64,000 nt of DNA from Oscillospiraceae bacterium. Its GTDB lineage: Bacteria; Bacillota; Clostridia; Oscillospirales; Oscillospiraceae. The stretch spans positions 1 through 64,000 of the forward strand of contig WRBE01000001.1 of the NCBI GenBank assembly GCA_009779845.1. The letters are read 5' to 3'. Of this stretch, positions 1 through 64,000 are shown one piece after another; position 1 is the first letter of the stretch; every line of letters starts with the position of its first letter. The notes beneath the pieces were generated by a model that saw only the letters and a list, made by a program, of their open reading frames with translations, searched no databases and was not told the origin of the DNA. The position numbers were made by a program, and so were the translations under genes.

Positions 1-492
1 CTCGGTGCTGGATTCAAAAAACAGAATATCATCGAAGGGGATATTCAACATTTGGTCGCCGATTTTTGCGGTGAAATATTTGACTTGTGTGTGCTTGCCG
101 CCCAGATAACGCTGATACGCCAGTTGCATACACTCGATAACTCGTTTCTCAATTTCCTCTGCCGGACTGTCTTTGACAATGTATTCCATCGCCTCGACTT
201 TATACCGAAAAACCTGTGGGAGCAGATTGGCGTGAGAGGTGATGAACACAATGGTTGCAGAAACGTCTATCTCCCGAATTTCCGCACCGAGCTCAATCCC
301 ATTTAGGTCGCTTTGCAAATCCACATCCAAAAAGTAAAGCCCGCTTTGGACTTGCCGTTTGTTTAAATACTCTAACAGCGCAGAACGATGCAGAGCAACA
401 TAATTAAAGGCATGTTGGGTACGAGCATAGCCGATTTGATGTAACGAGATGCGACAGAGTAATAGATAAGAAGTCAAGCAGCCTGTTCCCAA
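1..492 (-). pseudogene. AgrA-like LytTR response regulator, 5'-truncated and running off the left edge
   Basis: Reading leftward, the frame gives a receiver C-terminal half with GLYFLDVDL (phosphoacceptor Asp), IVFITSHANLLP and VEAMEYIVKD, then the start of a LytTR DNA-binding domain (VKYFTAKIGDQMLNIPFDDI). These are hallmarks of AgrA-type quorum-sensing regulators. The N-terminus with its acidic CDD-type patch is missing. Upstream of ALLEYL the translation no longer resembles the family, there is no in-frame ATG with a ribosome binding site, and the frame is closed by a stop at 493-495. I infer a truncated, probably non-functional copy. The C-terminus is outside the window. Confidence 0.6.
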
Positions 493-520
493 TCAAACAT
501 TGGAGACAGGCTGTATTTTT
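479..520 (+). terminator. hairpin with T-rich tail
   Basis: CAGCCTGT pairs with ACAGGCTG and an inner CCAAT/ATTGG extends the stem. TATTTTT follows on the plus strand. It lies just upstream of the broken regulator, so it may be the leftover end of whatever replaced that gene's 5' part. Confidence 0.45.
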
Positions 521-695
521 AACAGCATAGCCGCACCACTTGAAAAAGGGTATTAATTTGTGTTAAAGTAAGTCTATGCGTTATGATATAAGATATTGGC
601 AACGTGCGCTTGGCACACTCAGCAAATTCGCCATGGTTCCACGTATTCGTTTCATTTAAATGCGCTCAATGAATTGAAAAAGAAAGGATCACCCC

Positions 696-1145
696 ATGCA
701 CCTACTCAACGTCCTCCAAAACAATTTACTCATTACCGCCCTATCTGCATGGCTCGCCGCCCAAATCATCAAAACCCTCATCCACTTCTTCTACGTGGGC
801 GAGCGAAACTGGTCCCGTCTGTGGGGTTCTGGCGGTATGCCTAGCTCCCACGCAGCCACAGTGAGTGCCATGGCTACAGCGGCAGGGCTCAACTTTGGGT
901 TTGACAACTACCCCTTCGCCATCGCAACGGTGCTGGCACTGGTGGTCATGTATGATGCCTGCGGTGTCCGGCGGGCAGCGGGAGAACAGGCCCGCATCCT
1001 CAACGAGTGGGGCGAGATGCTGGCCGCCGCCAAAAATTTGCCGATGGAAGAGAGGCTAAAAGAGTTTATCGGCCACACGCCGTTCCAAGTGTTGATGGGT
1101 GCCCTGTTGGGCATTGTGGTCGCAATTATCATGCATTTGATATAA
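696..1145 (+). CDS. divergent PAP2 family (DUF212/YuiD-like) membrane protein
   Basis: This 149-residue protein matches the divergent PAP2 family: an N-terminal hydrophobic segment, then GGMPSSHAATVSAMATAAG, which carries the family's SSH motif, a central membrane segment, YDACGVRRAAGEQARILNE and a last hydrophobic helix. The start follows GAAAGGATCACCCC. Members are small integral membrane proteins related to lipid phosphatases, but they lack the complete PAP2 catalytic set and have no settled substrate. It appears to be a single-gene unit. Family call is firm, function is unknown. Confidence 0.85.
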   Translation: MHLLNVLQNNLLITALSAWLAAQIIKTLIHFFYVGERNWSRLWGSGGMPSSHAATVSAMATAAGLNFGFDNYPFAIATVLALVVMYDACGVRRAAGEQARILNEWGEMLAAAKNLPMEERLKEFIGHTPFQVLMGALLGIVVAIIMHLI

Positions 1146-1326
1146 TTAAGCTTACTCACAAATTCGATTTTTGAAATTTTGCTCTATATGTGAGCACACT
1201 CATTATAAAATATATAGCAAAACAGCCTCTTGCATAGGACGTGCAAGGGGCCAAATTGTTGCAAATTTCTCCTTGACTATGGTGCATAATGGATGGCAAC
1301 CCCACAAAAGAGGAGGACAACAAGAC

Positions 1327-2895
1327 ATGAGAACACGAAAAATGACCGCTCTGCTACTCTGTTGGTGCATACTACTTAGCCTGTTGCCGCTCTATGCCGT
1401 CCACGCCGCACCGGATGAAGCGGTACATCGGAAAGACAACGGAACCCAAACAGCACTCTTGCCAGAAGATGCGATACCGGATACACTCACACCCATGGCG
1501 GTGGCGACCACCCGGATTCGCTACATCTTTCCCGACCCCGCTCTGGCCAATGTCATCGCCCAAGCGTTCGGGGTGCAGACGTATAATGTTATCAGCCAAA
1601 GAGACCTCGACCGGGTGATAGGTCTCATGGCGGATCATCAGGGGATTGTGAATTTACAGGGGATGCAACACTTAACGGCCCTGCGGGAACTCAGCCTCAA
1701 CGGCAACCAGATACAAAACCTCTGGCCCCTATCGAACCTGCACACATTAGAGCGGCTGTTGTTAGACGGCAATCAAATACGAGACTTGGCACCGCTCCGG
1801 GGCCTTACAGTACTCCAATGGCTCTGGCTCGACCACAACCGCATTCGAGACATAGGGCCGCTCTCGAACCTAACCGACCTCACTTGGCTGACCCTGTGGG
1901 GCAATCAGGTGGAGGATATTGGCCCCTTGGCTGTGCTAACCGGCTTGAACGCCCTATGGTTGGCAGACAATCAAATCCAAACCATCAGTCCATTGCAAAA
2001 CCTTCGGCGCTTGGACACCCTAAGCCTTGCCAACAACCAAATCACTGATCTATCCCCCCTCTCGGAGATGGATCGGATGGCCCTGCTCTGGTTGGGCCGC
2101 CAAGATGTGACTTTGGCCCAGATTATGCGGACAAACCCTTTGGAAAAACCCAACCCGCTGCGCACCCCGCAGAATACCTTCATCACGCCGGACGCAATCA
2201 GCCACGATGGGACGTTTATAACCCCTGTCTTCCACTGGGAGGGTCTCACGACGGCGGTGGGGGAGGTGCAATACAGTTTTCGCACCCATATTACGCTGGC
2301 TGGTGCCGCCGACTGGTTTTACGGTACCGTGGCCCAGCCCTTGGGGGCCACGCCCTTTGTGGATATCCGGCGGGGGGCGTGGTATTATGATCCAGTGGCT
2401 TTTGTATTTGAGGCAGGCCTCATGTCCGGCGTCAGCGCAACCCGGTTTGCGCCCCGGGGCCAGTTCACCCGTGGCATGGCGGTAACGGTACTCCACCGTA
2501 TGGCGGGTGCGCCAGAGCAAGATTTTTTGCCCGTGTTCAGGGATGTGCCGGATGGGACATGGTTTAGCGAAGCCGTCCTATGGGCCTATACCCAAGGTAT
2601 CGTCATCGGCTACGGATACCCCCACACCTTTGCGCCGGAACGGCCCATCACGAGAGAGCAGCTGGTCACCATGTTACACCGCTTTGCCAAATCCAAGGGG
2701 CGGATGGCACCGCCTCCGGCAGATTTCACCTTAGCGGCGTTCCCCGACCATCATGAGGTAGGACACTGGGCAAAAGCCGCCATGGAATGGGCCGTCTACC
2801 ACGGTATCATCACAGGCACCACGCCGCCACGCCTCGTCCCCGCCGATCACGCCACCCGAAGCGAGGCCGCTGCTGTGTTCATGCGGTTTGCATAA
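1327..2895 (+). CDS. secreted internalin-like LRR protein with SLH anchor
   Basis: The start at 1327 follows AGAGGAGGACAACAAGAC and opens a signal peptide (residues 1-27, ending AVHA), so an upstream in-frame ATG at 1171 is not used. Residues about 107-258 hold six 22-residue leucine-rich repeats of the internalin type (L..L.L..N.I.D..PL..L). Residues about 265-345 resemble the Ig-like domain that follows LRRs in Listeria internalins (ISHDGTFITP, EVQYSFRTHIT, YGTVAQPL). Residues 348-522 are three SLH domains (GAWYYDPVAF, VPDGTWFSEAV, VGHWAKAAMEWA), which bind cell-wall polysaccharide. Likely a surface adhesin or scaffold; the ligand cannot be deduced. Confidence 0.88.
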   Translation: MRTRKMTALLLCWCILLSLLPLYAVHAAPDEAVHRKDNGTQTALLPEDAIPDTLTPMAVATTRIRYIFPDPALANVIAQAFGVQTYNVISQRDLDRVIGLMADHQGIVNLQGMQHLTALRELSLNGNQIQNLWPLSNLHTLERLLLDGNQIRDLAPLRGLTVLQWLWLDHNRIRDIGPLSNLTDLTWLTLWGNQVEDIGPLAVLTGLNALWLADNQIQTISPLQNLRRLDTLSLANNQITDLSPLSEMDRMALLWLGRQDVTLAQIMRTNPLEKPNPLRTPQNTFITPDAISHDGTFITPVFHWEGLTTAVGEVQYSFRTHITLAGAADWFYGTVAQPLGATPFVDIRRGAWYYDPVAFVFEAGLMSGVSATRFAPRGQFTRGMAVTVLHRMAGAPEQDFLPVFRDVPDGTWFSEAVLWAYTQGIVIGYGYPHTFAPERPITREQLVTMLHRFAKSKGRMAPPPADFTLAAFPDHHEVGHWAKAAMEWAVYHGIITGTTPPRLVPADHATRSEAAAVFMRFA

Positions 2896-2949
2896 GGCAC
2901 AATGACCGAGCGCATACTATTATGAAATCCAAGCCAAAAGGAGGCCCCC

Positions 2950-3108
2950 ATGGCAAAAGCCGGTATGCGCCGCCCCGACCCGAAAGAACCCCACGGCACC
3001 GAGAGTAACAAGAAACAACACTTCCCCAAAAACGACCAGCCCCCGGTGCCAGAGCTACAAGGGAAGCAAAAAACAGGCAAGAAGAAAGCGGCAGAACCTT
3101 GGTCATAG
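2950..3108 (+). CDS. small conserved basic protein, 52 aa
   Basis: A 52-codon frame starts MAKAGMRRPDPKEPHGTESN and ends KKKAAEPWS, directly behind AAAAGGAGGCCCCC, one of the strongest ribosome binding sites in the window, and is followed by a clear terminator. It is hydrophilic, Lys/Pro-rich and has no membrane segment. From memory, similar short proteins with the N-terminal MAKAGMRRPDP block occur in many Clostridia without known function. It is too short for most gene callers. Confidence 0.7.
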   Translation: MAKAGMRRPDPKEPHGTESNKKQHFPKNDQPPVPELQGKQKTGKKKAAEPWS

Positions 3109-3122
3109 GCCACCCAAAGTAG

Positions 3123-3162
3123 AGAGCGCTAACCCAAATAACCGGGTTAGCGCTCTTTTTTT
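3123..3162 (+). terminator. intrinsic terminator
   Basis: AGAGCGCTAACCC pairs perfectly with GGGTTAGCGCTCT around an 8-base loop and runs into TTTTTTT. It ends the 2950-3108 transcript and separates it from the next promoter. Confidence 0.9.
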
Positions 3163-3172
3163 CATATTCCTG

Positions 3173-3224
3173 TTGACAAGCGTACTTGGTATGTGCTATA
3201 TTTAAATAGACAAGCATACTTGTC
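3173..3224 (+). promoter_or_regulatory. promoter with two palindromic operators
   Basis: TTGACA (3173-3178), an 18-base spacer and TATATT (3197-3202) form the promoter of the DUF6442/XRE operon. GACAAGCATACTTGTC (3209-3224) is a perfect palindrome just after the -10. A degenerate copy, GACAAGCGTACTTGGT (3175-3190), overlaps the -35, with centres 34 bp apart. These are likely autoregulatory operators for the XRE protein encoded at 3632. Confidence 0.7.
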
Positions 3225-3254
3225 AAAACAACAATAACACTTGGAGGATAGTTT

Positions 3255-3635
3255 ATGAACAACGTTGAAAAAAATAACGACCGTCGCAAAGAAGAAATTC
3301 TGGCAAAAAGCAGAAGCGCAAAGAAAGATGAGGGTATGGAGTATGCGCAATTAAAAGGACGCAAGTTGGGAGAGTATACTCTGTTTGCTGTATTGATTCC
3401 TATTGCACTTTTCACCTTATTTACTAGAGAACTTGTTGCATTTTTTTCCAGTGCCACAGCTATTTGTGCATTTGCCTTTGGACAAGGCCTAGTAGAGTAC
3501 CGTTTCACAAAAAGGAAATGTCACCTTATATTGACAATTGTTGTTGGCGTGAGTGCAATTGTTGGCATTATATCACTACTTGCGGTATCATTCGGGTGGT
3601 GGGAAATTTCTTATTTCTTTGGGTTGTTACGATGA
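3255..3635 (+). CDS. DUF6442 family membrane protein
   Basis: A 126-residue protein with a charged N-terminus (EEILAKSRSAKKDEGMEYAQ) and about three hydrophobic segments from residue 42 onward. This layout is typical of DUF6442 proteins. TTGGAGGATAGTTT precedes the start. Its stop overlaps the start of the XRE regulator as ATGA, so the two are translationally coupled. Family members commonly pair with a small XRE repressor; their job is unknown. Confidence 0.75.
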   Translation: MNNVEKNNDRRKEEILAKSRSAKKDEGMEYAQLKGRKLGEYTLFAVLIPIALFTLFTRELVAFFSSATAICAFAFGQGLVEYRFTKRKCHLILTIVVGVSAIVGIISLLAVSFGWWEISYFFGLLR

Positions 3636-3841
3636 GAGATGAAATCGTATTAAAAAACAAACTAAAAGTAGCACGAGCGGAAAAAGACCTGTCCCAAGCG
3701 GCCTTGGCAGAGTTAGTCGGCGTGTCCCGCAACACCATCAGCTCCATCGAAACCGGACAATTCTGCCCAACGGCAAAGCTGGCACTGATTTTATCCATCG
3801 CCCTAGACAAGAAATTTGAAGATTTATTCTATTTTGAATAG
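3632..3841 (+). CDS. small XRE-family HTH regulator
   Basis: A 69-residue Cro/cI-type DNA-binding protein. LSQAALAELVGVSRNTISSI is a textbook helix-turn-helix, followed by ETGQFCPTAKLALILSIALD and a short tail (FEDLFYFE). The ATG at 3632 overlaps the upstream stop, so no separate ribosome binding site is needed. It probably represses its own operon through the palindromes at 3175-3224. Confidence 0.88.
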   Translation: MRDEIVLKNKLKVARAEKDLSQAALAELVGVSRNTISSIETGQFCPTAKLALILSIALDKKFEDLFYFE

Positions 3842-4225
3842 CGGCCTATCTGCGGTCGTGCGTGCTATCTATGAGTGCGTCACAATAGAACAACCATCCA
3901 GCGGCCCCCACCGCCCTTGACCTTTGGGGTTTCGAGGACGATTACATCTGGCGTGAGGATTTTGGCACCAGTGCGGAGTATAAGGGGCGAAATGACTTGA
4001 CCTTAGCGGGTACATAGGGGCGCAGCCCCTGTGTTGATTTTTTGCTTCTTTTTGTTCAACGACAAAAAGATGGCCCGTCCGGCAGGACATAACCAGTTGG
4101 CGGTTCCCGCCAAGAAAACCATCGGCGGTACCCGCCGAACAGAAAAGGTCAAGGGCACGGGACGCACAGGGGCACGTCCCCCACGAAGGGTACGACTGCA
4201 CCCCACCACAGCAACAACCAAAAGA
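3842..4225. other. no convincing gene
   Basis: This stretch holds several overlapping frames on both strands, none with a plausible ribosome binding site or recognisable protein. It has small GC-rich hairpins (GGGGCGCAGCCCC near 4018; GGCGGTTCCCGCC near 4098; CGGCGGTACCCGCCG near 4123), which could be decayed repeat sequence. Confidence 0.4.
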
Positions 4226-4280
4226 CAAAAAGCCGTCCTTCGTGCGGTGCTCTGCACTCTGCACATGATAGACGGCTTTT
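4226..4280 (-). terminator. terminator of the htrA operon
   Basis: On the minus strand AAAAGCCGTC pairs with GACGGCTTTTT across a long loop that has its own GTGC/GCAC pairing, and the T-run follows. It lies about 25 bases downstream of the htrA stop. Confidence 0.65.
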
Positions 4281-4303
4281 CGCAAACAATTATAACCCCA
4301 ACC

Positions 4304-5812
4304 CTAAAAATCCAACAACGCAGAATCCATCAACCGAATCTGCAACGTCTGCTCCACTCCATCCCGCTCAATGACAAGCTCAATCCGATCCCCGGCTGTA
4401 AACCGGGCAATCTCTGCCCGGAGGTCAAAGACGTTGTGGACGGTTGCACCATTAGCGGTTACAATCCTGTCCCCCTCTCGAAGTCCCACAGCGGCGGCAT
4501 CGGTGCCGGGCAGAACCTCTTGCACGTAGACACCGGGTGGGCGGCCCGTTTGGGCGGTGTCCGCTTGCGCAATGGTCTCTACAACGATCCCAAGTCCCGG
4601 ACGGCCCACCATGCGGCCATATTGAATCAGCGAGTCTACTACGGGCCGGATGGTGGCGGTGGGGATGGCAAACCCTAACCCCTCTACACCGCCGGAATAG
4701 CTGACCATCTTCATGTTAGTAATCCCAACCACTTGACCATATAAGTTAATCAGCGGCCCGCCGGAGTTTCCTTCGTTGATGGCGGCGTTGGTCTGGATTA
4801 GGCGCATGGTAATCCCGTCATGGGTCACGTCCCGGTTAAGGGCAGAGATGATACCGTTTGACATGGAATGGGCTTGGCCCAGTGGATTGCCAATGACCGC
4901 AACCTCTTGCCCAACTTGGAGCAGATCGGAGTCCCCGAATTCGGCGGGAGTGAGGTCGGTGGCGTTGATTTTGAGCACGGCAATGTCCGTGTCCATATCT
5001 TCTCCCACCAAGCTTGCGTCATGGCGGGTGCCGTCTTCTAAGTAAACCGCAATCTGGCGCGCGCCCTCGACCACATGGGCGGCGGTGATGATGTAGCCGT
5101 TCTCTGTCATAACGATCCCAGTACCGGAACCGCCACCAAGGAAAAACTGCACCTCAATCACCACAACAGAGGGGTTGCAACGCTGGAAAATCTCTTGGAA
5201 CGAGAGGGGCGTCGTGTCTGTCGGCAGGGGGCTTATGGTCATGGTAGTACCATCCCCCAAGGGCGCACGGGGGACAGGCGGACTGTCCCATATGTCGTCA
5301 TCAAACGGTTCGTAATAAACAGGCGGTGCGGGCCAGTTGTGGTTGTCCAAAATATCCGGTGGTGGGGTAGGTTCCGCCCGTGGGCGAGGGATTCGTTCCA
5401 TATGAAACCCACCTGCACCCGGACTGGTGGAAAAGCGGAACTCATATAAGGTAAACAACTGGGCAATGGCAGAAATACCCATAATAAACACAATGGTAAG
5501 AGTCACAATGATAATCGCTGCCGCTTTCGGTGACAAGCGCCGCCGTTTCCGCCGGGGGCGTTTTTCTCGACGTTTCTGCTTTTTTGGTTTTGGTGCCAGT
5601 GGCTCTGAGGGAACTTCCTTGGCCTGTGGTTCGGCGGGCTGTTCCTCCACTACTTCCACGGACTCCGGTTCTGACGCTTCCGGCACGTCAACGAATACCA
5701 TCTCTTGCATTACTTCGGCAGGCGGTTCTTCCGGCGGCAGGGTTGTTTCTGCTACCGGTGGCGTATCTGCAGCTTCCGGTTCTTGTGGGAATTTTGGTTC
5801 GTTGTCAAACAT
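4304..5812 (-). CDS. htrA: membrane-anchored HtrA/DegP-like serine protease with PDZ domain
   Basis: About 502 residues. A long acidic, Pro-rich cytoplasmic N-terminus (1-75) is followed by a Lys/Arg-rich stretch, one membrane segment (about 97-120), a Pro-rich linker, an S1C protease domain and a C-terminal PDZ domain (about 395-490). The triad is visible: His in ITAAHVV, Asp in DTDIAVL, Ser in GNSGGP. GAGGTG lies six bases before the ATG at 5812; a GTG three codons earlier overlaps that site, so I prefer the ATG. It degrades or refolds damaged envelope proteins. It is last in an operon with a two-component system, its likely regulator. Confidence 0.92.
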   Translation of the reverse strand: MFDNEPKFPQEPEAADTPPVAETTLPPEEPPAEVMQEMVFVDVPEASEPESVEVVEEQPAEPQAKEVPSEPLAPKPKKQKRREKRPRRKRRRLSPKAAAIIIVTLTIVFIMGISAIAQLFTLYEFRFSTSPGAGGFHMERIPRPRAEPTPPPDILDNHNWPAPPVYYEPFDDDIWDSPPVPRAPLGDGTTMTISPLPTDTTPLSFQEIFQRCNPSVVVIEVQFFLGGGSGTGIVMTENGYIITAAHVVEGARQIAVYLEDGTRHDASLVGEDMDTDIAVLKINATDLTPAEFGDSDLLQVGQEVAVIGNPLGQAHSMSNGIISALNRDVTHDGITMRLIQTNAAINEGNSGGPLINLYGQVVGITNMKMVSYSGGVEGLGFAIPTATIRPVVDSLIQYGRMVGRPGLGIVVETIAQADTAQTGRPPGVYVQEVLPGTDAAAVGLREGDRIVTANGATVHNVFDLRAEIARFTAGDRIELVIERDGVEQTLQIRLMDSALLDF

Positions 5813-5850
5813 AACAGTCACCTCGTGCTTTCTGGTGGGATGGCGGGCAT

Positions 5851-7287
5851 TTATTTCTTCCGGGGCGCTAAGGTCAATGTAAACATGAACTCTGTCACGC
5901 CGCCCTCAGAGCGGACATAGATGTCTTCGTGGTGGGCGTTCATGATGGTTTTAACGATATAGAGGCCGAGCCCTACGCCTTCTTTATCGTGACTGCGGGA
6001 CTTATCGCTCTTATGGAATCGGTTGAACAGTAGCGACAATTCCTCTTGGGAAATCACAGCGCCTTCGTTTCGCACGGTGACGAATGCCCGGCCGGATTTT
6101 TGGGAGAGGGATACATGGACGGTGGTGCCGGGGGTGGCAAATTTTGCGGCGTTGTCTAACAGGTTATAAGCCACCTGTGTAATCGAATCCTCATCCCCTA
6201 AGGCCCAGACCGAGTCATCGGGCAGCTCTAGCTCTACGCCCAAATTCCGGTCGGTAATCTTTTGCTCTACCCCGAGTAATCCCCGGCGCAGGACCTCCGT
6301 CAGGTCAAATGCTTGGGTACTGAGTTCTCGAATGTCCATGGACTGGAACCGAGACACCTCTAACATCCGCCGCACTAGGCGGGAGAGTCGCCGGGTTTCA
6401 GCGGCGATGATTTGCAGGTACTCTCCTTGTTTTTCCGGCGGGATGGTGCCGTCTAATATCCCGTCAGCAAAGCCGGTGATGCTGGTCATGGGGGTCTTGA
6501 GCTCGTGGGACACGTTGCCTACAAACTCTCGCCGCATGTCTTCGGACTGCTCGATAGAGTCCGCCATGGCGTTGAAAGCGGCGGTGAGTTCGCCAATTTC
6601 GTCAATCCGGCCCCGGTCTTTGACACGGGCAGAGAAGTCGCCGTGGGCGAATTTTCCGGCGACGGCACTCATTTCCCGCAGGGGGGCCGCTTGGTGTCGG
6701 GCCACTACCATGGCGATGACCACGGCCATAATGAGCACCGCAACGGCCACCAGTAAAAACAGCGACAGCATGGCGCCCCATTCCTCCATCACCACGTCAG
6801 CGCCGGAGAAGGCAAGGACATATCCGCCGTGGGTACCGTCATAGGTAGAGAGGACGGGCTGGGCATAGATATAGCTGGTTTCAGGAACCAGCCCCGTCAT
6901 AATGGCCAGGTCAGCGTACTCGCCGTATGTGCTTAAGACGTATCGCAACTCGTCCGAGAACACTTGACCGATATGGGGGCAATCATCCCCCTCGGAACAG
7001 GCAACCACAATACCCCGAGAATTGGCCACCATCATCCGGTTATGGGGCAAGGTGACGATAGAGGTCAGGTGATCCACCATGTCATAGTGTTCCGGCCGAT
7101 TGGGGTCGAAGTTGGCAAAGGAAGAGTACATCACCGTCACCGACTCTACATTAGCCCGGAGCCCGGCTTGTTTTTCGCTGATGGTATGGTTCCGCAGTAT
7201 GATGGCGAAAGAGAGGAGGAACACAAGGAAACTAAGCAGTACCATACTGGCGAGGAGGAGGGTATTTTTTAGGTAGACACTGTTCAT
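5851..7287 (-). CDS. sensor histidine kinase
   Basis: A 478-residue kinase: membrane segment 8-31, an extracytoplasmic sensor region (32-172), a second segment 173-196, HAMP linker 197-249, HisKA with FVGNVSHELKTPMTSI (phospho-His 261), then HATPase_c with NLLDNAAKFA and EGVGLGLYIVKTI. The start lies behind CGAGGCAACCCAT. The gene ends about 40 bases before htrA and follows the Roco gene by 30 bases, all on the minus strand. It is the likely partner of the OmpR-type regulator at 10072, although the Roco gene now separates them. Presumably it senses envelope stress. Confidence 0.92.
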   Translation of the reverse strand: MNSVYLKNTLLLASMVLLSFLVFLLSFAIILRNHTISEKQAGLRANVESVTVMYSSFANFDPNRPEHYDMVDHLTSIVTLPHNRMMVANSRGIVVACSEGDDCPHIGQVFSDELRYVLSTYGEYADLAIMTGLVPETSYIYAQPVLSTYDGTHGGYVLAFSGADVVMEEWGAMLSLFLLVAVAVLIMAVVIAMVVARHQAAPLREMSAVAGKFAHGDFSARVKDRGRIDEIGELTAAFNAMADSIEQSEDMRREFVGNVSHELKTPMTSITGFADGILDGTIPPEKQGEYLQIIAAETRRLSRLVRRMLEVSRFQSMDIRELSTQAFDLTEVLRRGLLGVEQKITDRNLGVELELPDDSVWALGDEDSITQVAYNLLDNAAKFATPGTTVHVSLSQKSGRAFVTVRNEGAVISQEELSLLFNRFHKSDKSRSHDKEGVGLGLYIVKTIMNAHHEDIYVRSEGGVTEFMFTLTLAPRKK

Positions 7288-7317
7288 ATGGGTTGCCTCG
7301 AATGTGAAAATGATATT

Positions 7318-10062
7318 TTAACAAGAGATTATCTTGCTTATAAGTTCTAACAATTTTTCGACATAGGGGTATAGACTTGTCATGCCGCTTGCAACGCTAA
7401 TAAACCGGATTAAATTATCACGTATTGCCGTTGCCTTTCCTTGTTTGACTGCCGCTAAAATTGAATGGAGCATATCCTCTAATTGGGGATTGTTATTATT
7501 GCGGCTTATTTCTTCAAACATATCTTGGAGCATCTTGCGTTGCTCTTCTGAATAGCTTTCAATTCTTTCCAGTATGTTTGTAAGCCTTTGTGTCTCCGAG
7601 AGGATGGCATCCGTTTTGCTGTCAATTGAAAATACTACGTTTCGCATCTCTTCAAAATTCATTTTATACTGCTCTATGCGTCTTAAATCATCTTCCGTTT
7701 GTCTCAGCTTATCAAATAAATTTTGAATCACTTCACTTGGGACAATGGGAGATAAAACATCCAGTATTTTTACATCTTCATCTATTTCTTCTAAATAAAC
7801 TTCTTGCTTCCCACGTTTGAACAGGCCTAATAGGAGTTTCAATTTAGGCATGGCCACTTTGCCATGAACCCGATATCCTACATATTCGTCAAATTCGATA
7901 TCCATATTCCGCTGAACATATTCCAGATTTCTTCTAATATGAGCCAGATACGAAGCTTTGTTGTCACCGGCCACGTAAATGTCAATGATACTTTTTGTCT
8001 TTCCAAAACGGACAATAGCACTGCAATTGTCATAACCGCTCTTCAAATACGTTCCGCTACGCCATGTCAGCGACTTGTCAACATCCGCTTTCATTTGTGT
8101 AACAAAATGATACAGCACCTGTGTAGGGAGCGGGGCTTCATATACGATTTGCAAATGGATTGCATCTGCAAGCGGGGGAAGCTCCGGCTCACTGTCCGCT
8201 GTAAGCATCGGAATAAACTCTGAATGATCCACCTGATAAGAAAGCATGAAGTCTCTCATCATATTGAGGATAAAACGCATTTCTGTGTTTTTGTATGTTG
8301 GATTTACATCATCGTTATGTTCCAATATATATTTAATTGTACTGTGCGGGATAAAACCGTTACAGGTTTTCGCCTCTTCAGAATTGATGATTTTGTATAC
8401 ACCATTGGTAATCCACTCTGGGCGCAATACTTTTAGTTCCTCTACTGTGCCCATGGGGTCTTTGCCTTTATAGCTGAAACAAATACCTAAATCATTCAAC
8501 CATCTCAACAGGGTATCTTGGGGGGATTTGTCCATGATACCTTCTTCTTCGCAATAGCCCCTGTAAATGTCTTCTTGCAAATAGCTAATGGGATTGCCAT
8601 CTTGGTCTTTCAAGTCTTCCAATTTTAATTTGATACGATTCCAGCGACCGGGGAATACTTTGTGACAGGATTCGGATTCATGGATCACTTCAAGCAGTTC
8701 GGATTTAAACGCATCAAATCCTGTTCCTTTTTCACAAGATATTCTATGGAAATACATCTCATGAAAAATATTCTCATACTCCCGACGGAGTTTCAGTTCG
8801 TCAACATGTGCGTTTTCATTTTGATCGATTTTATTCATTACTATCATAACAGAGGAGTTATGGCCATATTGACGTATGATATCGAGCCAATATTCTGGGC
8901 GGTCGTCTCTTCTTCCGTCTAATACCAGCACGTACAGACACCGTTCGCCTAAGAAAAACTCATGCATGGAATGCATAACGGCTTGTCCGCCAAAATCCCA
9001 AAAAGAAATCAATGGGTTTTGGGGATTGACTTCATCTTTCCATTTGTTAATCAGCACACCTCTTGTTTCAGGTAAGTCTTTCTCATAATCATCCGTTTGC
9101 AATCGATGTATGATGGTGCTTTTTCCGGCACCGCCATCCCCGATAAAAATAACTCTGGCTTCGTTGAGTATAACCTTTTCGCGCTCCAGCTCATCGTAGA
9201 ACAGTTTTATTTCATCAATCGGTTTTTTAAAAGTAGATATACCGATTTCAAGAATATCTGTGTTTTTTAAGTTTATTCCCCATTTGAATGGCTCAAACAC
9301 AAAGAGGAGGTTTAAGTCCAAAATATCTTTGGGCAAGGTTTTTAAAACAAGATTTTCTAAGCTTAAGCGTGCCAAGGGCAATGAATATATCTGCCCCGGC
9401 AACTCTGTAATTCGTGTGCCGTCTACATAAAGCGAAGTCAGTGCAGTGAGGTTGCCGATCCCCTCCGGTAATTCCGTGATGTACGTGTAGCCAATATCAA
9501 GTGAAGTCAGTGCAGTGAGGTTGCCAAGCCACTCCGGTAGCTTCGTGATTTGCGTGTTGCCTACATGAAGTGAAGTCAGCGCAGTGAGGTTGCCGATCCC
9601 TTCCGGTAATTCCGTGATGTACGTGTAGCCAATATCAAGTGAAGTCAGCGCAGTGAGGTTGCCGATTCCCTCCGGTAGCTTCGTGATTTGCGTGTTGCGT
9701 ACATGAAGCGAAGTCAGCGCAGTGAGGTTGCCGATTCCCTCCGGTAGCTTCGTGATTTGCGTGCTGCTTATATCAAGCATGGATAATGCCGCAAATTGCC
9801 CAATAGAATTTGGCAGTATGGAAAGATCAGGAATCCGCAAGATCAGATATTCACATTCAGGACAGTCAAGCAGTACTTTTTCAAGCAAACTATATTCTAC
9901 ACTATTTGAATAGACAAGAAGTGCTTTTATTTTTCCCATGTCTATTGAATACCTGACAGAAGGTCTTTGTACCCTCCAAAAGCCCCTATCTTTCCAGAAA
10001 CTCAGTTCCACACATTCCGGCACACAACCGAGATGTTCACTCAATCTATTGATACTATCCAT
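7318..10062 (-). CDS. Roco protein: LRR, Roc GTPase and COR domain
   Basis: A 914-residue multidomain protein. Residues 77-245 hold 23-residue leucine-rich repeats (LPEGIGNLTALTSL plus a variable part). Residues 300-470 are a Ras-of-complex GTPase with P-loop GDGGAGKST (308-316), DFGGQ (356-360), NKID (410-413) and SCEKG. A COR-like dimerisation region follows to about 690. The C-terminal 200 residues contain a predicted coiled coil (FDKLRQTEDDLRRIEQYK) and a helical tail. No membrane segment. It starts nine bases after the regulator's stop, with GGGGAG from that gene's last codons as ribosome binding site. Codon use is more AT-rich than in its neighbours, suggesting acquisition. Bacterial Roco roles are poorly known. 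Confidence 0.92.
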   Translation of the reverse strand: MDSINRLSEHLGCVPECVELSFWKDRGFWRVQRPSVRYSIDMGKIKALLVYSNSVEYSLLEKVLLDCPECEYLILRIPDLSILPNSIGQFAALSMLDISSTQITKLPEGIGNLTALTSLHVRNTQITKLPEGIGNLTALTSLDIGYTYITELPEGIGNLTALTSLHVGNTQITKLPEWLGNLTALTSLDIGYTYITELPEGIGNLTALTSLYVDGTRITELPGQIYSLPLARLSLENLVLKTLPKDILDLNLLFVFEPFKWGINLKNTDILEIGISTFKKPIDEIKLFYDELEREKVILNEARVIFIGDGGAGKSTIIHRLQTDDYEKDLPETRGVLINKWKDEVNPQNPLISFWDFGGQAVMHSMHEFFLGERCLYVLVLDGRRDDRPEYWLDIIRQYGHNSSVMIVMNKIDQNENAHVDELKLRREYENIFHEMYFHRISCEKGTGFDAFKSELLEVIHESESCHKVFPGRWNRIKLKLEDLKDQDGNPISYLQEDIYRGYCEEEGIMDKSPQDTLLRWLNDLGICFSYKGKDPMGTVEELKVLRPEWITNGVYKIINSEEAKTCNGFIPHSTIKYILEHNDDVNPTYKNTEMRFILNMMRDFMLSYQVDHSEFIPMLTADSEPELPPLADAIHLQIVYEAPLPTQVLYHFVTQMKADVDKSLTWRSGTYLKSGYDNCSAIVRFGKTKSIIDIYVAGDNKASYLAHIRRNLEYVQRNMDIEFDEYVGYRVHGKVAMPKLKLLLGLFKRGKQEVYLEEIDEDVKILDVLSPIVPSEVIQNLFDKLRQTEDDLRRIEQYKMNFEEMRNVVFSIDSKTDAILSETQRLTNILERIESYSEEQRKMLQDMFEEISRNNNNPQLEDMLHSILAAVKQGKATAIRDNLIRFISVASGMTSLYPYVEKLLELISKIISC
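9403..9747. repeat. 69-bp tandem LRR-coding repeats with 138-bp higher-order unit
   Basis: Five near-identical 69-bp units encode the Roco LRRs. The variable part alternates: HVRNTQITK, DIGYTYITE, HVGNTQITK, DIGYTYITE, YVDGTRITE. The two-repeat (46-codon, 138-bp) unit is itself duplicated, which indicates recent expansion. Copy number may vary between strains. Confidence 0.85.
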
Positions 10063-10071
10063 ACGTATGCC

Positions 10072-10767
10072 CTACTCCCCCGACTCCGACAACTCAAACT
10101 TATACCCCACACCCCAGACGGTCTTCAAACTCCACTGGTCACTCACGCCTTCCAGTTTTTCTCGGAGGCGTTTGACGTGGACATCCACAGTGCGGCTGTC
10201 GCCGAAGTAGTCGAAGCCCCAGACTTCGTCTAAGAGTTGGTTGCGGGTGTAGACCCGGTTGGGGGAGGCGGCTAGGTGGTATAAGAGTTCTAGCTCTTTC
10301 GGTGGGGTGTCCACTTTTTGACCGTCTACTAATAGTTCGTAGGAATCTAGGTTAATGGTGAGTTTATCGAAACTAAGCCGCCGTTCCAGTGCCTCCGGGT
10401 TCTCTCCGTATCGGCGCAGGACTGCGTGGACGCGGGCGATGAGTTCTTTGGGTTCAAAGGGTTTGACAATATAGTCATCGGCCCCTAACTCTAAGCCCGT
10501 AACCTTATCAAATGTCTCCCCTTTGGCGGTGAGCATGATGATGGGCACCTTAGAACTCCGCCGTAGCTCCCGACAGACCCCCCAGCCGTCTAAGATGGGC
10601 AGCATGATGTCTAGGATGACAAGGTTCGGCTCAAACTGCGCCGCCTCTAACACGCCAGCGGCACCGTCTGTTGCAATCTGGACAGTAAAACCCTCTTTCT
10701 CTAAGTACAAGCGCAGTAACTCAGCAATATTCCCATCATCCTCAATAACCAAAACCCGTCCGGCCAT
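10072..10767 (-). CDS. OmpR/PhoB-family response regulator
   Basis: A 231-residue regulator: receiver domain with VIEDD, phospho-Asp 53 in LVILDIMLP, Thr 80 (IIMLTAKGE) and Lys 102 (YIVKPFEP), then a winged-helix output domain (PPKELELLYHLAAS, RTVDVHVKRLREKL, VWGVGYKFE). AGAGGTGACGGTT before the ATG at 10767 is nearly the same context as htrA's start; a GTG three codons upstream overlaps the ribosome binding site. First gene of the regulator-Roco-kinase-htrA operon, and probably its activator. Confidence 0.93.
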   Translation of the reverse strand: MAGRVLVIEDDGNIAELLRLYLEKEGFTVQIATDGAAGVLEAAQFEPNLVILDIMLPILDGWGVCRELRRSSKVPIIMLTAKGETFDKVTGLELGADDYIVKPFEPKELIARVHAVLRRYGENPEALERRLSFDKLTINLDSYELLVDGQKVDTPPKELELLYHLAASPNRVYTRNQLLDEVWGFDYFGDSRTVDVHVKRLREKLEGVSDQWSLKTVWGVGYKFELSESGE

Positions 10768-10996
10768 AACCGTCACCTCTTTGCTTAAAGTTGTTATCTT
10801 ATATTATAGTACACTTTTGCCGCCCCTGCAACTATATTTAATTGGAAACAAAACATCACGCCCTATTAGTTCCATTTCGGTGCAAATTTGGGGTGCGGGC
10901 CGCCGGGGGCGGTGCCCTCTGCAACGCAATGAGGGGACAGGGCAACGTAATGGAAAACAGTTCTGCAAAGTAATAAAAACCAAATTGTCAAAACAA

Positions 10997-11025
10997 TTGC
11001 AAATCGCCACAGAACATGCTATACT
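10997..11025 (+). promoter_or_regulatory. promoter of the DUF5711 gene
   Basis: TTGCAA (10997-11002), a 17-base spacer and TATACT (11020-11025). The rest of the 300-base divergent gap (10768-11072) holds a GC-rich segment around 10895-10950 but no gene I can support. Confidence 0.65.
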
Positions 11026-11072
11026 ATTAAAATAGCCCAAAATCCGCCATGCGCCTGACGAGTGAGGACCCT

Positions 11073-12197
11073 ATGGAACAGCAAGTCGCCAATAGAAAAC
11101 AGGTGCTACGTCGCGGCGGCTTCATTCTGCTGGCGGTGGCAGTGATTGTAATTTTGGCGACGGTTGTACTTGGTCAGTTGGGCGGGGCGCATTTGACCCG
11201 TATGGTACGATATCACCGACCGGGTTCACCCTATGCCGCCGAGATTCGATTCACCAGCCTGTCCGACAATACCTTTGCCTCTCTCGATAACGGGATTGCA
11301 GTGGCATCCGGTTCCGGGCTCGGCTTCTATGACCGAACGGGTTCGGTGGTGTATACCAGTCTGCGGCCCTTGCGGCAACCGATGATTGACACGGCGGGGA
11401 ACTATGTCGTTGCCTACGATCTGGGCGGCACAGACATCCTAGTCGGCAACCGGCGGGAGGTGCTGCACCGCATTGAGGCGGAGGGGCGGATTATTGACAC
11501 CCGGGTAAATGAAAACGGCTGGGTGACGGTGTCCGTTGAGCAAGCGGGAACGTTGGGTGCGGTGCGGGTCTATGACCCAAACGGGACACCCCGATTTCGG
11601 GTTCATATCTCCACCGGACATCTGGTGGGTGCGGCCTTGGCGGCGGACAATCGGACGCTGGCCCTGCTCACTATGACAGAGGACGGTGGTCGGGTTCTGT
11701 GGTATGCGGCGGACACGCCGGCGGACGAGCCCCGCTATACATACCTGCGGGAAGATGAGTTGTTTTTTGACCTCTGGTTCACCTCGCCCAGTGGGGCGGT
11801 GGGCGTGATTTCCAATAACGCCGTGATCTATTTGAATGCCCAAGGGGAATTTAAAAGTGAGTATTTGTTCCCCAACCGGCGTCTGCAAAATTTCGATGTG
11901 GACGAGGGCAACGTGGCACTGTACTTATCCCACCACCAGACCGGGGCCGGAGGCGAACTTGTGGTGCTAGAGCCCACAGGCGAGCGAGAACGGGTGGATG
12001 TTATGGGGTATGTGTTCGATATCTCGTTAGCAGGCCGATATATGGCGGCCATTTACTTAGACACCATCACGGTCTATCGTAGAGGGCGCGCTTATGCCGA
12101 CTTTACAGAGACTGAGGGCATGACGAATGTACTGATGCGTGACGATGGCACTCTGTTTCGGCTGGCCCCCCATTGGGCCAGATTATTGATACCATAA
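11073..12197 (+). CDS. DUF5711-like membrane-anchored beta-propeller protein
   Basis: About 374 residues from the ATG at 11073, which follows GTGAGGACCCT; an in-frame ATG at 11049 has no such signal. A short cytoplasmic N-terminus and one membrane segment (about 17-37, GGFILLAVAVIVILATVVLG) precede a large extracytoplasmic domain with repeating beta-strand blades typical of YVTN/WD-like propellers (GLGFYDRTGSVVYT, GAVRVYDPNGTPRFRV, GGELVVLEPTGERERV). It is upstream of cvpA on the same strand. I know DUF5711 proteins only as uncharacterised. Confidence 0.7.
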   Translation: MEQQVANRKQVLRRGGFILLAVAVIVILATVVLGQLGGAHLTRMVRYHRPGSPYAAEIRFTSLSDNTFASLDNGIAVASGSGLGFYDRTGSVVYTSLRPLRQPMIDTAGNYVVAYDLGGTDILVGNRREVLHRIEAEGRIIDTRVNENGWVTVSVEQAGTLGAVRVYDPNGTPRFRVHISTGHLVGAALAADNRTLALLTMTEDGGRVLWYAADTPADEPRYTYLREDELFFDLWFTSPSGAVGVISNNAVIYLNAQGEFKSEYLFPNRRLQNFDVDEGNVALYLSHHQTGAGGELVVLEPTGERERVDVMGYVFDISLAGRYMAAIYLDTITVYRRGRAYADFTETEGMTNVLMRDDGTLFRLAPHWARLLIP

Positions 12198-12286
12198 TTT
12201 CCCGGGTGTTCGATGTCCAATATACATAGATATAAAAAAAGAGGAAAAGAGGTGCCCACTGGGGCAGCCTTATGAGGGAGAAGCAA

Positions 12287-13006
12287 ATGCACATTTTACT
12301 GGATATTTTACTGATTGCGATTATTCTCTTTTGCGGATGGCAGGGATACAAACGTGGGATACTTGGCTGCATTCTGGCCATTGCATTCGTCATCGTAGCA
12401 GTCTGGGGTGCCAATTTGATAGCCACCACCTATTCCGATGAATTTACCTCTATGTTCCGCCCCTTCGCCAGCGGATACCTAGACCGCATGGAGATTGAGG
12501 CCATTGAAGAGATTGTGCCGATGGATCAACAGCACCTTTCTACAGATGATCTGCTTCGCTTAGACGATTCGTTAGAATCGCAACTGGCCCAGCAGGTATT
12601 TCTAGAGTTGGGCGTCTATGAATCCCGGACAGAAAAGCTATTAGATCGGTACTTTGACTATCGGGATCAGTACTATTACAACACAGTGAACCATGCGTTT
12701 ACGAATGTGTTTGTCTATGCGTTTTCCTTCCTACTGGTCTTTGTCATTTCCTTTTTAGTGATTCTGATCGGATTCACGGTAGTTTACAACATTATTCCCT
12801 TCTCTTTTCGCTTGCCGGGGCTTAAACTGGTAGAGGGGATCGGCGGCGGAGTCTTAGGGATCGGACAGGGATTGTTGCTGGTGTTTATGCTCACATGGCT
12901 GTTAGGCTATATCGGGCTGTTTCTGCCGGAGGACTTTTTGGCACGGAGCGGAGTGATTCCGTTCTTTGTGCGGAATAATCCTATGGTAGACTTTATTGAC
13001 CTTTAG
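12287..13006 (+). CDS. cvpA: CvpA family membrane protein
   Basis: About 239 residues. An N-terminal pair of membrane helices (LLDILLIAIILFCGWQGYKRG) is followed by a polar loop (about 45-130), then two or three more helices with GFTVVYNII and GGGVLGIGQGLLLVFM, the glycine-rich pattern of CvpA/colicin V production proteins. The start at 12287 is chosen because GAGGGAGAAGCAA precedes it. Function in Firmicutes is not settled. The gene ends 21 bases before palindromic element A. Confidence 0.8.
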   Translation: MHILLDILLIAIILFCGWQGYKRGILGCILAIAFVIVAVWGANLIATTYSDEFTSMFRPFASGYLDRMEIEAIEEIVPMDQQHLSTDDLLRLDDSLESQLAQQVFLELGVYESRTEKLLDRYFDYRDQYYYNTVNHAFTNVFVYAFSFLLVFVISFLVILIGFTVVYNIIPFSFRLPGLKLVEGIGGGVLGIGQGLLLVFMLTWLLGYIGLFLPEDFLARSGVIPFFVRNNPMVDFIDL

Positions 13007-13027
13007 GCCGCCTTTTCACAGCACTGG

Positions 13028-13187
13028 ATTACGCCGTCATCAAAATAGCAACAATGCTAAGGCGTTTTTTGCCGCCATGCGATGCTAAAAAATCTTGCAA
13101 GGCACAAGCATTCCGGCGATTTTTTATCACCGCTTGACATCAAAAATCTACGCCCTATCATTGCTATTATTTTGATGACGGCGTAAT
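13028..13187. mobile_element. palindromic MITE-like element A
   Basis: About 160 bp without coding capacity. The ends are perfect 20-bp inverted repeats (ATTACGCCGTCATCAAAATA and its complement), with further imperfect pairing inward (AGCAA.AATG on both arms) and an inner AAAAAATC/GATTTTTT hairpin. Its minus strand shares ordered blocks with element B (60915-61082): GATTTTTGA, then a GCAAG/AGATTT block, then GCATGGCGG. It sits between cvpA and the clpE ribosome binding site. Confidence 0.7.
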
Positions 13188-13212
13188 TAGGAACAGGAGA
13201 CTTTATTTTAAC

Positions 13213-15510
13213 ATGCAACCAACCATTTGTAGCCGCTGTAAGAAAAATGTGGCAGTTCTATTCATTACAAAAGTAGAAAACGGAGTCGCAACCAATCAAG
13301 GGCTTTGCTTAAAGTGCGCCAAAGAGCTTAACATCAAGCCCGTAGACGAAATCATGCAGAAAATGGGCATCTCGGAAGAGGACTTAGACACAGCTTCCAG
13401 TGAGATGATTGAGGCATTCGGCGGGGCGGAGAATTTACCTGATATCTTCAACGGCGACGCTGACGCCGGGAACATGGCCACTTTCCCGTTTTTGAACAAA
13501 CTGTTCGGCGCAGGCCCCGGTGACCGCCCCCCCGCCTCCGGCGGGAACCATCCCGGCGGCCAAGGGAACAAGGACAAAGACACTGGCCGCAAAAAGCGGC
13601 GGTTTTTAGAGAGTTACTGCATCTCGCTCACTGACCGTGCCCGTAGCGGCAAGTTAGACCAAATTATCGGGCGGGAGGAAGAATTAGAGCGGGTGATTCA
13701 AATCCTCAACCGCCGGCAGAAAAATAACCCCTGTTTAATCGGTGAACCCGGCGTGGGAAAAACCGCCATCGCCGAGGGCCTTGCCATGCGGATTTGTGCA
13801 GGCAACGTGCCCTATAAACTGCGGGAAAAAGAAGTCTATCTCCTAGACCTGACCGCCTTGGTAGCAGGTACCCAGTTCAGGGGCCAATTCGAGAGCCGCA
13901 TGAAAGGTCTCATTGAAGAGATCAAGAAACAAGGGAACATTATCCTAGTCATTGACGAGGTACACTCCATTGTGGGCGCAGGGGATGCAGAGGGTAGCAT
14001 GAATGCAGCCAACATCCTAAAGCCCGCCCTATCCCGGGGCGAGATGCAAGTCATCGGGGCCACTACGTTTACCGAGTACCGTAAACATATCGAAAAAGAT
14101 TCTGCCCTAGAGCGCAGGTTTCAGCCCGTGACCGTTGCCGAACCGTCTATCAGTGACGCGATCCAGATTATCCAAGGGATCGCCCATTATTATGAGGCGT
14201 TCCACAGCGTGAAAATCTCTCCAGAGATGGCCCGGCAGGCGGTGATTATGAGTGAGCGGTACATCACCGACCGATTTTTGCCCGACAAAGCCATCGACTT
14301 AATTGATGAGGCCTGTAGTGACGTCAACCTCAAGAGCGTCATGTTGGCCCGCATGGCCGAGATTGACAAAGAGCAAGCGGACCTGACGAAAGAGCGGGAT
14401 TTATTACTGGGCGATGCCAAGACAGAGGCGGAAAATTACGAGCGGTTAGCAGTAATCCGTAGCCGTGAGATGCAGTTGACGGATGAGCGCACTGTTCTTC
14501 AAAAAGACGGCCCGCCGGAGCTGACGATGAACCACCTAGCCCATGTGATTGAGCTATGGACAAAAATCCCTGCCAGTAGTATCCGGGAGGATGAGTATAA
14601 GCGGTTAGCGGAACTCTCCAATCGGCTCAAAGCCCATGTCATCGGCCAAGACGAGGCGGTGGACACGGTCTGCCGTGCCATCAAGCGGAGCCGGGTCGGC
14701 ATCTCTGCCAAGCGTAAGCCCGCATCCTTTATCTTCGTAGGTTCTACGGGCGTGGGGAAGACAGAACTTGTCAAGCGCCTCGCCCAAGACTTGTTCACGG
14801 CACCGGAATCGTTAATCCGGCTGGACATGTCAGAATTCATGGAAAAGCACGCCGTGAGCCGCATCATCGGTTCGCCCCCCGGCTATGTGGGGTATGACGA
14901 GGCGGGGCAACTCACAGAAAAAGTCCGCCGTCGCCCCTATAGTGTGGTACTACTCGATGAGATTGAAAAGGCCCACCCGGACGTGCTGAATATCCTGCTC
15001 CAAATCCTAGACGACGGTCACATTACCGATGCCCAGGGCCGGAATGTGAACTTTGAGAACACGGTCATCATCATGACCACCAACGCCGGCAGTGATAAAA
15101 AAGACGGCGCCGTGGGCTTTGGTCGCAGTGCCAATGAGCAGGGCAAAGAAAAGGCCATGAAAGCCTTAAACGACTTCCTGCGCCCCGAGTTCATTAATCG
15201 GGTGGATGAGATTGTCTACTTTAATAAACTCACGGAAGAAAACTTCCGTAGCATTGCCAGCCTCATGATGGAAGAGCTCAAAGAAGTCATGGCAGATAAA
15301 GGTTATACCTTAACCTATGATGACACGGTGTTAGATTTCCTCACGAAGAAGTCTTACTCGTTGACCTACGGTGCCAGAAACCTCCGCCGACTGGTACAGC
15401 GGGAGATTGAGGATAAAATTGCCAGCGAGTTGGTAGAGAATTTTGAGAATACGATTTCTCAGATTGGTCTGACGGTACAAGACGAGGAAGTTGTTGTGTT
15501 AGCGGTGTAA
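13213..15510 (+). CDS. clpE: ClpE-like AAA+ protein unfoldase
   Basis: A 765-residue Hsp100 ATPase. The N-terminus has a zinc finger (Cys 6, 9, 32, 35) instead of the Clp-N repeats of ClpC, as in ClpE. Then come AAA domain 1 (Walker A GEPGVGKT at 177-184, [14 protein letters not shown]), a short coiled middle domain ([18 protein letters not shown]), AAA domain 2 (GSTGVGKT near 510-517, [14 protein letters not shown]) and a C-terminal Clp D2-small domain. VGFG in domain 2 matches the loop that docks on ClpP. It unfolds damaged proteins for ClpP. AGGAGA lies 13 bases before the ATG, a rather long spacing. Element A lies immediately upstream. Confidence 0.9.
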
Positions 15511-15515
15511 TAGGT

Positions 15516-15555
15516 ATCACCACAGCCCCCAGCGGGGACTGTGGTGATTTTTTGT
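15516..15555 (+). terminator. intrinsic terminator of clpE
   Basis: ATCACCACAG pairs with CTGTGGTGAT, a CCCC/GGGG extension closes the loop, and TTTTTTG follows. Confidence 0.9.
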
Positions 15556-15613
15556 TGCGATATAGTCAACAGCCAAGCCATTTTTGCCACAACAGGACAG
15601 GAAATGCACACCC

Positions 15614-15796
15614 CTACGATTGCTGTAGAGAACCTATCGTCTGTGTAGCGCGTTCCGCCCCGGCGGTCTCCACAAAATGGACGCACCGGACGCTAGGCCC
15701 ATCGGCGGAAATCGTCCCACAGGACGCCGCCCGTTGAAGGGTGCAGCATCCGTCTTGTTGATAGACGCATTTGTTGGTGCAAGGAATCAGGCTCAA
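15614..15796 (-). CDS. small cysteine-rich protein, 60 aa
   Basis: The frame opens with TTG at 15796, nine bases after GAAAGGA. It encodes MSLIPCTNKCVYQQDGCCTL and then CVHF. The spacing C..KC.YQ.DG.CTL...C.HF matches a family of short Cys-rich clostridial proteins that I know only as uncharacterised, often carrying unreliable annotations. Cysteine spacing suggests metal or Fe-S binding. The C-terminal tail beyond CVHF is longer than I remember for the family. Confidence 0.6.
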   Translation of the reverse strand: MSLIPCTNKCVYQQDGCCTLQRAASCGTISADGPSVRCVHFVETAGAERATQTIGSLQQS

Positions 15797-15842
15797 ACTA
15801 TCACGTTCCTTTCGGGGATAGTTTGTGTCAGATGCTTGAAGA

Positions 15843-16619
15843 TTATGATTCCGCTACAACAAATCCCCAAGTGTCAAAAATAGCCATGGTTTCAGCCTCT
15901 GCTAGAAAATCCAGAAACGCCTGTGCCGCTTCCGGGTGCTGGCTATCACGAAGCACAGCGGCGGGATAAACCACCCGGCCGATCATTTCTGCCGTGGCAA
16001 TGTCTAACACAGAGAGACCAAACTCCAACGCATCCGTCAGATAGACAAGCCCGAAGTCCACGCTGGATTCCCGTACCTGCATGGCGACCTCTCGGACGTT
16101 TGCACCATAGCTGATGGCCCCTTGTCCTGCAAGGGTTTCGTGGTCTAGTCCGAAATAGGCCAAAACCGCCTGTGTATATCGTCCCACCGGCACGTCTATA
16201 TTGCCCATGGCCATCAACACGTCCCCGGAGACCAAGGACACGGCCATATCTTGAAAACACGCAATACCGCTTGGATTGTCCGGTGCCGCTACCAGCACGA
16301 CCTGATTTTCTAATAAATCAATCCGAGTGCCGGGTTCTATCAGCCCCTGTGCGGCCAATGCATCCATTTCCTGCGTGGCCGCCGAGAGAAACAGGTCGGC
16401 CTCAGCCCCCATTTGGATTTGCGTCCGCAGGGTGCCGGAGGAATCAAAGTTGAATATGATATCGGCCTCTGTATACTGGGCCGCAATCTCTGTCAACACC
16501 CCGGACATGGAGGCCGCCGCAAACACAACCAGCTCTGTTTCTGCCGATTTAAGGTCGCCACATGCCGCCACGCCCAGCACCAGTACGAGCACCAGCAGAA
16601 TCGAACAACTTTTTTTCAT
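15843..16619 (-). CDS. modA: molybdate-type ABC transporter substrate-binding lipoprotein
   Basis: A 258-residue lipoprotein. The signal ends in the lipobox VAAC at about Cys 20, followed by a periplasmic-binding fold with LVVFAAASMSGVLTEIAAQY, FNFDSSGTLRTQI and GAEADLFLSAATQ, the oxyanion-binding signature of ModA. The start is the ATG one base beyond the asnA stop, so the two are coupled and a longer upstream frame is an artefact. No modB or modC is visible nearby, so the permease and ATPase must be elsewhere if it works as an importer. Confidence 0.88.
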   Translation of the reverse strand: MKKSCSILLVLVLVLGVAACGDLKSAETELVVFAAASMSGVLTEIAAQYTEADIIFNFDSSGTLRTQIQMGAEADLFLSAATQEMDALAAQGLIEPGTRIDLLENQVVLVAAPDNPSGIACFQDMAVSLVSGDVLMAMGNIDVPVGRYTQAVLAYFGLDHETLAGQGAISYGANVREVAMQVRESSVDFGLVYLTDALEFGLSVLDIATAEMIGRVVYPAAVLRDSQHPEAAQAFLDFLAEAETMAIFDTWGFVVAES

Positions 16620-16620
16620 T

Positions 16621-17628
16621 TTACAGCAGTACCACGCCCGCCGCCTCGCAGATACGCCGGGTGTCCTCGTCCCAGACGGAGCTTTGTACCTCGCCAATAT
16701 GGACTTTGCCCAGCAGCAACAGACACATCCGGCTTTGCCCGATGCCGCCGCCGATGGTAAGGGGCAGCATGTCCGCCAAGAGTAGCCGATGGAAATAAAG
16801 ACCCCGCCTGTCGTCACAACCGGCTTTTGTAAGCTGTTTGTCCAACGCCGCAGCGTCTACCCGGATGCCCATGGAGGACAGCTCAATCACGTCATCCAAC
16901 ACCGGGTTATAGAATAAAATGTCCCCGTTTAATTGCCAGTCGTCATAGTCCGGCGCCCGACCGTCATGGGGCTTGCCCCCGTCTAAGGTATGGCCGATGC
17001 CTTGCAGAAACACGGTGCCCGCCTCTTTGACAATCAGCCGTTCACGCTCTTTGGCGGTCTTGTCGGGCCAGCGGTCTTCTAATTCTTGGGCGGTGAGAAA
17101 GGTAACTTCTCTGTTTAGCTTCGGCAGTGTCATGCCATACTTGGCCTGTACTGCGTCCTGCGTGTCGCAGATGGCCCCTACGATTTGTGACACGGTTTCT
17201 CGTAGGTATTCCTCGTCCCGCCGTCCTTCCGGCAACACTTTTTCCCAGTCCCACTGGTCTACGTAGATAGAGTGCAGGTTGGTCAACTCTTCGTCCCGCC
17301 GGATGGCGTTCATGTCTGTATACAGCCCATTACCGGGGAAAAAGTTGTACCGATACAGGGCCAGCCGTTTCCACTTGGCTAGGCTATGTACCACCTCGGC
17401 ATACTCTCCTGTCTCCAAAATATCAAAGGACACAGGACGCTCAACCCCGCTTAAGTTGTCATTGAGCCCTAGGGCCGGGTCTACAAACAACGGAGCAGAC
17501 ACTCGCTTGAGTCCCAGTGCGCTTGAGAATTTGTCCTCAAAGGTTCGTTTGATAAACCCGATAGCGGTTTGGGTGTCGTAAAGATCCAAGACCGACCGAT
17601 ACCCCGCCGGGATGATGGTTTTGCTCAT
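16621..17628 (-). CDS. asnA: aspartate-ammonia ligase
   Basis: A 335-residue enzyme converting aspartate, ammonia and ATP to asparagine in the cytoplasm. It matches AsnA along its length: IIPAGYRSVLDLYDTQTAIG, APLFVDP, LNDNLSGVERPV, LYTDMNAIRRDE, YVDQWDWEK and GGGIGQSRMCLLLL near the C-terminus, a class II aminoacyl-tRNA-synthetase-like fold. The ATG at 17628 follows TTGGAGGGATTTTT; a longer frame to 17688 lacks a site. modA is downstream in the same transcript. Confidence 0.95.
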   Translation of the reverse strand: MSKTIIPAGYRSVLDLYDTQTAIGFIKRTFEDKFSSALGLKRVSAPLFVDPALGLNDNLSGVERPVSFDILETGEYAEVVHSLAKWKRLALYRYNFFPGNGLYTDMNAIRRDEELTNLHSIYVDQWDWEKVLPEGRRDEEYLRETVSQIVGAICDTQDAVQAKYGMTLPKLNREVTFLTAQELEDRWPDKTAKERERLIVKEAGTVFLQGIGHTLDGGKPHDGRAPDYDDWQLNGDILFYNPVLDDVIELSSMGIRVDAAALDKQLTKAGCDDRRGLYFHRLLLADMLPLTIGGGIGQSRMCLLLLGKVHIGEVQSSVWDEDTRRICEAAGVVLL

Positions 17629-17644
17629 AAAAATCCCTCCAAGT

Positions 17645-17688
17645 GAAACTGTTTCATTCAGTATACTGCGTAGGTGCGAAAAAGGCAA
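17645..17688 (-). promoter_or_regulatory. asnA promoter with palindrome
   Basis: On the minus strand TTGCCT (17683-17688), 17 bases, TATACT (17660-17665). GAAACAGTTTC, a perfect palindrome between the -10 and the start codon, could be an operator. Confidence 0.6.
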
Positions 17689-17707
17689 GGGTTGTGGGGT
17701 GTTCCCC

Positions 17708-17735
17708 TTGCAAAAAACGCAAAATCTGATATACT
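17708..17735 (+). promoter_or_regulatory. promoter of the lipoprotein gene
   Basis: TTGCAA (17708-17713), a 16-base spacer, TATACT (17730-17735), diverging from the asnA promoter about 40 bp away. Confidence 0.55.
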
Positions 17736-17765
17736 ATACCCAATTACATGAAAAGAGGTTTTACA

Positions 17766-18098
17766 ATGAAAAAGAGAATATTATTGCTCGCCCTAGCCCT
17801 ACTTTGCGTGGTCGCTTTAGGTGCCTGTGGCGGCAGTGATCCAGAAACGGACATCATCGGTACATGGCAGTGCTTAGACAACACCCAGCCCCACCAATGG
17901 ATGTGTACCCTGATCTTTGAAGAGGGCGGCAGATTTGTTGACCGGGACGGCGATGAGGGGGACTTCATTATTGATGGTGATACGCTGACCTTAGATTTCG
18001 ACGGGTTCGGGCCGTTTGAGGTTACCTTCCGCTTGCGTGGGAATCGATTGACAATAGAGGCCGGAGATGATCTTGGGGTTATGCTGACCCGCCAGTAA
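17766..18098 (+). CDS. small lipoprotein, lipocalin-like
   Basis: 110 residues from the ATG at 17766 behind AAGAGGTTTTACA. The signal ends at the lipobox LGACG (Cys 20). The mature part has DIIGTWQC, FEEGGRFVDRDG, GDFIIDGDTLTLDF and NRLTIEAGDDL, which resembles small lipocalin-like or DUF5640-type domains that detect a GTW start and beta-hairpin repeats. Secreted and membrane-anchored; no specific function can be assigned. Confidence 0.75.
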   Translation: MKKRILLLALALLCVVALGACGGSDPETDIIGTWQCLDNTQPHQWMCTLIFEEGGRFVDRDGDEGDFIIDGDTLTLDFDGFGPFEVTFRLRGNRLTIEAGDDLGVMLTRQ

Positions 18099-18113
18099 GA
18101 GAAACCGAAGAAA

Positions 18114-18159
18114 CCACCAAGCCGGTCATGGAACCCCCTTGACCGGCTTGGTGGTTTTT
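18114..18159 (+). terminator. intrinsic terminator
   Basis: CCACCAAGCCGGTCA pairs perfectly with TGACCGGCTTGGTGG and is followed by TTTTTG. It separates the lipoprotein gene from the convergent sigK 3' piece and may serve both. Confidence 0.9.
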
Positions 18160-18197
18160 GTGCATTCGTTCTACTGCCTTTACGCTTGCCGCACTCC

Positions 18198-18557
18198 TTA
18201 AAACTGCTCTGCCAAAAGGGCTTCTTCCAGCTTTTTTAACGCCCGCTTTTCAATCCGGCTTACGTATGACCGGCTAATCCCGCAAACCCCGGCCACTTCC
18301 CGCTGGGTTTTTGGCAGGCAGCCGCCTAAGCCGTAACGCATGGTGATAATCTCGCACTCCCGCTCTGTGAGTCGTTCTTGCACCAGTTCCCGCAGGCGGG
18401 TGTAGGTCTCTACCGCACTGATGTTCTCTAACATATCGTCGGGGACAGATATCACGTCGATTAAACTCAAACTACCCGCATCCCCACCATCAATGGCCTC
18501 GGAGAGACTGAGGTCGCCCTGACTTTTCTTCTGGCTTCGGAAAAACATCAAAATTTC
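18198..18557 (-). CDS. sigK: sigK segment 3 (C-terminal half of sigma-K)
   Basis: Encodes codons 114-232 of the rebuilt sigma-K: EILMFFRSQKKSQGDLSLSE (end of region 2), region 3 (SLIDVISVPDDMLENI) and region 4 with TERECEIITMRYGL and the HTH TQREVAGVCGISRSYVSRIE. No start codon with a ribosome binding site precedes it in this orientation. Upstream bases belong to the recombinase gene, which overlaps it in another frame as far as 18490. The segment is expressed as sigma factor only if element 2 is removed. It is intact, without stops or frameshifts, which argues that excision still happens. Confidence 0.9.
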   Translation of the reverse strand, partial: EILMFFRSQKKSQGDLSLSEAIDGGDAGSLSLIDVISVPDDMLENISAVETYTRLRELVQERLTERECEIITMRYGLGGCLPKTQREVAGVCGISRSYVSRIEKRALKKLEEALLAEQF

Positions 18558-20259
18558 GTTTGTAATCTGTACCTGTTGGAATTTTTTCACCTTTTGTATT
18601 TCTAGCACCTAAAAAATTAAGTGTTACATTCTCGCCATCACTTGTAATAGAACTTACTAATAGCTTTATCATAGTTCTTTTTGAATTTAGGTCTAGTGTG
18701 TCAAAAGAAGTTAAGTATGTGTCAATTATGCTAAGTAGCAGTTCTGCTGTTTCTTTATCGCTTATCTCATCATAGCTATTATTCGTTAATGCTTTTACTT
18801 GCTTTCCCAATTGGTTATTTGCTTCTTTTAGCTCCTTAATCTCTTTTGATAGTTCATCTATCAAAGAAACATCTACAAATTTAATCCTATCAAGCAACAG
18901 AGAGATGTTAGTTTCATTTTTATATATTAGTGACTTCAATGTCTTTAGCTCTTGATTATCTCTATAATCCTTGTTAAATGCGTCAGAAGATAGCTTTTTA
19001 AGAGCTTGATAGAATTTAGATGTAGGTATTACCAATTTTCTAATTTCAGCTAATACTAAATCATCAGCCTCTAGTCCATTGATATTTCTGCATTGACACT
19101 TGTCTTTTTTGCTTTTATCTTTAAGTTCGCACATATAGTCAAATCTCTTACGCCCTTGTTCATCAATCGTTTTGTTCTTTAGTTTCGGACGCATAAATGT
19201 ACCACAATGCGAACATCGGAGTATCCCTGATAAGACCGCATTACTCGTACTTGGCTTGCGATATTTCATGTCGCTATTTCTTTCAAGTATTCCTTGCACT
19301 TCTACCCATATTTTCCCCGGAATAAATCCTTGGTGTTTTCCTACCGATACAATCCAATCAGTAACATGCTTTTTTACTACCACGTTGCTTTTTTTCTCTG
19401 TTTTGTTATACACCATCATGCCATGCTCACCATCAAAGTCTTTTTCATCGGCATAAATCTCTATTCCAGTTTTTCTAAAGTAGTCTAGTGTGTCTTGGTC
19501 AGCTACTGCATAAACTGGGTTAGTTAGAATATTTTTAAGCCCCCATCTACTGAAGTTCTTTCCTGTTTTGGTTTTCATGTTATTTTGAATTGTAAAGGTC
19601 TCCATTTTTGTTTGCGACCTTAACTCTAGCATTTTATAAAAGAGAGTAGTAACTATTTTCTTTTCCTCTATAACATCATCTAACTGAAATAGTTTTCTCT
19701 TTTTGCCGTCTATGGCTACATATTCTATTTGCTTTGACTTATAGCCTGTAGGTGCATTTCCACCAAGCCAACGGCCAGTCTTGGCGAGTTCATGCATGTT
19801 ATCCCTTATACGCTCTGCTATGGTATCTCTTTCTAGTTGAGCAAATACAGAAATCATAAACATCATAGCACGTCCACTAGGAGATACGTTTTCTATACTT
19901 TCTGTTGCTGATAGAAAGGCAACATCGTAGTTGTCTAGCTGTAATAATAGATTGCTGAAATCTGACACATTACGGCTTATTCTATCTAGCTTATAGAATG
20001 CTACTGCTTTAATTTCCTTGCTCTTAATCATTTTAATCATTTTTTGATAATCGGGTCTATTGGTGTTGTAACCTGTAAAACCCTCATCCTCAAAAATGAT
20101 AACATCATTTTCTAAATCCACATCTTCAAAAGCTAAAGCAATTTTCCTTTTACATGCCTCAATTTGATTTTGTGTACTTTCACCTTTGCCTGTATATTTT
20201 GATTTACGGGAGTAAATGGCAATTTTCCTATCGTCTTTAATACCTTTTTTATTCTTCAT
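18490..20259 (-). CDS. large serine recombinase of element 2 (SpoIVCA-type)
   Basis: About 589 residues from the ATG at 20259, which follows GGAAAGGAAAGAGAAG; a TTG six codons upstream overlaps that site. Resolvase domain: IAIYSRKSKYTGKGESTQNQ (catalytic Ser 17), FYKLDRISRNVSDF, SVFAQLERDTIAERI. The recombinase domain (LGGNAPTGYKS, LKNILTNPVY) and a zinc ribbon (LRCSHCGTFMRPK, KCQCRN) follow, then a coiled coil (about 430-500). Its last 23 or so codons cross the attachment core into sigK sequence read in another frame, so its C-terminus differs in the integrated and excised states. Probably excises element 2 in the mother cell. Confidence 0.92.
   Translation of the reverse strand: MKNKKGIKDDRKIAIYSRKSKYTGKGESTQNQIEACKRKIALAFEDVDLENDVIIFEDEGFTGYNTNRPDYQKMIKMIKSKEIKAVAFYKLDRISRNVSDFSNLLLQLDNYDVAFLSATESIENVSPSGRAMMFMISVFAQLERDTIAERIRDNMHELAKTGRWLGGNAPTGYKSKQIEYVAIDGKKRKLFQLDDVIEEKKIVTTLFYKMLELRSQTKMETFTIQNNMKTKTGKNFSRWGLKNILTNPVYAVADQDTLDYFRKTGIEIYADEKDFDGEHGMMVYNKTEKKSNVVVKKHVTDWIVSVGKHQGFIPGKIWVEVQGILERNSDMKYRKPSTSNAVLSGILRCSHCGTFMRPKLKNKTIDEQGRKRFDYMCELKDKSKKDKCQCRNINGLEADDLVLAEIRKLVIPTSKFYQALKKLSSDAFNKDYRDNQELKTLKSLIYKNETNISLLLDRIKFVDVSLIDELSKEIKELKEANNQLGKQVKALTNNSYDEISDKETAELLLSIIDTYLTSFDTLDLNSKRTMIKLLVSSITSDGENVTLNFLGARNTKGEKIPTGTDYKRNFDVFPKPEEKSGRPQSLRGH
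18559..18561. other. element 2 attachment core, sigK-downstream side
   Basis: AAA shared with 26299-26301. Read on the minus strand the element ends ATTAC-AAA and sigK continues CGAAATTTTG. Crossing over within the last two As joins codon 113 (Asn) to codon 114 (Glu). Confidence 0.75.
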
Positions 20260-20338
20260 CTTCTCTTTCCTTTCCAATATCGTTTGAATAGAATTTATTA
20301 TAACACATTTTGAAATGCATTGCCAGAAAATTACAAAA

Positions 20339-20366
20339 ATATTATTGCAATTGCTCCCCTTGTCAA
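20339..20366 (-). promoter_or_regulatory. candidate recombinase promoter
   Basis: Minus strand TTGACA (20361-20366), 16 bases, TAATAT (20339-20344). A second -10-like TATAAT lies nearer the gene (about 20299-20304). The remaining 20370-20780 stretch shows no gene I can support. Confidence 0.45.
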
Positions 20367-20780
20367 GTAGAAGGTGGAGATTTGCGTCTCACGGAAGCAA
20401 ATACTACCTGAACTTGACAACACACCCAAGATATAATAGTTATTGGCTGTTCGGCACACCGTGACGAATAGCCATGATTACCTTTATCTATCCATACCCC
20501 GCCTAGAGTATATGCGTCCAACAAAAAACATGCCATACTTGATTTCATCAAATACAGCATATTTTTCTTATGTCCGCACTCTTGGTCACTAAGGGTATAT
20601 GAATTAGGTCTGTTTGGCTACCATGCGAAGCGCCGTCACAATTTAATTTATCATAATTTTAAATAATTGTTTGTGTTTTTTTCTGTCTGCTTTTATTTTA
20701 ATATAATTTCTCGTGTTGTCGAATGCAATTTTCTAAAAATTCATCTTGTCATTTTTTGCCTCATATCAAAATAGTTTATC

Positions 20781-20950
20781 ACACACCCTCTGCCCGCTAA
20801 ACCCCGCCAACTCCCTTATATTCTTCCCCTGACACACCTTCCACCTCTCTCTTCTTATCTCTATTTACTAATACTAATCTAATCTCACTCACTCTTACTC
20901 ACCACCCCTCTACTACTTGTCTACCTCTTACCACTTATTCACCTACTTTT
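20781..20950. other. C-rich, G-poor tract
   Basis: In these 170 bases I count about 70 C and only 5 G on the plus strand. No frame is convincing. Plus-strand RNA from here would have the C-rich, unstructured composition of a Rho-loading (rut) region, which could stop antisense transcription inside the element. This is inference from composition only. Confidence 0.4.
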
Positions 20951-20976
20951 ATTTATATGACTACAGTATGTAGTTA

Positions 20977-21035
20977 CATGATTATAGAGCTGGGTCTCGG
21001 GTGGTTTTTGCCCGAGACCCAGCTCTATAATCATG
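20977..21035. repeat. perfect 25-bp inverted repeat
   Basis: Arms at 20977-21001 and 21011-21035 are exact complements (beginning CATGATTATAGAGC), with a 9-base spacer containing TTTTT. No T-run follows on either strand, so it is not a standard terminator. A small CTACA/TGTAG palindrome lies just to the left. Confidence 0.8.
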
Positions 21036-21119
21036 CCCACAGGGGATAAAGAAATGTTGGTGAATAAGGGATTGGATAAGCATAGGGTATCTTTTACAGT
21101 ATTTTTTTGATAATTTTTT

Positions 21120-21148
21120 AAGGCGTTCTGGTTTAACCAGAACGCCTT
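21120..21148. repeat. perfect 14-bp inverted repeat
   Basis: AAGGCGTTCTGGTT, one T, AACCAGAACGCCTT. It lies just downstream of the 962-codon gene. Read on that gene's strand it is followed by A-rich rather than T-rich sequence, so it is at best an atypical terminator. Confidence 0.7.
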
Positions 21149-21171
21149 GGGTACAAGATAATATATAGTTT

Positions 21172-24060
21172 TCAACTATCAATTCTAGTAATATCAGCCT
21201 GTCTAATATTACTGTCGCTTTCAATAAAAAATCTCATATAATGTTCATCTGTCGTTAAATTACCAACCAACTCATTATAGTAATAGCAGAATTCTACAAC
21301 AAAGGCCTGTCCATACAGTTGATGTAATTCTTCTACGGTTACTGATGGTTGCCCCAATAACCTGCTGATAGGGATAGACACCATGACAGGATAATCAGTT
21401 AATTGCCTAGTAAACCACTCACTTTCAAATTCTGGAAAAACTATCCAACTCTCATTAGCAGAGGGATGTCGGTAGAAAGACCCTCCCTTCCACCATTCAG
21501 CTTCAGGTGGATTATCACCAAACCACTCACCATATGGGATTGAAAACCATTCTTTCCAGTCATCATAAATATCTCTATTTGTTAAGTCTGGGGCTGAATC
21601 AATAGTATTGCCATTTGAAGTAGTAATAAGCCTATTCCATTCTAACAAAACACTATTTTCTAAAACTCTATAAGACATTGAAAAGTCTCCAAAATCTCCA
21701 TAAATTTCATCTTTAGGAATTTGACCTGTATATTCTCTTATAATAGCCTCAAATTTTTCTTGTGATATTTCCTGATCCCTTTCCCAATCCAATACCGTGT
21801 AGTAAAGTGGTTCATCTAAGGAAATAAAATCCAAATCTGTCCTAGCCTTTAACAGGCGGTTTGATAGTGTTAAAGTATTCCCGCTTTCTGAAATCTTTTC
21901 AAAACTCCACCATTGACCTTGACCACTAGGGGAAACATTTACTATTATACTGCTATTATGCACTGTAATTTGCTGTAGTCCACTTCCTGCTGATATACGC
22001 CCAGCAAGAAAGTATACCTGCCCATCTACCCATGTAAAAATAGCATAAATATCCCTGTTGCTTTCATTGGTTCCTATTCCAATGAGTAGTTCAGGAACAC
22101 CATTTCGATCGATGTCAACAAAAGTATAATACACATTCAAAGAAGGGGTTCCATCATAGGCCTGCTGTAATATGATATGTTTAGATGTCGGTGATGCTAA
22201 ACTTTCACCCACCGAAAAAGCATTGATGTAAAGGAAAGAACCACTTCTAACAGCGTCTCTATATTGTGCAAGAAGTTCATTATATAGGTCATAAGGGTCA
22301 ATATCAGACGATACAGGGATATCTCCCTCATGAAACACCTCAACAGGGATTTCTACCCGCATTCTGCCCCACTCATTACTGTGCAGATTTCTAAAATCAC
22401 TACCCAAAACTAACACGTTGTCAAACTGCTCTGTGTTCATTAACTCTATTAGCAAGGCGTATGTACTGTATACATTTTGTCGCATTTCCAGTACCACATC
22501 TCTATCAATATTGCTATTTACACTTGGATTTGTATAGAATTGATACATAAAATATCTGTTTCTCAAAGTAGTCCGTAAATGCAACATCATAGAAGAACGC
22601 ATATCTCTTATGGCTCGCTCATCTACTTGTATACTGTTTTCTCTAATCCTTTCACGCATTCGAGAAGCACCTAAAGAGGGGCTTGAAAAGAGTAACTCTA
22701 ATAACTCTCTATTATGTATAAAGTGGCCATATCGTAAATAGTGGTCTGCACTCTCCATTCTTGCAATTTGCTCAACATGAATCAATCGGTTAATTGTGTA
22801 CTGCTTAGAAGCAGTTTCTATTTGCGTATTTATCTCTGGCGAAGTCCGTAGTATAGCCATTACACCAGAAGCGACATTCCGAAACTTGCCGGTAAGTGTT
22901 TTATCATGAAATAAAACTGCATCCAAAAACTCCCAACCAGCTTGTGTCATAGCCGCCCTCATAGGGTCAGCCTTCTCATTTAATAGAGCTTGTGCCGCCG
23001 CTCTAATATGCCCGCCATTTGTACCATATCTTGTTGCACAAATCCGACTAAGTAATGTTATATACTCAATAAAATCCTCTCCCCAGTTTTGTGAACGGGT
23101 ATAAACCTCAACTATATTTGATAACATCTTATATAAATCACGTATTCCTTGAATCGGTTCCATTGCCTCTGTAATACTTTCAAGTATGCCAGAATCTATG
23201 CTAATAATATCGTTCCACGCATTGAACCGTAAAGATGGGGCAAATATATCCACAAACTCATTATATCCACTTGCTAACTCACTAATATTTTTTGGTAGCC
23301 CTGCTATATAATATATTGCATCCCAACTACTCTCTATCTCTTTGAAGCCTCTATTTTCTAAAATATTATCAATTGCATTAACTACATCATCAACAAAAAA
23401 ATCAGTATCTTCTTGTAATAACAAGAAAAGAGCTTCTTGATAATCCGCTCTTATCCTTGCTGGCGCATAAAATATCCTTGCACACATATCCGTAAAAAGC
23501 GAGGAAAGAGTTGTGCGTATTGCAAAGCCCCATATACTTTCACCATTTAGCAATAAATCTTCAATTGTTACGCCTGTTGAGTTTATGTATTCCCAATTAT
23601 CTCGCCAAAATTCAAATATGTTCTCACCCATAGGCTGTACAACTAACTGATTGTCCTCAACAACCCATTGTGCGTGAAGTAAATATAGCATTTTTTCAAT
23701 GTCAAAATACAATTCTTCATCTGCACTAATGGTGTTAAATTCATAACTATGCCCCATTGTATCTGCTTGTCCATCCCAATAAAAAACCATTGTTTTATTG
23801 TCATTTTCACGGCTAAAAACCGCCCCAAGTCCATCATCTATAACTGTGTACCCTGCTATCAAACCAATATCATTTGCAGAAAAATAAATTCGCTCTCCTC
23901 TTAAAAATGCTTTATGATAGGATATATCACCTTCTGGCATAATCCGAACAGCTATATATCCTACCTTATCATAATCAGCAACAGCATTAGCCCCGATAAC
24001 AGGCAAAACAGTGAAAAGCATAAGTAAAGCAACAAGAAAGCTAGTAATTCTTTTCAACAT
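21172..24060 (-). CDS. large secreted protein of unknown function, 962 aa
   Basis: The ATG follows TATAGGAGGAAATATTAA. A signal peptide (residues 1-26, ending GANA) precedes a domain of about 120 residues rich in beta structure (KAFLRGERIYFSANDIGLI), which faintly recalls copper-amine-oxidase N-like stalk domains. A long helical middle (about 150-560) follows, then a region with VDIDRNGVPELLIGIG, an Asp/Asn-rich calcium-type loop as in FG-GAP/EF-hand repeats (near 655). No SLH or LPXTG anchor is visible. It follows the 186-codon gene by 13 bases, so they form an operon. I do not recognise the protein. Confidence 0.8.
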   Translation of the reverse strand: MLKRITSFLVALLMLFTVLPVIGANAVADYDKVGYIAVRIMPEGDISYHKAFLRGERIYFSANDIGLIAGYTVIDDGLGAVFSRENDNKTMVFYWDGQADTMGHSYEFNTISADEELYFDIEKMLYLLHAQWVVEDNQLVVQPMGENIFEFWRDNWEYINSTGVTIEDLLLNGESIWGFAIRTTLSSLFTDMCARIFYAPARIRADYQEALFLLLQEDTDFFVDDVVNAIDNILENRGFKEIESSWDAIYYIAGLPKNISELASGYNEFVDIFAPSLRFNAWNDIISIDSGILESITEAMEPIQGIRDLYKMLSNIVEVYTRSQNWGEDFIEYITLLSRICATRYGTNGGHIRAAAQALLNEKADPMRAAMTQAGWEFLDAVLFHDKTLTGKFRNVASGVMAILRTSPEINTQIETASKQYTINRLIHVEQIARMESADHYLRYGHFIHNRELLELLFSSPSLGASRMRERIRENSIQVDERAIRDMRSSMMLHLRTTLRNRYFMYQFYTNPSVNSNIDRDVVLEMRQNVYSTYALLIELMNTEQFDNVLVLGSDFRNLHSNEWGRMRVEIPVEVFHEGDIPVSSDIDPYDLYNELLAQYRDAVRSGSFLYINAFSVGESLASPTSKHIILQQAYDGTPSLNVYYTFVDIDRNGVPELLIGIGTNESNRDIYAIFTWVDGQVYFLAGRISAGSGLQQITVHNSSIIVNVSPSGQGQWWSFEKISESGNTLTLSNRLLKARTDLDFISLDEPLYYTVLDWERDQEISQEKFEAIIREYTGQIPKDEIYGDFGDFSMSYRVLENSVLLEWNRLITTSNGNTIDSAPDLTNRDIYDDWKEWFSIPYGEWFGDNPPEAEWWKGGSFYRHPSANESWIVFPEFESEWFTRQLTDYPVMVSIPISRLLGQPSVTVEELHQLYGQAFVVEFCYYYNELVGNLTTDEHYMRFFIESDSNIRQADITRIDS

Positions 24061-24073
24061 TTAATATTTCCTC

Positions 24074-24634
24074 CTATAGTCCAAGTCCCTCAGAAATATA
24101 TGAGGGAAATCCGCCTAATAAGGCATCCGATAATTCAGCATTCATTTGAATTCTCATTCCTACTGGATATACTCTTACTATTACAGATGCTTGGAACGTT
24201 CTTCGTGGTGCGTTCGGAGAATTAACATATTCTTCTATGCTGTCTAAAATTCTGTTGGGATTTGTTTCTTCTATATTTTCTATTCCCCTCAAAATCTCCG
24301 CCAAGTCTATGTTGTCAACCTCTACATCAATCCATATAGTTTGAGGATCATTTTCATCCACACGTTCACCGATAATTGTGTGTGTCAAAGTTTCAGCTAG
24401 ATGTCCCTGTACTCCATCATAAGTCATATCTGAGTCATCAAAAACAGATGTTGTAAGAAACATTCCTGCTCTTGGGTCTTTCTCGTGATATGCTCTAAGG
24501 AAGTTGTCTACAAGTTGCTCTGCCTCGCTAAGTTCTCTTTGGCTACCTCTAAAACTTAAAATAAACCCTGCCAAAACAAGGCAAATAACAACTAAAATAG
24601 CAATCGCTATCAATATTATTTTCTTTGATTTCAT
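24074..24634 (-). CDS. membrane-anchored NTF2-like protein, 186 aa
   Basis: AAAAGGAGGAAAATTGTTTT precedes the ATG. An N-terminal membrane anchor (residues 5-28, IILIAIAILVVICLVLAGF) is followed by an extracytoplasmic domain starting EAEQLVDNFLRAYHEKDPRA, the typical first helix of NTF2/DUF4878-like folds. It is first in the operon with the 962-residue secreted protein and may bind or retain it at the membrane. Function unknown. Confidence 0.72.
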   Translation of the reverse strand: MKSKKIILIAIAILVVICLVLAGFILSFRGSQRELSEAEQLVDNFLRAYHEKDPRAGMFLTTSVFDDSDMTYDGVQGHLAETLTHTIIGERVDENDPQTIWIDVEVDNIDLAEILRGIENIEETNPNRILDSIEEYVNSPNAPRRTFQASVIVRVYPVGMRIQMNAELSDALLGGFPSYISEGLGL

Positions 24635-24732
24635 AAAACAATTTTCCTCCTTTTAAAAATTTGTGATATATTGGGTAAAAAGTCTTAATGTTTCTAAATT
24701 TAGGACTTTAGCGTACACTTCAATTTGACAAA

Positions 24733-24761
24733 ACTATACAGAAAAATCATCATGTTGTCAA
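24733..24761 (-). promoter_or_regulatory. promoter of the 186/962-aa operon
   Basis: Minus strand TTGACA (24756-24761), 17 bases, TATAGT (24733-24738): a near-consensus vegetative promoter about 100 bases upstream of the first start codon. Confidence 0.72.
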
Positions 24762-24909
24762 TATGTCTGTTATCCTCTCGAAGCATACGTTATTCCCTTA
24801 TGCGGAGTATACAACATATCATTTATATAGTCAAGACACATCTTTACTATATGTACATCTTAATTATTTTGTTCCTTTATTTGCGGTAGAATTTATTAGG
24901 GTGATGTGA

Positions 24910-25107
24910 GTGATTAAACTAAATGTTCAACAGTTGCTAGATAGCAAGAGGCAAACAAGATATTGGCTTGTAAAAAATATGGAATCCAATTATGAGACGG
25001 TTAATAGGCTTTGCGATAATCATGCTGTTGCTCTACAACTAGAAACAATAGAAAAGTTATGCAAAATTCTTAAATGTACGCCTAATGATTTATTCACCAT
25101 AGAATAG
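24910..25107 (+). CDS. small XRE-type HTH protein
   Basis: 65 residues starting with GTG behind AGGGTGATGTGA. KRQTRYWLVKNMESNYETVN and LCKILKCTPNDLFTIE match the short single-HTH Cro-like proteins of clostridial mobile elements. It is divergent from the secreted-protein operon and could control that promoter. Confidence 0.72.
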   Translation: MIKLNVQQLLDSKRQTRYWLVKNMESNYETVNRLCDNHAVALQLETIEKLCKILKCTPNDLFTIE

Positions 25108-25167
25108 ATTGTAATATACATGGGAAATCCCCCATTTCCTTATCATTTAGCTTAGGATTTTAACATG

Positions 25168-25209
25168 AAACCCCGCACTCCTTAAAAATAAAAGGATTGC
25201 GGGGTTTTT
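25168..25209 (+). terminator. intrinsic terminator
   Basis: AAACCCCGCA pairs with TGCGGGGTTT, with an inner CCTT/AAGG pair, followed by TTTTTG. It ends the small XRE gene. Confidence 0.85.
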
Positions 25210-25316
25210 GTCGTAAAGTTAGGAACTTTAAGACTTTTGCACTTGTGCGGTCGCATTTTGTGACTGTGCTTTTTTATTTTATGCGGGTGATTTCAATTTA
25301 TTACACTTTAAAAATA

Positions 25317-25469
25317 CTACGATTGTTCTTTTTGAATATGAGCTTGATTTTCTTGCTCTCTCTGTTTCTTTTCCTCTCTCATTTTTCTCGGAATTGAAGT
25401 CTTTAGAAAAAATTTGAGCATTTTAATTTGCAGTTCTTTTGGTAGCGTTATTTTCTTTTCATTTTCCAT
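25317..25469 (-). CDS. small basic protein, 50 aa
   Basis: The frame MENEKKITLPKELQIKMLKF continues FLKTSIPRK and ends in a Lys/Glu/Gln-rich helix; a GAGGTG lies eight bases before the ATG. I recall similar short proteins with an LPKELQ...KFFLKTSIPRK core in clostridial integrated elements. No function is known. As a small basic protein beside a serine recombinase it is one candidate for a directionality factor, which is speculation. Confidence 0.5.
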   Translation of the reverse strand: MENEKKITLPKELQIKMLKFFLKTSIPRKMREEKKQREQENQAHIQKEQS

Positions 25470-25600
25470 ACTACGAAGCACCTCACAATCATATTTAGAT
25501 TTTCAATTTATGATATCGTAAAAGATTTTGAATTTCAACCTCTTATAACTATAATAAAACAAATAATCATCTTACCCACCCCACCCGAATACAATTTAAC

Positions 25601-25786
25601 ATGAAAGTTTTTGTGAACCTCCCAGAGCTAGAGGAGGATAAAATCGAGCTTGAAAATAGAATCGCTGATTTTCATGCGACCCTGTTAATTGAAAAAATAA
25701 GAGGGCTACATACAAATGACATTACAAAAGAAAAACTGCTAAATATGGCATTAGAGCATATAAAAGAGAAGGAAAACGATGTATGA
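25601..25786 (+). CDS. small hydrophilic protein, 61 aa
   Basis: Encodes MKVFVNLPELEEDKIELENR and a helical remainder ending EKENDV. Composition is protein-like, but there is no clear ribosome binding site. It ends a few bases before the convergent two-domain XRE gene. Tentative. Confidence 0.45.
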   Translation: MKVFVNLPELEEDKIELENRIADFHATLLIEKIRGLHTNDITKEKLLNMALEHIKEKENDV

Positions 25787-25811
25787 GCATTTTAACTCAT
25801 ACATCGTTTTA
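25773..25811. terminator. bidirectional terminator
   Basis: AAAACGATGTATGAG pairs with CTCATACATCGTTTT; A and T runs flank both sides, so it can end both convergent genes, whose last codons it includes. Confidence 0.75.
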
Positions 25812-26232
25812 ATATATCAAACTTTTTTCTTGTTATAGTAGTTATCCCAAGCTCCCATGCCCTTATTGATGATATATACACACCCACCATATCTGCAAGC
25901 TCTTTTCTTGTTAAACTTCGCTCTTTCCTAAAATTAGTTATTGTCTCACTAGGATTGTCCAACAAAAATTTGATATAGTCATCATTAATTTTGACTTTAT
26001 CCTTTATTTCCAATTCATCAAGCACCCTTTTTATTAAATCAACATCAATAAATTTTGATTTATAATTTTCAATACTTCCTATGGTATATCTGCAACAACC
26101 TATTCTTTGGGCTAACTCGGTTTGTTCTATATCTGCAAGCCTACGATAGTATTTAATTTGTTCCCCTAATGTGCTGTTTTTATCAATAGGTTTTACCTTT
26201 CTTACTGTATGCGTTTTAATAATTATTGTCAT
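25792..26232 (-). CDS. two-domain XRE regulator
   Basis: From the preferred ATG at 26232 (MTIIIKTHTVRKVKPIDKNS) it has 146 residues with two HTH domains: LGEQIKYYRRLADIEQTELA and FRKERSLTRKELADMVGVYI. Similar tandem-HTH proteins accompany clostridial integrated elements. The same frame is open upstream to 26286, near the attachment core, and no good ribosome binding site marks either start. On the excised circle this frame would be continuous with the recombinase gene. Confidence 0.7.
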   Translation of the reverse strand: MTIIIKTHTVRKVKPIDKNSTLGEQIKYYRRLADIEQTELAQRIGCCRYTIGSIENYKSKFIDVDLIKRVLDELEIKDKVKINDDYIKFLLDNPSETITNFRKERSLTRKELADMVGVYISSIRAWELGITTITRKKFDILKRCMS

Positions 26233-26297
26233 AGGGATTACGTCTTTTAAGTTGCCGAACATTTTCGCCACATTACTTTCCAACATGTGAGAGTCAT

Positions 26298-26435
26298 ATT
26301 TTCCACGCAGCGCGAAGCATACGTGGCCAACTTCACACCCCGGTCTGGCTTATAGGTGCTGATTCCCTTAATCAGCCCAATTGTACCAATAGAGATCAGG
26401 TCGGCTTGGTCAGAGGATTGGGTGTAATATTTTTT
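26298..26435 (-). CDS. sigK: sigK segment 2 (middle piece, sigma region 2)
   Basis: Encodes codons 68-113: KKYYTQSSDQADLISIGTIG, then LIKGISTYKPDRGVKLATYA and SRCVEN, the core-binding and -10-recognition part of region 2. It is only 138 bp, bounded on each side by a different element. The frame is intact. It overlaps the end of the element 1 recombinase gene, which stops at 26396-26398. Confidence 0.92.
26299..26301. other. element 2 attachment core, sigK-upstream side
   Basis: AAA within GTGGAAAATATGAC on the minus strand. It pairs with 18559-18561; sigK sequence lies on one side (CGCTGCGTGG) and element sequence (TATGACTCTCACATG) on the other. Confidence 0.75.
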
Positions 26436-28084
26436 AAACATGTATTACGTAAGGATACATCTTCCAAGCCGGGCAGGTGGTGCTTTTTCTTGTCGTAGAT
26501 TGCGAGGATAATTCCGCCGGGCTTTAAGTGGACATTGAGGCGCACGTTATTCCGATTGCCTGTGTTGAACACTTCAATTTTATCCAATATCTGAGTCACG
26601 AGCTCGGAATTGATTCCCGTTTGGAAGTCGAACTCTTGTTCCAGTGCTTGTTTCACTTTAAGCAAATGCTCCATAAGGCTTTGGCTTTTTTTCTGCTCTT
26701 TTTCGAGACATTGCATGTTATCCTCGAGTAATACAATCTGTTTGTTAAAAGCTTCGTTGCGTACCTGAAACTCATGATTGCTTATCAGTTCTTCCATGCT
26801 CAACTCAAGTAGCTTATCCTTTTTCTTGAGAAGGGCTTCTATTTCGCTTTCCAACTTTTTCATTTCAGCGCAGTAGTTCGTTTTGTCTGGCGCACTTCGG
26901 ATTAGGGCCAGCGTCTGCTCAATATATCCGCCTTTATCTTGGTGGATTCTATCGAAAATCGCCGCCATGACAACATCTAGCTCTTCGCTCCGGGGTTGCG
27001 GCGCAGAACACCCGGCAAGCCCTCGTGTGCGATATGTCTTACATTGCCATATCTCTTTCTCGCCCTTTTGGGATTTCAGTGCCTGACGGTGAAAAGAGGT
27101 TCCGTGTTCGGCGCAGACAAGCTTCCCGCTGTACGTGTAAATATTATGATACTCTGCACCGCTTTGGCGGAGTGCGGCACCACGGCGTTTGATGAGCGCA
27201 TTTGCGCTATCCCAAATCTCTTCGCTTACAATTGCGGGAATATTCTCGTCCCGATAAACGATCCATTCGCTCTCGTCTAGTGGGATACTTTTTTTGGTTT
27301 TATAGTCAATAGACTTCGTTCTATTGCCACAGTAGTACCCCTTATATTTCGGGTTTAGAATCATGTTCTTTATCGTAGTGGTATTAAACGGATTCCCTGT
27401 TCTACTTGTAATTCCCTTGGTGTCATATAAGTGTTGGGAGAGCCGCCTGAGCCCCATGCGCTGATTCACATATAGATCAAATATCGCTCGAACGATCTCC
27501 GCTTCTTCCTCGTGGATTGTCAGCTTACAATCCTTTTTATTGTATCCATAAATGCGGTCATTCCCTAGCACCCGCCCATTTTTGATGGATTGCTGAAACC
27601 CGAATTTCAGACGTTCCGATAATTTGCGTACTTCATCCTGGGCAACACCGGCCATGACAATCAGGCGAAACTCACTGTCGGGGTCTAAGGTGTTGATATT
27701 ATCGTTTTGAAACAACACACCTACACCCATGCTTAACAATTCCTGTGTATAGCGAATGGAATCTAGCGTATTGCGCGAAAAGCGTGATATCTCTTTCGTA
27801 ATGATAAAATCAAATCGGTCAGCTTTCGCATCCTCAATCATGCGATTAAAGCGGTTGCGCTTCAATGTGCTCGTTCCGCTAATCCCCTCGTCTATATAGC
27901 CATCGATGTATGTCCAACAGTCATTTCGTGTTATCAAGTCCGTAAAATAGTCAACTTGATTCTCTAGGCTACTTGATTGTTCGTACTTATCTGTCGAGAC
28001 ACGCGCATAAAACGTGACACGCATAGGCAGGGTGTAGATTGTCTGCCCATGATGTAGCGTTTCCCGAATTCTTCGTATATCCAT
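26396..28084 (-). CDS. large serine recombinase of element 1
   Basis: 562 residues. Resolvase domain with MRVTFYARVSTDKYEQSSSL (catalytic Ser 30), ITKEISRFSRNTLDSIRY and AGVAQDEVRKLSERLKFGF; recombinase domain (IYGYNKKDCKL, IKNMILNPKYKGYYCGN); zinc ribbon (GKLVCAEHGTSFHRQAL...WQCKTY...GCSAPQ); coiled coil about 400-480. It is only distantly similar to the element 2 enzyme, so the two elements are not recent duplicates. The last 12 codons lie inside sigK segment 2. Rebuilding the circle shortens the end to NTCLI. It probably excises element 1. Confidence 0.93.
   Translation of the reverse strand: MDIRRIRETLHHGQTIYTLPMRVTFYARVSTDKYEQSSSLENQVDYFTDLITRNDCWTYIDGYIDEGISGTSTLKRNRFNRMIEDAKADRFDFIITKEISRFSRNTLDSIRYTQELLSMGVGVLFQNDNINTLDPDSEFRLIVMAGVAQDEVRKLSERLKFGFQQSIKNGRVLGNDRIYGYNKKDCKLTIHEEEAEIVRAIFDLYVNQRMGLRRLSQHLYDTKGITSRTGNPFNTTTIKNMILNPKYKGYYCGNRTKSIDYKTKKSIPLDESEWIVYRDENIPAIVSEEIWDSANALIKRRGAALRQSGAEYHNIYTYSGKLVCAEHGTSFHRQALKSQKGEKEIWQCKTYRTRGLAGCSAPQPRSEELDVVMAAIFDRIHQDKGGYIEQTLALIRSAPDKTNYCAEMKKLESEIEALLKKKDKLLELSMEELISNHEFQVRNEAFNKQIVLLEDNMQCLEKEQKKSQSLMEHLLKVKQALEQEFDFQTGINSELVTQILDKIEVFNTGNRNNVRLNVHLKPGGIILAIYDKKKHHLPGLEDVSLRNTCLKNITPNPLTKPT
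26434..26435. other. element 1 attachment core, sigK-downstream side
   Basis: AA on the minus strand in CATGTTTAAAAAATATTAC. Joined to 34849-34850 it gives ...CATATTATGAAAAAATATTAC, encoding HIMKKYY, the length and sequence expected for sigma-K. Confidence 0.72.
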
Positions 28085-28121
28085 GCCCTGAGTGCCTCTC
28101 TTCTATCATGTTGTTGTATCG

Positions 28122-28235
28122 TCAAATAGATCGGAGGCGCTCTAGCGCACTATAATAGGTTGCCTCGGAAATATAGCCCTTTTCAAATACGCGTTTGAGG
28201 AGCACGGCAATAATATCTTTATTGGTTGTTGTCAT
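28122..28235 (-). CDS. 37-aa protein preceding recombinase
   Basis: Encodes MTTTNKDIIAVLLKRVFEKG and YISEATYYSALERLRSI behind GCAAGGAGGCAAACAAG, a very strong ribosome binding site, 37 bases before the recombinase start. Its helix-turn-helix-like short form recalls SHOCT-like C-terminal motifs. Co-transcribed with the recombinase; a recombination directionality factor is a reasonable guess without direct evidence. Confidence 0.6.
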   Translation of the reverse strand: MTTTNKDIIAVLLKRVFEKGYISEATYYSALERLRSI

Positions 28236-28344
28236 CTTGTTTGCCTCCTTGCCAAGTGCTTCGACTATATAATCACTCTATTGCTAGATAAGCTTATCCT
28301 ATGCGTGATGCTACTGGGAAGAGAGAGAAACCGTAAACGGTAAA

Positions 28345-28374
28345 CAACCCCGCACCTGCATAGGTGCGGGGTTG
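28345..28374 (-). terminator. terminator of the SLH-protein gene
   Basis: CAACCCCGCACCT pairs perfectly with AGGTGCGGGGTTG around a 4-base loop. On the minus strand only TTT-poor sequence follows (GTTGTTTACCG), so it is a moderate terminator. Beyond it, 28236-28344 contains a GATAAGCTTATC palindrome and no gene. Confidence 0.65.
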
Positions 28375-28418
28375 CTTATCGCTTATGTTGTTACTTACTT
28401 TGCTGCATACTGCGTATG

Positions 28419-31400
28419 TTAGGTAATACTGATATCCAGAATCTCAAGCCAGATTTCCATGCCGTTTTCCATTCTCATCAGGCGATGGCTGTTGGTGGCC
28501 TCGATAACTTGGAGGTAGAACCATTCGTGCTCGAATACGTCCGGGAAGAAATGGATGTCATCTAGTACGCCTGCAATACTTGTGGCACTTATGTCACTTC
28601 TGCCCAAGATACGGTTGACGGCTGTCGCCATTTCCGCACGGGAGGTGTCGCCCCGCGGGTTGAATCGATTGCCGCCCACACCGTGCATCCAGCCTAGGTA
28701 ATTCACAGTGTACACATAGTTTCTTGCCCAGAGGCTGATGTCGCCTTGATCCACAAAGCCGAACCCGCTGGCTGTGCGAACTGTGTCGGTTCGTGCAACC
28801 ATTGCCGCCAGTTGCTCTCTGGTAATCCATTCGTTAGGCAAGAACCTGCCGTCATCAGTACCTTGGATCAGACCCGCTGTATAAGCCCACGCCACATAGC
28901 GATAGAACCATTGATTCTCATTGACATCGCTGAATCTACCACGAATATCCGGTACCGACGCTGTGGGGGAGTATCCCGACACCATGGTTCGTGCCAGAAT
29001 TGTGGCTACCTCGGCTCTGGTGATTTGACCTCTCGGTCTGAAGTTGCCGAGGTTATCCCCGACCATGTAGGCCAAGTGCGTTTGATAGATATCCTGCTCA
29101 AGCCGTACCGTCACAAAGGCAATGCTTTCGATAAAGTCCGCTTGGGTGACGGCTACACTGTTTCTTCTAAATCCTTCTGCTTCGGCAATGACGGTACCTG
29201 CGATGGCCAGTGGCAGCCGATAGAACCAGTTGTTGCCTGTTCTGGTAAGCGCCTGCCCATTAAACTGCACCGTGGCGGTCGGAATCGGCTGATCCAGTGT
29301 GTCAACCACCGTTACAGCCATCATAAAGGGCCGCTCTAGGTCGCCTGACTCTAGGAACACGTTTGCTGTAACACCGCTGCTGTCTGCTACCACTGCCGGG
29401 TTTACTGCCGATACATTTGGCGCAAATCCACTGGCAGAGGCCATCACCATGTAAGCACCAGGTGCCATTGGTTCGGTTTCAAAGAAGCCGCCTGCATCCA
29501 CACGTAGCCTTGTCACAGTGCCCACCGCATCCACGACCATCACAGATGCGTGGGGAATCGGTATGGTGGTGCCTGCCATAAAGACATGACCCCGGATGGG
29601 GCCAGGGGCACCCGGTAATACTTCTCCGCCCAAAACCAAGTTCACGAATACAAAGCCCCTGTCGGCAAATTGCTGTGATGTCACGGAATAGCTGGCCGGG
29701 ATGAAGCCTGTCAAGGTCGCATGGGCTTCTCCGGCAGTGGGTGCGTTTAAGGTTGCAACCCACAACGTACCGTCTCTGGCGACAGTGTTACCGTTAAAGG
29801 TGACGGCGACATGTTCCTCTTGACCAGCGGGTGCGCCGATGACATTGATAAAGACACGATACACATCGTTCGGTGCGCCCGGATCCGGTCTGTCCAGATA
29901 CACATCGGCGACCACACCGGCGGCGGGAGTCAGAAGAATTGGGTCAACTTCCGCCACGCTGGCTAGGAATGTATTTGCGTTGGCAATGACACGGTAAATG
30001 GCCCCGTGTGCCGGCACAGAACGGGCCGGGAACTGGAAGAATCCGGTTGCGTCTGCGGTTACGGTAGCGGCCACTTCGCCGGCGTTGTTAATTAGTGTTA
30101 CTGTTGCACCGGGGATTACGGTGGTGCGGTCATCGGCGCGGCGGACAAAGCCACTGATGACACCCGGTGCGGGAGTGCTTCGGGCCAGTGCGATTTGAAC
30201 CGTTTCACCTGTATCGTCCGGGCTTACGGTGTGGGTATTTTCCCCGAACCGGGCCGCCGTGGCACGGAGCTTGTCTCCTGCTACCGCTACGACACCTGTA
30301 AAGATACCACTGGCGCCCGGGATTTCTTCCTCGGCGTTGTCAAACAATGCGGCATGGGGAATCGGGCGATAGCCGGGTTGGCCGTTCGGCTGTGTAAATG
30401 CTTCGACCACATGGACGTCAAATCTGATCTCGCGTTCTAATACGATGAAGATTCTGGCCGGAGTTGCCGCAGTCCCTTCTTCTGGGTCTGCCTCAACGGC
30501 ATCTTCAAAGTAATCCCCTGCAATCACCTCTCTAGAGAGAAAGCCCGGTGCGCCGACCTCTAAGATAGTCAGTGTGGTCGCATTGTTTAACAGGAGTGGG
30601 TTCGTGCCTGTCCAGTTTAAGTTGGCCGGGAACCGCTCAGGCGGAGGCGGATGGAACGCATGAAATGTCGTGTTCGGAATGGGAACCAACTCGATTTCAC
30701 CCGTTTCCGCATGATAAACTTCTTCTACGATATGGACTTGGGCTCCGTTTGGTATCCGAATATCCTCTAAGAAAATAGTAGCCCACAATGCCCCTGTGCC
30801 ACCGGTAATCTCATCGAACAGATTTGCTGTGAAGGCAAGCTCCAGCCACTCAAATCCAACTGCACCGGCTTCCATCGCATCGCCGAAGGTGACTGTGTTT
30901 GCAGCAAAAACAAAGTGTCTGGTGTTGCCTGTGCCGCCTCGGGTATTGTGCTGCACCCCGCGGTGGAGCAGGGTCGTATGATCTGTAATATTCGGTGGTG
31001 TATCTGCTTCAGAGCTACCATCACGCACGACAATGTTAATCTGTCTGTCGATGGGTGTTCGTTGCATTGCAATCTGCATGGTGCGGCTGTCATAGTCCGC
31101 TTGTGTGATTTGTACATTGGTTTGCGGCAGATAGCCCAGTGCCGTTACGCTGACAGTCTGGATGTTCGGCACGATATAGGCCATACGTGCAACAAGGATG
31201 CCGCCGTCGTTTACTATGGTATTTGGAACCGCAGGGAACGTAATGGATGCATGACCGATGATTGAGTTGTTCGGACAGTCAGCATCTACAACCTCAATCA
31301 CGAATACATCCGAATCCGCTTCCACGCCGAAGCCAACGACACCCGTGGTGGTCAAAAGTCCAGCGGTAAGTCTGCGGGGGTTTGCAAAGGTGGTGACGGT

Positions 31401-34400
31401 TTCTTGGCCATTGCCGCCTGTGTGTGAAATAAGGCGGTGGCCGAGGTTCCCGCTGGTGCCATGGGCAAACGTCTGGTGGACATTGAAGAGCCGCGTGGTG
31501 TCCGGGCGTTGCACGCCGCTATAAGCAACGGTAACAGAGCCCGCTGTTGTCGGCATGTATAATGTGTGGAAGTCCGGGGCCACGTTGGAGGCCAATACAT
31601 TGAAAAACTGCGGGTATGATGCGCCCGGGGCGGCACCGGCCCGCTCTGCCTGCCACGCAAAATAGGGTAGGGTGCTTTGATCTTCTGTAAGGTGCTGAAT
31701 CCCGACTCTCCACGGGCCACGGTTGAGACCGGGCAGTACGCCCAATGCCAAAGCATCTGAGCCCATAACGGTAATACCGCCTCTGTGGGCCTGTAATCGG
31801 TCACGATTGACAGAGGCACCTGTTCCAAATGCCCCCATGGTATTGACGACATAGACGTTTGAGAACGCAAAGGAACTCACCGCAGCGTTTTGAGCGGTGG
31901 CTTGTCTTGCTACCGCAACGCCTGTATGGGTTGCCGCCACATACCCGTTGCGGATTGTCATACTGCCGGCGTCACGGCGACCGACAATGCCACTGCCTCG
32001 GTTTGCAGTATTCGTTCTAACAGACCCGATGTTGTAGAAGTCTTCTATGAGTCCGCCCGCCTGTTGGCGGCCGATGAATCCGCCCACATGCCAGCTTCCG
32101 GCGGTTCCTTGGGAGGAAATGAATCCTGCGTTAAACGTCTCTCGGATCGTAATCGGGCCAGTTCGGTGACGGCCGACAATACCGCCTGCACCGCCCCGGG
32201 CGGAACTACTCGACTGAGCGGCTCTGTGATGTGTCCAAACCCGGCCAAAGTTACCGGCTTGCTCAATCAGGGTATTGGCCCCATTGTTATCACCCACAAG
32301 ACCGCCAACGCTAGAATTTCGGCGCGCAATACTGCCGCTGTCGGCACCGCGGATATAGCCGTAGTTGATGCTGCCGCCGTGAATGGTGACCCGCGGTGTG
32401 GTTTGAATCAAACCGATCATGCCGCCGCCCACCTGTGAAGCCCGCACGGCACCATAGTTTGTCGCATTGGTGATACGTGTGACGGAACCGGCGTTGTTTC
32501 CGCCGAGCACATGCGCAATGATACCACCCGCCGTGTGCATCCGGCGGGCATCGCCAGTGGATCGGATGGCCCCTTCGTTAACGACGTTGGTCAAAATAAT
32601 CTGCTGGTTTGCCGCTGCCGCTGGGTGTTCGGCACGGCCAATGATACCGCCGCCGCGGACGCCGGTATTTTGCGATGAAGCCGCTGTACCTGTATTGTTC
32701 CTGTGAATCAAACCGCTGTTAAACCCATCGGTAATCAACATTCTGTTGTGAGAGTGCCCGACTAAGCCGCCCAGACGGCCAAGGTCATTCGCCGAATGGC
32801 GGATTTCCGCATAGTTGCGGCCGATGGTGATTTCTGTCGGGCCGGTAGAACGGCCAATCAGACCGCCCACATTTTTTGTGCCAGCACCGCTGGCTTCTAT
32901 CTGGCCGCGGTTTTCCACGTCATGTAGCCTTGAATTGGTGCCCCCAGGGCCGGCTAGTAGACCGACCATTCCGCCAATGTCGCCTGCGGCGCCGGAAGTG
33001 GTTCTGACGATTCCGGTGTTATGACCCAGGGTGATCTCCACCACACCAGTGGAATGTCCGATCAGACCGCCTACATTTTTTGTACCGGCATTGCTGGCTA
33101 CGACCAGAGCACGGTTTGCTACATTATCTAGCCTTGCGGTGTTTTCTGAGCGACCGATTAAGCCCCCCAGCGTACCCGCTGCGCCGATTGAATTTCTGAC
33201 TTCCCCGGCGTTGTGGCCGATGCTGATGTCCACCGTGCCGCTGGAACGACCAATTAGGCCGCCCACGTTTCTGCCGCCGCTGCCCGTGGTGTTCATCAGT
33301 GCTTGGTTTGCCACGCTATACAGTCTTGTGGAGTTGGCCGCAAGGCCAATTATCCCGCCCAAATCCCCTGCCGTCGTGGTAGTCACAGGGGCTGTGTTGG
33401 TGACATCTCTGATAATCGTGCTGCCGCCTGCCGCTGTGTGGCCGATGGCACCGCCGGCGTGGCTGCTGCCCACGATACCGCCGGTTGTTGTGCTCACAGT
33501 GGTGTTTTCAATCACCACGTTGCCGCCGGTACTGCGGCCTACAATACCGCCCGCATTTGCAAACGGAGTGCCGCCAGTGTTACGTACCCGGACATGCGCA
33601 CGATTATATGTTCTACCATATGCAGTGATGTTCAGGTTGCCGTTGTTTTCGCCAACCAGACCGCCGCCAAAGTTGTCCGCACCGCCGTTTTGTAAGTGAA
33701 TATCCACCGTTACATCCACGTCCACGATGTTGAGTGTAGCACCAGCCTCCACGCGGCCGACCAAGCCGCCTGCCCGCTTGTTCTGGTTAACGGCCCCGCC
33801 AGTGGGTGCGCCCAGATTAACAGCGGCATTGTCTGTAATAGTGACACCCTCAATGAGCACCCCTTGAGTACCCGGCGTCACGCTGCCGATAATGAGACCC
33901 GCCGAGAATGTGGCGGCGGCCCAACCGTCCGTATGCGGTGCGTCTTGGATGCTGGGTGCGACAAAGGTCACGTTCCAGATCACTGCGCCCGGACCCGCAT
34001 GTTGAAGAAAGCCAAGGTTTGTTGGCGCATGGGGCGCATTCTGGAGACGCAGACCTGTGATGGTATGATTGTTTCCAAAAAACATGCCCGTAAACGTTCC
34101 CGGTCGGCCCGTGTGCGCTGTTGCGGGGATGTTGATGTTTTCTTGGAGAATAAATGTGTCGCTATTTTCTCCCAAATCTCCGCTCAGAAACTGCACAATG
34201 TTTCCGCTATTCACATTATGTACCGCTCCAGACCGTGGCTCTGCCGCTACGATGGTTGCAGCAGATAATGGTTCCGTCTGTTCCGCCGCTATTGCCTCAT
34301 GTGCGCCATCCCCATTTTGGTCGACGGCGAACGCCCCCCCCGGGACAGACGTGAAGAGCATGAATAGTGCCAATAGCAAACAGACAGCTCTCACCGCTCC

Positions 34401-34427
34401 TTTGTTGTTCTGATGTAGCAGTTGCAT
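28419..34427 (-). CDS. giant SLH-anchored surface protein, 2002 aa
   Basis: AAGGAGAACGTACC precedes the ATG. Signal peptide 1-34 (ending GAFA). Residues about 70-870 are a long series of GLUG-type repeats (GGLIGRSTG..., GGIVGRS...) expected to form a beta-helix stalk. The middle has beta-rich domains; carboxypeptidase-regulatory-like domains follow near 1470 (GVISGFVRRADDRTTVIPGA) and 1665 (GPIRGHVFMAG), plus a related copy. The last 200 residues hold three SLH domains (FRPRGQITRAEVATILARTM; NEWITREQLAAMVART; NPRGDTSRAEMATAVNRI). Likely an adhesin or S-layer-associated protein. It is the only substantial cargo of element 1 and has its own promoter. Confidence 0.9.
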   Translation of the reverse strand: MQLLHQNNKGAVRAVCLLLALFMLFTSVPGGAFAVDQNGDGAHEAIAAEQTEPLSAATIVAAEPRSGAVHNVNSGNIVQFLSGDLGENSDTFILQENINIPATAHTGRPGTFTGMFFGNNHTITGLRLQNAPHAPTNLGFLQHAGPGAVIWNVTFVAPSIQDAPHTDGWAAATFSAGLIIGSVTPGTQGVLIEGVTITDNAAVNLGAPTGGAVNQNKRAGGLVGRVEAGATLNIVDVDVTVDIHLQNGGADNFGGGLVGENNGNLNITAYGRTYNRAHVRVRNTGGTPFANAGGIVGRSTGGNVVIENTTVSTTTGGIVGSSHAGGAIGHTAAGGSTIIRDVTNTAPVTTTTAGDLGGIIGLAANSTRLYSVANQALMNTTGSGGRNVGGLIGRSSGTVDISIGHNAGEVRNSIGAAGTLGGLIGRSENTARLDNVANRALVVASNAGTKNVGGLIGHSTGVVEITLGHNTGIVRTTSGAAGDIGGMVGLLAGPGGTNSRLHDVENRGQIEASGAGTKNVGGLIGRSTGPTEITIGRNYAEIRHSANDLGRLGGLVGHSHNRMLITDGFNSGLIHRNNTGTAASSQNTGVRGGGIIGRAEHPAAAANQQIILTNVVNEGAIRSTGDARRMHTAGGIIAHVLGGNNAGSVTRITNATNYGAVRASQVGGGMIGLIQTTPRVTIHGGSINYGYIRGADSGSIARRNSSVGGLVGDNNGANTLIEQAGNFGRVWTHHRAAQSSSSARGGAGGIVGRHRTGPITIRETFNAGFISSQGTAGSWHVGGFIGRQQAGGLIEDFYNIGSVRTNTANRGSGIVGRRDAGSMTIRNGYVAATHTGVAVARQATAQNAAVSSFAFSNVYVVNTMGAFGTGASVNRDRLQAHRGGITVMGSDALALGVLPGLNRGPWRVGIQHLTEDQSTLPYFAWQAERAGAAPGASYPQFFNVLASNVAPDFHTLYMPTTAGSVTVAYSGVQRPDTTRLFNVHQTFAHGTSGNLGHRLISHTGGNGQETVTTFANPRRLTAGLLTTTGVVGFGVEADSDVFVIEVVDADCPNNSIIGHASITFPAVPNTIVNDGGILVARMAYIVPNIQTVSVTALGYLPQTNVQITQADYDSRTMQIAMQRTPIDRQINIVVRDGSSEADTPPNITDHTTLLHRGVQHNTRGGTGNTRHFVFAANTVTFGDAMEAGAVGFEWLELAFTANLFDEITGGTGALWATIFLEDIRIPNGAQVHIVEEVYHAETGEIELVPIPNTTFHAFHPPPPERFPANLNWTGTNPLLLNNATTLTILEVGAPGFLSREVIAGDYFEDAVEADPEEGTAATPARIFIVLEREIRFDVHVVEAFTQPNGQPGYRPIPHAALFDNAEEEIPGASGIFTGVVAVAGDKLRATAARFGENTHTVSPDDTGETVQIALARSTPAPGVISGFVRRADDRTTVIPGATVTLINNAGEVAATVTADATGFFQFPARSVPAHGAIYRVIANANTFLASVAEVDPILLTPAAGVVADVYLDRPDPGAPNDVYRVFINVIGAPAGQEEHVAVTFNGNTVARDGTLWVATLNAPTAGEAHATLTGFIPASYSVTSQQFADRGFVFVNLVLGGEVLPGAPGPIRGHVFMAGTTIPIPHASVMVVDAVGTVTRLRVDAGGFFETEPMAPGAYMVMASASGFAPNVSAVNPAVVADSSGVTANVFLESGDLERPFMMAVTVVDTLDQPIPTATVQFNGQALTRTGNNWFYRLPLAIAGTVIAEAEGFRRNSVAVTQADFIESIAFVTVRLEQDIYQTHLAYMVGDNLGNFRPRGQITRAEVATILARTMVSGYSPTASVPDIRGRFSDVNENQWFYRYVAWAYTAGLIQGTDDGRFLPNEWITREQLAAMVARTDTVRTASGFGFVDQGDISLWARNYVYTVNYLGWMHGVGGNRFNPRGDTSRAEMATAVNRILGRSDISATSIAGVLDDIHFFPDVFEHEWFYLQVIEATNSHRLMRMENGMEIWLEILDISIT

Positions 34428-34519
34428 GGTACGTTCTCCTTCTTTTGTTATTTCTTGATTTGCAATATAATATTCCGTTTCATATTGATTTTTTACGCTT
34501 TTCTAAAAAATCTTATTGC

Positions 34520-34548
34520 AGAATATCATATTTTTAGTTCATTGTCAA
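34520..34548 (-). promoter_or_regulatory. promoter of the giant SLH gene
   Basis: Minus strand TTGACA (34543-34548), 17 bases, TATTCT (34520-34525), a vegetative-type promoter about 90 bases before the start codon. It makes expression independent of sigK. Confidence 0.7.
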
Positions 34549-34628
34549 TACTTGCAAATAGACATTAACAGGTATTTAAAATTTCAATATTTTTTAATGT
34601 AAAAGCTTTCTTTTTAGGTGACATAAAA

Positions 34629-34661
34629 CAAAAAGTCAGTCGGCGCTTCTTGCGCCAACTG
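34629..34661 (-). terminator. terminator between sigK segment 1 and the SLH gene
   Basis: On the minus strand CAGT.GGCGC pairs with GCGCC.ACTG, followed by TTTTTGTTTT. It would stop transcripts from the sigK promoter soon after they enter element 1. The rest of 34428-34850 has no gene. Confidence 0.7.
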
Positions 34662-34848
34662 ATCCGGCCTGTCAAAAGAACGTAGGTGTTTTACTGTCCG
34701 CAACGGCTATGAAAGCACAATTTATATAGTTGTTTTCTGCCTGAAGAAGCGAGATGCACCGTGTATTCATACTCTACAGTATATATTCATTTGGCATTGA
34801 CTACAGTGTTTTCTTGTTAAAAAAACTGTGCTTTCGTAGGCAATCATA

Positions 34849-34850
34849 TT
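34849..34850. other. element 1 attachment core, sigK-upstream side
   Basis: AA in ATTATGAATATGATT on the minus strand. SigK (HNLRLVAHIM) lies upstream and the element starts at TATGATTGCC. Confidence 0.72.
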
Positions 34851-35051
34851 CATAATATGGGCCACCAAGCGGAGGTTGTGTTCAATCAGCTTGTTCCTAG
34901 CCTCTAAATCACCTTTGACCAAGCGGTCGATATAGCGTTTTTCTTCCTCCGGGCATAGTGGCCGTGGGAACGAGCCGCCGATATCTCCGCCTAGGCGAAG
35001 GGTTAATACAGCACCGCCCATGAGCAGAAGGAATAGAGCTGATATGATCAT
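34851..35051 (-). CDS. sigK: sigK segment 1 (pro-sequence and N-terminus)
   Basis: The ATG at 35051 follows GAGGCGGTGTCTGT. Codons 1-67 encode a hydrophobic pro-sequence (MIISALFLLLMGGAVLTLRL), as in pro-sigma-K that is cut by SpoIVFB, then FPRPLCPEEEKRYIDRLVKG and LIEHNLRLVAHIM, the start of region 2. Read on without excision, the frame enters element 1 and stops at 34767 after 27 foreign codons, giving a 94-residue dead product. Sigma-K runs late mother-cell genes in sporulation. Confidence 0.93.
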
Positions 35052-35205
35052 ACAGACACCGCCTCAATCGGGATTTTTAATTATGATTAGTCAACTATAC
35101 CTTATTCACCGCCATGTTGTCCCGTTCCATTTTTTCGAGAGAGAAGTATGTTTTCGCCAAATGGGCGGAACTTTTTGGAAAACGGCTCGTCTAGCCTTTA
35201 AACGG

Positions 35206-35234
35206 TTGCGTTATGGACAAACTTTCTGTATAAT
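35206..35234 (+). promoter_or_regulatory. promoter of the DUF1002 gene
   Basis: TTGCGT (35206-35211), 17 bases, TATAAT (35229-35234), 54 bases before the start codon. The gap 35052-35205 shows nothing else. Confidence 0.6.
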
Positions 35235-35288
35235 GTCTTGATGAAACCCAAGTACAATACATTGTCAAACGGAGAAAGGAATCAAACC

Positions 35289-36173
35289 ATGAACATGAAA
35301 CGAATCATCAGCGTTCTGCTTGTCTTTGCCCTTTTAGCGGGGCTTGGCACACACGCAGCCGCAGTAGAGGTCGGAGAACAACGGGTTGTCTTAGGAGCCG
35401 ACTTAAACGCAGAACAACGGGCACAGGTGCTGAACACTTTCGGCCTTGCACCGGGGCATGTGCCAGAGATGACTGTGACCATTGAGCAAGAGCGGGCCTA
35501 CCTACAAGGCTTTGTATCCGACAGCGTCATCGGTACGCGGAGCATCAGTTCCATCTATATCATGACCCTGCCACCGGGCAGCGGTCTAGACATCTCTGTG
35601 AGCAACATCAACTGGCTTACAGAGGAAATTTACACCAATGCCCTTGTCACTGCCGGAATTACAGATGCCCGTGTGATTATCACTGCCCCTGTACCCGTAT
35701 CAGGAACAGCGGCCCTGACCGGGATTTATATCGCCTTTGAGGACATCTCCGGCGAGACCCTCCCGGAAGAGGCGAAGCTTACCGCCGTGGAAGAGGCCGT
35801 TGTCACAGGCCAGATTGCCGAGCAACTGGGCGACAGTGAGGACATTGCGGCCCTCATGAATGAGCTGAAATTGATCTTGGACGAGATTCGTCACATGAAC
35901 GACAATGAGGTGCGGGACGAGATTCGCCGTTTGGCAATTGAGTTCAATATTGACCTGACTGCCGATCAGGTTGAGCAAATCCTACGCTTGGCGCGGAACC
36001 TGCAAAACCTAGACCTAGGCGCCCTGCAAGGCACGATAGAGTCCATCGCCCGCAACTGGGAGCGCCTAGCCGGGATCGGCGAAACCGCCTCTGGCTTCTT
36101 TGGGAGTGTGGCAGGATTCTTCTCGAACATCGGAAGTGCCATCGGAAATTTCTTTTCGCGGATTTTTGGATAG
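35289..36173 (+). CDS. DUF1002 family secreted protein
   Basis: 294 residues from the ATG at 35289, eight bases after AAAGGA. Signal peptide (residues 1-26, ending THAAA), then the DUF1002 pattern: RVVLGADLNAEQRAQVLNTF, ERAYLQGFVSD, IGTRSISSIYIMTL and a long helical second half (LNELKLILDEIRHMNDNEV). A glycine/phenylalanine-rich C-terminus ends the protein. DUF1002 proteins are exported in Firmicutes with unknown function. It diverges from sigK. Confidence 0.85.
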   Translation: MNMKRIISVLLVFALLAGLGTHAAAVEVGEQRVVLGADLNAEQRAQVLNTFGLAPGHVPEMTVTIEQERAYLQGFVSDSVIGTRSISSIYIMTLPPGSGLDISVSNINWLTEEIYTNALVTAGITDARVIITAPVPVSGTAALTGIYIAFEDISGETLPEEAKLTAVEEAVVTGQIAEQLGDSEDIAALMNELKLILDEIRHMNDNEVRDEIRRLAIEFNIDLTADQVEQILRLARNLQNLDLGALQGTIESIARNWERLAGIGETASGFFGSVAGFFSNIGSAIGNFFSRIFG

Positions 36174-36180
36174 AGATTTG

Positions 36181-36229
36181 ATATAAATCATCAGCCCCCG
36201 CTCGTAAAACGAGCGGGGGCTGATGATTT
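36181..36229 (+). terminator. strong intrinsic terminator
   Basis: A perfect stem of about 22 bp with core AGCCCCCGCTCG/CGAGCGGGGGCT around TAAAA, followed by TTTAT-type sequence. It separates the DUF1002 gene from convergent pyrF. Confidence 0.88.
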
Positions 36230-36313
36230 ATTCAGGATGTACCCTGTTATTTTTGCAAACCTGCGCATAAAAAAGAGAGCTTCGCTAAGAGTTGTCAAAG
36301 GCAAAAACCATTA

Positions 36314-37237
36314 TCAAACCCCAACAACCCCGGCAATATCCTGTTGCATCCGTACTGCTTCTGCCCGTGCGGCCTCTTGATAATCCGAGCCATCTCCTGT
36401 TGTGGTTTTTTTCCAAGCACACATAATGGCGCGGGAAGAGTTGACCACAGCACCTCTGCCGCCTTCGGCAAAGCACGGGGCCACGTCAGCGGCACCGCCG
36501 CCTTGTGCGCCGTAGCCGGGAACGAGGAAAAAGGTATGGGGCAACCGCTCCCGTAGGGCTTTGGCCTCCGCAGGATAGGTGGCACCCACAACAGCGCCCA
36601 AGTTGGAGTAGCCGCATATACCGATAGAGTCTTGCCCTAAATGGTCTAACAGATCACCCACCACAGTGTAGAGAGTGCTGTCTCCAATCCGCAAATCCTG
36701 CAACTCCCCGGAAGAGGGGTTGGAGGTTTTGACCAAGGCGAAAATGGACTTGTCAAACGTTTTGCAGGTTTCCAAGAAGGGCCGTAACCCGTCAGAGCCG
36801 AGGTACGCATTTACCGTGAGGCTGTCGGCGTCAAAGGGGGCGTACGTGGTGTTGCCCACTGTCACCCGGCCTAAATAGGCGTCACTATAGGCTGCGGCTG
36901 TAGAGCCGATGTCGTTGCGCTTCCCGTCTAAGATGACATAAAGGCCCTTAGACTTGGCATAAGCCACAGTGTTATGCAGTGCCACAACCCCTGCTGGGCC
37001 TAAGAGTTCGTAATAGGCCGACTGGGGCTTTACAGCGGGCACGATATCGGCCAGTGTGTCAATCAGGCCACAGTTAAAGGCGTAGAACGCATCTGCGGCG
37101 GCCTCTAGGGTCTCGCCTTTTTGGGCCATGTGTTCCGCTAGAATATGGGGCGGGATATACTCCGGTCGTGGGTCAAGCCCTACCACGGTGGGGTTTTTCT
37201 TCTCGATGATAAGCTGCTGTAAGCGGTCTATGGACAT
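36314..37237 (-). CDS. pyrF: orotidine-5'-phosphate decarboxylase
   Basis: 307 residues, the longer class of OMP decarboxylases. Motifs: NPTVVGLDPRPEYIP, VKPQSAYYELLG, VILDGKRNDIGSTA (catalytic Lys/Asp cluster), TVNAYLGSDGL, LVPGYGAQGGG. It catalyses the last step of UMP synthesis. CCTAGGAGGAAGCAACC precedes the ATG; pyrC ends 12 bases upstream, so they are one operon. Confidence 0.95.
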   Translation of the reverse strand: MSIDRLQQLIIEKKNPTVVGLDPRPEYIPPHILAEHMAQKGETLEAAADAFYAFNCGLIDTLADIVPAVKPQSAYYELLGPAGVVALHNTVAYAKSKGLYVILDGKRNDIGSTAAAYSDAYLGRVTVGNTTYAPFDADSLTVNAYLGSDGLRPFLETCKTFDKSIFALVKTSNPSSGELQDLRIGDSTLYTVVGDLLDHLGQDSIGICGYSNLGAVVGATYPAEAKALRERLPHTFFLVPGYGAQGGGAADVAPCFAEGGRGAVVNSSRAIMCAWKKTTTGDGSDYQEAARAEAVRMQQDIAGVVGV

Positions 37238-37249
37238 GGTTGCTTCCTC

Positions 37250-38512
37250 CTAGGGGATGTATTGGTATTGCAGCTTGCCGCCGCAGATGGTGTAGCGTAC
37301 TCTGCCCTGTAGCGTCATACCGCCGAAGGGGGTGTTCCGGGCCTTGGAGTAGAAGCTATCCGGCTCTACTGTCCAAGATTCATCCGGGGCAAAGATGGTC
37401 ACATCCGCCGGACTGCTGGGTTCTAGAGTGCCGTAAGGTAGCCCTAATATCTCGGCTTGGGCAGTGCTCATGAGCCGGGCGACCTCCATAAGGCCCAGCT
37501 TGCCTGTGTGGTAAAGTGCCGTCAGGGTCAGTCCCAACGCCGTCTCCAGTCCGATCATGCCGCTCATGGTGTCGGTGATAGAACCTGTTTTCTCCGCTGC
37601 ACTGTGGGGGGCATGGTCGGTGACGATGGCATCGATGGTGCCGTCTTGCAGGCCGGCGATGATAGCCGTTTGGTCTGCCGCCGTCCGCAGGGGCGGGTTT
37701 ACCCGAGCCAAGGGGCCGCGGGTCAAAAGCGTATCCTCTGTCAAGGTGAAATACTGGGGGCAGGTTTCCGCCGTAATCGAAACCCCGTCCGCCTTGGCGC
37801 GGCGGATAAGCTCTACCGACTGGGCAGTACTCACATGGGCGATATGGACATGTGCCCCTGTGTCTTGGGCCAGCAGAATATCCCGCGCCACCTGAATGGC
37901 TTCCGCCACCGCCGGGCGACCGGGGAGGCCCAGCTTATGGGACACGGCCCCCTCGTTGACACCGAAATTTTGCACCATTTCCCGATCTTCACAATGGCTG
38001 ATAATGGGGATGGCTAAGGCATGGGCCTGCCGCATGGCCTCCCGGAGCATGGCGGCGCTGTCCACCGGCACACCGTCATCAGAGAACGCCACGGCACCCG
38101 CCGCTTTGAGAGTTGTAAAGTCTGTCAGTGCCTTACCTTCCTGCCCTATCGTCACTGCCGCCACCGGGAACACACGGGCAGAGGCGGTGCGCGCTTTCTC
38201 TGTCACGTACTCCAACTGCGCCGGGACATCCAACACGGGTTTGGTATTCGGCATACAGGCCACCGTGGTAAAACCACCGGCGGCAGCGGCGGCGGTACCG
38301 GTCAAAATGTCCTCTTTATACGTCAGCCCCGGATCCCGCAGATGGACGTGCATATCAATCAGTCCGGGAAACGCCACCAGCCCTCGTCCGTCAATCCGCA
38401 CCGTGTCTCCAGCGACAGGGCCAGCCGAGAATTGATCTCCGTCTATGTAGAGGTCACGTACGTCATCTATCTTTCGGGAAGGGTCAATGATACGAACTTG
38501 TTCTATTATCAT
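37250..38512 (-). CDS. pyrC: dihydroorotase
   Basis: About 420 residues of the amidohydrolase superfamily. Metal ligands appear in LIDMHVHLRDPG, ISHCED, HIAHVST and IVTDHAPHS; DPGLTYKEDI and NTKPVLD are typical of class I dihydroorotases. It closes N-carbamoyl-aspartate to dihydroorotate in pyrimidine synthesis. I choose the ATG at 38512 because GGAG lies nine bases before it; an ATG five codons upstream overlaps that site. First gene of pyrC-pyrF. Confidence 0.94.
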   Translation of the reverse strand: MIIEQVRIIDPSRKIDDVRDLYIDGDQFSAGPVAGDTVRIDGRGLVAFPGLIDMHVHLRDPGLTYKEDILTGTAAAAAGGFTTVACMPNTKPVLDVPAQLEYVTEKARTASARVFPVAAVTIGQEGKALTDFTTLKAAGAVAFSDDGVPVDSAAMLREAMRQAHALAIPIISHCEDREMVQNFGVNEGAVSHKLGLPGRPAVAEAIQVARDILLAQDTGAHVHIAHVSTAQSVELIRRAKADGVSITAETCPQYFTLTEDTLLTRGPLARVNPPLRTAADQTAIIAGLQDGTIDAIVTDHAPHSAAEKTGSITDTMSGMIGLETALGLTLTALYHTGKLGLMEVARLMSTAQAEILGLPYGTLEPSSPADVTIFAPDESWTVEPDSFYSKARNTPFGGMTLQGRVRYTICGGKLQYQYIP

Positions 38513-38628
38513 AGGGCCACACTCCATTCTATAGGTTCCATATTAAAGCAAATTGAAAAATTTTACAAGCAGGATTTCATGTTTTGCGGGTATACTACAG
38601 AAGAATCCACACCGCAAGGGAGAAAATC

Positions 38629-38796
38629 ATGAACAACACAGAGCTACTAAAAGGTCTCGGCCTCGGTATTGCCCTGGGCTGTACTATCAGTATGGCCATG
38701 TCTTCTGGGAAGCGTAAACGCAAAAAATGCAAACACCACACCATCCGTGCCGTTGGCGATGTGGTAGACAACGTAACCGACATGTTCGGCCTTTAA
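38629..38796 (+). CDS. small membrane-associated protein, 55 aa
   Basis: AAGGGAGAAAATC precedes the ATG at 38629. MNNTELLKGLGLGIALGCTI gives a glycine-rich hydrophobic helix, then a Lys/Arg-rich stretch (SGKRKRKKCKHH) and an amphipathic end (AVGDVVDNVTDMFGL). This layout resembles short YtxH-like anchors. Function unknown. Confidence 0.65.
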   Translation: MNNTELLKGLGLGIALGCTISMAMSSGKRKRKKCKHHTIRAVGDVVDNVTDMFGL

Positions 38797-38800
38797 CCCT

Positions 38801-38826
38801 CATGCACAGGCTCTATGCCTGTGCAT
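38801..38826 (+). terminator. hairpin after the 55-aa gene
   Basis: CATGCACAGGC pairs perfectly with GCCTGTGCATG around TCTAT. The tail is only weakly T-rich. Confidence 0.55.
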
Positions 38827-38875
38827 GAATGTTTGTGCGCCAAGGGAGAACCATGGGAAATGCCAGCGGCGGTCA

Positions 38876-39586
38876 TCACGATGCATCCACCCTCTTCAAC
38901 ACAATCCGTTGCGCCTGCATCATGCGTGTAATCCGCAATTCATACTCTACACCGTTTACCTCTAAAATCGGCAGGGTAGCATCCTCGGCAGTGCCGAGGG
39001 ATTTGATGGTACAGTTGGCGCCTCCGTCCACCAGACATGCGGCAACAGCTCGTGCGGCTTCGGGGTAGTTGGTGTAGAGTTTGTCGAACTCAAAAACAAG
39101 TTTGTTTTTGTTCTGTGTATATGCCGTAGTGGGGTCGGTGATGGTTATCTGTACGTTCATTTGCACAATTTTCCGCTTCCAAATAAAATAACTCACCACC
39201 CAAATCACAACGAACAAAGCCAGAAACACCAGAAAATAGCTCATAACACCCCACACGCTCCGCTCCATCCAATGGTTCAAATATGCAATGGGCAAAAACA
39301 CAAGGGACAGAGCCGAAAAATGTACCCCGGTCTGTTTGGCGATACTCCACTGGTCCATCTCCCAGACCACAGAGATCCCAGCGGATACGGCACCGAGGAT
39401 GCCGCACAACACGGTTTGGACGACAACGGCAGTCAGTTCGTTGCCAAGTTGTGCAGCGAGACTAGGCACCGCAGGGTAAAACCTGCCGTCTCCTATGACA
39501 AGGGAGAGTATGACTGTAATCACATGTCCCATTGCGATGCCCAGTGGAAGCCCCAACAAGGCCCGTTTGAGTGCTCGTTTTTTCAT
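38876..39586 (-). CDS. DUF3021 membrane protein with extra C-terminal domain
   Basis: 236 residues from the ATG at 39586, which follows TGAGGTGTCGATT. Residues 1-145 hold four membrane helices (GLPLGIAMGHVITVILSLVI, AVVVQTVLCGILGAVSAGI, FSALSLVFLPIAYLNHW, MSYFLVFLALFVVIWVVSY), as in DUF3021 proteins. A further soluble domain of about 90 residues follows (VQITITDPTTAYTQNKNKLV, ANCTIKSLGTAEDATLP), which I do not know from this family. It lies ten bases after the LytTR gene, the usual partner. Confidence 0.8.
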   Translation of the reverse strand: MKKRALKRALLGLPLGIAMGHVITVILSLVIGDGRFYPAVPSLAAQLGNELTAVVVQTVLCGILGAVSAGISVVWEMDQWSIAKQTGVHFSALSLVFLPIAYLNHWMERSVWGVMSYFLVFLALFVVIWVVSYFIWKRKIVQMNVQITITDPTTAYTQNKNKLVFEFDKLYTNYPEAARAVAACLVDGGANCTIKSLGTAEDATLPILEVNGVEYELRITRMMQAQRIVLKRVDAS

Positions 39587-39596
39587 AATCGACACC

Positions 39597-40037
39597 TCAC
39601 ATTCCTAATGCTTGCTTGATTTTACTGACATACCGGCGGGACACATAAGCGGTGGCGTTATTCGTCAGCGTCATGGCGATGGTGCCCGTGAAGCTAAGGT
39701 CTATATTCACTACCGCTTTCAAGTTGACGATTTCCGAGTGGCTGATGCGGACAAACAGGGTCTTATCCAGCCGCTCTTCCAGCTCATACAGCCGCATTTT
39801 GACCGTGTATGTGCCTGTGGATGTCTCCGCCACAACGCTTTTGTTCACCGTGTAGATGCGGATAATCCCGGAGATATCCAGCAGTTCCACGCTGTCCTCC
39901 GTGAATCCGGCCAGCATCCGCTGGTTGGAGACGGACAGCCGCTGGGCAATCTCGCCTACTTCTTCCGTCATCTCGCTGGTACGGATTGTGACCTCCGGCT
40001 CTTTACAAGTCGGGTCTAGCGTTACTTGAATTTTCAT
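39597..40037 (-). CDS. LytTR-domain transcription regulator
   Basis: 146 residues. The N-terminal 45 form a short non-receiver region. The C-terminal LytTR domain shows ELLDISGIIRIYTVNKSVVA, LEERLDKTLFVRISHSEIVN and YVSRRYVSKIKQAL. AAGGAGGTGGCGAG precedes the ATG. LytTR/DUF3021 gene pairs form self-regulating membrane-linked switches in Firmicutes, and this gene presumably controls its own operon. Confidence 0.9.
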   Translation of the reverse strand: MKIQVTLDPTCKEPEVTIRTSEMTEEVGEIAQRLSVSNQRMLAGFTEDSVELLDISGIIRIYTVNKSVVAETSTGTYTVKMRLYELEERLDKTLFVRISHSEIVNLKAVVNIDLSFTGTIAMTLTNNATAYVSRRYVSKIKQALGM

Positions 40038-40157
40038 CTCGCCACCTCCTTGCCGAGTGTAGGGTTAGTATAGCGGGTTCTGTGCCGGTTTGCATGTGTT
40101 TTTGGATAAGTGGTTGTTTTCGGGATGCAGTCGGCTGTCTTCATTGTACCATATTGC

Positions 40158-40186
40158 TTGCCCTAACTGCAAAACTGTGCTATACT
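40158..40186 (+). promoter_or_regulatory. promoter of the LTA-synthase-like gene
   Basis: TTGCCC (40158-40163), 17 bases, TATACT (40181-40186), 23 bases before the start codon. Confidence 0.6.
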
Positions 40187-40208
40187 GCCCCTAATTGCGA
40201 GGTGCATT

Positions 40209-42101
40209 ATGAAGCGATTTTTTTCAAAAAAATGGACATGCAAACCATGGCAAGCGGGGCTTGTGTTGGTGCTGTCCTCTCTGTTGATTTGGCTTTTGCT
40301 GGCGTTTTTGTCGCCTAATTTTGATGTCACTAGGTTTTATCTGCGCCAATCTTTTGTGCGGCCCACGCTATTGCTACTCAACGTTTTGCCGATTTTGGTG
40401 CTGAATTTGGTGCTCTTTTTCATCACCAAGCGGGCGGTATTTTCTGTGCTGTTGGGCGGCTCAATTGCGCTGTTGATGGGGTATGTCAATCTGGTCAAGC
40501 TTATGTTCCGTATGGAGCCGTTTGTCCCGGCAGACTTCCGGCTTGTGCGGGAAATGCTTCACGTTATCACCGGGTATAGTCTGGAGTATATTTTCTTTGC
40601 TGTGGGATTCGTCTTGCTGGTTGCGTTTCTGTGTGTCATTGCGTGGAAAAAGTGGGAACCGGCCCGGCTCAGGTGGCTGGGGCAAGTGATTCCGCTTGTG
40701 GTGTTGCTATTGGGCAGTCTGCTGGCCTTCCGTGGCGTATACGCAGTGCCGGACATGCCCGGTCGGTTCTCTTACCCCTATGGCGGCAAAGATATGGAGT
40801 ACATCGGCCGCGGTTTTGTGTTTAGTTTTATCCATGATATCTCCAACCTAGCTGTCCGCACGCCGGAGGGCTATGACCGGGCCGTGATGCACGAGAAAAA
40901 TCAAGCCGAACCCATTGCTCCAGATACCGTTGTCCGCCCTCATGTCATCATGATTATGAGCGAGGCATTTTCCGATATCAGCGAGCAAGGCCCCTTTGAT
41001 TTCACAGGGTTCCGTGACCCCTTAGAGCGGTACAAGCAGATTGTTGACGAGGCCGTGGTGGCGGGGCACATGACCGTTGACGTGTCCGGCGGCGGCACTG
41101 CGTGGAGTGAGTTTGCGGGCTTGACGGGGATATCGCCCATGCTGTTGTCCGGTACAAACTCGCCTTATGACTATATCCGGGCGGGGGTGCCCTCTCTCGT
41201 GCGCCAGTTTGCAGCCTTGGATTATTTCACCCAAGGACTGCACCCGTGGCACGGCTGGTTTTACAATCGCCGCAACGCATGGCGGCATCTGGGCTTTGAC
41301 GAGTTTGAGTTTTTAGAAGACACTTGGGATCGCGCCATCCACAGCAAAGGGCCCTATATCTCGGAAGAGGCCGCTTTTGACGTGATGTTAGAACGCTTGG
41401 CGTACCACTTAGAGCATCGACCGGATACGCCCCTGTTCCAATTCACCACCACGGTACAAAACCATGGCGGGTATATCCGCACCTATGACCCGGATATGTT
41501 ACAACCTGCGATTTTTCACACGGATTTAGACCTGACCGAAGAGGAGATTGATATACTGACGAACTATTTCACCGGTGTGATTGATTCCGATATACAACTG
41601 GGGCGGCTGATTGACTTTGTTTCGCCTTTAGATGCGCCTGTGGTTGTGATGTATTTTAGTGACCATATGCCGTTTTTGCATAATAATAACGTGCTGTTTA
41701 ACACCATGGATATCGCCCGCCGGGGCGGCACAGCGCAAAACCTCATGTCCTTTTTTGAGTTGCCGTATTTTATCTGGGCGAACTCTGCGGCACTGGAACA
41801 GACAGATATCCTGCAAAACTTAGAACACGCTGCAATTGACCCGGTGGCGAACAATTATAGCCTACATTTTCTGCCCTCTATGCTCATGGAGCTGTTGGGG
41901 TTTGAGACCGCTTCGCCCTTTTTCCGGTTTATGATAAAGCTTCGCCCGGTTTTGCCGGTGATGAATCGCTATTTTTATCGGGAGGCCGACGGTGAGTTGG
42001 TGTCCGACCGCGCGGAACTGGCGTCAGAGACGTTAGAGCTGTTGCAAGAGTTTCAGCATTGGGGGTATTATTTGTTGTTTGATGATTTGCGTTATCGGTA
42101 G
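40209..42101 (+). CDS. LTA synthase family phosphoglycerol transferase-like protein
   Basis: 630 residues: five N-terminal membrane helices (to about residue 180) and a large extracytoplasmic sulfatase-type domain. HVIMIMSEAFSDI carries the first metal ligand. SGGGTAWSEFAGLTG places the catalytic Thr near residue 297. QNHGGYI and YFSDHMPFL match later metal and substrate sites. Such enzymes transfer glycerol-phosphate from phosphatidylglycerol to lipoteichoic acid or related polymers. Start behind TGCGAGGTGCATT. No anchoring glycosyltransferase is nearby, so the exact polymer is unknown. Confidence 0.88.
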   Translation: MKRFFSKKWTCKPWQAGLVLVLSSLLIWLLLAFLSPNFDVTRFYLRQSFVRPTLLLLNVLPILVLNLVLFFITKRAVFSVLLGGSIALLMGYVNLVKLMFRMEPFVPADFRLVREMLHVITGYSLEYIFFAVGFVLLVAFLCVIAWKKWEPARLRWLGQVIPLVVLLLGSLLAFRGVYAVPDMPGRFSYPYGGKDMEYIGRGFVFSFIHDISNLAVRTPEGYDRAVMHEKNQAEPIAPDTVVRPHVIMIMSEAFSDISEQGPFDFTGFRDPLERYKQIVDEAVVAGHMTVDVSGGGTAWSEFAGLTGISPMLLSGTNSPYDYIRAGVPSLVRQFAALDYFTQGLHPWHGWFYNRRNAWRHLGFDEFEFLEDTWDRAIHSKGPYISEEAAFDVMLERLAYHLEHRPDTPLFQFTTTVQNHGGYIRTYDPDMLQPAIFHTDLDLTEEEIDILTNYFTGVIDSDIQLGRLIDFVSPLDAPVVVMYFSDHMPFLHNNNVLFNTMDIARRGGTAQNLMSFFELPYFIWANSAALEQTDILQNLEHAAIDPVANNYSLHFLPSMLMELLGFETASPFFRFMIKLRPVLPVMNRYFYREADGELVSDRAELASETLELLQEFQHWGYYLLFDDLRYR

Positions 42102-42148
42102 GGTGCCGACTATAATCAATAAAAAACCAAACAAAGGAGCGTTTGCCA

Positions 42149-43327
42149 ATGGATAATTTTATCTATCATAACTACACGGAGATCGTGTTCGGGAAAGGCA
42201 CGGAACAGCAGGTGGGGGAACTAACCGCCAAGCTGGGGAAAAAAGTTCTGCTTCACTACGGTGGAGGCAGCATCAAGAAGTTTGGCCTGTACGACAGGGT
42301 GGTTACTGCCCTGCAAGCCGCCGGTGTAGACTTTATAGAGCTGGGCGGGGTACAGCCGAACCCACGGCTTAGTCTGGTGCGGGAGGGGATTTCCCTCTGC
42401 CGCAGAGAGGGTGTGGATTGTGTACTGGCAGTGGGCGGCGGCAGTGCCATTGATTCTGCCAAAGCCATCGCCATGGGCGTACCCTATGACGGAGATGTCT
42501 GGGATTTCTTTGGCGCAAACAGGAAAGCTGCCCCCAAAACCGTACTGCCTATCGGTGTGGTGCTGACCATCCCTGCCGCCGGGAGCGAGACCAGCAATAA
42601 CAGCGTTATCACCAACGAGGACGGCTGGATGAAGTGCGGCGGCTCAAGCCCCATGGTACGGCCCCAATTTGCAATCTTAAACCCAGAACTGACGTATACA
42701 TTGCCCTTTTCCGAGACGGCAAACGGTGTGGCGGATATGCTGGCCCATGTGTTAGAGCGGTATTTTGCCGATACCGAGGCCGCCGACTTCACCGACCGCT
42801 TATGCGAGGCCGCTATGCGCTCCATTCTCTACCTCGGGCCGCAGGTGAAGCGTGACCCGGACAACTACAACATTCGAGCAAACCTCATGTGGGCCGGTTG
42901 CTCTGCCCACGGCGGTTACCTCGGTGTCGGTCGGGGAACCAGGAAGGGCAGGGAAGGGGATTGGGGTTCTCACGCGATAGAACATCCCTTGTCCGCCCAC
43001 TACGGTATCGCCCATGGTGCGGGGCTGGCCATTATGTTCCCGGCGTGGATGAAATATGTATACCGAGCGCATCTGCCCCGGTTCGTCCAATTTGCCCAGC
43101 GGGTATTTGACGTGGATTTGCCCATGGAAGACCCGGACGCTATTGTGTTAGAAGGGATTCGCCGGCTGGAGGCATTTTTCAAACAAATGGATTTACCCGT
43201 GCGGCTCAGTGAAGTCGGTATTGACGATGCCAAGTTTGTAGAAATAGCAGAGCAAATTGCGCCCGTTGGGATGTTCCATAAGCTGGAACAAGAGGATATT
43301 ATTGCGGTGTATCGGCTGGCGTTGTAA
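42149..43327 (+). CDS. iron-containing alcohol dehydrogenase (BdhA/YqhD-like)
   Basis: 392 residues of the type III alcohol dehydrogenase family: NAD(P)-binding GGGSAIDSAKAIAMG, PAAGSETSNNSVITN, and iron-binding His/Asp residues in NGVADMLAHVLERYF, HAIEHPLSAHYGIAHGAGLA. Resembles clostridial butanol dehydrogenases and broad aldehyde reductases. AAAGGAGCGTTTGCCA precedes the ATG at 42149. Probably reduces aldehydes from fermentation; substrate cannot be fixed. Confidence 0.92.
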   Translation: MDNFIYHNYTEIVFGKGTEQQVGELTAKLGKKVLLHYGGGSIKKFGLYDRVVTALQAAGVDFIELGGVQPNPRLSLVREGISLCRREGVDCVLAVGGGSAIDSAKAIAMGVPYDGDVWDFFGANRKAAPKTVLPIGVVLTIPAAGSETSNNSVITNEDGWMKCGGSSPMVRPQFAILNPELTYTLPFSETANGVADMLAHVLERYFADTEAADFTDRLCEAAMRSILYLGPQVKRDPDNYNIRANLMWAGCSAHGGYLGVGRGTRKGREGDWGSHAIEHPLSAHYGIAHGAGLAIMFPAWMKYVYRAHLPRFVQFAQRVFDVDLPMEDPDAIVLEGIRRLEAFFKQMDLPVRLSEVGIDDAKFVEIAEQIAPVGMFHKLEQEDIIAVYRLAL

Positions 43328-43350
43328 ATAAGCTGAACAACCGATGCAAC

Positions 43351-43392
43351 AAAAAGCGCCGATGCACTTGCAGTGCATCGGCGCTTCTTTTC
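43351..43392. terminator. bidirectional terminator
   Basis: AAGCGCCGATGCACT pairs perfectly with AGTGCATCGGCGCTT, with A-rich and T-rich flanks, between the convergent dehydrogenase and ABC permease genes. Confidence 0.9.
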
Positions 43393-43399
43393 CATTCAA

Positions 43400-44860
43400 T
43401 TACTTACTTTCGGCACTAGCGGCGGTGGCCGCCACTCTAGGGTCAATTTGTGTAATCACCTGCTTATTCGACTTGCGTACCCAAGCGTGCATTGCCAAGG
43501 CGACTGCGATAACCGCATAGGCCACGAATACGCGGAAGTACTCGCCAATTTGAGCGTTCCCAAGCAAACTTTGCCCGGCATTGGCGGACAGGATGAATAG
43601 GGTGTGGAACAAGAACACGCCCAAAAGTGCCTGTTTCACCGTAGCCCGTTGTACTGAGGCACCGCCGACCAGCAGTGCGGCGATAGAGAACAGGGCCACT
43701 TGCTGGTGAGAGCCATAGGTGGCCATGGTGCCAATGTTTTGGAGAGAAATGATCTGTCCGATACTGGCCAAGCTGGTTGACATAATCATAGCAATGATGC
43801 GAATCCGGTTGACGTTAATCCCAGAGGAGGCCGCCACGGCACGGTCTTGACCGACGGTGCGCATGTTTTGGCCCAGCTTGGTGTTCATGAACCACTTAAT
43901 CCCAAGGCAGAGGCTGATAATGACGATATACGTCAGAACCGGCAGCCGGACGACCATGAGGCTTCTCTCTAGTTCCGGAATATAAGTGAGGCCGAATACA
44001 ACCGCCGCCCCGACAATGTAGAGGATGAAGCGGGTGGGCTTCTCGGACTCTTTCCGCCGGATAATGTGGTAGAGAGAGTAAAGCACGACGATCGCAAGGG
44101 CAATCATCACCGCATAGAACAGCATGAGCCGGTCAGCGGATAAGAACCGTCCCACGGCGGGGATGAAGCCCAAGGCGTAGAGTACAGCTAAGGGCAACAC
44201 GACTTTGGCCGGTTGCTTCAGGTTTAACGGTTGCTTTTTTACCCCACGGACAATCAGCATAATCGCCGACAGGGCCAAAGATGCAAAGAAGGCAAAGTCC
44301 AAAATGTGAATCATCGCCACGTTGTCAAGGCCGTGGTGGATCGAGTTCTCTAGCACGATGGCGTTTAAGACACCGATGCCGGTGGAAATCATGAGCTGGT
44401 CGTTGGCGATTGGAATAATACCGCCGAGTACGAACAGGAACAGGAATTGGTACAGACCGTCCGAGAAGAACCCGGCCACCATACCGCCAATCATCTCGGT
44501 GCCCTTCATGCTGTTGAAGAGTTTCCCCACCAAGAAACCGAACAGGATGGCCATCGGTACCGCCATACCTACAGCCATGAGGACGCCCACAAATCCAGCC
44601 CCGCCCCATAAGACGGTGAGGAAGATGGCAATCTGGGCCGCAATGGCGCCGATGACGATAGCGAAGTTGAGCCCTAACCCCGCCACAACGGGGATTAAGA
44701 GACTAAGCACCATAAAGGTGTTCCGGCTAAAGCGAGTGAACAGCTCTTCAAACAAGAAGGGGAGAGAGACGTTGGCAGCGGCAAACGCACCCACTGAGAG
44801 CAGCAAAAATAAGATGGCGACATTATTTTTGAATAGGAATTTTCCGAGATTTGTACCCAT
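43400..44860 (-). CDS. ABC importer permease, nucleoside/sugar (BMP) type
   Basis: 486 residues with about ten or more hydrophobic helices. The family pattern is in the C-terminal half: NTKLGQNMRTVGQDRAVAAS, INVNRIRIIAMIMSTSLASI and LFSIAALLVGGASVQRATVK, as in NupQ/RbsC-type permeases. It is longer than the roughly 320 residues usual for NupQ because of extra helices in the middle. Its ATG overlaps the upstream permease stop by one base. Confidence 0.85.
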   Translation of the reverse strand: MGTNLGKFLFKNNVAILFLLLSVGAFAAANVSLPFLFEELFTRFSRNTFMVLSLLIPVVAGLGLNFAIVIGAIAAQIAIFLTVLWGGAGFVGVLMAVGMAVPMAILFGFLVGKLFNSMKGTEMIGGMVAGFFSDGLYQFLFLFVLGGIIPIANDQLMISTGIGVLNAIVLENSIHHGLDNVAMIHILDFAFFASLALSAIMLIVRGVKKQPLNLKQPAKVVLPLAVLYALGFIPAVGRFLSADRLMLFYAVMIALAIVVLYSLYHIIRRKESEKPTRFILYIVGAAVVFGLTYIPELERSLMVVRLPVLTYIVIISLCLGIKWFMNTKLGQNMRTVGQDRAVAASSGINVNRIRIIAMIMSTSLASIGQIISLQNIGTMATYGSHQQVALFSIAALLVGGASVQRATVKQALLGVFLFHTLFILSANAGQSLLGNAQIGEYFRVFVAYAVIAVALAMHAWVRKSNKQVITQIDPRVAATAASAESK

Positions 44861-45954
44861 TATTTGCTACCTCCTCTTGCTTTACTCAGTGCATAGAGAA
44901 TAATACCGTTGGAGATGATGAGCCGCAAGATTTCAGACAGGTTCCCTTCAGGGACAAGTTCGTTTGCGACCGGTAGCGCCACGGTTAGAATCCCTTGGAA
45001 CAAAAGTGTTCCCAAGAGCACGTTGAAAATGGCTGCCCGTTTTACGGTGGCACCGCCGATTAACACAGCGGCCACACTGGAAAAGCCCATCCACATGGGG
45101 GCGTTATAGAGCTGTAGGAAGCCAAGACCTTGCGAGAACATTACAATCCCCACACCTGCTAAGGCTGTAGAGATGGTTGTGCCCACGATCCGGGCCCGGT
45201 TGACGTTGATGCCCCGAGCTTTGGCATATTCAGGGTTCGAGCCTGCCGCTGTCATAACCATGCCGTATCGGCTTTTGTTAAATACCCAAATGACGAAACA
45301 AAAGAGTAAAACCGTAAGCAGCAGACTGGTGGGAATAATGAAATTACCAATTTCAACACGAAACAGATTATTGAGCACCCGGCCAAAGTCGTCCACTAAG
45401 TTAATGGTGGTTCTAAGCCCTTGGCCGGCAATGGGCCAGATGGATGTACTGCTGCGAAACGGGAGCAACAGCCACAAAATGTTAAACAGCGCAACAAAGG
45501 AAAACCCGACATAGGTAGAAACAATCATCTCATTGCCTTTGACCCGGTTTAACAACAGCCCGTATAGAATCCCCAGCAGAGAGGAAAACGCAAGTGCCAA
45601 TAAAACCGCAAGGCTGATGGAAACCAACCCAAAAGTAATTCCGTCAGGATCCAGTGTGCCGAGGAATCCGAAATAACGGAGTTCAATGCTGACTAGGGCA
45701 CCTAACAGTCCGCCGGCGATGCCGATTGCCACACCAAAGTTTGGCCCGATGCCGCTTCGAATACTGGGTACCATAGCAAGTACCAAAATGCCCCACATAC
45801 CCCAACGGAGCAACACGTCAGAAATCAGCCATGGAATATCCATGCCGACCAACGCCGCCGCCAGCAACAAGATAAAGAAGAAGGCTAAAATAATAATCCG
45901 CGGTAGGCCAAAGTCTTTTGCCCCTTGTTTCAGGGCACCTAATGCACGTTCCAT
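44860..45954 (-). CDS. ABC importer permease, nucleoside/sugar (BMP) type
   Basis: 364 residues, polytopic. SRYGMVMTAAGSNPEYAKAR, INVNRARIVGTTISTALAGV and GFSSVAAVLIGGATVKRAA match NupP-like permeases. It starts two bases after the ATPase stop. With the neighbouring permease it should form the membrane heterodimer. Confidence 0.87.
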   Translation of the reverse strand: MERALGALKQGAKDFGLPRIIILAFFFILLLAAALVGMDIPWLISDVLLRWGMWGILVLAMVPSIRSGIGPNFGVAIGIAGGLLGALVSIELRYFGFLGTLDPDGITFGLVSISLAVLLALAFSSLLGILYGLLLNRVKGNEMIVSTYVGFSFVALFNILWLLLPFRSSTSIWPIAGQGLRTTINLVDDFGRVLNNLFRVEIGNFIIPTSLLLTVLLFCFVIWVFNKSRYGMVMTAAGSNPEYAKARGINVNRARIVGTTISTALAGVGIVMFSQGLGFLQLYNAPMWMGFSSVAAVLIGGATVKRAAIFNVLLGTLLFQGILTVALPVANELVPEGNLSEILRLIISNGIILYALSKARGGSK

Positions 45955-45956
45955 AC

Positions 45957-47561
45957 TTAACTCACCTCACTATTCTGCGCCGCAGCACTCATGGCAAGGC
46001 CAAACTGTGCGTCCGATGCGTCCGGTGCGAGAATGTCTTCGATTTTACCATCAGATACGATGGCGATGCGGTCACAAATACTACGGAGTTCTGCAAGCTC
46101 ACTACTAATCATGATAATCGTGAGCCCTTCTTCCTGACGCAGGTGCGCCAAGTATTCCATAATCAATTTTTTCGCCCCGATGTCAATCCCACGGGTCGGC
46201 TCAGACACGACCAGAATACGGGGCTTCATGGTCAAGGCTGACGCCAAACAGACTTTTTGCTGGTTCCCGCCGGACAAGGCACCCACACGTTGGCCGCCGC
46301 CCACACAACGGATGTCGAGTAGCTTGATCATATCTTTGGCGTGGCGATTCATGCGACCAGCGCTAAGTAGCTTTGTAATCCCGAAGTTGGATAGATAGTC
46401 CCGCTTAGTGGTCATGGCACCGAACATGATGTTATGGGCGATACTCTCTTCCAATAAGAGACCCACGCCCCGCCGATCTTCTGATACGAACGCAAGACCT
46501 TTCGAGAGGGCGTTACCCAGTTTTGTAAAGTTTAGCTTCTCGCCGAAAATCTCAACATCACCATGGGAAGAGAACATGCCCATCAAGCCGTTGGGGATAC
46601 CGACCTTGCCTTGGCCCGCCAAACCGCCGATGCCGAAAATCTCACCGGATTTGACTTCAAAGGTTACGCCCCGAGCGGTTTCGCCGGGCATATCCACATA
46701 GAGGTCTTTGACAGATAAGGCCACCTCGTTTTGCTCTGTGGAGACCTTGGTGTTCTTGTCGTCGTCTACCAATTTCTCAATGGCACGGCCCACCATGAGT
46801 TCTGCAATTTCAACAGCACTGGTGTCAGCGATGGCTTTCGAGGCCACCAACTCACCGTCCCGCAGGACGGTCATATAGTCCGCCACTTGCATGACTTCAG
46901 ATAGGCGGTGGGTGATAAAGATAATCGCAATCCCTTTTGCCGCCAAGGACTGCATGACTTTGAGCAGTTGATCCGCCTCACTCTCTGTCAGCACAGCGGT
47001 GGGCTCGTCAAAGACTAAGAGTTTGATGTTTTTTTTGTCAATCTCTCTGGCAATCTCGACAAACTGCATGTAGCCCACGGGCAGGCCCGCCACTTTGGTT
47101 TCTTCACTGATATCCAAGCCGATGTTGTCCAGCGCCACTCTGGCGTCGGCGTTCATCTTGGGCCGGTTCAGCCGTTCTAAGTCCGGGCCAAAGACACGGC
47201 TAGGCAGGGTCGGAAGCGTGTCCTCACGCCCGACTTTGATATTCTCTGCAATAGTAAATCCGGGAATCAGCATGAATTCTTGGTGCACCATGCCAATACC
47301 CGCCTCCATCGCATCATGCGGTGAGAGGAAGTTAACCTCCTCCCCGGAAATTTTTATGGTTCCCGTAAACCCGCCTGTGCTATGGATTACGGGCATACCG
47401 AACAAAATGTTCATCAAGGTACTTTTTCCCGCACCGTTTTCCCCCATCAGGGCATAAATTTGCCCTTTCTTTACAGTGAGAGAAACGTCTTGCAATACAG
47501 GGTTGCCACTGTATTCTTTGCTGATATGCTGTAGTTCAAGCACATAGCGTTGCTCCTCCAT
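45957..47561 (-). CDS. ABC importer ATPase with two nucleotide-binding domains
   Basis: About 534 residues with tandem ABC domains. Domain 1 has Walker A GENGAGKSTLMNILFG, LPVGYMQFVEIAREI as signature region and LLVFDEPTAVLT. Domain 2 has a degenerate Walker A (GIGGLAGQGKVGIPN), signature LSGGNQQKVCLA and LVVSEPTRGID. This is the NupO/RbsA layout for purine-nucleoside or BMP-type importers. AAAGGGTGACATG precedes the ATG at 47561. No bmpA-like binding protein gene is adjacent, although it usually leads such operons. Confidence 0.88.
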   Translation of the reverse strand: MEEQRYVLELQHISKEYSGNPVLQDVSLTVKKGQIYALMGENGAGKSTLMNILFGMPVIHSTGGFTGTIKISGEEVNFLSPHDAMEAGIGMVHQEFMLIPGFTIAENIKVGREDTLPTLPSRVFGPDLERLNRPKMNADARVALDNIGLDISEETKVAGLPVGYMQFVEIAREIDKKNIKLLVFDEPTAVLTESEADQLLKVMQSLAAKGIAIIFITHRLSEVMQVADYMTVLRDGELVASKAIADTSAVEIAELMVGRAIEKLVDDDKNTKVSTEQNEVALSVKDLYVDMPGETARGVTFEVKSGEIFGIGGLAGQGKVGIPNGLMGMFSSHGDVEIFGEKLNFTKLGNALSKGLAFVSEDRRGVGLLLEESIAHNIMFGAMTTKRDYLSNFGITKLLSAGRMNRHAKDMIKLLDIRCVGGGQRVGALSGGNQQKVCLASALTMKPRILVVSEPTRGIDIGAKKLIMEYLAHLRQEEGLTIIMISSELAELRSICDRIAIVSDGKIEDILAPDASDAQFGLAMSAAAQNSEVS

Positions 47562-47709
47562 CATGTCACCCTTTCCCAAATTGTACTCATACTTTAGTGC
47601 ATCATATCACAAGATTATATCAGGCAACCCCTCTGGTGTAAAGTCTTTTCGTCAAATTTTGCACAATCTCCAGAATTTAACTGGTTCTAACGGTAATTCC
47701 GTCAAAACG

Positions 47710-47739
47710 CTTGCAAATTTGCAAGTGGCAGAATATAAT
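47710..47739 (+). promoter_or_regulatory. aminotransferase promoter with palindrome
   Basis: TTGCAA (47711-47716), 17 bases, TATAAT (47734-47739). CTTGCAAATTTGCAAG, a perfect palindrome (47710-47725), covers the -35 and looks like a repressor site. Confidence 0.65.
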
Positions 47740-47773
47740 GGTGCAAAACCAAGGTGTTAAAGGGGAAATAGAC

Positions 47774-48973
47774 ATGAAAAAATTGTCAAATATTGCATCA
47801 AACGTGGTGGCATCCTCCACTCTGGCGGTGGATAGCTTAGCCAAAGAGATGCGGGCCGCCGGCAAGGATGTCATCGGGTTCGGTGCAGGAGAGCCGGACT
47901 TTGATACGCCGGAACATATCAAACAAATAGGTATCCACGCCATTGAAACCGGACGAACCAAGTACACCCCGGCGGCGGGGATGATGGAGCTTCGCCGGGC
48001 CATTGCCGATCGGTTACAGGCGGACATGGGCGTACACTATGAACCCACCCAAATTGTAGTGGCCAGCGGTGCCAAGCATAACGTGTACCTGACACTCCGG
48101 GCCCTCATCAATTCCGGGGACGAGGTGATTATCCCGGCGCCGTATTGGGTCACGTATTTAGAAGCCGTAAAGATGGCGGGGGGCACACCGGTGGTGGTGT
48201 CCGCCGGGGAAGAGCAGGACTTTAAGATTACGCCACAGCAACTCCAAGCCGCCGTGACGGACAATACGAAGCTATTTTTATTAAATAACCCGTCAAACCC
48301 TACGGGGATGGTCTATTCCGAGGCGGAACTCCGTGAGTTGTGTGATGTCTGTGTGGAACATGACCTTTATATCATGGCGGACGAGATTTATTATCATCTG
48401 GTCTATGACGGCATCTTCACCTCTGTTGCGGCACTGGGTGAGCGTGTGAAAGAGCGGACGATTTTAGTCAACGGCGTGTCAAAAAGTTACGCCATGACCG
48501 GCTGGCGGATTGGGTATACCGCATCCAGCCCTGAGATTGCAAAAGTCATGACGAACTATGTGAGCCACTCTACCAGCTCACCGGCCACCATGTCCCAGAT
48601 TGCGGCCATAGAGGCCCTGTCCGGGCCGCAGGGGTCTGTGTTTGAGATGAAGGAAGCTTTTGAAGAGCGCCGGGACTATATGTGCAAGCGGATTAACGCC
48701 ATGGACGGGGTCAGTTGTCTCGTGCCTCAGGGGGCGTTTTATGTAATGATGAACCTGACGGGATTGTTAGGGAAAACCCTAGGTGGCCGTGAAATCACAG
48801 ATGGCGACAGTTTCGCCATGGTGTTTTTGGACACCGCACAAGTAGCAGTGGTGCCATGCAGCGGGTTCGGCACGCCGAATTTTGTACGGTTGTCGTATGC
48901 CAGCTCAATTGAGAATATCAAGGCAGGAATGGATCGATTGGAGACGTTTTTGAAAGGAGCGACCACACTATGA
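47774..48973 (+). CDS. class I aminotransferase (aspartate aminotransferase-like)
   Basis: 399 residues, PLP-dependent fold I. Motifs: VIGFGAGEPDFDTPEHI, YTPAAGMMELRRAIADR, NNPSNPTGMVYS, DEIYYHLVYDG and the PLP lysine in SKSYAMTGWRIGY; FVRLSYASSIENI near the end binds the carboxylate. Typical of AspC-like subgroup I gamma enzymes. AAAGGGGAAATAGAC precedes the ATG at 47774. Its stop overlaps the next start, so it is coupled to the flavodoxin-like gene. Confidence 0.92.
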   Translation: MKKLSNIASNVVASSTLAVDSLAKEMRAAGKDVIGFGAGEPDFDTPEHIKQIGIHAIETGRTKYTPAAGMMELRRAIADRLQADMGVHYEPTQIVVASGAKHNVYLTLRALINSGDEVIIPAPYWVTYLEAVKMAGGTPVVVSAGEEQDFKITPQQLQAAVTDNTKLFLLNNPSNPTGMVYSEAELRELCDVCVEHDLYIMADEIYYHLVYDGIFTSVAALGERVKERTILVNGVSKSYAMTGWRIGYTASSPEIAKVMTNYVSHSTSSPATMSQIAAIEALSGPQGSVFEMKEAFEERRDYMCKRINAMDGVSCLVPQGAFYVMMNLTGLLGKTLGGREITDGDSFAMVFLDTAQVAVVPCSGFGTPNFVRLSYASSIENIKAGMDRLETFLKGATTL

Positions 48974-49593
48974 AAGTACTGTTAGTCAACGGTAGTCCCA
49001 ACCAAACAGGCTGCACCTATACCGCTCTCACAGAGGTGGCGGGAGAAATTGAAGCGGCGGGGATTCAAACAGGGATATTCCAATTGGGCCAAGACCCCAT
49101 TGAGGGGTGCCGGGCCTGTGGTTATTGCGGGAAGGAAAAGCGGTGCATTGTGGAGGACAAGGTAAATGAGTTTGCCGGGTTGGCCCAGGATGCAGATGCT
49201 TTGGTGATTGGTTCCCCAGTACACTACGCCTCCGCTGGGGGTGCGGTTACGTCGTTTTTAGACCGCCTGTTCTTCTCCTGCGGGATGCGCGTATTCCGGG
49301 GCAAACCGGGAGCGGTGGTGGTCAGTTGCAGACGGGCCGGGTCTACTGCGGCCTTAGACCAGCTCAATAAATACCTCTCCATCAGCCAAATGCCCATTGT
49401 GTCCAGCCAATACTGGAATATGGTTCACGGCTTTACGCCCGATGACGTGCGGCAGGATTTGGAAGGGATGCAAATTATGCGGACTTTGGGGAAGAACATG
49501 GCGTGGCTGCTCCGTTGTATTGAGGCGGGGGAGAAGGCTGGTGTTGCACTGCCGGAGAAAGAGCGGCGGGTGCATACGAACTATATTCGGTAG
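48970..49593 (+). CDS. flavodoxin-fold NAD(P)H-dependent reductase
   Basis: 207 residues. MKVLLVNGSPNQTGCTYTAL is the FMN phosphate-binding loop. CRACGYCGKEKRCIVEDKV is the Cys-rich motif of iron-sulfur flavoproteins of the NADPH-dependent FMN reductase family. VIGSPVHYASAGGAVTSFLD contacts the flavin. The ATG overlaps the aminotransferase stop (ATGA). Electron donor and substrate are unknown. Confidence 0.88.
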   Translation: MKVLLVNGSPNQTGCTYTALTEVAGEIEAAGIQTGIFQLGQDPIEGCRACGYCGKEKRCIVEDKVNEFAGLAQDADALVIGSPVHYASAGGAVTSFLDRLFFSCGMRVFRGKPGAVVVSCRRAGSTAALDQLNKYLSISQMPIVSSQYWNMVHGFTPDDVRQDLEGMQIMRTLGKNMAWLLRCIEAGEKAGVALPEKERRVHTNYIR

Positions 49594-49620
49594 AGAAGAG
49601 CGACTGCGACAAAGCATAAA

Positions 49621-49680
49621 GAATCCCCTTTGAACATAAGGCTTGCAATGGCCTTGTTTCAAAGGGGGTTCTCTTTATTT
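49621..49680 (+). terminator. terminator after the reductase gene
   Basis: GAATCCCCTTTGAA pairs with TTTCAAAGGGGGTTC across an internally paired loop (AAGGC/GCCTT), followed by TCTTTATTT. Confidence 0.75.
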
Positions 49681-49745
49681 GCGGTTTCACCACTTCGCTC
49701 CATCACGCTACTAGAGTGGGGATGTGGTGTTAGCCTAGCCTATGC

Positions 49746-51659
49746 TTATTTTATAAACTCATCTTCGCTATAGGTGATGCGAGCTGTGGGATCATACTTT
49801 CTCCCCATCTGGTGCCGAGCCTTTCTATTCTCTACGGTGTCAAAGATAATGGAAAAATCGTAGTCTGGGGGATACAACTCTGCGGCTGGAACCTTGAGTT
49901 TGATCCGATTGTGTTTCATGGCGTGTTTTACGCCCTTCACCTGCACAATCACATCCCCCTGTTCGTTCGCTGGGCGATATACGATACCCGTTTCCCCTGT
50001 TTTCAGGACGGTTACACTGTCGCCCATATTAAATTTTTCTGAAAAGTCGGTGACTGCCTTTTCAGCTTGCGTGCGTACAAGACAACTTTTAGGGGCTTTC
50101 ATTGCTGCTTGTTTCGGTGCGCCATCATTCGTTTGGCTACCGTAAACCTCGTGGTGCGCCCGTTCCAAAAGATGGGGCGCAAGCCCCAGACGCTCGGCAA
50201 TGTGCAACGCACAACTTTCCCCGGACATTCCCATTTCCAGCTTGTAGAGCGGACGGAGGTTTTCGCGGTCAAACGCCATCCGTGCACTCCTCACGCCGCC
50301 CGACTGCTCCGCATAGGTCTTGACTTGGGCGTAGTGGGTTGTAACAAGGAACATACAACCGCGCTGTCTGAGTTCTTCCAGCACCGCTACGGCGATCCCC
50401 ATCCCCTCGGCAGGGTCGGTGCCGCTTCCCAGTTCATCCAGTAATACAAGACTGTCACGGCTGGCTGTTTCCAAAATGCTGATGATATTTGTCATATGCC
50501 CGGAAAAGGTGGATAGATTTTGGGAAATGTTTTGGCTGTCCCCAATATCACACCAGTAGCTATCCTGCATAGCAATATAGCTGCCCGGGGCGCAAGGAAT
50601 GTGAAGTCCACATTGTGCCATAAGGGAGAGCAGGCCTACTGTTTTCACCGCAACGGTTTTGCCGCCTGTGTTGGGGCCGGTGATAATGACACCGCTTATG
50701 TTCTCGTCCATCTTGAAATCCAAAGGGACGCACGAATCGGGAGGCAACAGCGGATGGCGGCCTTGCCGAATATCCAGCCTCCGCTCCCCGCCGATCTCCA
50801 CAGGGTGCGCTTTCATGCTGGTACTTAGTTTGGCTTTGGCGAATAGCACATCTAAAATCTCCATCGCCTCCATGTTGCGGCGCAGTAGTGGAGAGTACTC
50901 TACAACCGCAGCGGTGAGCGTGTAGAGAATGCGCCGCTCCTCTGCATCTTCCTCGATAATCAGTGCGCTTAGTTCTTCTTGATATTTTGCGATGGCAGTT
51001 GGCTCCATAAATACGGTAGAGCCTTTTCCTGAAGCCTCCACTACCGTACCGCCAAACTGTGCCTGATACTTCCGTTGCACAGGCAATACATGGCGGCCTT
51101 GCCGGACGGTGATATACCCGTCTGCTAGGTACTGTTTGCGGCTTTTCAGGATGTGGTTTAGCTTTTCTTTGATCTGGGTTTCTACATGGTCTTTTTTGCG
51201 GCGAATATTTCGTAAGCTGGGGCTGGCGTCGTCACACAGCTCGCCGTTTTTGATGCACGATTCGATTTCCGTCTGTAGGTCTGCCAAGCTCTCAATACTA
51301 TGCCCGTACATGGCAACGGCTTCTTCCGAGGTGTTACCCTTGGCTAAATAGGTCACCATACGTTTACAGGACTGTGCAAATCGGGCAACACTTTGGAGCT
51401 GTTCTGGAATCAGCATACCGTCTGCGCCTGCCAGTGTAATGATTTCGTCTAAGCCGTCCATGATCGGCAAGGGTGGTGTGCCGAACATATCCAGCAAGTT
51501 TTTGGCAGAAGTGGTTTCTGCCATTTTACGCACACACATATCCTCATTCAGATAAGGAGACAATGTGGCAAGTGCATCTTTTGCATGTTGAGATAGGGCA
51601 TGTTCTTTCAGTTTTTCTATGATGGTATGAAATTCAAGTGCAATATAATGATTATTCAA
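49746..51659 (-). CDS. MutS2-like ATPase lacking the Smr nuclease domain
   Basis: About 637 residues. Coiled core and clamp (1-320), ATPase with Walker A GPNTGGKTVAVKTVG, Walker B LVLLDELGSGTDPAEGMG and FLVTTHYAQVKTYA, then a MutS2-type KOW-like linker (MGDSVTVLKTGETGIVY, VQVKGVKHAMKHNRIKL). It ends there, whereas MutS2 of about 785 residues continues into an Smr nuclease. MutS2 rescues collided ribosomes and acts on branched DNA. The start is TTG at 51659, nine bases after AAAGGAGG, 16 bases after the MFS stop, so it is co-transcribed with a drug-type pump. Confidence 0.85.
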   Translation of the reverse strand: MNNHYIALEFHTIIEKLKEHALSQHAKDALATLSPYLNEDMCVRKMAETTSAKNLLDMFGTPPLPIMDGLDEIITLAGADGMLIPEQLQSVARFAQSCKRMVTYLAKGNTSEEAVAMYGHSIESLADLQTEIESCIKNGELCDDASPSLRNIRRKKDHVETQIKEKLNHILKSRKQYLADGYITVRQGRHVLPVQRKYQAQFGGTVVEASGKGSTVFMEPTAIAKYQEELSALIIEEDAEERRILYTLTAAVVEYSPLLRRNMEAMEILDVLFAKAKLSTSMKAHPVEIGGERRLDIRQGRHPLLPPDSCVPLDFKMDENISGVIITGPNTGGKTVAVKTVGLLSLMAQCGLHIPCAPGSYIAMQDSYWCDIGDSQNISQNLSTFSGHMTNIISILETASRDSLVLLDELGSGTDPAEGMGIAVAVLEELRQRGCMFLVTTHYAQVKTYAEQSGGVRSARMAFDRENLRPLYKLEMGMSGESCALHIAERLGLAPHLLERAHHEVYGSQTNDGAPKQAAMKAPKSCLVRTQAEKAVTDFSEKFNMGDSVTVLKTGETGIVYRPANEQGDVIVQVKGVKHAMKHNRIKLKVPAAELYPPDYDFSIIFDTVENRKARHQMGRKYDPTARITYSEDEFIK

Positions 51660-51674
51660 TGAGTTCAACCTCCT

Positions 51675-52928
51675 TTAAGTGTCCATGCGCCGAAAATGCT
51701 GCGCCGCGTACAATGCAATCCCCAGAGAGGCCGCTGCCGCTAGGAAGATGACTGCCCACGGTGCGCCTTGGAATCGTTCAAACATCACGCCATAGAGAAA
51801 CAAACCCATGGGGTGAGTCCACATGGTGAAGACTGTGATGATGGAGATCACTTTGCCCATAATCCCCTCTGGGGTCACCACTTGGATGTACCCGAAAAAG
51901 CGAACCATCAGCAGGGAAGCGGTGATCATAATCAGCATGATAGATATAGTAATGACGAAGAGAGAGACCATGGGGTCTAAGTTCAGCAAAAACACAAGGC
52001 CGATGGGAACCATCAAAGCGCATTCAAATAAGATCAGCTTCGGACAGTCTTTCATCTTCAACTTGTCCCCCACGGCACTTGCAATGAGACCGCTGATGAT
52101 TCCGCCCACGCCGATGGCACCCCCCATGGCAAAGCCCAGCATTTCGCTGGAAAATCCTAAGTTTGTGTACAAGAGGATGGGCATCCCAATGGGGATGATA
52201 GGAAACATCACCAAACCCAGTGCCGCCAACGCTAAGGCAGCCCGAAGCATCTGCCGATTTTCATGGCGTAAGAAGTGAACCGTGACATTCACGTCGGCCT
52301 TTACCGTAGCAACAATCTCGCCGGAAGTACCTTGCTTCACATGGGGGATTTTCAACACTGCACCCATGATTGCAGCCAGTACGTAGCAGATTCCGCTGAT
52401 GATGACAATGGGTTGCAGCCCTACATTGGTGAGAAGCATCCCGGCGGCAATTGGTGCGATAAACTCCGGTACTTGTCCCATAACGCTCATCATACCACTT
52501 CCTCTTACAATTTGAGCTTCCGGCACAATTTGCGGCATACCGGAATCAATCGCCGGGGATACGAGTCCTTCCAGACCGCTGATTCCCAACATCAGAATGA
52601 TAATCATGGGAATGATGGATAATAGCCCGCTCAACCAGATAAACAGAAAGATGAGTACTGCGTTGCACAACTGTAAAACCGCAATGATTTTCTTTTTGTT
52701 GGCTCTGTCTGCAACAAGTCCGCCGATGGGTGACATGAGAACCATAGGCAATAGGGCGAGTGCGGAAACGCCCCCGAATAGAACCGGCGAACCGGTGGCG
52801 TATAAAATATAAATGGGCAATGCAAAATTGAGTAAGTAATACCCTAGCAGTGCAAAAGCATAACTGAACATCAGTGCGATAAAGTTTTTATTTAGCAATT
52901 TTAGTGTTGGTGTGCTATGTTGTTTCAA
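51675..52928 (-). CDS. MFS drug-efflux-type transporter 1
   Basis: About 417 residues with roughly 12 membrane helices, MFS_3/macrolide-efflux-like. FALPIYILYATGSPVLFGGV, PIGGLVADRANKKKIIAVLQ (loop 2-3 motif GxxaDRxxkkk) and VTPEGIMGKVISIITVFTMW are shared with transporter 2. The start is TTG at 52928, preceded by GAAAGGAGCAACATT. A leader with short ORF and terminator precedes it, implying induction by attenuation. First structural gene before the MutS2-like gene. Confidence 0.87.
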   Translation of the reverse strand: MKQHSTPTLKLLNKNFIALMFSYAFALLGYYLLNFALPIYILYATGSPVLFGGVSALALLPMVLMSPIGGLVADRANKKKIIAVLQLCNAVLIFLFIWLSGLLSIIPMIIILMLGISGLEGLVSPAIDSGMPQIVPEAQIVRGSGMMSVMGQVPEFIAPIAAGMLLTNVGLQPIVIISGICYVLAAIMGAVLKIPHVKQGTSGEIVATVKADVNVTVHFLRHENRQMLRAALALAALGLVMFPIIPIGMPILLYTNLGFSSEMLGFAMGGAIGVGGIISGLIASAVGDKLKMKDCPKLILFECALMVPIGLVFLLNLDPMVSLFVITISIMLIMITASLLMVRFFGYIQVVTPEGIMGKVISIITVFTMWTHPMGLFLYGVMFERFQGAPWAVIFLAAAASLGIALYAAQHFRRMDT

Positions 52929-52980
52929 AATGTTGCTCCTTTCATAAAGCAAGCGTGTATCAAAATAGTATTTAGGCAAA

Positions 52981-53008
52981 CAAAAAAAGCGCAGTGACCC
53001 ACTGCGCT
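52981..53008 (-). terminator. attenuator terminator in the MFS-1 leader
   Basis: Minus strand AGCGCAGTG-GGT-CACTGCGCT followed by TTTTTTTG, between promoter and coding region. It should stop most transcripts before the pump gene unless antitermination occurs. Confidence 0.82.
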
Positions 53009-53053
53009 ACAGAACAAACAAAAGAATGTGTTAAGGGAACACTTCTCAGGTCG

Positions 53054-53146
53054 TCATATAAGGCATTTGGGTACACAAAAATAAGTAGGCAAAGCCCACT
53101 CCTGTGACACAAACAATTCCCTTATTGACGAACACTCACCAGTCAT
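53054..53146 (-). CDS. possible 30-aa leader peptide of MFS-1
   Basis: ATG at 53146 behind GAAAGTGTGGA; encodes MTGECSSIRELFVSQEWALP and ten more residues, ending 46 bases before the attenuator stem. Its position suggests that ribosome stalling controls the hairpin. Not provable from sequence. Confidence 0.5.
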   Translation of the reverse strand: MTGECSSIRELFVSQEWALPTYFCVPKCLI

Positions 53147-53176
53147 TCCACACTTTCTTATTAGTATAATATCATT

Positions 53177-53205
53177 AGGATAACATAATGTTCTTGATTT
53201 GTCAA
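53177..53205 (-). promoter_or_regulatory. MFS-1 promoter
   Basis: Minus strand TTGACA (53200-53205), 17 bases, TATCCT (53177-53182); an alternative -10 TATACT lies slightly downstream. About 250 bases of leader separate it from the start codon. Confidence 0.6.
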
Positions 53206-53233
53206 CTAAAATAATATTTCCTGTTGCAACAGA

Positions 53234-53262
53234 CGAGAGGGGCGCATGTTGCGCCCCTCTCG
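53234..53262 (-). terminator. hairpin downstream of MFS-2
   Basis: CGAGAGGGGCGCA pairs with TGCGCCCCTCTCG. The tail is only weakly T-rich. It lies 15 bases beyond the MFS-2 stop codon. Confidence 0.65.
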
Positions 53263-53277
53263 ATCAGGTGTTTATAC

Positions 53278-54534
53278 TCAGGTGGCGTTGGCAACTAGCT
53301 GGATTGTATTAAAATGTTTCCGCAAAAGCAACACCGTGATACAACAAATAAAAGATGTGACAAAAATAACGTGCCAAGGCACGAAGGAAAATCGTTCAAA
53401 TAGCATCCCAAAAAGAAGTAACCCCAATCCCATTGCGATCATGGGCAGACCTGAAAACAAGGACATTACTTTCCCAATCAGTTCCGGCGGGACGATCGTC
53501 TGTATATAAGCCCAAATTGGAATTGACCATAAAATCAATGCCAATCCGGAAACGAAATCTGACGCAACGATAATTGCGAAAGCTGTAAAATACGGTATAT
53601 CCATCCAAACAGCAAAGCCAATTGGCACGATCGAAAAGCCGAGCATGATCGAGGTAACCGGAATGCTTTTAAGCGTGAGCTTTTCGCCCAATGAACCGGC
53701 GATTATGCCGCCCAGTATTCCGCCAACCCATGCAATGGCTCGGCCTGTTCCAAGGTGTACGGCGTCCATTCCCAAATGCTGAATGACTAACACTGGAACG
53801 CCCACATTAAATACCCCGGGGATAAGGGCTGAGAGTACAAACATGAGAATAGCGAGTTTTATCAAGGTAGGATGTTTCGATACAAAACGAAATGCTTGCG
53901 CCATATCGCTCGTTATGATTTGCATGACATTTCCGCTGGCCTGTTGTTTTTTGTATGGAACACGGATCAGCAAATCCATAACCGCTGTAATTGCAAAGCA
54001 TATTGCGCAGACCACCAGAATTGGGAATAACCCAAATCCGGCAAGGAGAATACCCGCCGTAGGCGGTGCCGCCATATTAGACAATGTATTTACGGTCTCA
54101 AGGATAGAATTGGCTCGAATGAGCTTGCCTTCCGGTACGAGAAACGGAACACATGCTTGTGATGTGGGCGTATACATACCTTGAATGGCATTTAGGGCAA
54201 TGAGTTTAATCAGCACAATCGGTGCGACTGTAGCGAACATGCCACTTATTATCATGTACACTGTGACAATAGCCGTAACAGCCACATCGAGCCAAAACAT
54301 GATTCGCTGCTTTTGATACCGGTCAGCCATAATGCCCGCAATTGGAGACGTTACAATAAATGGGAGAAAAGACAAACCCAAAACGGATCCGAATAAAGCG
54401 GGAGACCCGGTTGCGTATAGTAGATAGAGCGGTAAAGAAAACGTAAGTACCTGATTGGCGAATATAGACATGAATTTCCCTGCGACAAGTAGCGAAAAGT
54501 TTCTGTTTCGCAGGATTTTTGTGGTTAGTTTCAA
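53278..54534 (-). CDS. MFS drug-efflux-type transporter 2
   Basis: About 418 residues, 12 helices, clearly related to transporter 1: FSLPLYLLYATGSPALFGSV, PIAGIMADRYQKQRIMFWLD, VPPELIGKVMSLFSGLPMIA. AAAGAGGTACTATT precedes a TTG start at 54534, the same start type as transporter 1; an ATG seven codons upstream is the alternative. It too has a leader with a terminator. Codon use is more AT-rich than that of transporter 1, so it may be a separate acquisition rather than a local duplicate. Confidence 0.87.
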   Translation of the reverse strand: MKLTTKILRNRNFSLLVAGKFMSIFANQVLTFSLPLYLLYATGSPALFGSVLGLSFLPFIVTSPIAGIMADRYQKQRIMFWLDVAVTAIVTVYMIISGMFATVAPIVLIKLIALNAIQGMYTPTSQACVPFLVPEGKLIRANSILETVNTLSNMAAPPTAGILLAGFGLFPILVVCAICFAITAVMDLLIRVPYKKQQASGNVMQIITSDMAQAFRFVSKHPTLIKLAILMFVLSALIPGVFNVGVPVLVIQHLGMDAVHLGTGRAIAWVGGILGGIIAGSLGEKLTLKSIPVTSIMLGFSIVPIGFAVWMDIPYFTAFAIIVASDFVSGLALILWSIPIWAYIQTIVPPELIGKVMSLFSGLPMIAMGLGLLLFGMLFERFSFVPWHVIFVTSFICCITVLLLRKHFNTIQLVANAT

Positions 54535-54590
54535 AATAGTACCTCTTTCAATCATTTTTTTGTGTAGCATCTGTGATAGCATAATGGGAA

Positions 54591-54622
54591 ATAAAAAAGC
54601 TGTGGGTATCATCCCACAGCTT
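54591..54622 (-). terminator. attenuator terminator in the MFS-2 leader
   Basis: Minus strand AAGCTGTGGG-ATGATA-CCCACAGCTT with TTTTTTATTT after it, upstream of the coding start. Confidence 0.82.
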
Positions 54623-54772
54623 CAACAAACGAACTGTTTATATAAGCGAAATGATAGAAAAAACATAGGTTTATACACAAGAATAAGCCGACGTCAACGG
54701 CTCTGATTCTCATGTTTCATTATGTTTTATCTATCTTTTCCGCGCATCACTTACATTGCCGATTGTGCAACA

Positions 54773-54793
54773 TCAAGTATTGCCGGATGGCAT
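54773..54793 (-). CDS. possible six-codon leader peptide of MFS-2
   Basis: MPSGNT, directly behind GCAAAGGAGCAA, an optimal ribosome binding site that otherwise serves no gene. About 150 bases separate it from the attenuator; a second mini-ORF (MRGKDR) follows. Confidence 0.45.
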   Translation of the reverse strand: MPSGNT

Positions 54794-54825
54794 TTGCTCC
54801 TTTGCATTATGCTATCACATAAATG

Positions 54826-54854
54826 AATATAGCAAAAAAAATGTTATCTGTCAA
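54826..54854 (-). promoter_or_regulatory. MFS-2 promoter
   Basis: Minus strand TTGACA (54849-54854), 17 bases, TATATT (54826-54831), close to consensus. The 54623-54825 leader region otherwise holds only the mini-ORFs. Confidence 0.72.
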
Positions 54855-54879
54855 TGACGTACGCCGAATCCACTCCCAC

Positions 54880-54908
54880 TTGCCAGAACAAACAAAATAT
54901 GGCACAAT
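54880..54908 (+). promoter_or_regulatory. promoter of the ABC exporter
   Basis: TTGCCA (54880-54885), 17 bases, CACAAT (54903-54908), divergent from the MFS-2 promoter. Confidence 0.5.
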
Positions 54909-54938
54909 AGAAAGCGTAACAACAAAAAGGAGACCTCA

Positions 54939-56741
54939 ATGAAACGCTTTTCTGCCTTTCGCCTGTTCGGGCGGTTTTTTCCGGGCTACAAGCGGTACTA
55001 TGGTATCGCCGTTGCGGCCACGGTGTGTAATATTATACTCATGTTCTTAGCCCCCCAGATTGTTCGATTCACCGTGGACGGTGTGATTGGACAAGACCCA
55101 GCGGCCCTGCCGGGGGTGGTACAGTTTTTGGCGGGGGTATCCCCGGTTCGGGCCTTGCTTGCTAGTGCAGGGATGATTGTGTTGCTTATCATTTTGGCGG
55201 GTATGTTTAGCTATATCTCCCGCATCCATATCGGAAAGGGGACAGAGGGGGTCATTCGCAGCCTGCGGGACACGTTGTTTGCCCATGTGCAAAAGCTGCC
55301 ATTCCGATGGCATACAAAAACCCTCACCGGGGACATTATCCAGCGGTGTACATCGGATGTAGAGGTGCTGCACAGCTTCCTCTCCACCCAGTTGGTGGAT
55401 GTGATACGTACCTTAGCACTGATTATCACCGCAACGGTGCTCATGTTCTCTATGAACGTGCCGTTGGCGTTGTTTGCGTTTGGGTTTATCCCTATTGTGG
55501 TGGCCTATTCCGCCATTTTCTATGGTCGGATTGCCAGCAAGTTCCACACGGCAGACGTGGCTGAGGGGGCATTGATGGTGCGGGTGCAAGAAAACCTCAC
55601 CGGCGTCCGGGTAGTAAAAGCTTTCGGGCGGGAGCAGTTTGAGTTAGAGAAATTCCATGAGAAAAATAACGCCTTCGCCAAGGCTTGGATTGATATGGGG
55701 TATCTGTTGGGCATCTACTGGGGCCTTGGTGATATTGTGACCGGGCTACAGACCATGGGCGTGGTGGTCATCGGTACCTATCTCACGGTGACGGGACAGA
55801 TGACGTTAGGGGCCTTGATTGCGTTTATTAGTTATAGCCAGATACTCACATGGCCCGTCCGAAACTTGGGCCGAACGTTATCGGAGATGAGCCAATCCTC
55901 TGTCTCTGCCACTCGACTGCAAGAGATATTGGACGCAGAGCCGGAGGAAGAGCCGGCAGACGCAAAACGTCCCGATATGGCAAAAGATATTTGCTTTGAC
56001 CATGTGCGGTTTTCCTATCAGGACACAGAGGTGCTACATGATCTCAACTTCACCATCCCCCAAGGGTCTGTGTTTGGCATCTTAGGCGGCACCGGGAGCG
56101 GGAAAAGTACGATTACATACCTGCTCACCCGGCTTTATGACTTAGAACCGGGCTGCGGAACAATTACCATCGGCGGGGTAGACATTGCAGACATTGATCG
56201 CCGCTATCTCCGGCAACAGGTGGGGTTGGTGTTGCAAGAGCCGTTTTTGTTCTCGAAAACCATTGCCGAGAATATCGCCATCGCCAAAGGGAACGCAGAC
56301 CTGCGGGAGATTCGCCGGGTTACCAAGGTGGCGGATGTGGACGAGAACATCATGGGCTTTGCCAAAGGCTATGACACTATTGTGGGTGAGCGGGGCGTGA
56401 CCCTTTCCGGCGGGCAAAAACAGCGGGTGGCCATTGCCAGAACCTTGCTGATTGACGCGCCCATTTTGATTTTTGACGATTCCCTGTCCGCTGTGGACAT
56501 GGAAACGGATGCGAAAATTCAAAAAGCCCTCCGGGACAATACCGGGGGTGCGACGGTGATTTTGATTAGCCATCGGGTCTCGACCCTGATGCACGCCGAC
56601 CAGATACTGGTCTTAGATGATGGTCGTCAAGCGGAGCTGGGTAATCATAAAACGCTGATAGAACAAGGTGGCATCTACAGCCGTGTCTACAAACTGCAAA
56701 GCGAGACAGAAGAAGGGGGACAAGCGAATGGAACGCTATGA
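54939..56741 (+). CDS. ABC exporter half-transporter A (heterodimer)
   Basis: 600 residues: six-helix membrane domain (about 15-320) and ABC domain with Walker A GILGGTGSGKST, Q-loop LVLQEPFLF, signature LSGGQKQRVAIA, Walker B LIFDDSLSAVD and switch LISHRVS. The residue after Walker B is Asp instead of the catalytic Glu, so one ATP site of the dimer is degenerate, as in BmrC/TM287-type subunits. AAAGGAGACCTCA precedes the ATG. Overlaps the partner gene by 14 bases. Lipid or drug export is likely. Confidence 0.9.
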   Translation: MKRFSAFRLFGRFFPGYKRYYGIAVAATVCNIILMFLAPQIVRFTVDGVIGQDPAALPGVVQFLAGVSPVRALLASAGMIVLLIILAGMFSYISRIHIGKGTEGVIRSLRDTLFAHVQKLPFRWHTKTLTGDIIQRCTSDVEVLHSFLSTQLVDVIRTLALIITATVLMFSMNVPLALFAFGFIPIVVAYSAIFYGRIASKFHTADVAEGALMVRVQENLTGVRVVKAFGREQFELEKFHEKNNAFAKAWIDMGYLLGIYWGLGDIVTGLQTMGVVVIGTYLTVTGQMTLGALIAFISYSQILTWPVRNLGRTLSEMSQSSVSATRLQEILDAEPEEEPADAKRPDMAKDICFDHVRFSYQDTEVLHDLNFTIPQGSVFGILGGTGSGKSTITYLLTRLYDLEPGCGTITIGGVDIADIDRRYLRQQVGLVLQEPFLFSKTIAENIAIAKGNADLREIRRVTKVADVDENIMGFAKGYDTIVGERGVTLSGGQKQRVAIARTLLIDAPILIFDDSLSAVDMETDAKIQKALRDNTGGATVILISHRVSTLMHADQILVLDDGRQAELGNHKTLIEQGGIYSRVYKLQSETEEGGQANGTL

Positions 56742-58563
56742 TGTATCTGCGCCCCAGAAGTTTAGCTTTGCCACTTGGAAAAAGCTGTGGCCGTTTTTAA
56801 AGCCTGTCAAAAAACGGTTCATTATGGCCATGGCACTGATTTTGCTGGCTGCCTTGGTGGATGTGGTGCTGCCTCTATTTACCATGTTCGCCGTGGACTT
56901 GTTTATTGTGCCCGAGACCACCGATGGTTTGGGTGTGTTTTCCGCCGTCTATCTGGCGGCTATCGCCTTGCAAGGGGCGCTTACCATCTTCTTTTTCCGC
57001 CACTGTATGGTGGTAGAGATGGAGATGGGCCGTCAGATGAAAATTGCTTGCTTCACGCACCTACAAAAACTGTCGCTGACCTATTACAACCAAACGCCGG
57101 TGGGTTATATCCTAGCCCGTGTCATGAGTGACACCGACCGCATCAGCGGCATTGTGGCGTGGAGCGTGATTAGCTTTTTCTGGGATTTGCTCTACATGAT
57201 CGGGATTGTGATTGCCATGCTGATTCTAAACTGGCGGCTGGCGTTGATTGTGATTGCCGTGGTGCCTGTGATTGCAGGGATTAGCTTATTTTTTAAGAGC
57301 AAAATGCTCAAAGTCAACCGAGATATCCGGGCCACCAACGCTAAAATCGTGGGGCTGTATAACGAGGGTATTACCGGCGCCAAGACCACCAAAACCCTTG
57401 TCATTGAGGACAAGGTGGTAGAAGAGTTCTCTGACGTGACCCGCACATTTTATCAGACCAATCTGCGCGCGGTACGGCTCACCGCTGTGTTTGCGCCGTT
57501 GTTGGTATTAGTGGGCTCTCTCGCCATGGCGCTGGTGTTGTTTTACGGCGGGTTTTTGGTGATGGAGGATGTGATACTGCTGGGTACGCTCTCTGTGTTT
57601 CTCTCCTACACCCTTGTCATCCTAGAGCCTGTCCAGCAGATGGCCCGGCGGTTTACAGATTTCATCTCCGCCCAAGTGAACATTGAGCGGGTGACGGATT
57701 TATTGGCCCAAGAACCGGGCATCACAGACACGCAGGAGGTCGAAGCCAAATACGGCGACATTTTCACCCCCAAGCGGGAAAACTGGGAGCCGATTCAGGG
57801 CGATATTACCTTCCAAGACATCTGGTTCATGTACCCCGATGGGGACGAGTATGTGTTAGAGGAGTTCAGTTTAGACATCCCCGCCGGTACCACCGTCGCC
57901 ATCGTGGGCCGCACCGGGGCAGGGAAGAGCACCCTTGTGAATCTAGCCTGCCGCTTCTTTGAACCCACCCGGGGCAAGGTGCTGATTGACGGGCGGGACT
58001 ATAAAGAGCGGAGCCAGCTCTGGCTCCAGTCCCGGCTGGGGTATGTGCTGCAAAATCCCCATCTGTTCTCCGGCACGGTTATGGAGAACATTCGCTACGG
58101 CAAGCTGGATGCCACCGACGAAGAGGTGTACGCCGCCGCCAAGCTGGTTTCTGCTGACCGGGTGGTGGAGAAGTTGGAACAGGGCTATGACACCCAAGTC
58201 GGCGAGGGCGGTGATCGGCTTAGTACCGGGGAGAAGCAGCTGATCTCCTTTGCCCGTGCGGTTCTTGCCAACCCGCCTATCTTTGTGTTAGACGAGGCCA
58301 CAAGCTCTATTGACACAGAGACCGAGGGGCTGATTCAAGAAGCCATCAGCCACATCCTAACTGGTCGCACCAGCTTTATCATCGCCCACCGCCTCAGCAC
58401 CATCCGCCACGCAGACGTGATTCTGGTGGTGGAGGAAGGCAAGATTGTAGAACAGGGCACCCACGAGCAACTGTTAGCGCAAAAAGGCCACTACCACGGC
58501 CTCTACACCACCATGATGCTCCAAGCGGAGACGGGTATGGAGGGGTTTTTGTTGGATGGGTAG
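56728..58563 (+). CDS. ABC exporter half-transporter B (heterodimer)
   Basis: 611 residues from the ATG at 56728, preceded by GAAGGGGGACAAGCGA. Six helices (about 30-340) and an ABC domain with Walker A AIVGRTGAGKSTLVNLA, QNPHLFSG, signature LSTGEKQLISFA and VLDEATSSIDTETE. The signature has T where the partner has G, while the catalytic Glu is present, the mirror of the partner's defect. This pairing marks BmrCD/TM287-288-type heterodimeric multidrug exporters. Confidence 0.9.
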   Translation: MERYDVSAPQKFSFATWKKLWPFLKPVKKRFIMAMALILLAALVDVVLPLFTMFAVDLFIVPETTDGLGVFSAVYLAAIALQGALTIFFFRHCMVVEMEMGRQMKIACFTHLQKLSLTYYNQTPVGYILARVMSDTDRISGIVAWSVISFFWDLLYMIGIVIAMLILNWRLALIVIAVVPVIAGISLFFKSKMLKVNRDIRATNAKIVGLYNEGITGAKTTKTLVIEDKVVEEFSDVTRTFYQTNLRAVRLTAVFAPLLVLVGSLAMALVLFYGGFLVMEDVILLGTLSVFLSYTLVILEPVQQMARRFTDFISAQVNIERVTDLLAQEPGITDTQEVEAKYGDIFTPKRENWEPIQGDITFQDIWFMYPDGDEYVLEEFSLDIPAGTTVAIVGRTGAGKSTLVNLACRFFEPTRGKVLIDGRDYKERSQLWLQSRLGYVLQNPHLFSGTVMENIRYGKLDATDEEVYAAAKLVSADRVVEKLEQGYDTQVGEGGDRLSTGEKQLISFARAVLANPPIFVLDEATSSIDTETEGLIQEAISHILTGRTSFIIAHRLSTIRHADVILVVEEGKIVEQGTHEQLLAQKGHYHGLYTTMMLQAETGMEGFLLDG

Positions 58564-58794
58564 GATTTCTGCTTGTATAAGTTGCAGTTATTTCCTATTT
58601 TCTTTGTAGTGCGCAACGGAAGTTTTTAGTTGTCCGACGCGTTGTTGTAGCTTTTGACTGTGGCCTTTGTATCAAGAACGCTGACGGGCTACATCTGGAA
58701 ATACCACGAAGTTGCATGGTTCACAGCCGCGTAACAACTAACTCTGCCTACCATGGTACAATAGAACCACGTAATAGGAAAGGTGGTAGTTATC
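58564..58794. other. no gene seen
   Basis: The 230 bases after the ABC pair hold no convincing frame or terminator. A segment around 58665-58735 (TCAAGAACGCTGACGGGC, then TTGCATGGTTCACAGCCGCG) looks like degraded repeat sequence, but I cannot show a second copy here. Confidence 0.3.
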
Positions 58795-58940
58795 ATGAAA
58801 CGCGCAAGAACTGTTTAGCCGTTCTTTTCCTATCTTGCACCCTGCCTTCACTGGTGGGGTGTCCTTCTACCCAATCTATAAATTTCTACTGCGTGTTTCA
58901 CCATGGTTTCCTTTGCAAAGCAAAGAAACTCATGGTATAA
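58795..58940 (+). pseudogene. frameshifted small lipoprotein remnant
   Basis: AAAGGTGGTAGTTATC precedes ATGAAACGCGCAAG, but that frame stops after seven codons. One base shift away the sequence reads RKNCLAVLFLSCTLPSLVGC, a typical lipoprotein signal with lipobox LVGC, followed by about 25 unremarkable residues. A one-base insertion near CGCGCAAG would explain this. Confidence 0.4.
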
Positions 58941-58941
58941 T
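58900..58941 (+). promoter_or_regulatory. ptb operon promoter within an inverted repeat
   Basis: TTGCAA (58913-58918), 17 bases, TATAAT (58936-58941). An imperfect inverted repeat from 58900 to 58936 (ACCATGGTTTCCTTTGC, then GCAAAGAAACTCATGGT) covers the -35 and spacer, suggesting a repressor operator. Confidence 0.6.
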
Positions 58942-58965
58942 ACCAAACAAACGGAGGTGTTGTGA

Positions 58966-59847
58966 TTGCAAACACTAGACCAACTGCTCCAAACCGCCGC
59001 TACACGAGAAAAATCCCGGGTCAGCGTGGCGGTGGCGGAGGATGCCACGGTATTACAAGCAGTGGCAGAGGCCCATCGGTGCGGCATTGCAGAGTTTTTC
59101 TTGGTGGGCGACACCGAGGCCATGACAAAAGTTGCCGAGGGCGGGGGGATTGACCTGACCCCATTTACTCTGCTCCACGAATCCGACCCCATAGAAGCCT
59201 GTCGCAAAGCGGTAGCGCTGGTGGCCGAGGGTAAGGCCAGTGCATTGATGAAGGGGAAGATTGACACTTCCATCATCATGCGGGCGGCATTGGACAAAGA
59301 ACATGGCATCCGTGCTGGACGGAAATTGAGTCATCTGGCGGCTTTTGAATTGCCTACTTACCATAAACTCCTCTACGTTACCGATGCGGCGATTAACATA
59401 CAGCCGGATTTGGCAACAAAGAAAGAAATCGTCCAAAACGCCGTGGATGCGGTGCGGAATTTGGGTGTGGATTGTCCGAAAGTGGCCCTGCTTGCCGCCA
59501 AAGAAAAAGTAGACGAAAAAATGCCCGTGACAGTAGAGTGGGCAGAACTGATAGCAAGCGATACCATCACCGACTGTATTCTAGGCGGCCCCTTGGCCTT
59601 AGATAATGCGGTGTCCAAAGAATCCGTGGCCATCAAGGGGATAACAAGTCCCGTTGGCGGGGATGCGGATATTTTGGCTTGCCCGGATATTGAGGCGGGG
59701 AATATTTTGTACAAGGCATTGGCATTTCTTGCAAATGGCCGTAATGGCGGCGTGGTTGTGGGGGCCAAACGACCGATTATTTTGACATCCCGGGCGGATT
59801 CCAGCGAGAATAAGCTGATTTCTATCGCCTTGGGCATCTTGTTTTAG
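58966..59847 (+). CDS. ptb: phosphate butyryltransferase (acyl-CoA:phosphate acyltransferase)
   Basis: 293 residues. Converts butyryl- or branched-chain acyl-CoA plus phosphate to acyl phosphate. Motifs of the phosphate acetyl/butyryltransferase family: GKASALMKGKIDTSIIMRA, DAAINIQPDLATKKEIVQNA, CILGGPLALDNAVSKESVA and SPVGGDADILACPDIEAGNI. The start is TTG at 58966, eight bases after GGAGG. buk follows by seven bases and vor genes after element B, which points to branched-chain 2-oxoacid catabolism. Confidence 0.93.
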   Translation: MQTLDQLLQTAATREKSRVSVAVAEDATVLQAVAEAHRCGIAEFFLVGDTEAMTKVAEGGGIDLTPFTLLHESDPIEACRKAVALVAEGKASALMKGKIDTSIIMRAALDKEHGIRAGRKLSHLAAFELPTYHKLLYVTDAAINIQPDLATKKEIVQNAVDAVRNLGVDCPKVALLAAKEKVDEKMPVTVEWAELIASDTITDCILGGPLALDNAVSKESVAIKGITSPVGGDADILACPDIEAGNILYKALAFLANGRNGGVVVGAKRPIILTSRADSSENKLISIALGILF

Positions 59848-59854
59848 GTGGTGG

Positions 59855-60919
59855 ATGATAGTGAGAATTTTAGTAGTAAATCCGGGCTCGACCTCTACAA
59901 AAATCGGGCTGTTTGAGGACGAGGCACAGGTATTTGAGCAAGTAATCCGGCATAGCCGAGACGACTTGGCCCGGTTCGCAAAAGCCGCCGACCAAGAAGA
60001 GTTTCGGCGGCAGTTTATTGAGGCGGCGTTACGAGAAGCCGGAGTAGTGCCAGAAGATTTATACGCTGTGGTGGGCATGGGCGGCCTAGTCCGACCCGTG
60101 GCTGGGGGCACGTATCTGGTGAATGACCGGATGTTGGCGGACTTAAAAAGCGGTGCGATGGGTGACCATGCCTCTAACTTAGGCGGTATCTTGGCCCATG
60201 AGATTGCAAAGCGGGCGAATGTCCCCGCCTTTATTGCAGACCCGGTGGTAGTGGACGAGATGGAAGACATTGCCCGGATTAGCGGACATCCGAAATTACC
60301 CAGGAAATCTATTTTTCACGCCTTAAACCAAAAAGCCATCGCACGGCAATACTGCCGCGAGGTGGGAAGACGATATGAGGACGTGACGGTAATTGTGGCG
60401 CACATGGGCGGCGGGATATCTGTCAGTTTGCACCAAAAGGGTCGGGTGGTGGACACCAACAACGCCTTAGACGGCGATGGGCCATTTACGCCAGAGCGGA
60501 GCGGGGGGTTACCGGCAGGGGATTTAGCGGCCCTTTGCTTCTCCGGTGAGTATACCTTGGGCGAAGTCAAGCAGATGATAAAAGGCCGTGGGGGTCTTGT
60601 GGCCTACACAGACACGAACAGCGTACAGGAGTTAGAGGCCAAAGCGAAAAGTGACAAGGACACCAGATTATTACTGGAGGCCATGGCCTACCAAGTGGCA
60701 AAAGAAATCGGTGCCTTGGCCACGGTGGCAAGCGGGGAAGTAGACGCAATCCTGCTTACCGGCGGCATTTGTTACAGCAGCTTTATCACAGAGGAAATCG
60801 CCAAGCGGGTGTCTTTTATCACAACGGTACACCCTTATCCCGGAGAGGACGAGCTGGCCGCCTTGGCCGGTGCTGCCCTGCGGGTGGTGTGTGGAGAAGA
60901 GACGGCAAAGAACTACTAG
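59855..60919 (+). CDS. buk: butyrate kinase
   Basis: 354 residues of the acetokinase family. ILVVNPGSTSTKIGLFED is the phosphate-binding start. GGLVRPVAGGTYLVND, HASNLGGILAHEIA, VAHMGGGISVSLH, DGDGPFTPERSGGLPAGDLA and LTGGICYSSF are butyrate-kinase motifs. It makes ATP and free acid from acyl phosphate. AGGTGGTGG precedes the ATG. The stop codon lies inside the left terminal repeat of element B, so the last residues may have been set by that insertion. Confidence 0.94.
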   Translation: MIVRILVVNPGSTSTKIGLFEDEAQVFEQVIRHSRDDLARFAKAADQEEFRRQFIEAALREAGVVPEDLYAVVGMGGLVRPVAGGTYLVNDRMLADLKSGAMGDHASNLGGILAHEIAKRANVPAFIADPVVVDEMEDIARISGHPKLPRKSIFHALNQKAIARQYCREVGRRYEDVTVIVAHMGGGISVSLHQKGRVVDTNNALDGDGPFTPERSGGLPAGDLAALCFSGEYTLGEVKQMIKGRGGLVAYTDTNSVQELEAKAKSDKDTRLLLEAMAYQVAKEIGALATVASGEVDAILLTGGICYSSFITEEIAKRVSFITTVHPYPGEDELAALAGAALRVVCGEETAKNY

Positions 60920-61082
60920 ATAGTGTGGACATGAGATAAAATGTTCGATTTTTGAGTGGATTTTTCACTATGCAAGGCAAATTTTTGCGGGTTTGCTGAC
61001 GCAAGGCAAGAAGATTTAACACAGCATGGCGGAAAATCCGCCAAAAAGCGGACGTTTTCATCTTATGTCTACACTATCTAGT
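60915..61082. mobile_element. palindromic MITE-like element B
   Basis: About 168 bp, no coding capacity. Terminal inverted repeats of about 28 bp with few mismatches start ACTAGATAGTGT and end ACACTATCTAGT. The interior has GCAAGGCA twice and GGCGGA/TCCGCC hairpins. It shares ordered interior blocks with the minus strand of element A but has different terminal repeats. It separates buk from vorD. Confidence 0.7.
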
Positions 61083-61111
61083 TATACAATCAAATTTTTA
61101 AGGAGGAACGT

Positions 61112-61330
61112 ATGGCAAAGAACCGACTGACCGTAGACACGGTGGTGTGTAAGGGGTGCATTCTCTGTGTTCCCGCCTGTCCCTTGGGGATTTTGGCAGT
61201 GGACAAGGAAACGGTGAATGCAAAGGGCTATAACCCGGTGAAGTGTACGGATATGGACGCCTGTACCGGATGCGCCATGTGCGCAATGATCTGTCCCGAC
61301 AGCGCAATCAGATTGGAGCGTGAAGTATGA
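61112..61330 (+). CDS. vorD: 2x[4Fe-4S] ferredoxin-like subunit of the 2-oxoacid oxidoreductase
   Basis: 72 residues with two clusters' worth of cysteines: CKGCILCVPACP and CTGCAMCAMICP. AAGGAGGAACGT precedes the ATG. Its stop overlaps the next start. This is the delta-type subunit that passes electrons from the TPP site to free ferredoxin. Confidence 0.92.
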   Translation: MAKNRLTVDTVVCKGCILCVPACPLGILAVDKETVNAKGYNPVKCTDMDACTGCAMCAMICPDSAIRLEREV

Positions 61331-62382
61331 AGACACTAATGAAAGGCAACGAGGCCATCTGTGCGGCGGCCATTCAAGCGGGATGCCGTGCATTCTTCGG
61401 CTATCCCATTACACCGCAAAACGAGATTCCGGAGTACATGTCCTACCACATGGAACGTGCCGGGGGCACGTTTATTCAGGCGGAGAGCGAGGTTTCGGCC
61501 ATTAACATGGTCTTCGGTGCCGCTGCTACGGGGGTGCGGGCGATGACTAGCTCATCGTCGCCCGGTATGGCCCTCAAACAAGAGGGGATTAGCTACATGG
61601 TGGGTGCCGACCTACCGGGGCTGATTGTAAACATCTCTCGCTCTGGCCCCGGTCTGGGCGGGATTTTGCCCAGCCAGTCGGACTATTTCCAAGCCACACG
61701 GGGCGGCGGCAACGGGGACTATTTCACCCCGGTTTATGCGCCAAGCGGCGTGCAAGAGGCGACAGATTTGACCCAAATCGCCTTTAACACCGCCGAGAAA
61801 TATCGCACCCCGGTTATTTTACTGGCAGACGGGATTTTAGGCCAGATGATGGAGCCAGTGGAGATTAAAGAACATCCTAGGATAGAGGCAGACAAATCTT
61901 GGGTGGTAGATGGTCGTGCTGATGAGCGGAGCAGGAACACCATTAGCTCCCTAGACTTATCCGGTGAGGGGTTAGAGCGCTTAAACCTCAAACGGATGGA
62001 GCGGTATCAAGAGATTATCAAAAACGAGATCATGGTAGAACGACAGGTGGAAGAAGGGGACGAGGTGGTCATCGCTGCCTACGGCCTTGCCGCCCGGATT
62101 GCCGTGAACGCCATGGAAGAGTTGAAAGCCGAGGGCATCAACGTGGGTTTGATCCGGCCCATTACCCTTTGGCCCTTCCCAGAGCTAGCATTCCAAAATC
62201 TGCCCAAATCGGTGAAACACATTTTAGTGGCGGAACTGTCCATGGGACAAATGATTGAGGATGTACGGCGTTCCGTAGCTGGCAGCCACCCCATCCATTT
62301 CTATGGCCGTTGCGGCGGGATGGTGTTCGAGCCGTCAGAGATCACCGAAAAAGTACGACAAATCGTAAAAGGGGAGGGCTAG
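61327..62382 (+). CDS. vorB: 2-oxoacid:ferredoxin oxidoreductase alpha subunit (VorB-like)
   Basis: 351 residues. MKGNEAICAAAIQAGCRAFF and YPITPQNEIPEYMSYHMERA begin the pyrimidine-binding domain; QAESEVSAINMVFGAAATGV and MTSSSSPGMALKQEGISYM are signature stretches; EEGDEVVIAAYGLAARIA starts the C-terminal domain. It matches VorB of 2-ketoisovalerate oxidoreductases, though KorA-type substrates cannot be excluded. ATG overlaps the ferredoxin stop. Confidence 0.9.
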   Translation: MKTLMKGNEAICAAAIQAGCRAFFGYPITPQNEIPEYMSYHMERAGGTFIQAESEVSAINMVFGAAATGVRAMTSSSSPGMALKQEGISYMVGADLPGLIVNISRSGPGLGGILPSQSDYFQATRGGGNGDYFTPVYAPSGVQEATDLTQIAFNTAEKYRTPVILLADGILGQMMEPVEIKEHPRIEADKSWVVDGRADERSRNTISSLDLSGEGLERLNLKRMERYQEIIKNEIMVERQVEEGDEVVIAAYGLAARIAVNAMEELKAEGINVGLIRPITLWPFPELAFQNLPKSVKHILVAELSMGQMIEDVRRSVAGSHPIHFYGRCGGMVFEPSEITEKVRQIVKGEG

Positions 62383-62385
62383 GAC

Positions 62386-63135
62386 ATGACAAAAGTACTC
62401 TATGAAAAGAGCCGTGGGTTGACAGATACGCCCCTGACCTACTGCCCCGGCTGTTCCCATGGGATTATCCATAAGCTGGTGGCGGAGAGTTTGGTCGAGC
62501 TTGGCCTGTTAGAAAACACCATCACCGTGGCCTCTGTGGGCTGTTCGGTGCTGGCGTATGACTTCTTTAACTGTGACGGCATCCAAGCCGCCCACGGGAG
62601 AGCGCCTGCGGTGGCAGTGGGTATCAAGCGCACCAACCCGGACAAGATTGTGTTTACCTACCAAGGGGACGGGGACTTGGCCTCCATCGGCACGGCGGAG
62701 ATTATTCACGCCGCCCATCGGGGGGACAATATTACGGTGATTTTCGTCAACAATGCCATCTACGGCATGACCGGCGGCCAAATGGCCCCGACAACGCTAG
62801 TGGGCCAAAAGACCAGTACCAGCCCATTGGGCCGTATGGAAAATCTGCAAGGGCGGCCTTTGCTGGTGAGTGAGATGCTGTCTACTATCCCCAGTGCCAC
62901 GTATATTGAGCGGACATCCGTCCATGATGTGCCCCATATTCGCAAGGCGAAAAAGGCCATTAAGAAAGCGTTCCAAAACCAAGCGGAAAACAAGGGCTTT
63001 TCTTTGGTGGAGGTTCTCGCCGCTTGTCCAATCGGCTGGGGACAGACCCCGGTGGATGCCGCAAAATTTGTGGCGGACGAGATGGCCAGCTACTACCCGC
63101 TGGGCCTTTATAAAGACGAGGGGGTGGCAAAATGA
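62386..63135 (+). CDS. vorA: 2-oxoacid:ferredoxin oxidoreductase beta subunit (TPP-binding)
   Basis: 249 residues. YCPGCSHGIIHKLVAESL and VGCSVLAYDFFNCD open the TPP domain; YQGDGDLASIGTAEIIHAAH is the GDG thiamine-diphosphate/Mg motif, with VNNAIYGMTGGQMAPTT completing it. Starts three bases after vorB and overlaps vorC by four bases. Confidence 0.92.
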   Translation: MTKVLYEKSRGLTDTPLTYCPGCSHGIIHKLVAESLVELGLLENTITVASVGCSVLAYDFFNCDGIQAAHGRAPAVAVGIKRTNPDKIVFTYQGDGDLASIGTAEIIHAAHRGDNITVIFVNNAIYGMTGGQMAPTTLVGQKTSTSPLGRMENLQGRPLLVSEMLSTIPSATYIERTSVHDVPHIRKAKKAIKKAFQNQAENKGFSLVEVLAACPIGWGQTPVDAAKFVADEMASYYPLGLYKDEGVAK

Positions 63136-63659
63136 TGACGAAGATGGTATTTTCGGGGTTCGGTGGTCAGGGAATATTAACCCTAGGCGAACTGGTGGCC
63201 ACCATGGTGATGCATAAGGGCAAGCAAGTGACATGGATGCCCTCTTACGGCATTGAGATGCGGGGCGGCACCGCCAACTGCGGCGTTGTGGTGTCTGACG
63301 GGCCGATTGGCAGCCCATTTGTACTCTCGGATTTGGACATTCTATGCGCAATGAACATGCCCTCTGTTGATAAGTTTTTGCCACGGGTGCGGCCCGGCGG
63401 GTTGGTGCTGGTCAATAGTTCTATTGTGACAGAGCCAATTGAGCGGCATGACGTGACGATTCACGCCATCCCCGCAACACAGATTGCCATTGATGTAGGG
63501 AATCCCAAAGTGGCCAACATGGCCATGTTAGCTGGGTTTTTGACACATACAGATTTCTTTGGATTGGAAGATGTAGAGCAAGTGTTGCATCAACGGTTTG
63601 GAGAGAAATATCCGAAGCTGATTCCGCTGAATTTAGAAGCGGTGAAGCGCGGGATGTAG
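63132..63659 (+). CDS. vorC: 2-oxoacid:ferredoxin oxidoreductase gamma subunit
   Basis: 175 residues. FSGFGGQGILTLGELVATMV and TWMPSYGIEMRGGTANCGVV are gamma-subunit hallmarks (CoA-interacting domain). ATGA overlap with vorA. Last gene of ptb-buk-vorDBAC. Together the complex oxidises 2-oxoisovalerate and similar acids to acyl-CoA, CO2 and reduced ferredoxin. Confidence 0.92.
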   Translation: MMTKMVFSGFGGQGILTLGELVATMVMHKGKQVTWMPSYGIEMRGGTANCGVVVSDGPIGSPFVLSDLDILCAMNMPSVDKFLPRVRPGGLVLVNSSIVTEPIERHDVTIHAIPATQIAIDVGNPKVANMAMLAGFLTHTDFFGLEDVEQVLHQRFGEKYPKLIPLNLEAVKRGM

Positions 63660-63667
63660 AGATTACA

Positions 63668-63697
63668 GGGGCCGCCTTCGGCGGCCCGGCCTTTTTT
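63668..63697 (+). terminator. intrinsic terminator of the vor operon
   Basis: GGGCCGCC pairs with GGCGGCCC around TTCG-type loop, followed by CTTTTTT. Confidence 0.85.
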
Positions 63698-63769
63698 AAT
63701 GGGCAGATATGTTTTTTTAAAAGATTGTAGAAATTATATTTAGACATAAAGAACCGAGGTATTAGAGGC

Positions 63770-64000
63770 GTGAAAAAAAGAAAATGGTCAGGTCTAAAAG
63801 AAGGGATCATCTTGTACCTTGCAATCTCCAAAATATTTTACTGGATGAACCTTATTGGAGAAATGGCGCAAAGAGATTTTGAAGGTGCATGGCTGCTTGT
63901 AATAGATCGGATTCTAACTCAGGACTTGCCTCTCATTCTGGTGGTTATTTGCTTGGTTATTATAGATATGTCAAAAGCAAACCATTATTTAAAGCTCGCC
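63770..64000 (+). CDS. membrane protein, partial at right edge
   Basis: A GTG at 63770 preceded by AGAGGC opens a frame running off the window: MKKRKWSGLKEGIILYLAIS, a first helix, then a polar stretch and a second helix (LPLILVVICLVIIDM). More AT-rich than the vor genes. Possibly the first gene of another membrane-protein/XRE operon, but the family is not recognisable. Confidence 0.5.
   Translation, partial: MKKRKWSGLKEGIILYLAISKIFYWMNLIGEMAQRDFEGAWLLVIDRILTQDLPLILVVICLVIIDMSKANHYLKLA

Follow-up and report, generated by a model that had tools for sequence, protein, structure and literature searches.

A sigK gene in three exons, separated by two elements with different large serine recombinases, in an Oscillospiraceae genome

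In the window, by which we mean the whole 64,000-nucleotide stretch of DNA analysed here, the sigma-K gene consists of three minus-strand exons that are split by two inserts. The inserts are two unrelated elements, each bearing a large serine recombinase (LSR). We consider it likely that the mother cell excises each of them in its own event and that sigma-K forms only after both have left. Finishing a spore would then likely require the removal of two separate DNA stretches. If a master regulator does need two separate, sequence-unrelated DNA excisions, it would represent a natural two-key recombinase gate.

The split gene and its elements

Exon 1 (34851..35051, minus strand, 201 nt) comprises 67 codons, from a hydrophobic N-terminal stretch to HIM, matches positions 23-68 of the SigK profile TIGR02846 and joins in frame. 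Exon 2 (26298..26435, minus strand, 138 nt) has an element on either side and comprises 46 codons, from KKYY to CVEN (profile positions 65-116), and exon 3 (18198..18557, minus strand, 360 nt) comprises 119 codons from EILM to the end, plus the stop (profile positions 108-225). The joined exons (201 + 138 + 360 = 699 nt) give 232 codons and a stop without gap or internal stop, and the profile spans the three pieces in order, while single pieces, as expected, stay under the full-length cut-off. A preliminary description of this DNA gave exons whose coordinates, strand, order and frame were all reproduced, as were its 232 codons and its inserts of 8,415 and 7,740 bp. That description had named an intact second sigK elsewhere as evidence against its reading; we looked for one in the window's genome (95% complete) and found no second full-length sigK. 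The next full-length match there (48%) scores above the SigE cut-off.

All three other genomes of the genus that were compared carry a single, uninterrupted sigK (84-85% identity over residues 1-231 or 1-232), from which both elements are missing. Private amino-acid changes number seven in the split gene and 8, 4 and 12 in relatives whose gene is intact; the split gene looks constrained, a constraint that could be older than the insertions if these are recent. A GGACAA motif upstream of sigK, which we take to be a candidate SpoIIID box, is conserved in the window and in two relatives.

Element 1 (26436..34850, minus strand, 8,415 bp) lies at site 1, after HI- (nt 201 of sigK here), and element 2 (18558..26297, minus strand, 7,740 bp, G+C mostly 32-43%) lies at site 2, after -EN. 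Each insert contains one LSR, on the sigK strand and at the sigK-3' end of the insert. LSR1 (26396..28084, minus strand) overlaps exon 2 with its 3' end, and LSR2 (18490..20277, minus strand) likewise overlaps exon 3. Coordinates and Pfam domains bear out the earlier claim of a different LSR at the same relative end of each insert. Both proteins are classed as large serine recombinases by their Resolvase, Recombinase and zinc-ribbon (Zn_ribbon_recom) domains in a protein of 500-600 aa. Both inserts split the sigK frame, restore it when removed precisely and carry the LSR inside, as sigK-intervening (skin) elements do. Neither has phage structural genes by Pfam or PHROGs, the criterion for a defective prophage, and neither is classed as one.

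The main cargo of element 1 is a 2002-aa protein with S-layer homology domains (28419..34427, minus strand; Pfam SLH and CarboxypepD_reg), and its PHROG tail and endolysin matches fall in the S-layer-domain part (1787-1949). Directly upstream of LSR1 lies a 37-aa ORF (28122..28235, minus strand). When 19 other LSR1 loci were examined, 18 had a similar ORF (12 at E < 0.01), and position and weak conservation make it a candidate recombination directionality factor (RDF) for LSR1. Element 2 encodes a 962-aa protein (21172..24060, minus strand) with a signal-like N-terminus by eye and no known family in Pfam, PHROG and PADLOC searches, and a 186-aa protein (24074..24634, minus strand) that is membrane-anchored by eye, has no Pfam or PHROG family and matches NCBIfam below the cut-off. 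It also encodes a 65-aa HTH protein (24910..25107, plus strand; Pfam HTH_26) and a 164-aa two-HTH protein (25792..26286, minus strand; Pfam HTH_3 and HTH_19) whose start codon lies 11 nt past exon 2, so that the departure of element 1 may place this gene under the sigK promoter. A search for a directionality factor for LSR2 found none. The small ORF overlapping the LSR2 start was rejected as an RDF, since conservation is expected for any frame within conserved coding DNA.

Recombinase lineages, crossover sites and recurrence

LSR1 and LSR2 align weakly, at 54 bits and 24% identity over 370 aa. They represent two lineages with hardly any relation to each other, and each lineage was found at a single sigK site. 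We fetched 39 loci that contain sigK pieces. An LSR1-type protein is present in 12 and an LSR2-type protein in 16 (one locus has both), the stretch read contains no LSR in 12, and no locus places an LSR1-type protein at site 2 or an LSR2-type protein at site 1. Across the order, all ten fetched LSR1-like loci of at least 550 bits adjoin a sigK piece, compared with 0/20 of the weaker ones; for LSR2 relatives this holds for 26 of the 30 fetched loci. Six of the 80 LSR1 relatives listed from named genomes come with a sigma-like match, which lies beside the LSR in two Oscillospiraceae MAGs (L177 and L178, 35% and 48% identity) and not in the other four. None of 29 LSR1 relatives on viral contigs has a sigK piece in the stretch examined, and no LSR2 relative on a viral contig was confirmed. 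The best matches in phage records reach 41% (LSR1) and 38% (LSR2), meaning that this collection holds no close phage form.

Attachment-site cores were set in the register fixed by the reading frame. The putative attL1 core AA (34849..34850, minus strand) comprises the only two bases around the join that are common in register with attR1 (26434..26435, minus strand). At site 2 the core lies within an AAA shared in register by attL2 (26299..26301, minus strand) and attR2 (18559..18561, minus strand). The implied attP1 and attP2 are imperfect dyads about their cores (13/25 and 14/25; p 0.007 and 0.003 by shuffling), while the attB sites are not dyadic in the same test. A two-base crossover core (AA) in a dyad-symmetric attP can therefore be read from the sequence alone. 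Most site-2 elements seen share the core AATG, whereas that of the window is AAA.

Eight genomes of seven genera of the family, the window's included, have an exon 2 flanked by both elements. All three exons are on one contig in two of them, the window's genome and G093; in the other six, the exons are on two or three contigs or exon 3 was not found. Approximately 48 of the 120 best-listed protein relatives of exon 2, among which Flintibacter porci is named, look cut at both sides, and genomes with double and single interruptions interleave in the LSR1 tree. The search of related genomes for neither, one or both insertions, as proposed in the preliminary description, revealed all four states, and a single genus shows the empty, either single and the double state. 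Since these states coexist even within one genus, comparisons of close relatives can test what each excision costs, what it brings and in which order it comes. The central claim of that description, that sigK is interrupted by two independent skin-like elements, is supported and gains strength from its recurrence in other genera. Its suggestion that a double interruption had not been described stands insofar as the open-licence literature searched gave us no report of a sigK with two interruptions, but the arrangement is not unique to this genome.

Proposed mechanism and competing explanations

We propose that each LSR, together with a small directionality factor, would recombine its own attL and attR during sporulation with crossover at AA, and that the LSR1 and LSR2 systems would act without cross-reaction. 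Removal of the N-terminal pro-sequence from sigma-K would come after both excisions, and the unrearranged sigK copy would be inherited via the spore. The mother cell is doomed in any case, and this is the most likely reason for the elements to settle in sigK as a safe harbour. Should both leave the gene, as we infer, the result is an AND gate, and this two-key control of late sporulation would be a consequence of both insertions. The two LSR lineages with their natural att sites may also be orthogonal integration tools.

The insertions could instead be fossils in a lineage that no longer sporulates, with the elements left in place and sigK a young, undecayed pseudogene. This is rather unlikely, although sigG is also split, SigF and SigH score below the NCBI cut-offs in the window's genome, and SpoIVA has no match in the relative G001. 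Decay is not apparent: the three sigK exons keep open frames and have diverged no further than uninterrupted sigK genes of relatives, the two LSR frames are likewise open, intact SpoIVA and SigE score above their cut-offs in the window's genome, and the double state recurs with an open exon 2 in eight genomes.

An assembly or binning artefact, in which contigs of two single-interruption strains were merged, has very little probability. The window comes from one short-contig assembly judged only from its letters, and the scattered or missing exons of six of the eight double genomes would fit such merging. Nevertheless, the 138-bp exon 2 itself carries both boundaries in eight genomes, G093 likewise has all exons on one contig, some 48 of the 120 listed proteins seem to be cut at both sides, and clusters of LSR1 and of LSR2 each occur on two contigs. 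An assembly error in the window's own contig is unlikely because the same architecture is present in other genomes.

It is equally improbable that one recombinase serves both elements, or that recombination between attL1 and attR2 removes exon 2 along with both elements. Both crossovers could take place at AA, but the LSRs are only 24% identical over 370 aa, the loci read link each lineage to a single site, and sigma region 2 would not survive the loss of exon 2. Joining of the pieces as RNA or protein, in an intron- or intein-like manner, would suit three in-frame exons but is hardly credible, given an LSR at the edge of each insert, as in known DNA-excised elements, and the lack of any reverse transcriptase or intein match in the scanned proteins.

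Besides sigK, the forespore sigma gene sigG is split in the window's genome, by 25.2 kb. Six others among 150 share the position of this split, and the recombinase represents a third lineage. Sporulation itself is unproven in this organism because of the split sigG and the SigF and SigH scores. A tentative extension of the two-excision reading, which we regard as doubtful, is that late sporulation depends on three DNA excisions, of which two take place in sigK in the mother cell and one in sigG in the forespore, and that the order in the mother cell may be set too. As the forespore carries the germ line, excision of the sigG element would have to be followed by its re-entry into the chromosome after germination; we found no report of such a developmental cycle in the literature. 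If functional, the sigG case would break a pattern, as such elements occur almost only in mother-cell genes.

Comparison with known systems

The skin element of Bacillus subtilis (LSR SpoIVCA, directionality factor Skr) similarly interrupts sigK, with its LSR adjoining a sigK piece and excision rejoining the frame. The available part of PMC10745906 gives its core as AATGA, which the AATG of most site-2 elements resembles and from which the AAA of the window differs. According to the section of PMC6957869 at hand, the small RDF gene skr sits directly upstream of the LSR gene, the position that the 37-aa ORF takes relative to LSR1. Skin is one prophage-like element of 48 kb, while here there are two of ~8 kb with surface-protein cargo. 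In Clostridioides difficile, skinCd is likewise excised from sigK in the mother cell by an LSR and an RDF (CD1231 and CD1234; as described in part of PMC5025042). It differs in being a single interruption at another site, in an orientation opposite to that of B. subtilis, and C. difficile sigma-K lacks a pro-sequence.

Bacillus cereus biovar anthracis carries a 22-kb insertion at nt 195 of sigK which, in the available text of PMC10745906, has an LSR, lacks phage genes and is excised in sporulation. It lies near site 1 (nt 201 here, the positions being compared without alignment) and is a single interruption, against two here. Because this insertion is published and site-2 elements share AATG, sites 1 and 2 are probably not new as single insertion sites. 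The elements gin in gerE of B. cereus, described as free of phage genes, and yin in yabG of C. botulinum are also serine-recombinase elements excised from sporulation genes, as far as excerpts of PMC5595907 and PMC10747680 report; they are single interruptions of other genes, whereas sigK is interrupted twice here. The nearest known AND gate combines skin of B. subtilis with SP-beta, which sits in spsM; sigma-K reads spsM, whose expression therefore needs both excisions, according to part of PMC4191935. That gate involves two genes with one element each; here, one gene carries two elements.

A sigK gene in three exons

On the minus strand of the window, sigK is divided into three exons at 35051-34851, 26435-26298 and 18557-18198, which match positions 23-68, 65-116 and 108-225 of the NCBIfam SigK profile, the profile running across them in order. 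Joined, they give 699 nt without gaps, i.e. 232 codons and a stop, and a pro-sequence can be read by eye in exon 1. The joined sequence and the profile exactly reproduce the three pieces and the 232-codon join of the preliminary description, and its insert sizes are likewise recovered: 8,415 bp between exons 1 and 2 (element 1 at site 1) and 7,740 bp between exons 2 and 3 (element 2 at site 2). A second intact sigK, named there as counter-evidence, was looked for genome-wide; no second full-length copy was found in the 2.42-Mb genome (91 contigs, 95% complete), in which the next full-length match lies above the SigE cut-off.

Most likely, each element is excised in the mother cell by the large serine recombinase (LSR) that it carries, and no sigma-K is made until both have left. 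We infer that LSR1 would remove element 1 and LSR2 element 2; sigma-K would then be made, and its pro-sequence removed after both excisions. The main rival is that the insertions are fossils in a non-sporulating lineage. SigF and SigH do not exceed their cut-offs in this genome, as that explanation would have it, but SpoIVA and SigE do. Three of three other genomes compared within the genus each carry a single, uninterrupted sigK, 84-85% identical to that of the window, with saturated synonymous divergence in every comparison. As the split gene has 7 private amino-acid changes versus 8, 4 and 12 in these relatives, its constraint is about that on intact genes, a picture that a recent insertion would also give.

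Recombinases, attachment sites and cargo

Both elements carry one LSR at their sigK-3' end, and LSR1 and LSR2 are only 24% identical over 370 aa, in agreement with the claim of different recombinases at the same relative end. Among 39 other fetched loci with sigK pieces, 12 encode an LSR1-type and 16 an LSR2-type protein; L089 has both, and L110, an LSR2 locus, also has a 68-bit fragment matching LSR1. Neither type was found at the other's site among the 39, and no LSR was found in the stretch read at 12 of them. Flipped elements, with the LSR adjoining the upstream exon, also occur. LSR1-like proteins were searched in 394 genomes of the order, and a sigK piece was sought in the 1.5-kb flanks of 30 fetched loci: it is present at all 10 loci of ≥ 550 bits (the window's own included) and at none of the 20 scoring lower. 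For LSR2, a sigK piece accompanies 26 of the 30 loci fetched (the window's among them), in ten family codes, and the four without one score 314-367 bits. Each of the two LSR lineages thus seems to be specialised for sigK.

Serine recombinases cross over at two bases. With the register fixed by the reading frame, the junctions of element 1 (attL1 and attR1) have AA in common and those of element 2 (attL2 and attR2) AAA. The implied element sites attP1 and attP2 are imperfect dyads about the core (13/25 and 14/25 positions; shuffle p 0.007 and 0.003), and the empty attB sites are not (5/25 and 2/25). In other site-1 elements with both sides readable, the two sides have five bases in common (AAGAA or AAAAA); for site-2 elements the common sequence is usually AATG, and in some only AA.

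Element 1 encodes a protein of 2002 aa that bears S-layer homology domains. Element 2 encodes HTH regulators and two further proteins, one of 186 aa and one of 962 aa that belongs to no known family. No phage structural genes were matched in either, aside from PHROG tail and endolysin families, whose matches in the 2002-aa protein fall where its S-layer domains are. Directly upstream of LSR1 lies a 37-aa ORF. Among 19 further LSR1 loci tried, including two from the same genome, 18 have a match to it (12 at E < 0.01, six above). This ORF is a candidate recombination directionality factor (RDF), by analogy with the B. subtilis RDF gene skr, located just upstream of the LSR gene according to a portion of PMC6957869. 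A search for an RDF for LSR2 found none. The two-HTH gene of element 2 (25792-26286, minus strand) starts 11 nt past exon 2 and would therefore be placed behind the sigK promoter by the departure of element 1, possibly ordering the two excisions.

Single and double interruptions in related genomes

In a family sample of 400 genomes, the piece pattern was read in 89 without a strong full-length sigK match (44 + 45), weak-match genomes beyond these being outside the count. Exon 2 (46 codons, open) has element sequence at either end in eight genomes of seven genera, the window's (G000) included. The three exons share a single contig in G000 and G093; one contig of G287 holds exons 2 and 3, the exons of G366 and G155 are spread over three contigs, and exon 3 was not found in G069, G249 and G319. 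In G198 and G171, exons 1 and 3 are cut and exon 2 was not found. The proposed search of related loci for neither, one or both insertions returned all states within one genus, g22: neither in G119 and G306, site 2 only in G024, site 1 only in G182 and G231 (exon 1 of G231 not located), and both in G366. In an LSR1 tree built from 22 proteins, eight from doubles (counting G198) and nine from singles interleave, with six changes between the states, at least four forced by well-supported branches, and 5.9 expected by shuffling. The double state has thus arisen several times, by combination.

The window's 64-residue exon-2 ORF matched 582 proteins, of which the best 120 were classed by a script reading the residues either side of exon 2: both sites were scored as cut in 54, site 2 alone in 55, site 1 alone in 7 and neither site in 4. 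Six of the 54 (P0243, P0318, P0319, P0270, P0294 and P0311) were dropped as misparsed or unclear, leaving 48 that look doubly cut among the best 120 of 582; being read from protein residues outside their DNA context, these records are leads. P0297, named Pseudoflavonifractor sp. P01025 / Flintibacter porci, is on 28 contigs, and P0304, which has this exon with an extended start, on 70; the clusters to which the window's LSR1 and LSR2 belong are on two contigs each. P0243 carries a second copy of the exon-2 end ahead of the full exon, possibly left by recombination or due to misassembly.

A split sigG and comparison with known systems

In G000, the forespore sigma gene sigG is also split, between VPMII and GEIRR (contig C10, 25860-26153 and 51384-51857; loci L170 and L171). 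The junctions have 14 bases in common, and the pieces join in frame to 256 residues, with 9 private changes, where the intact genes of same-genus relatives have 4, 6 and 6. Encoded within the 25,230-bp insert are Cas3-like, Csd1 and Cas4 proteins and a relaxase; it also carries a tex-like gene and, at a distance of 3.1 kb from the 3' piece, the gene for a serine recombinase of 466 aa. The Cas proteins and a stretch whose translations show, by eye, a CRISPR-array-like repeated motif lie at ~29783-41000 of C10. A sigG 3' piece starting at residues 93-95 occurs in 7 of 150 family genomes, G000 included; the 5' piece was found in four (G000, G006, G024, G119) and not in G048, G053 and G124. Genus g22 has three more genomes with a split sigG, and in G306, G338 and G366 the gene is intact. 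A serine recombinase of 419-525 aa adjoins the 3' piece in 8 of 12 fetched loci; these are 35-51% identical to the one in G000 and represent a third serine-recombinase lineage. The ~6.4-kb inserts of G024, G119, G231 and G182 (g22; L317-L320) share a 632-656-aa protein, by eye resembling an aldehyde ferredoxin oxidoreductase, besides other non-phage cargo. At L321 (G270:C233), the two halves of sigG are on opposite strands, the result of an inversion or a misassembly.

Such elements are almost all in mother-cell genes, as stated in a section of PMC6957869; excision from sigG in the forespore would cost the germ line the element, unless it returns. Judging by titles, abstract openings and passages, we recognised no report of a sigK with two interruptions, or of a split sigG, in the open-licence literature, a scope outside which most subscription papers fall. 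B. subtilis skin is, we assume, inserted at the same codon as site 2. Since AATG recurs at site 2 and the skin recombination sequence is AATGA in an excerpt of PMC10745906, site 2 is probably the skin site. Other AATGA insertions, placed by the same excerpt at nt 423 of B. cereus sigK in that paper's numbering, do not fit site 2, at nt 339 here. A 22-kb insertion at nt 195 of sigK, also from that excerpt, lies near site 1 (nt 201 here), compared by position alone. The nearest statement found to a doubly cut sigK, in a passage of PMC4191935, is that spsM expression requires excision of both SP-beta and skin.
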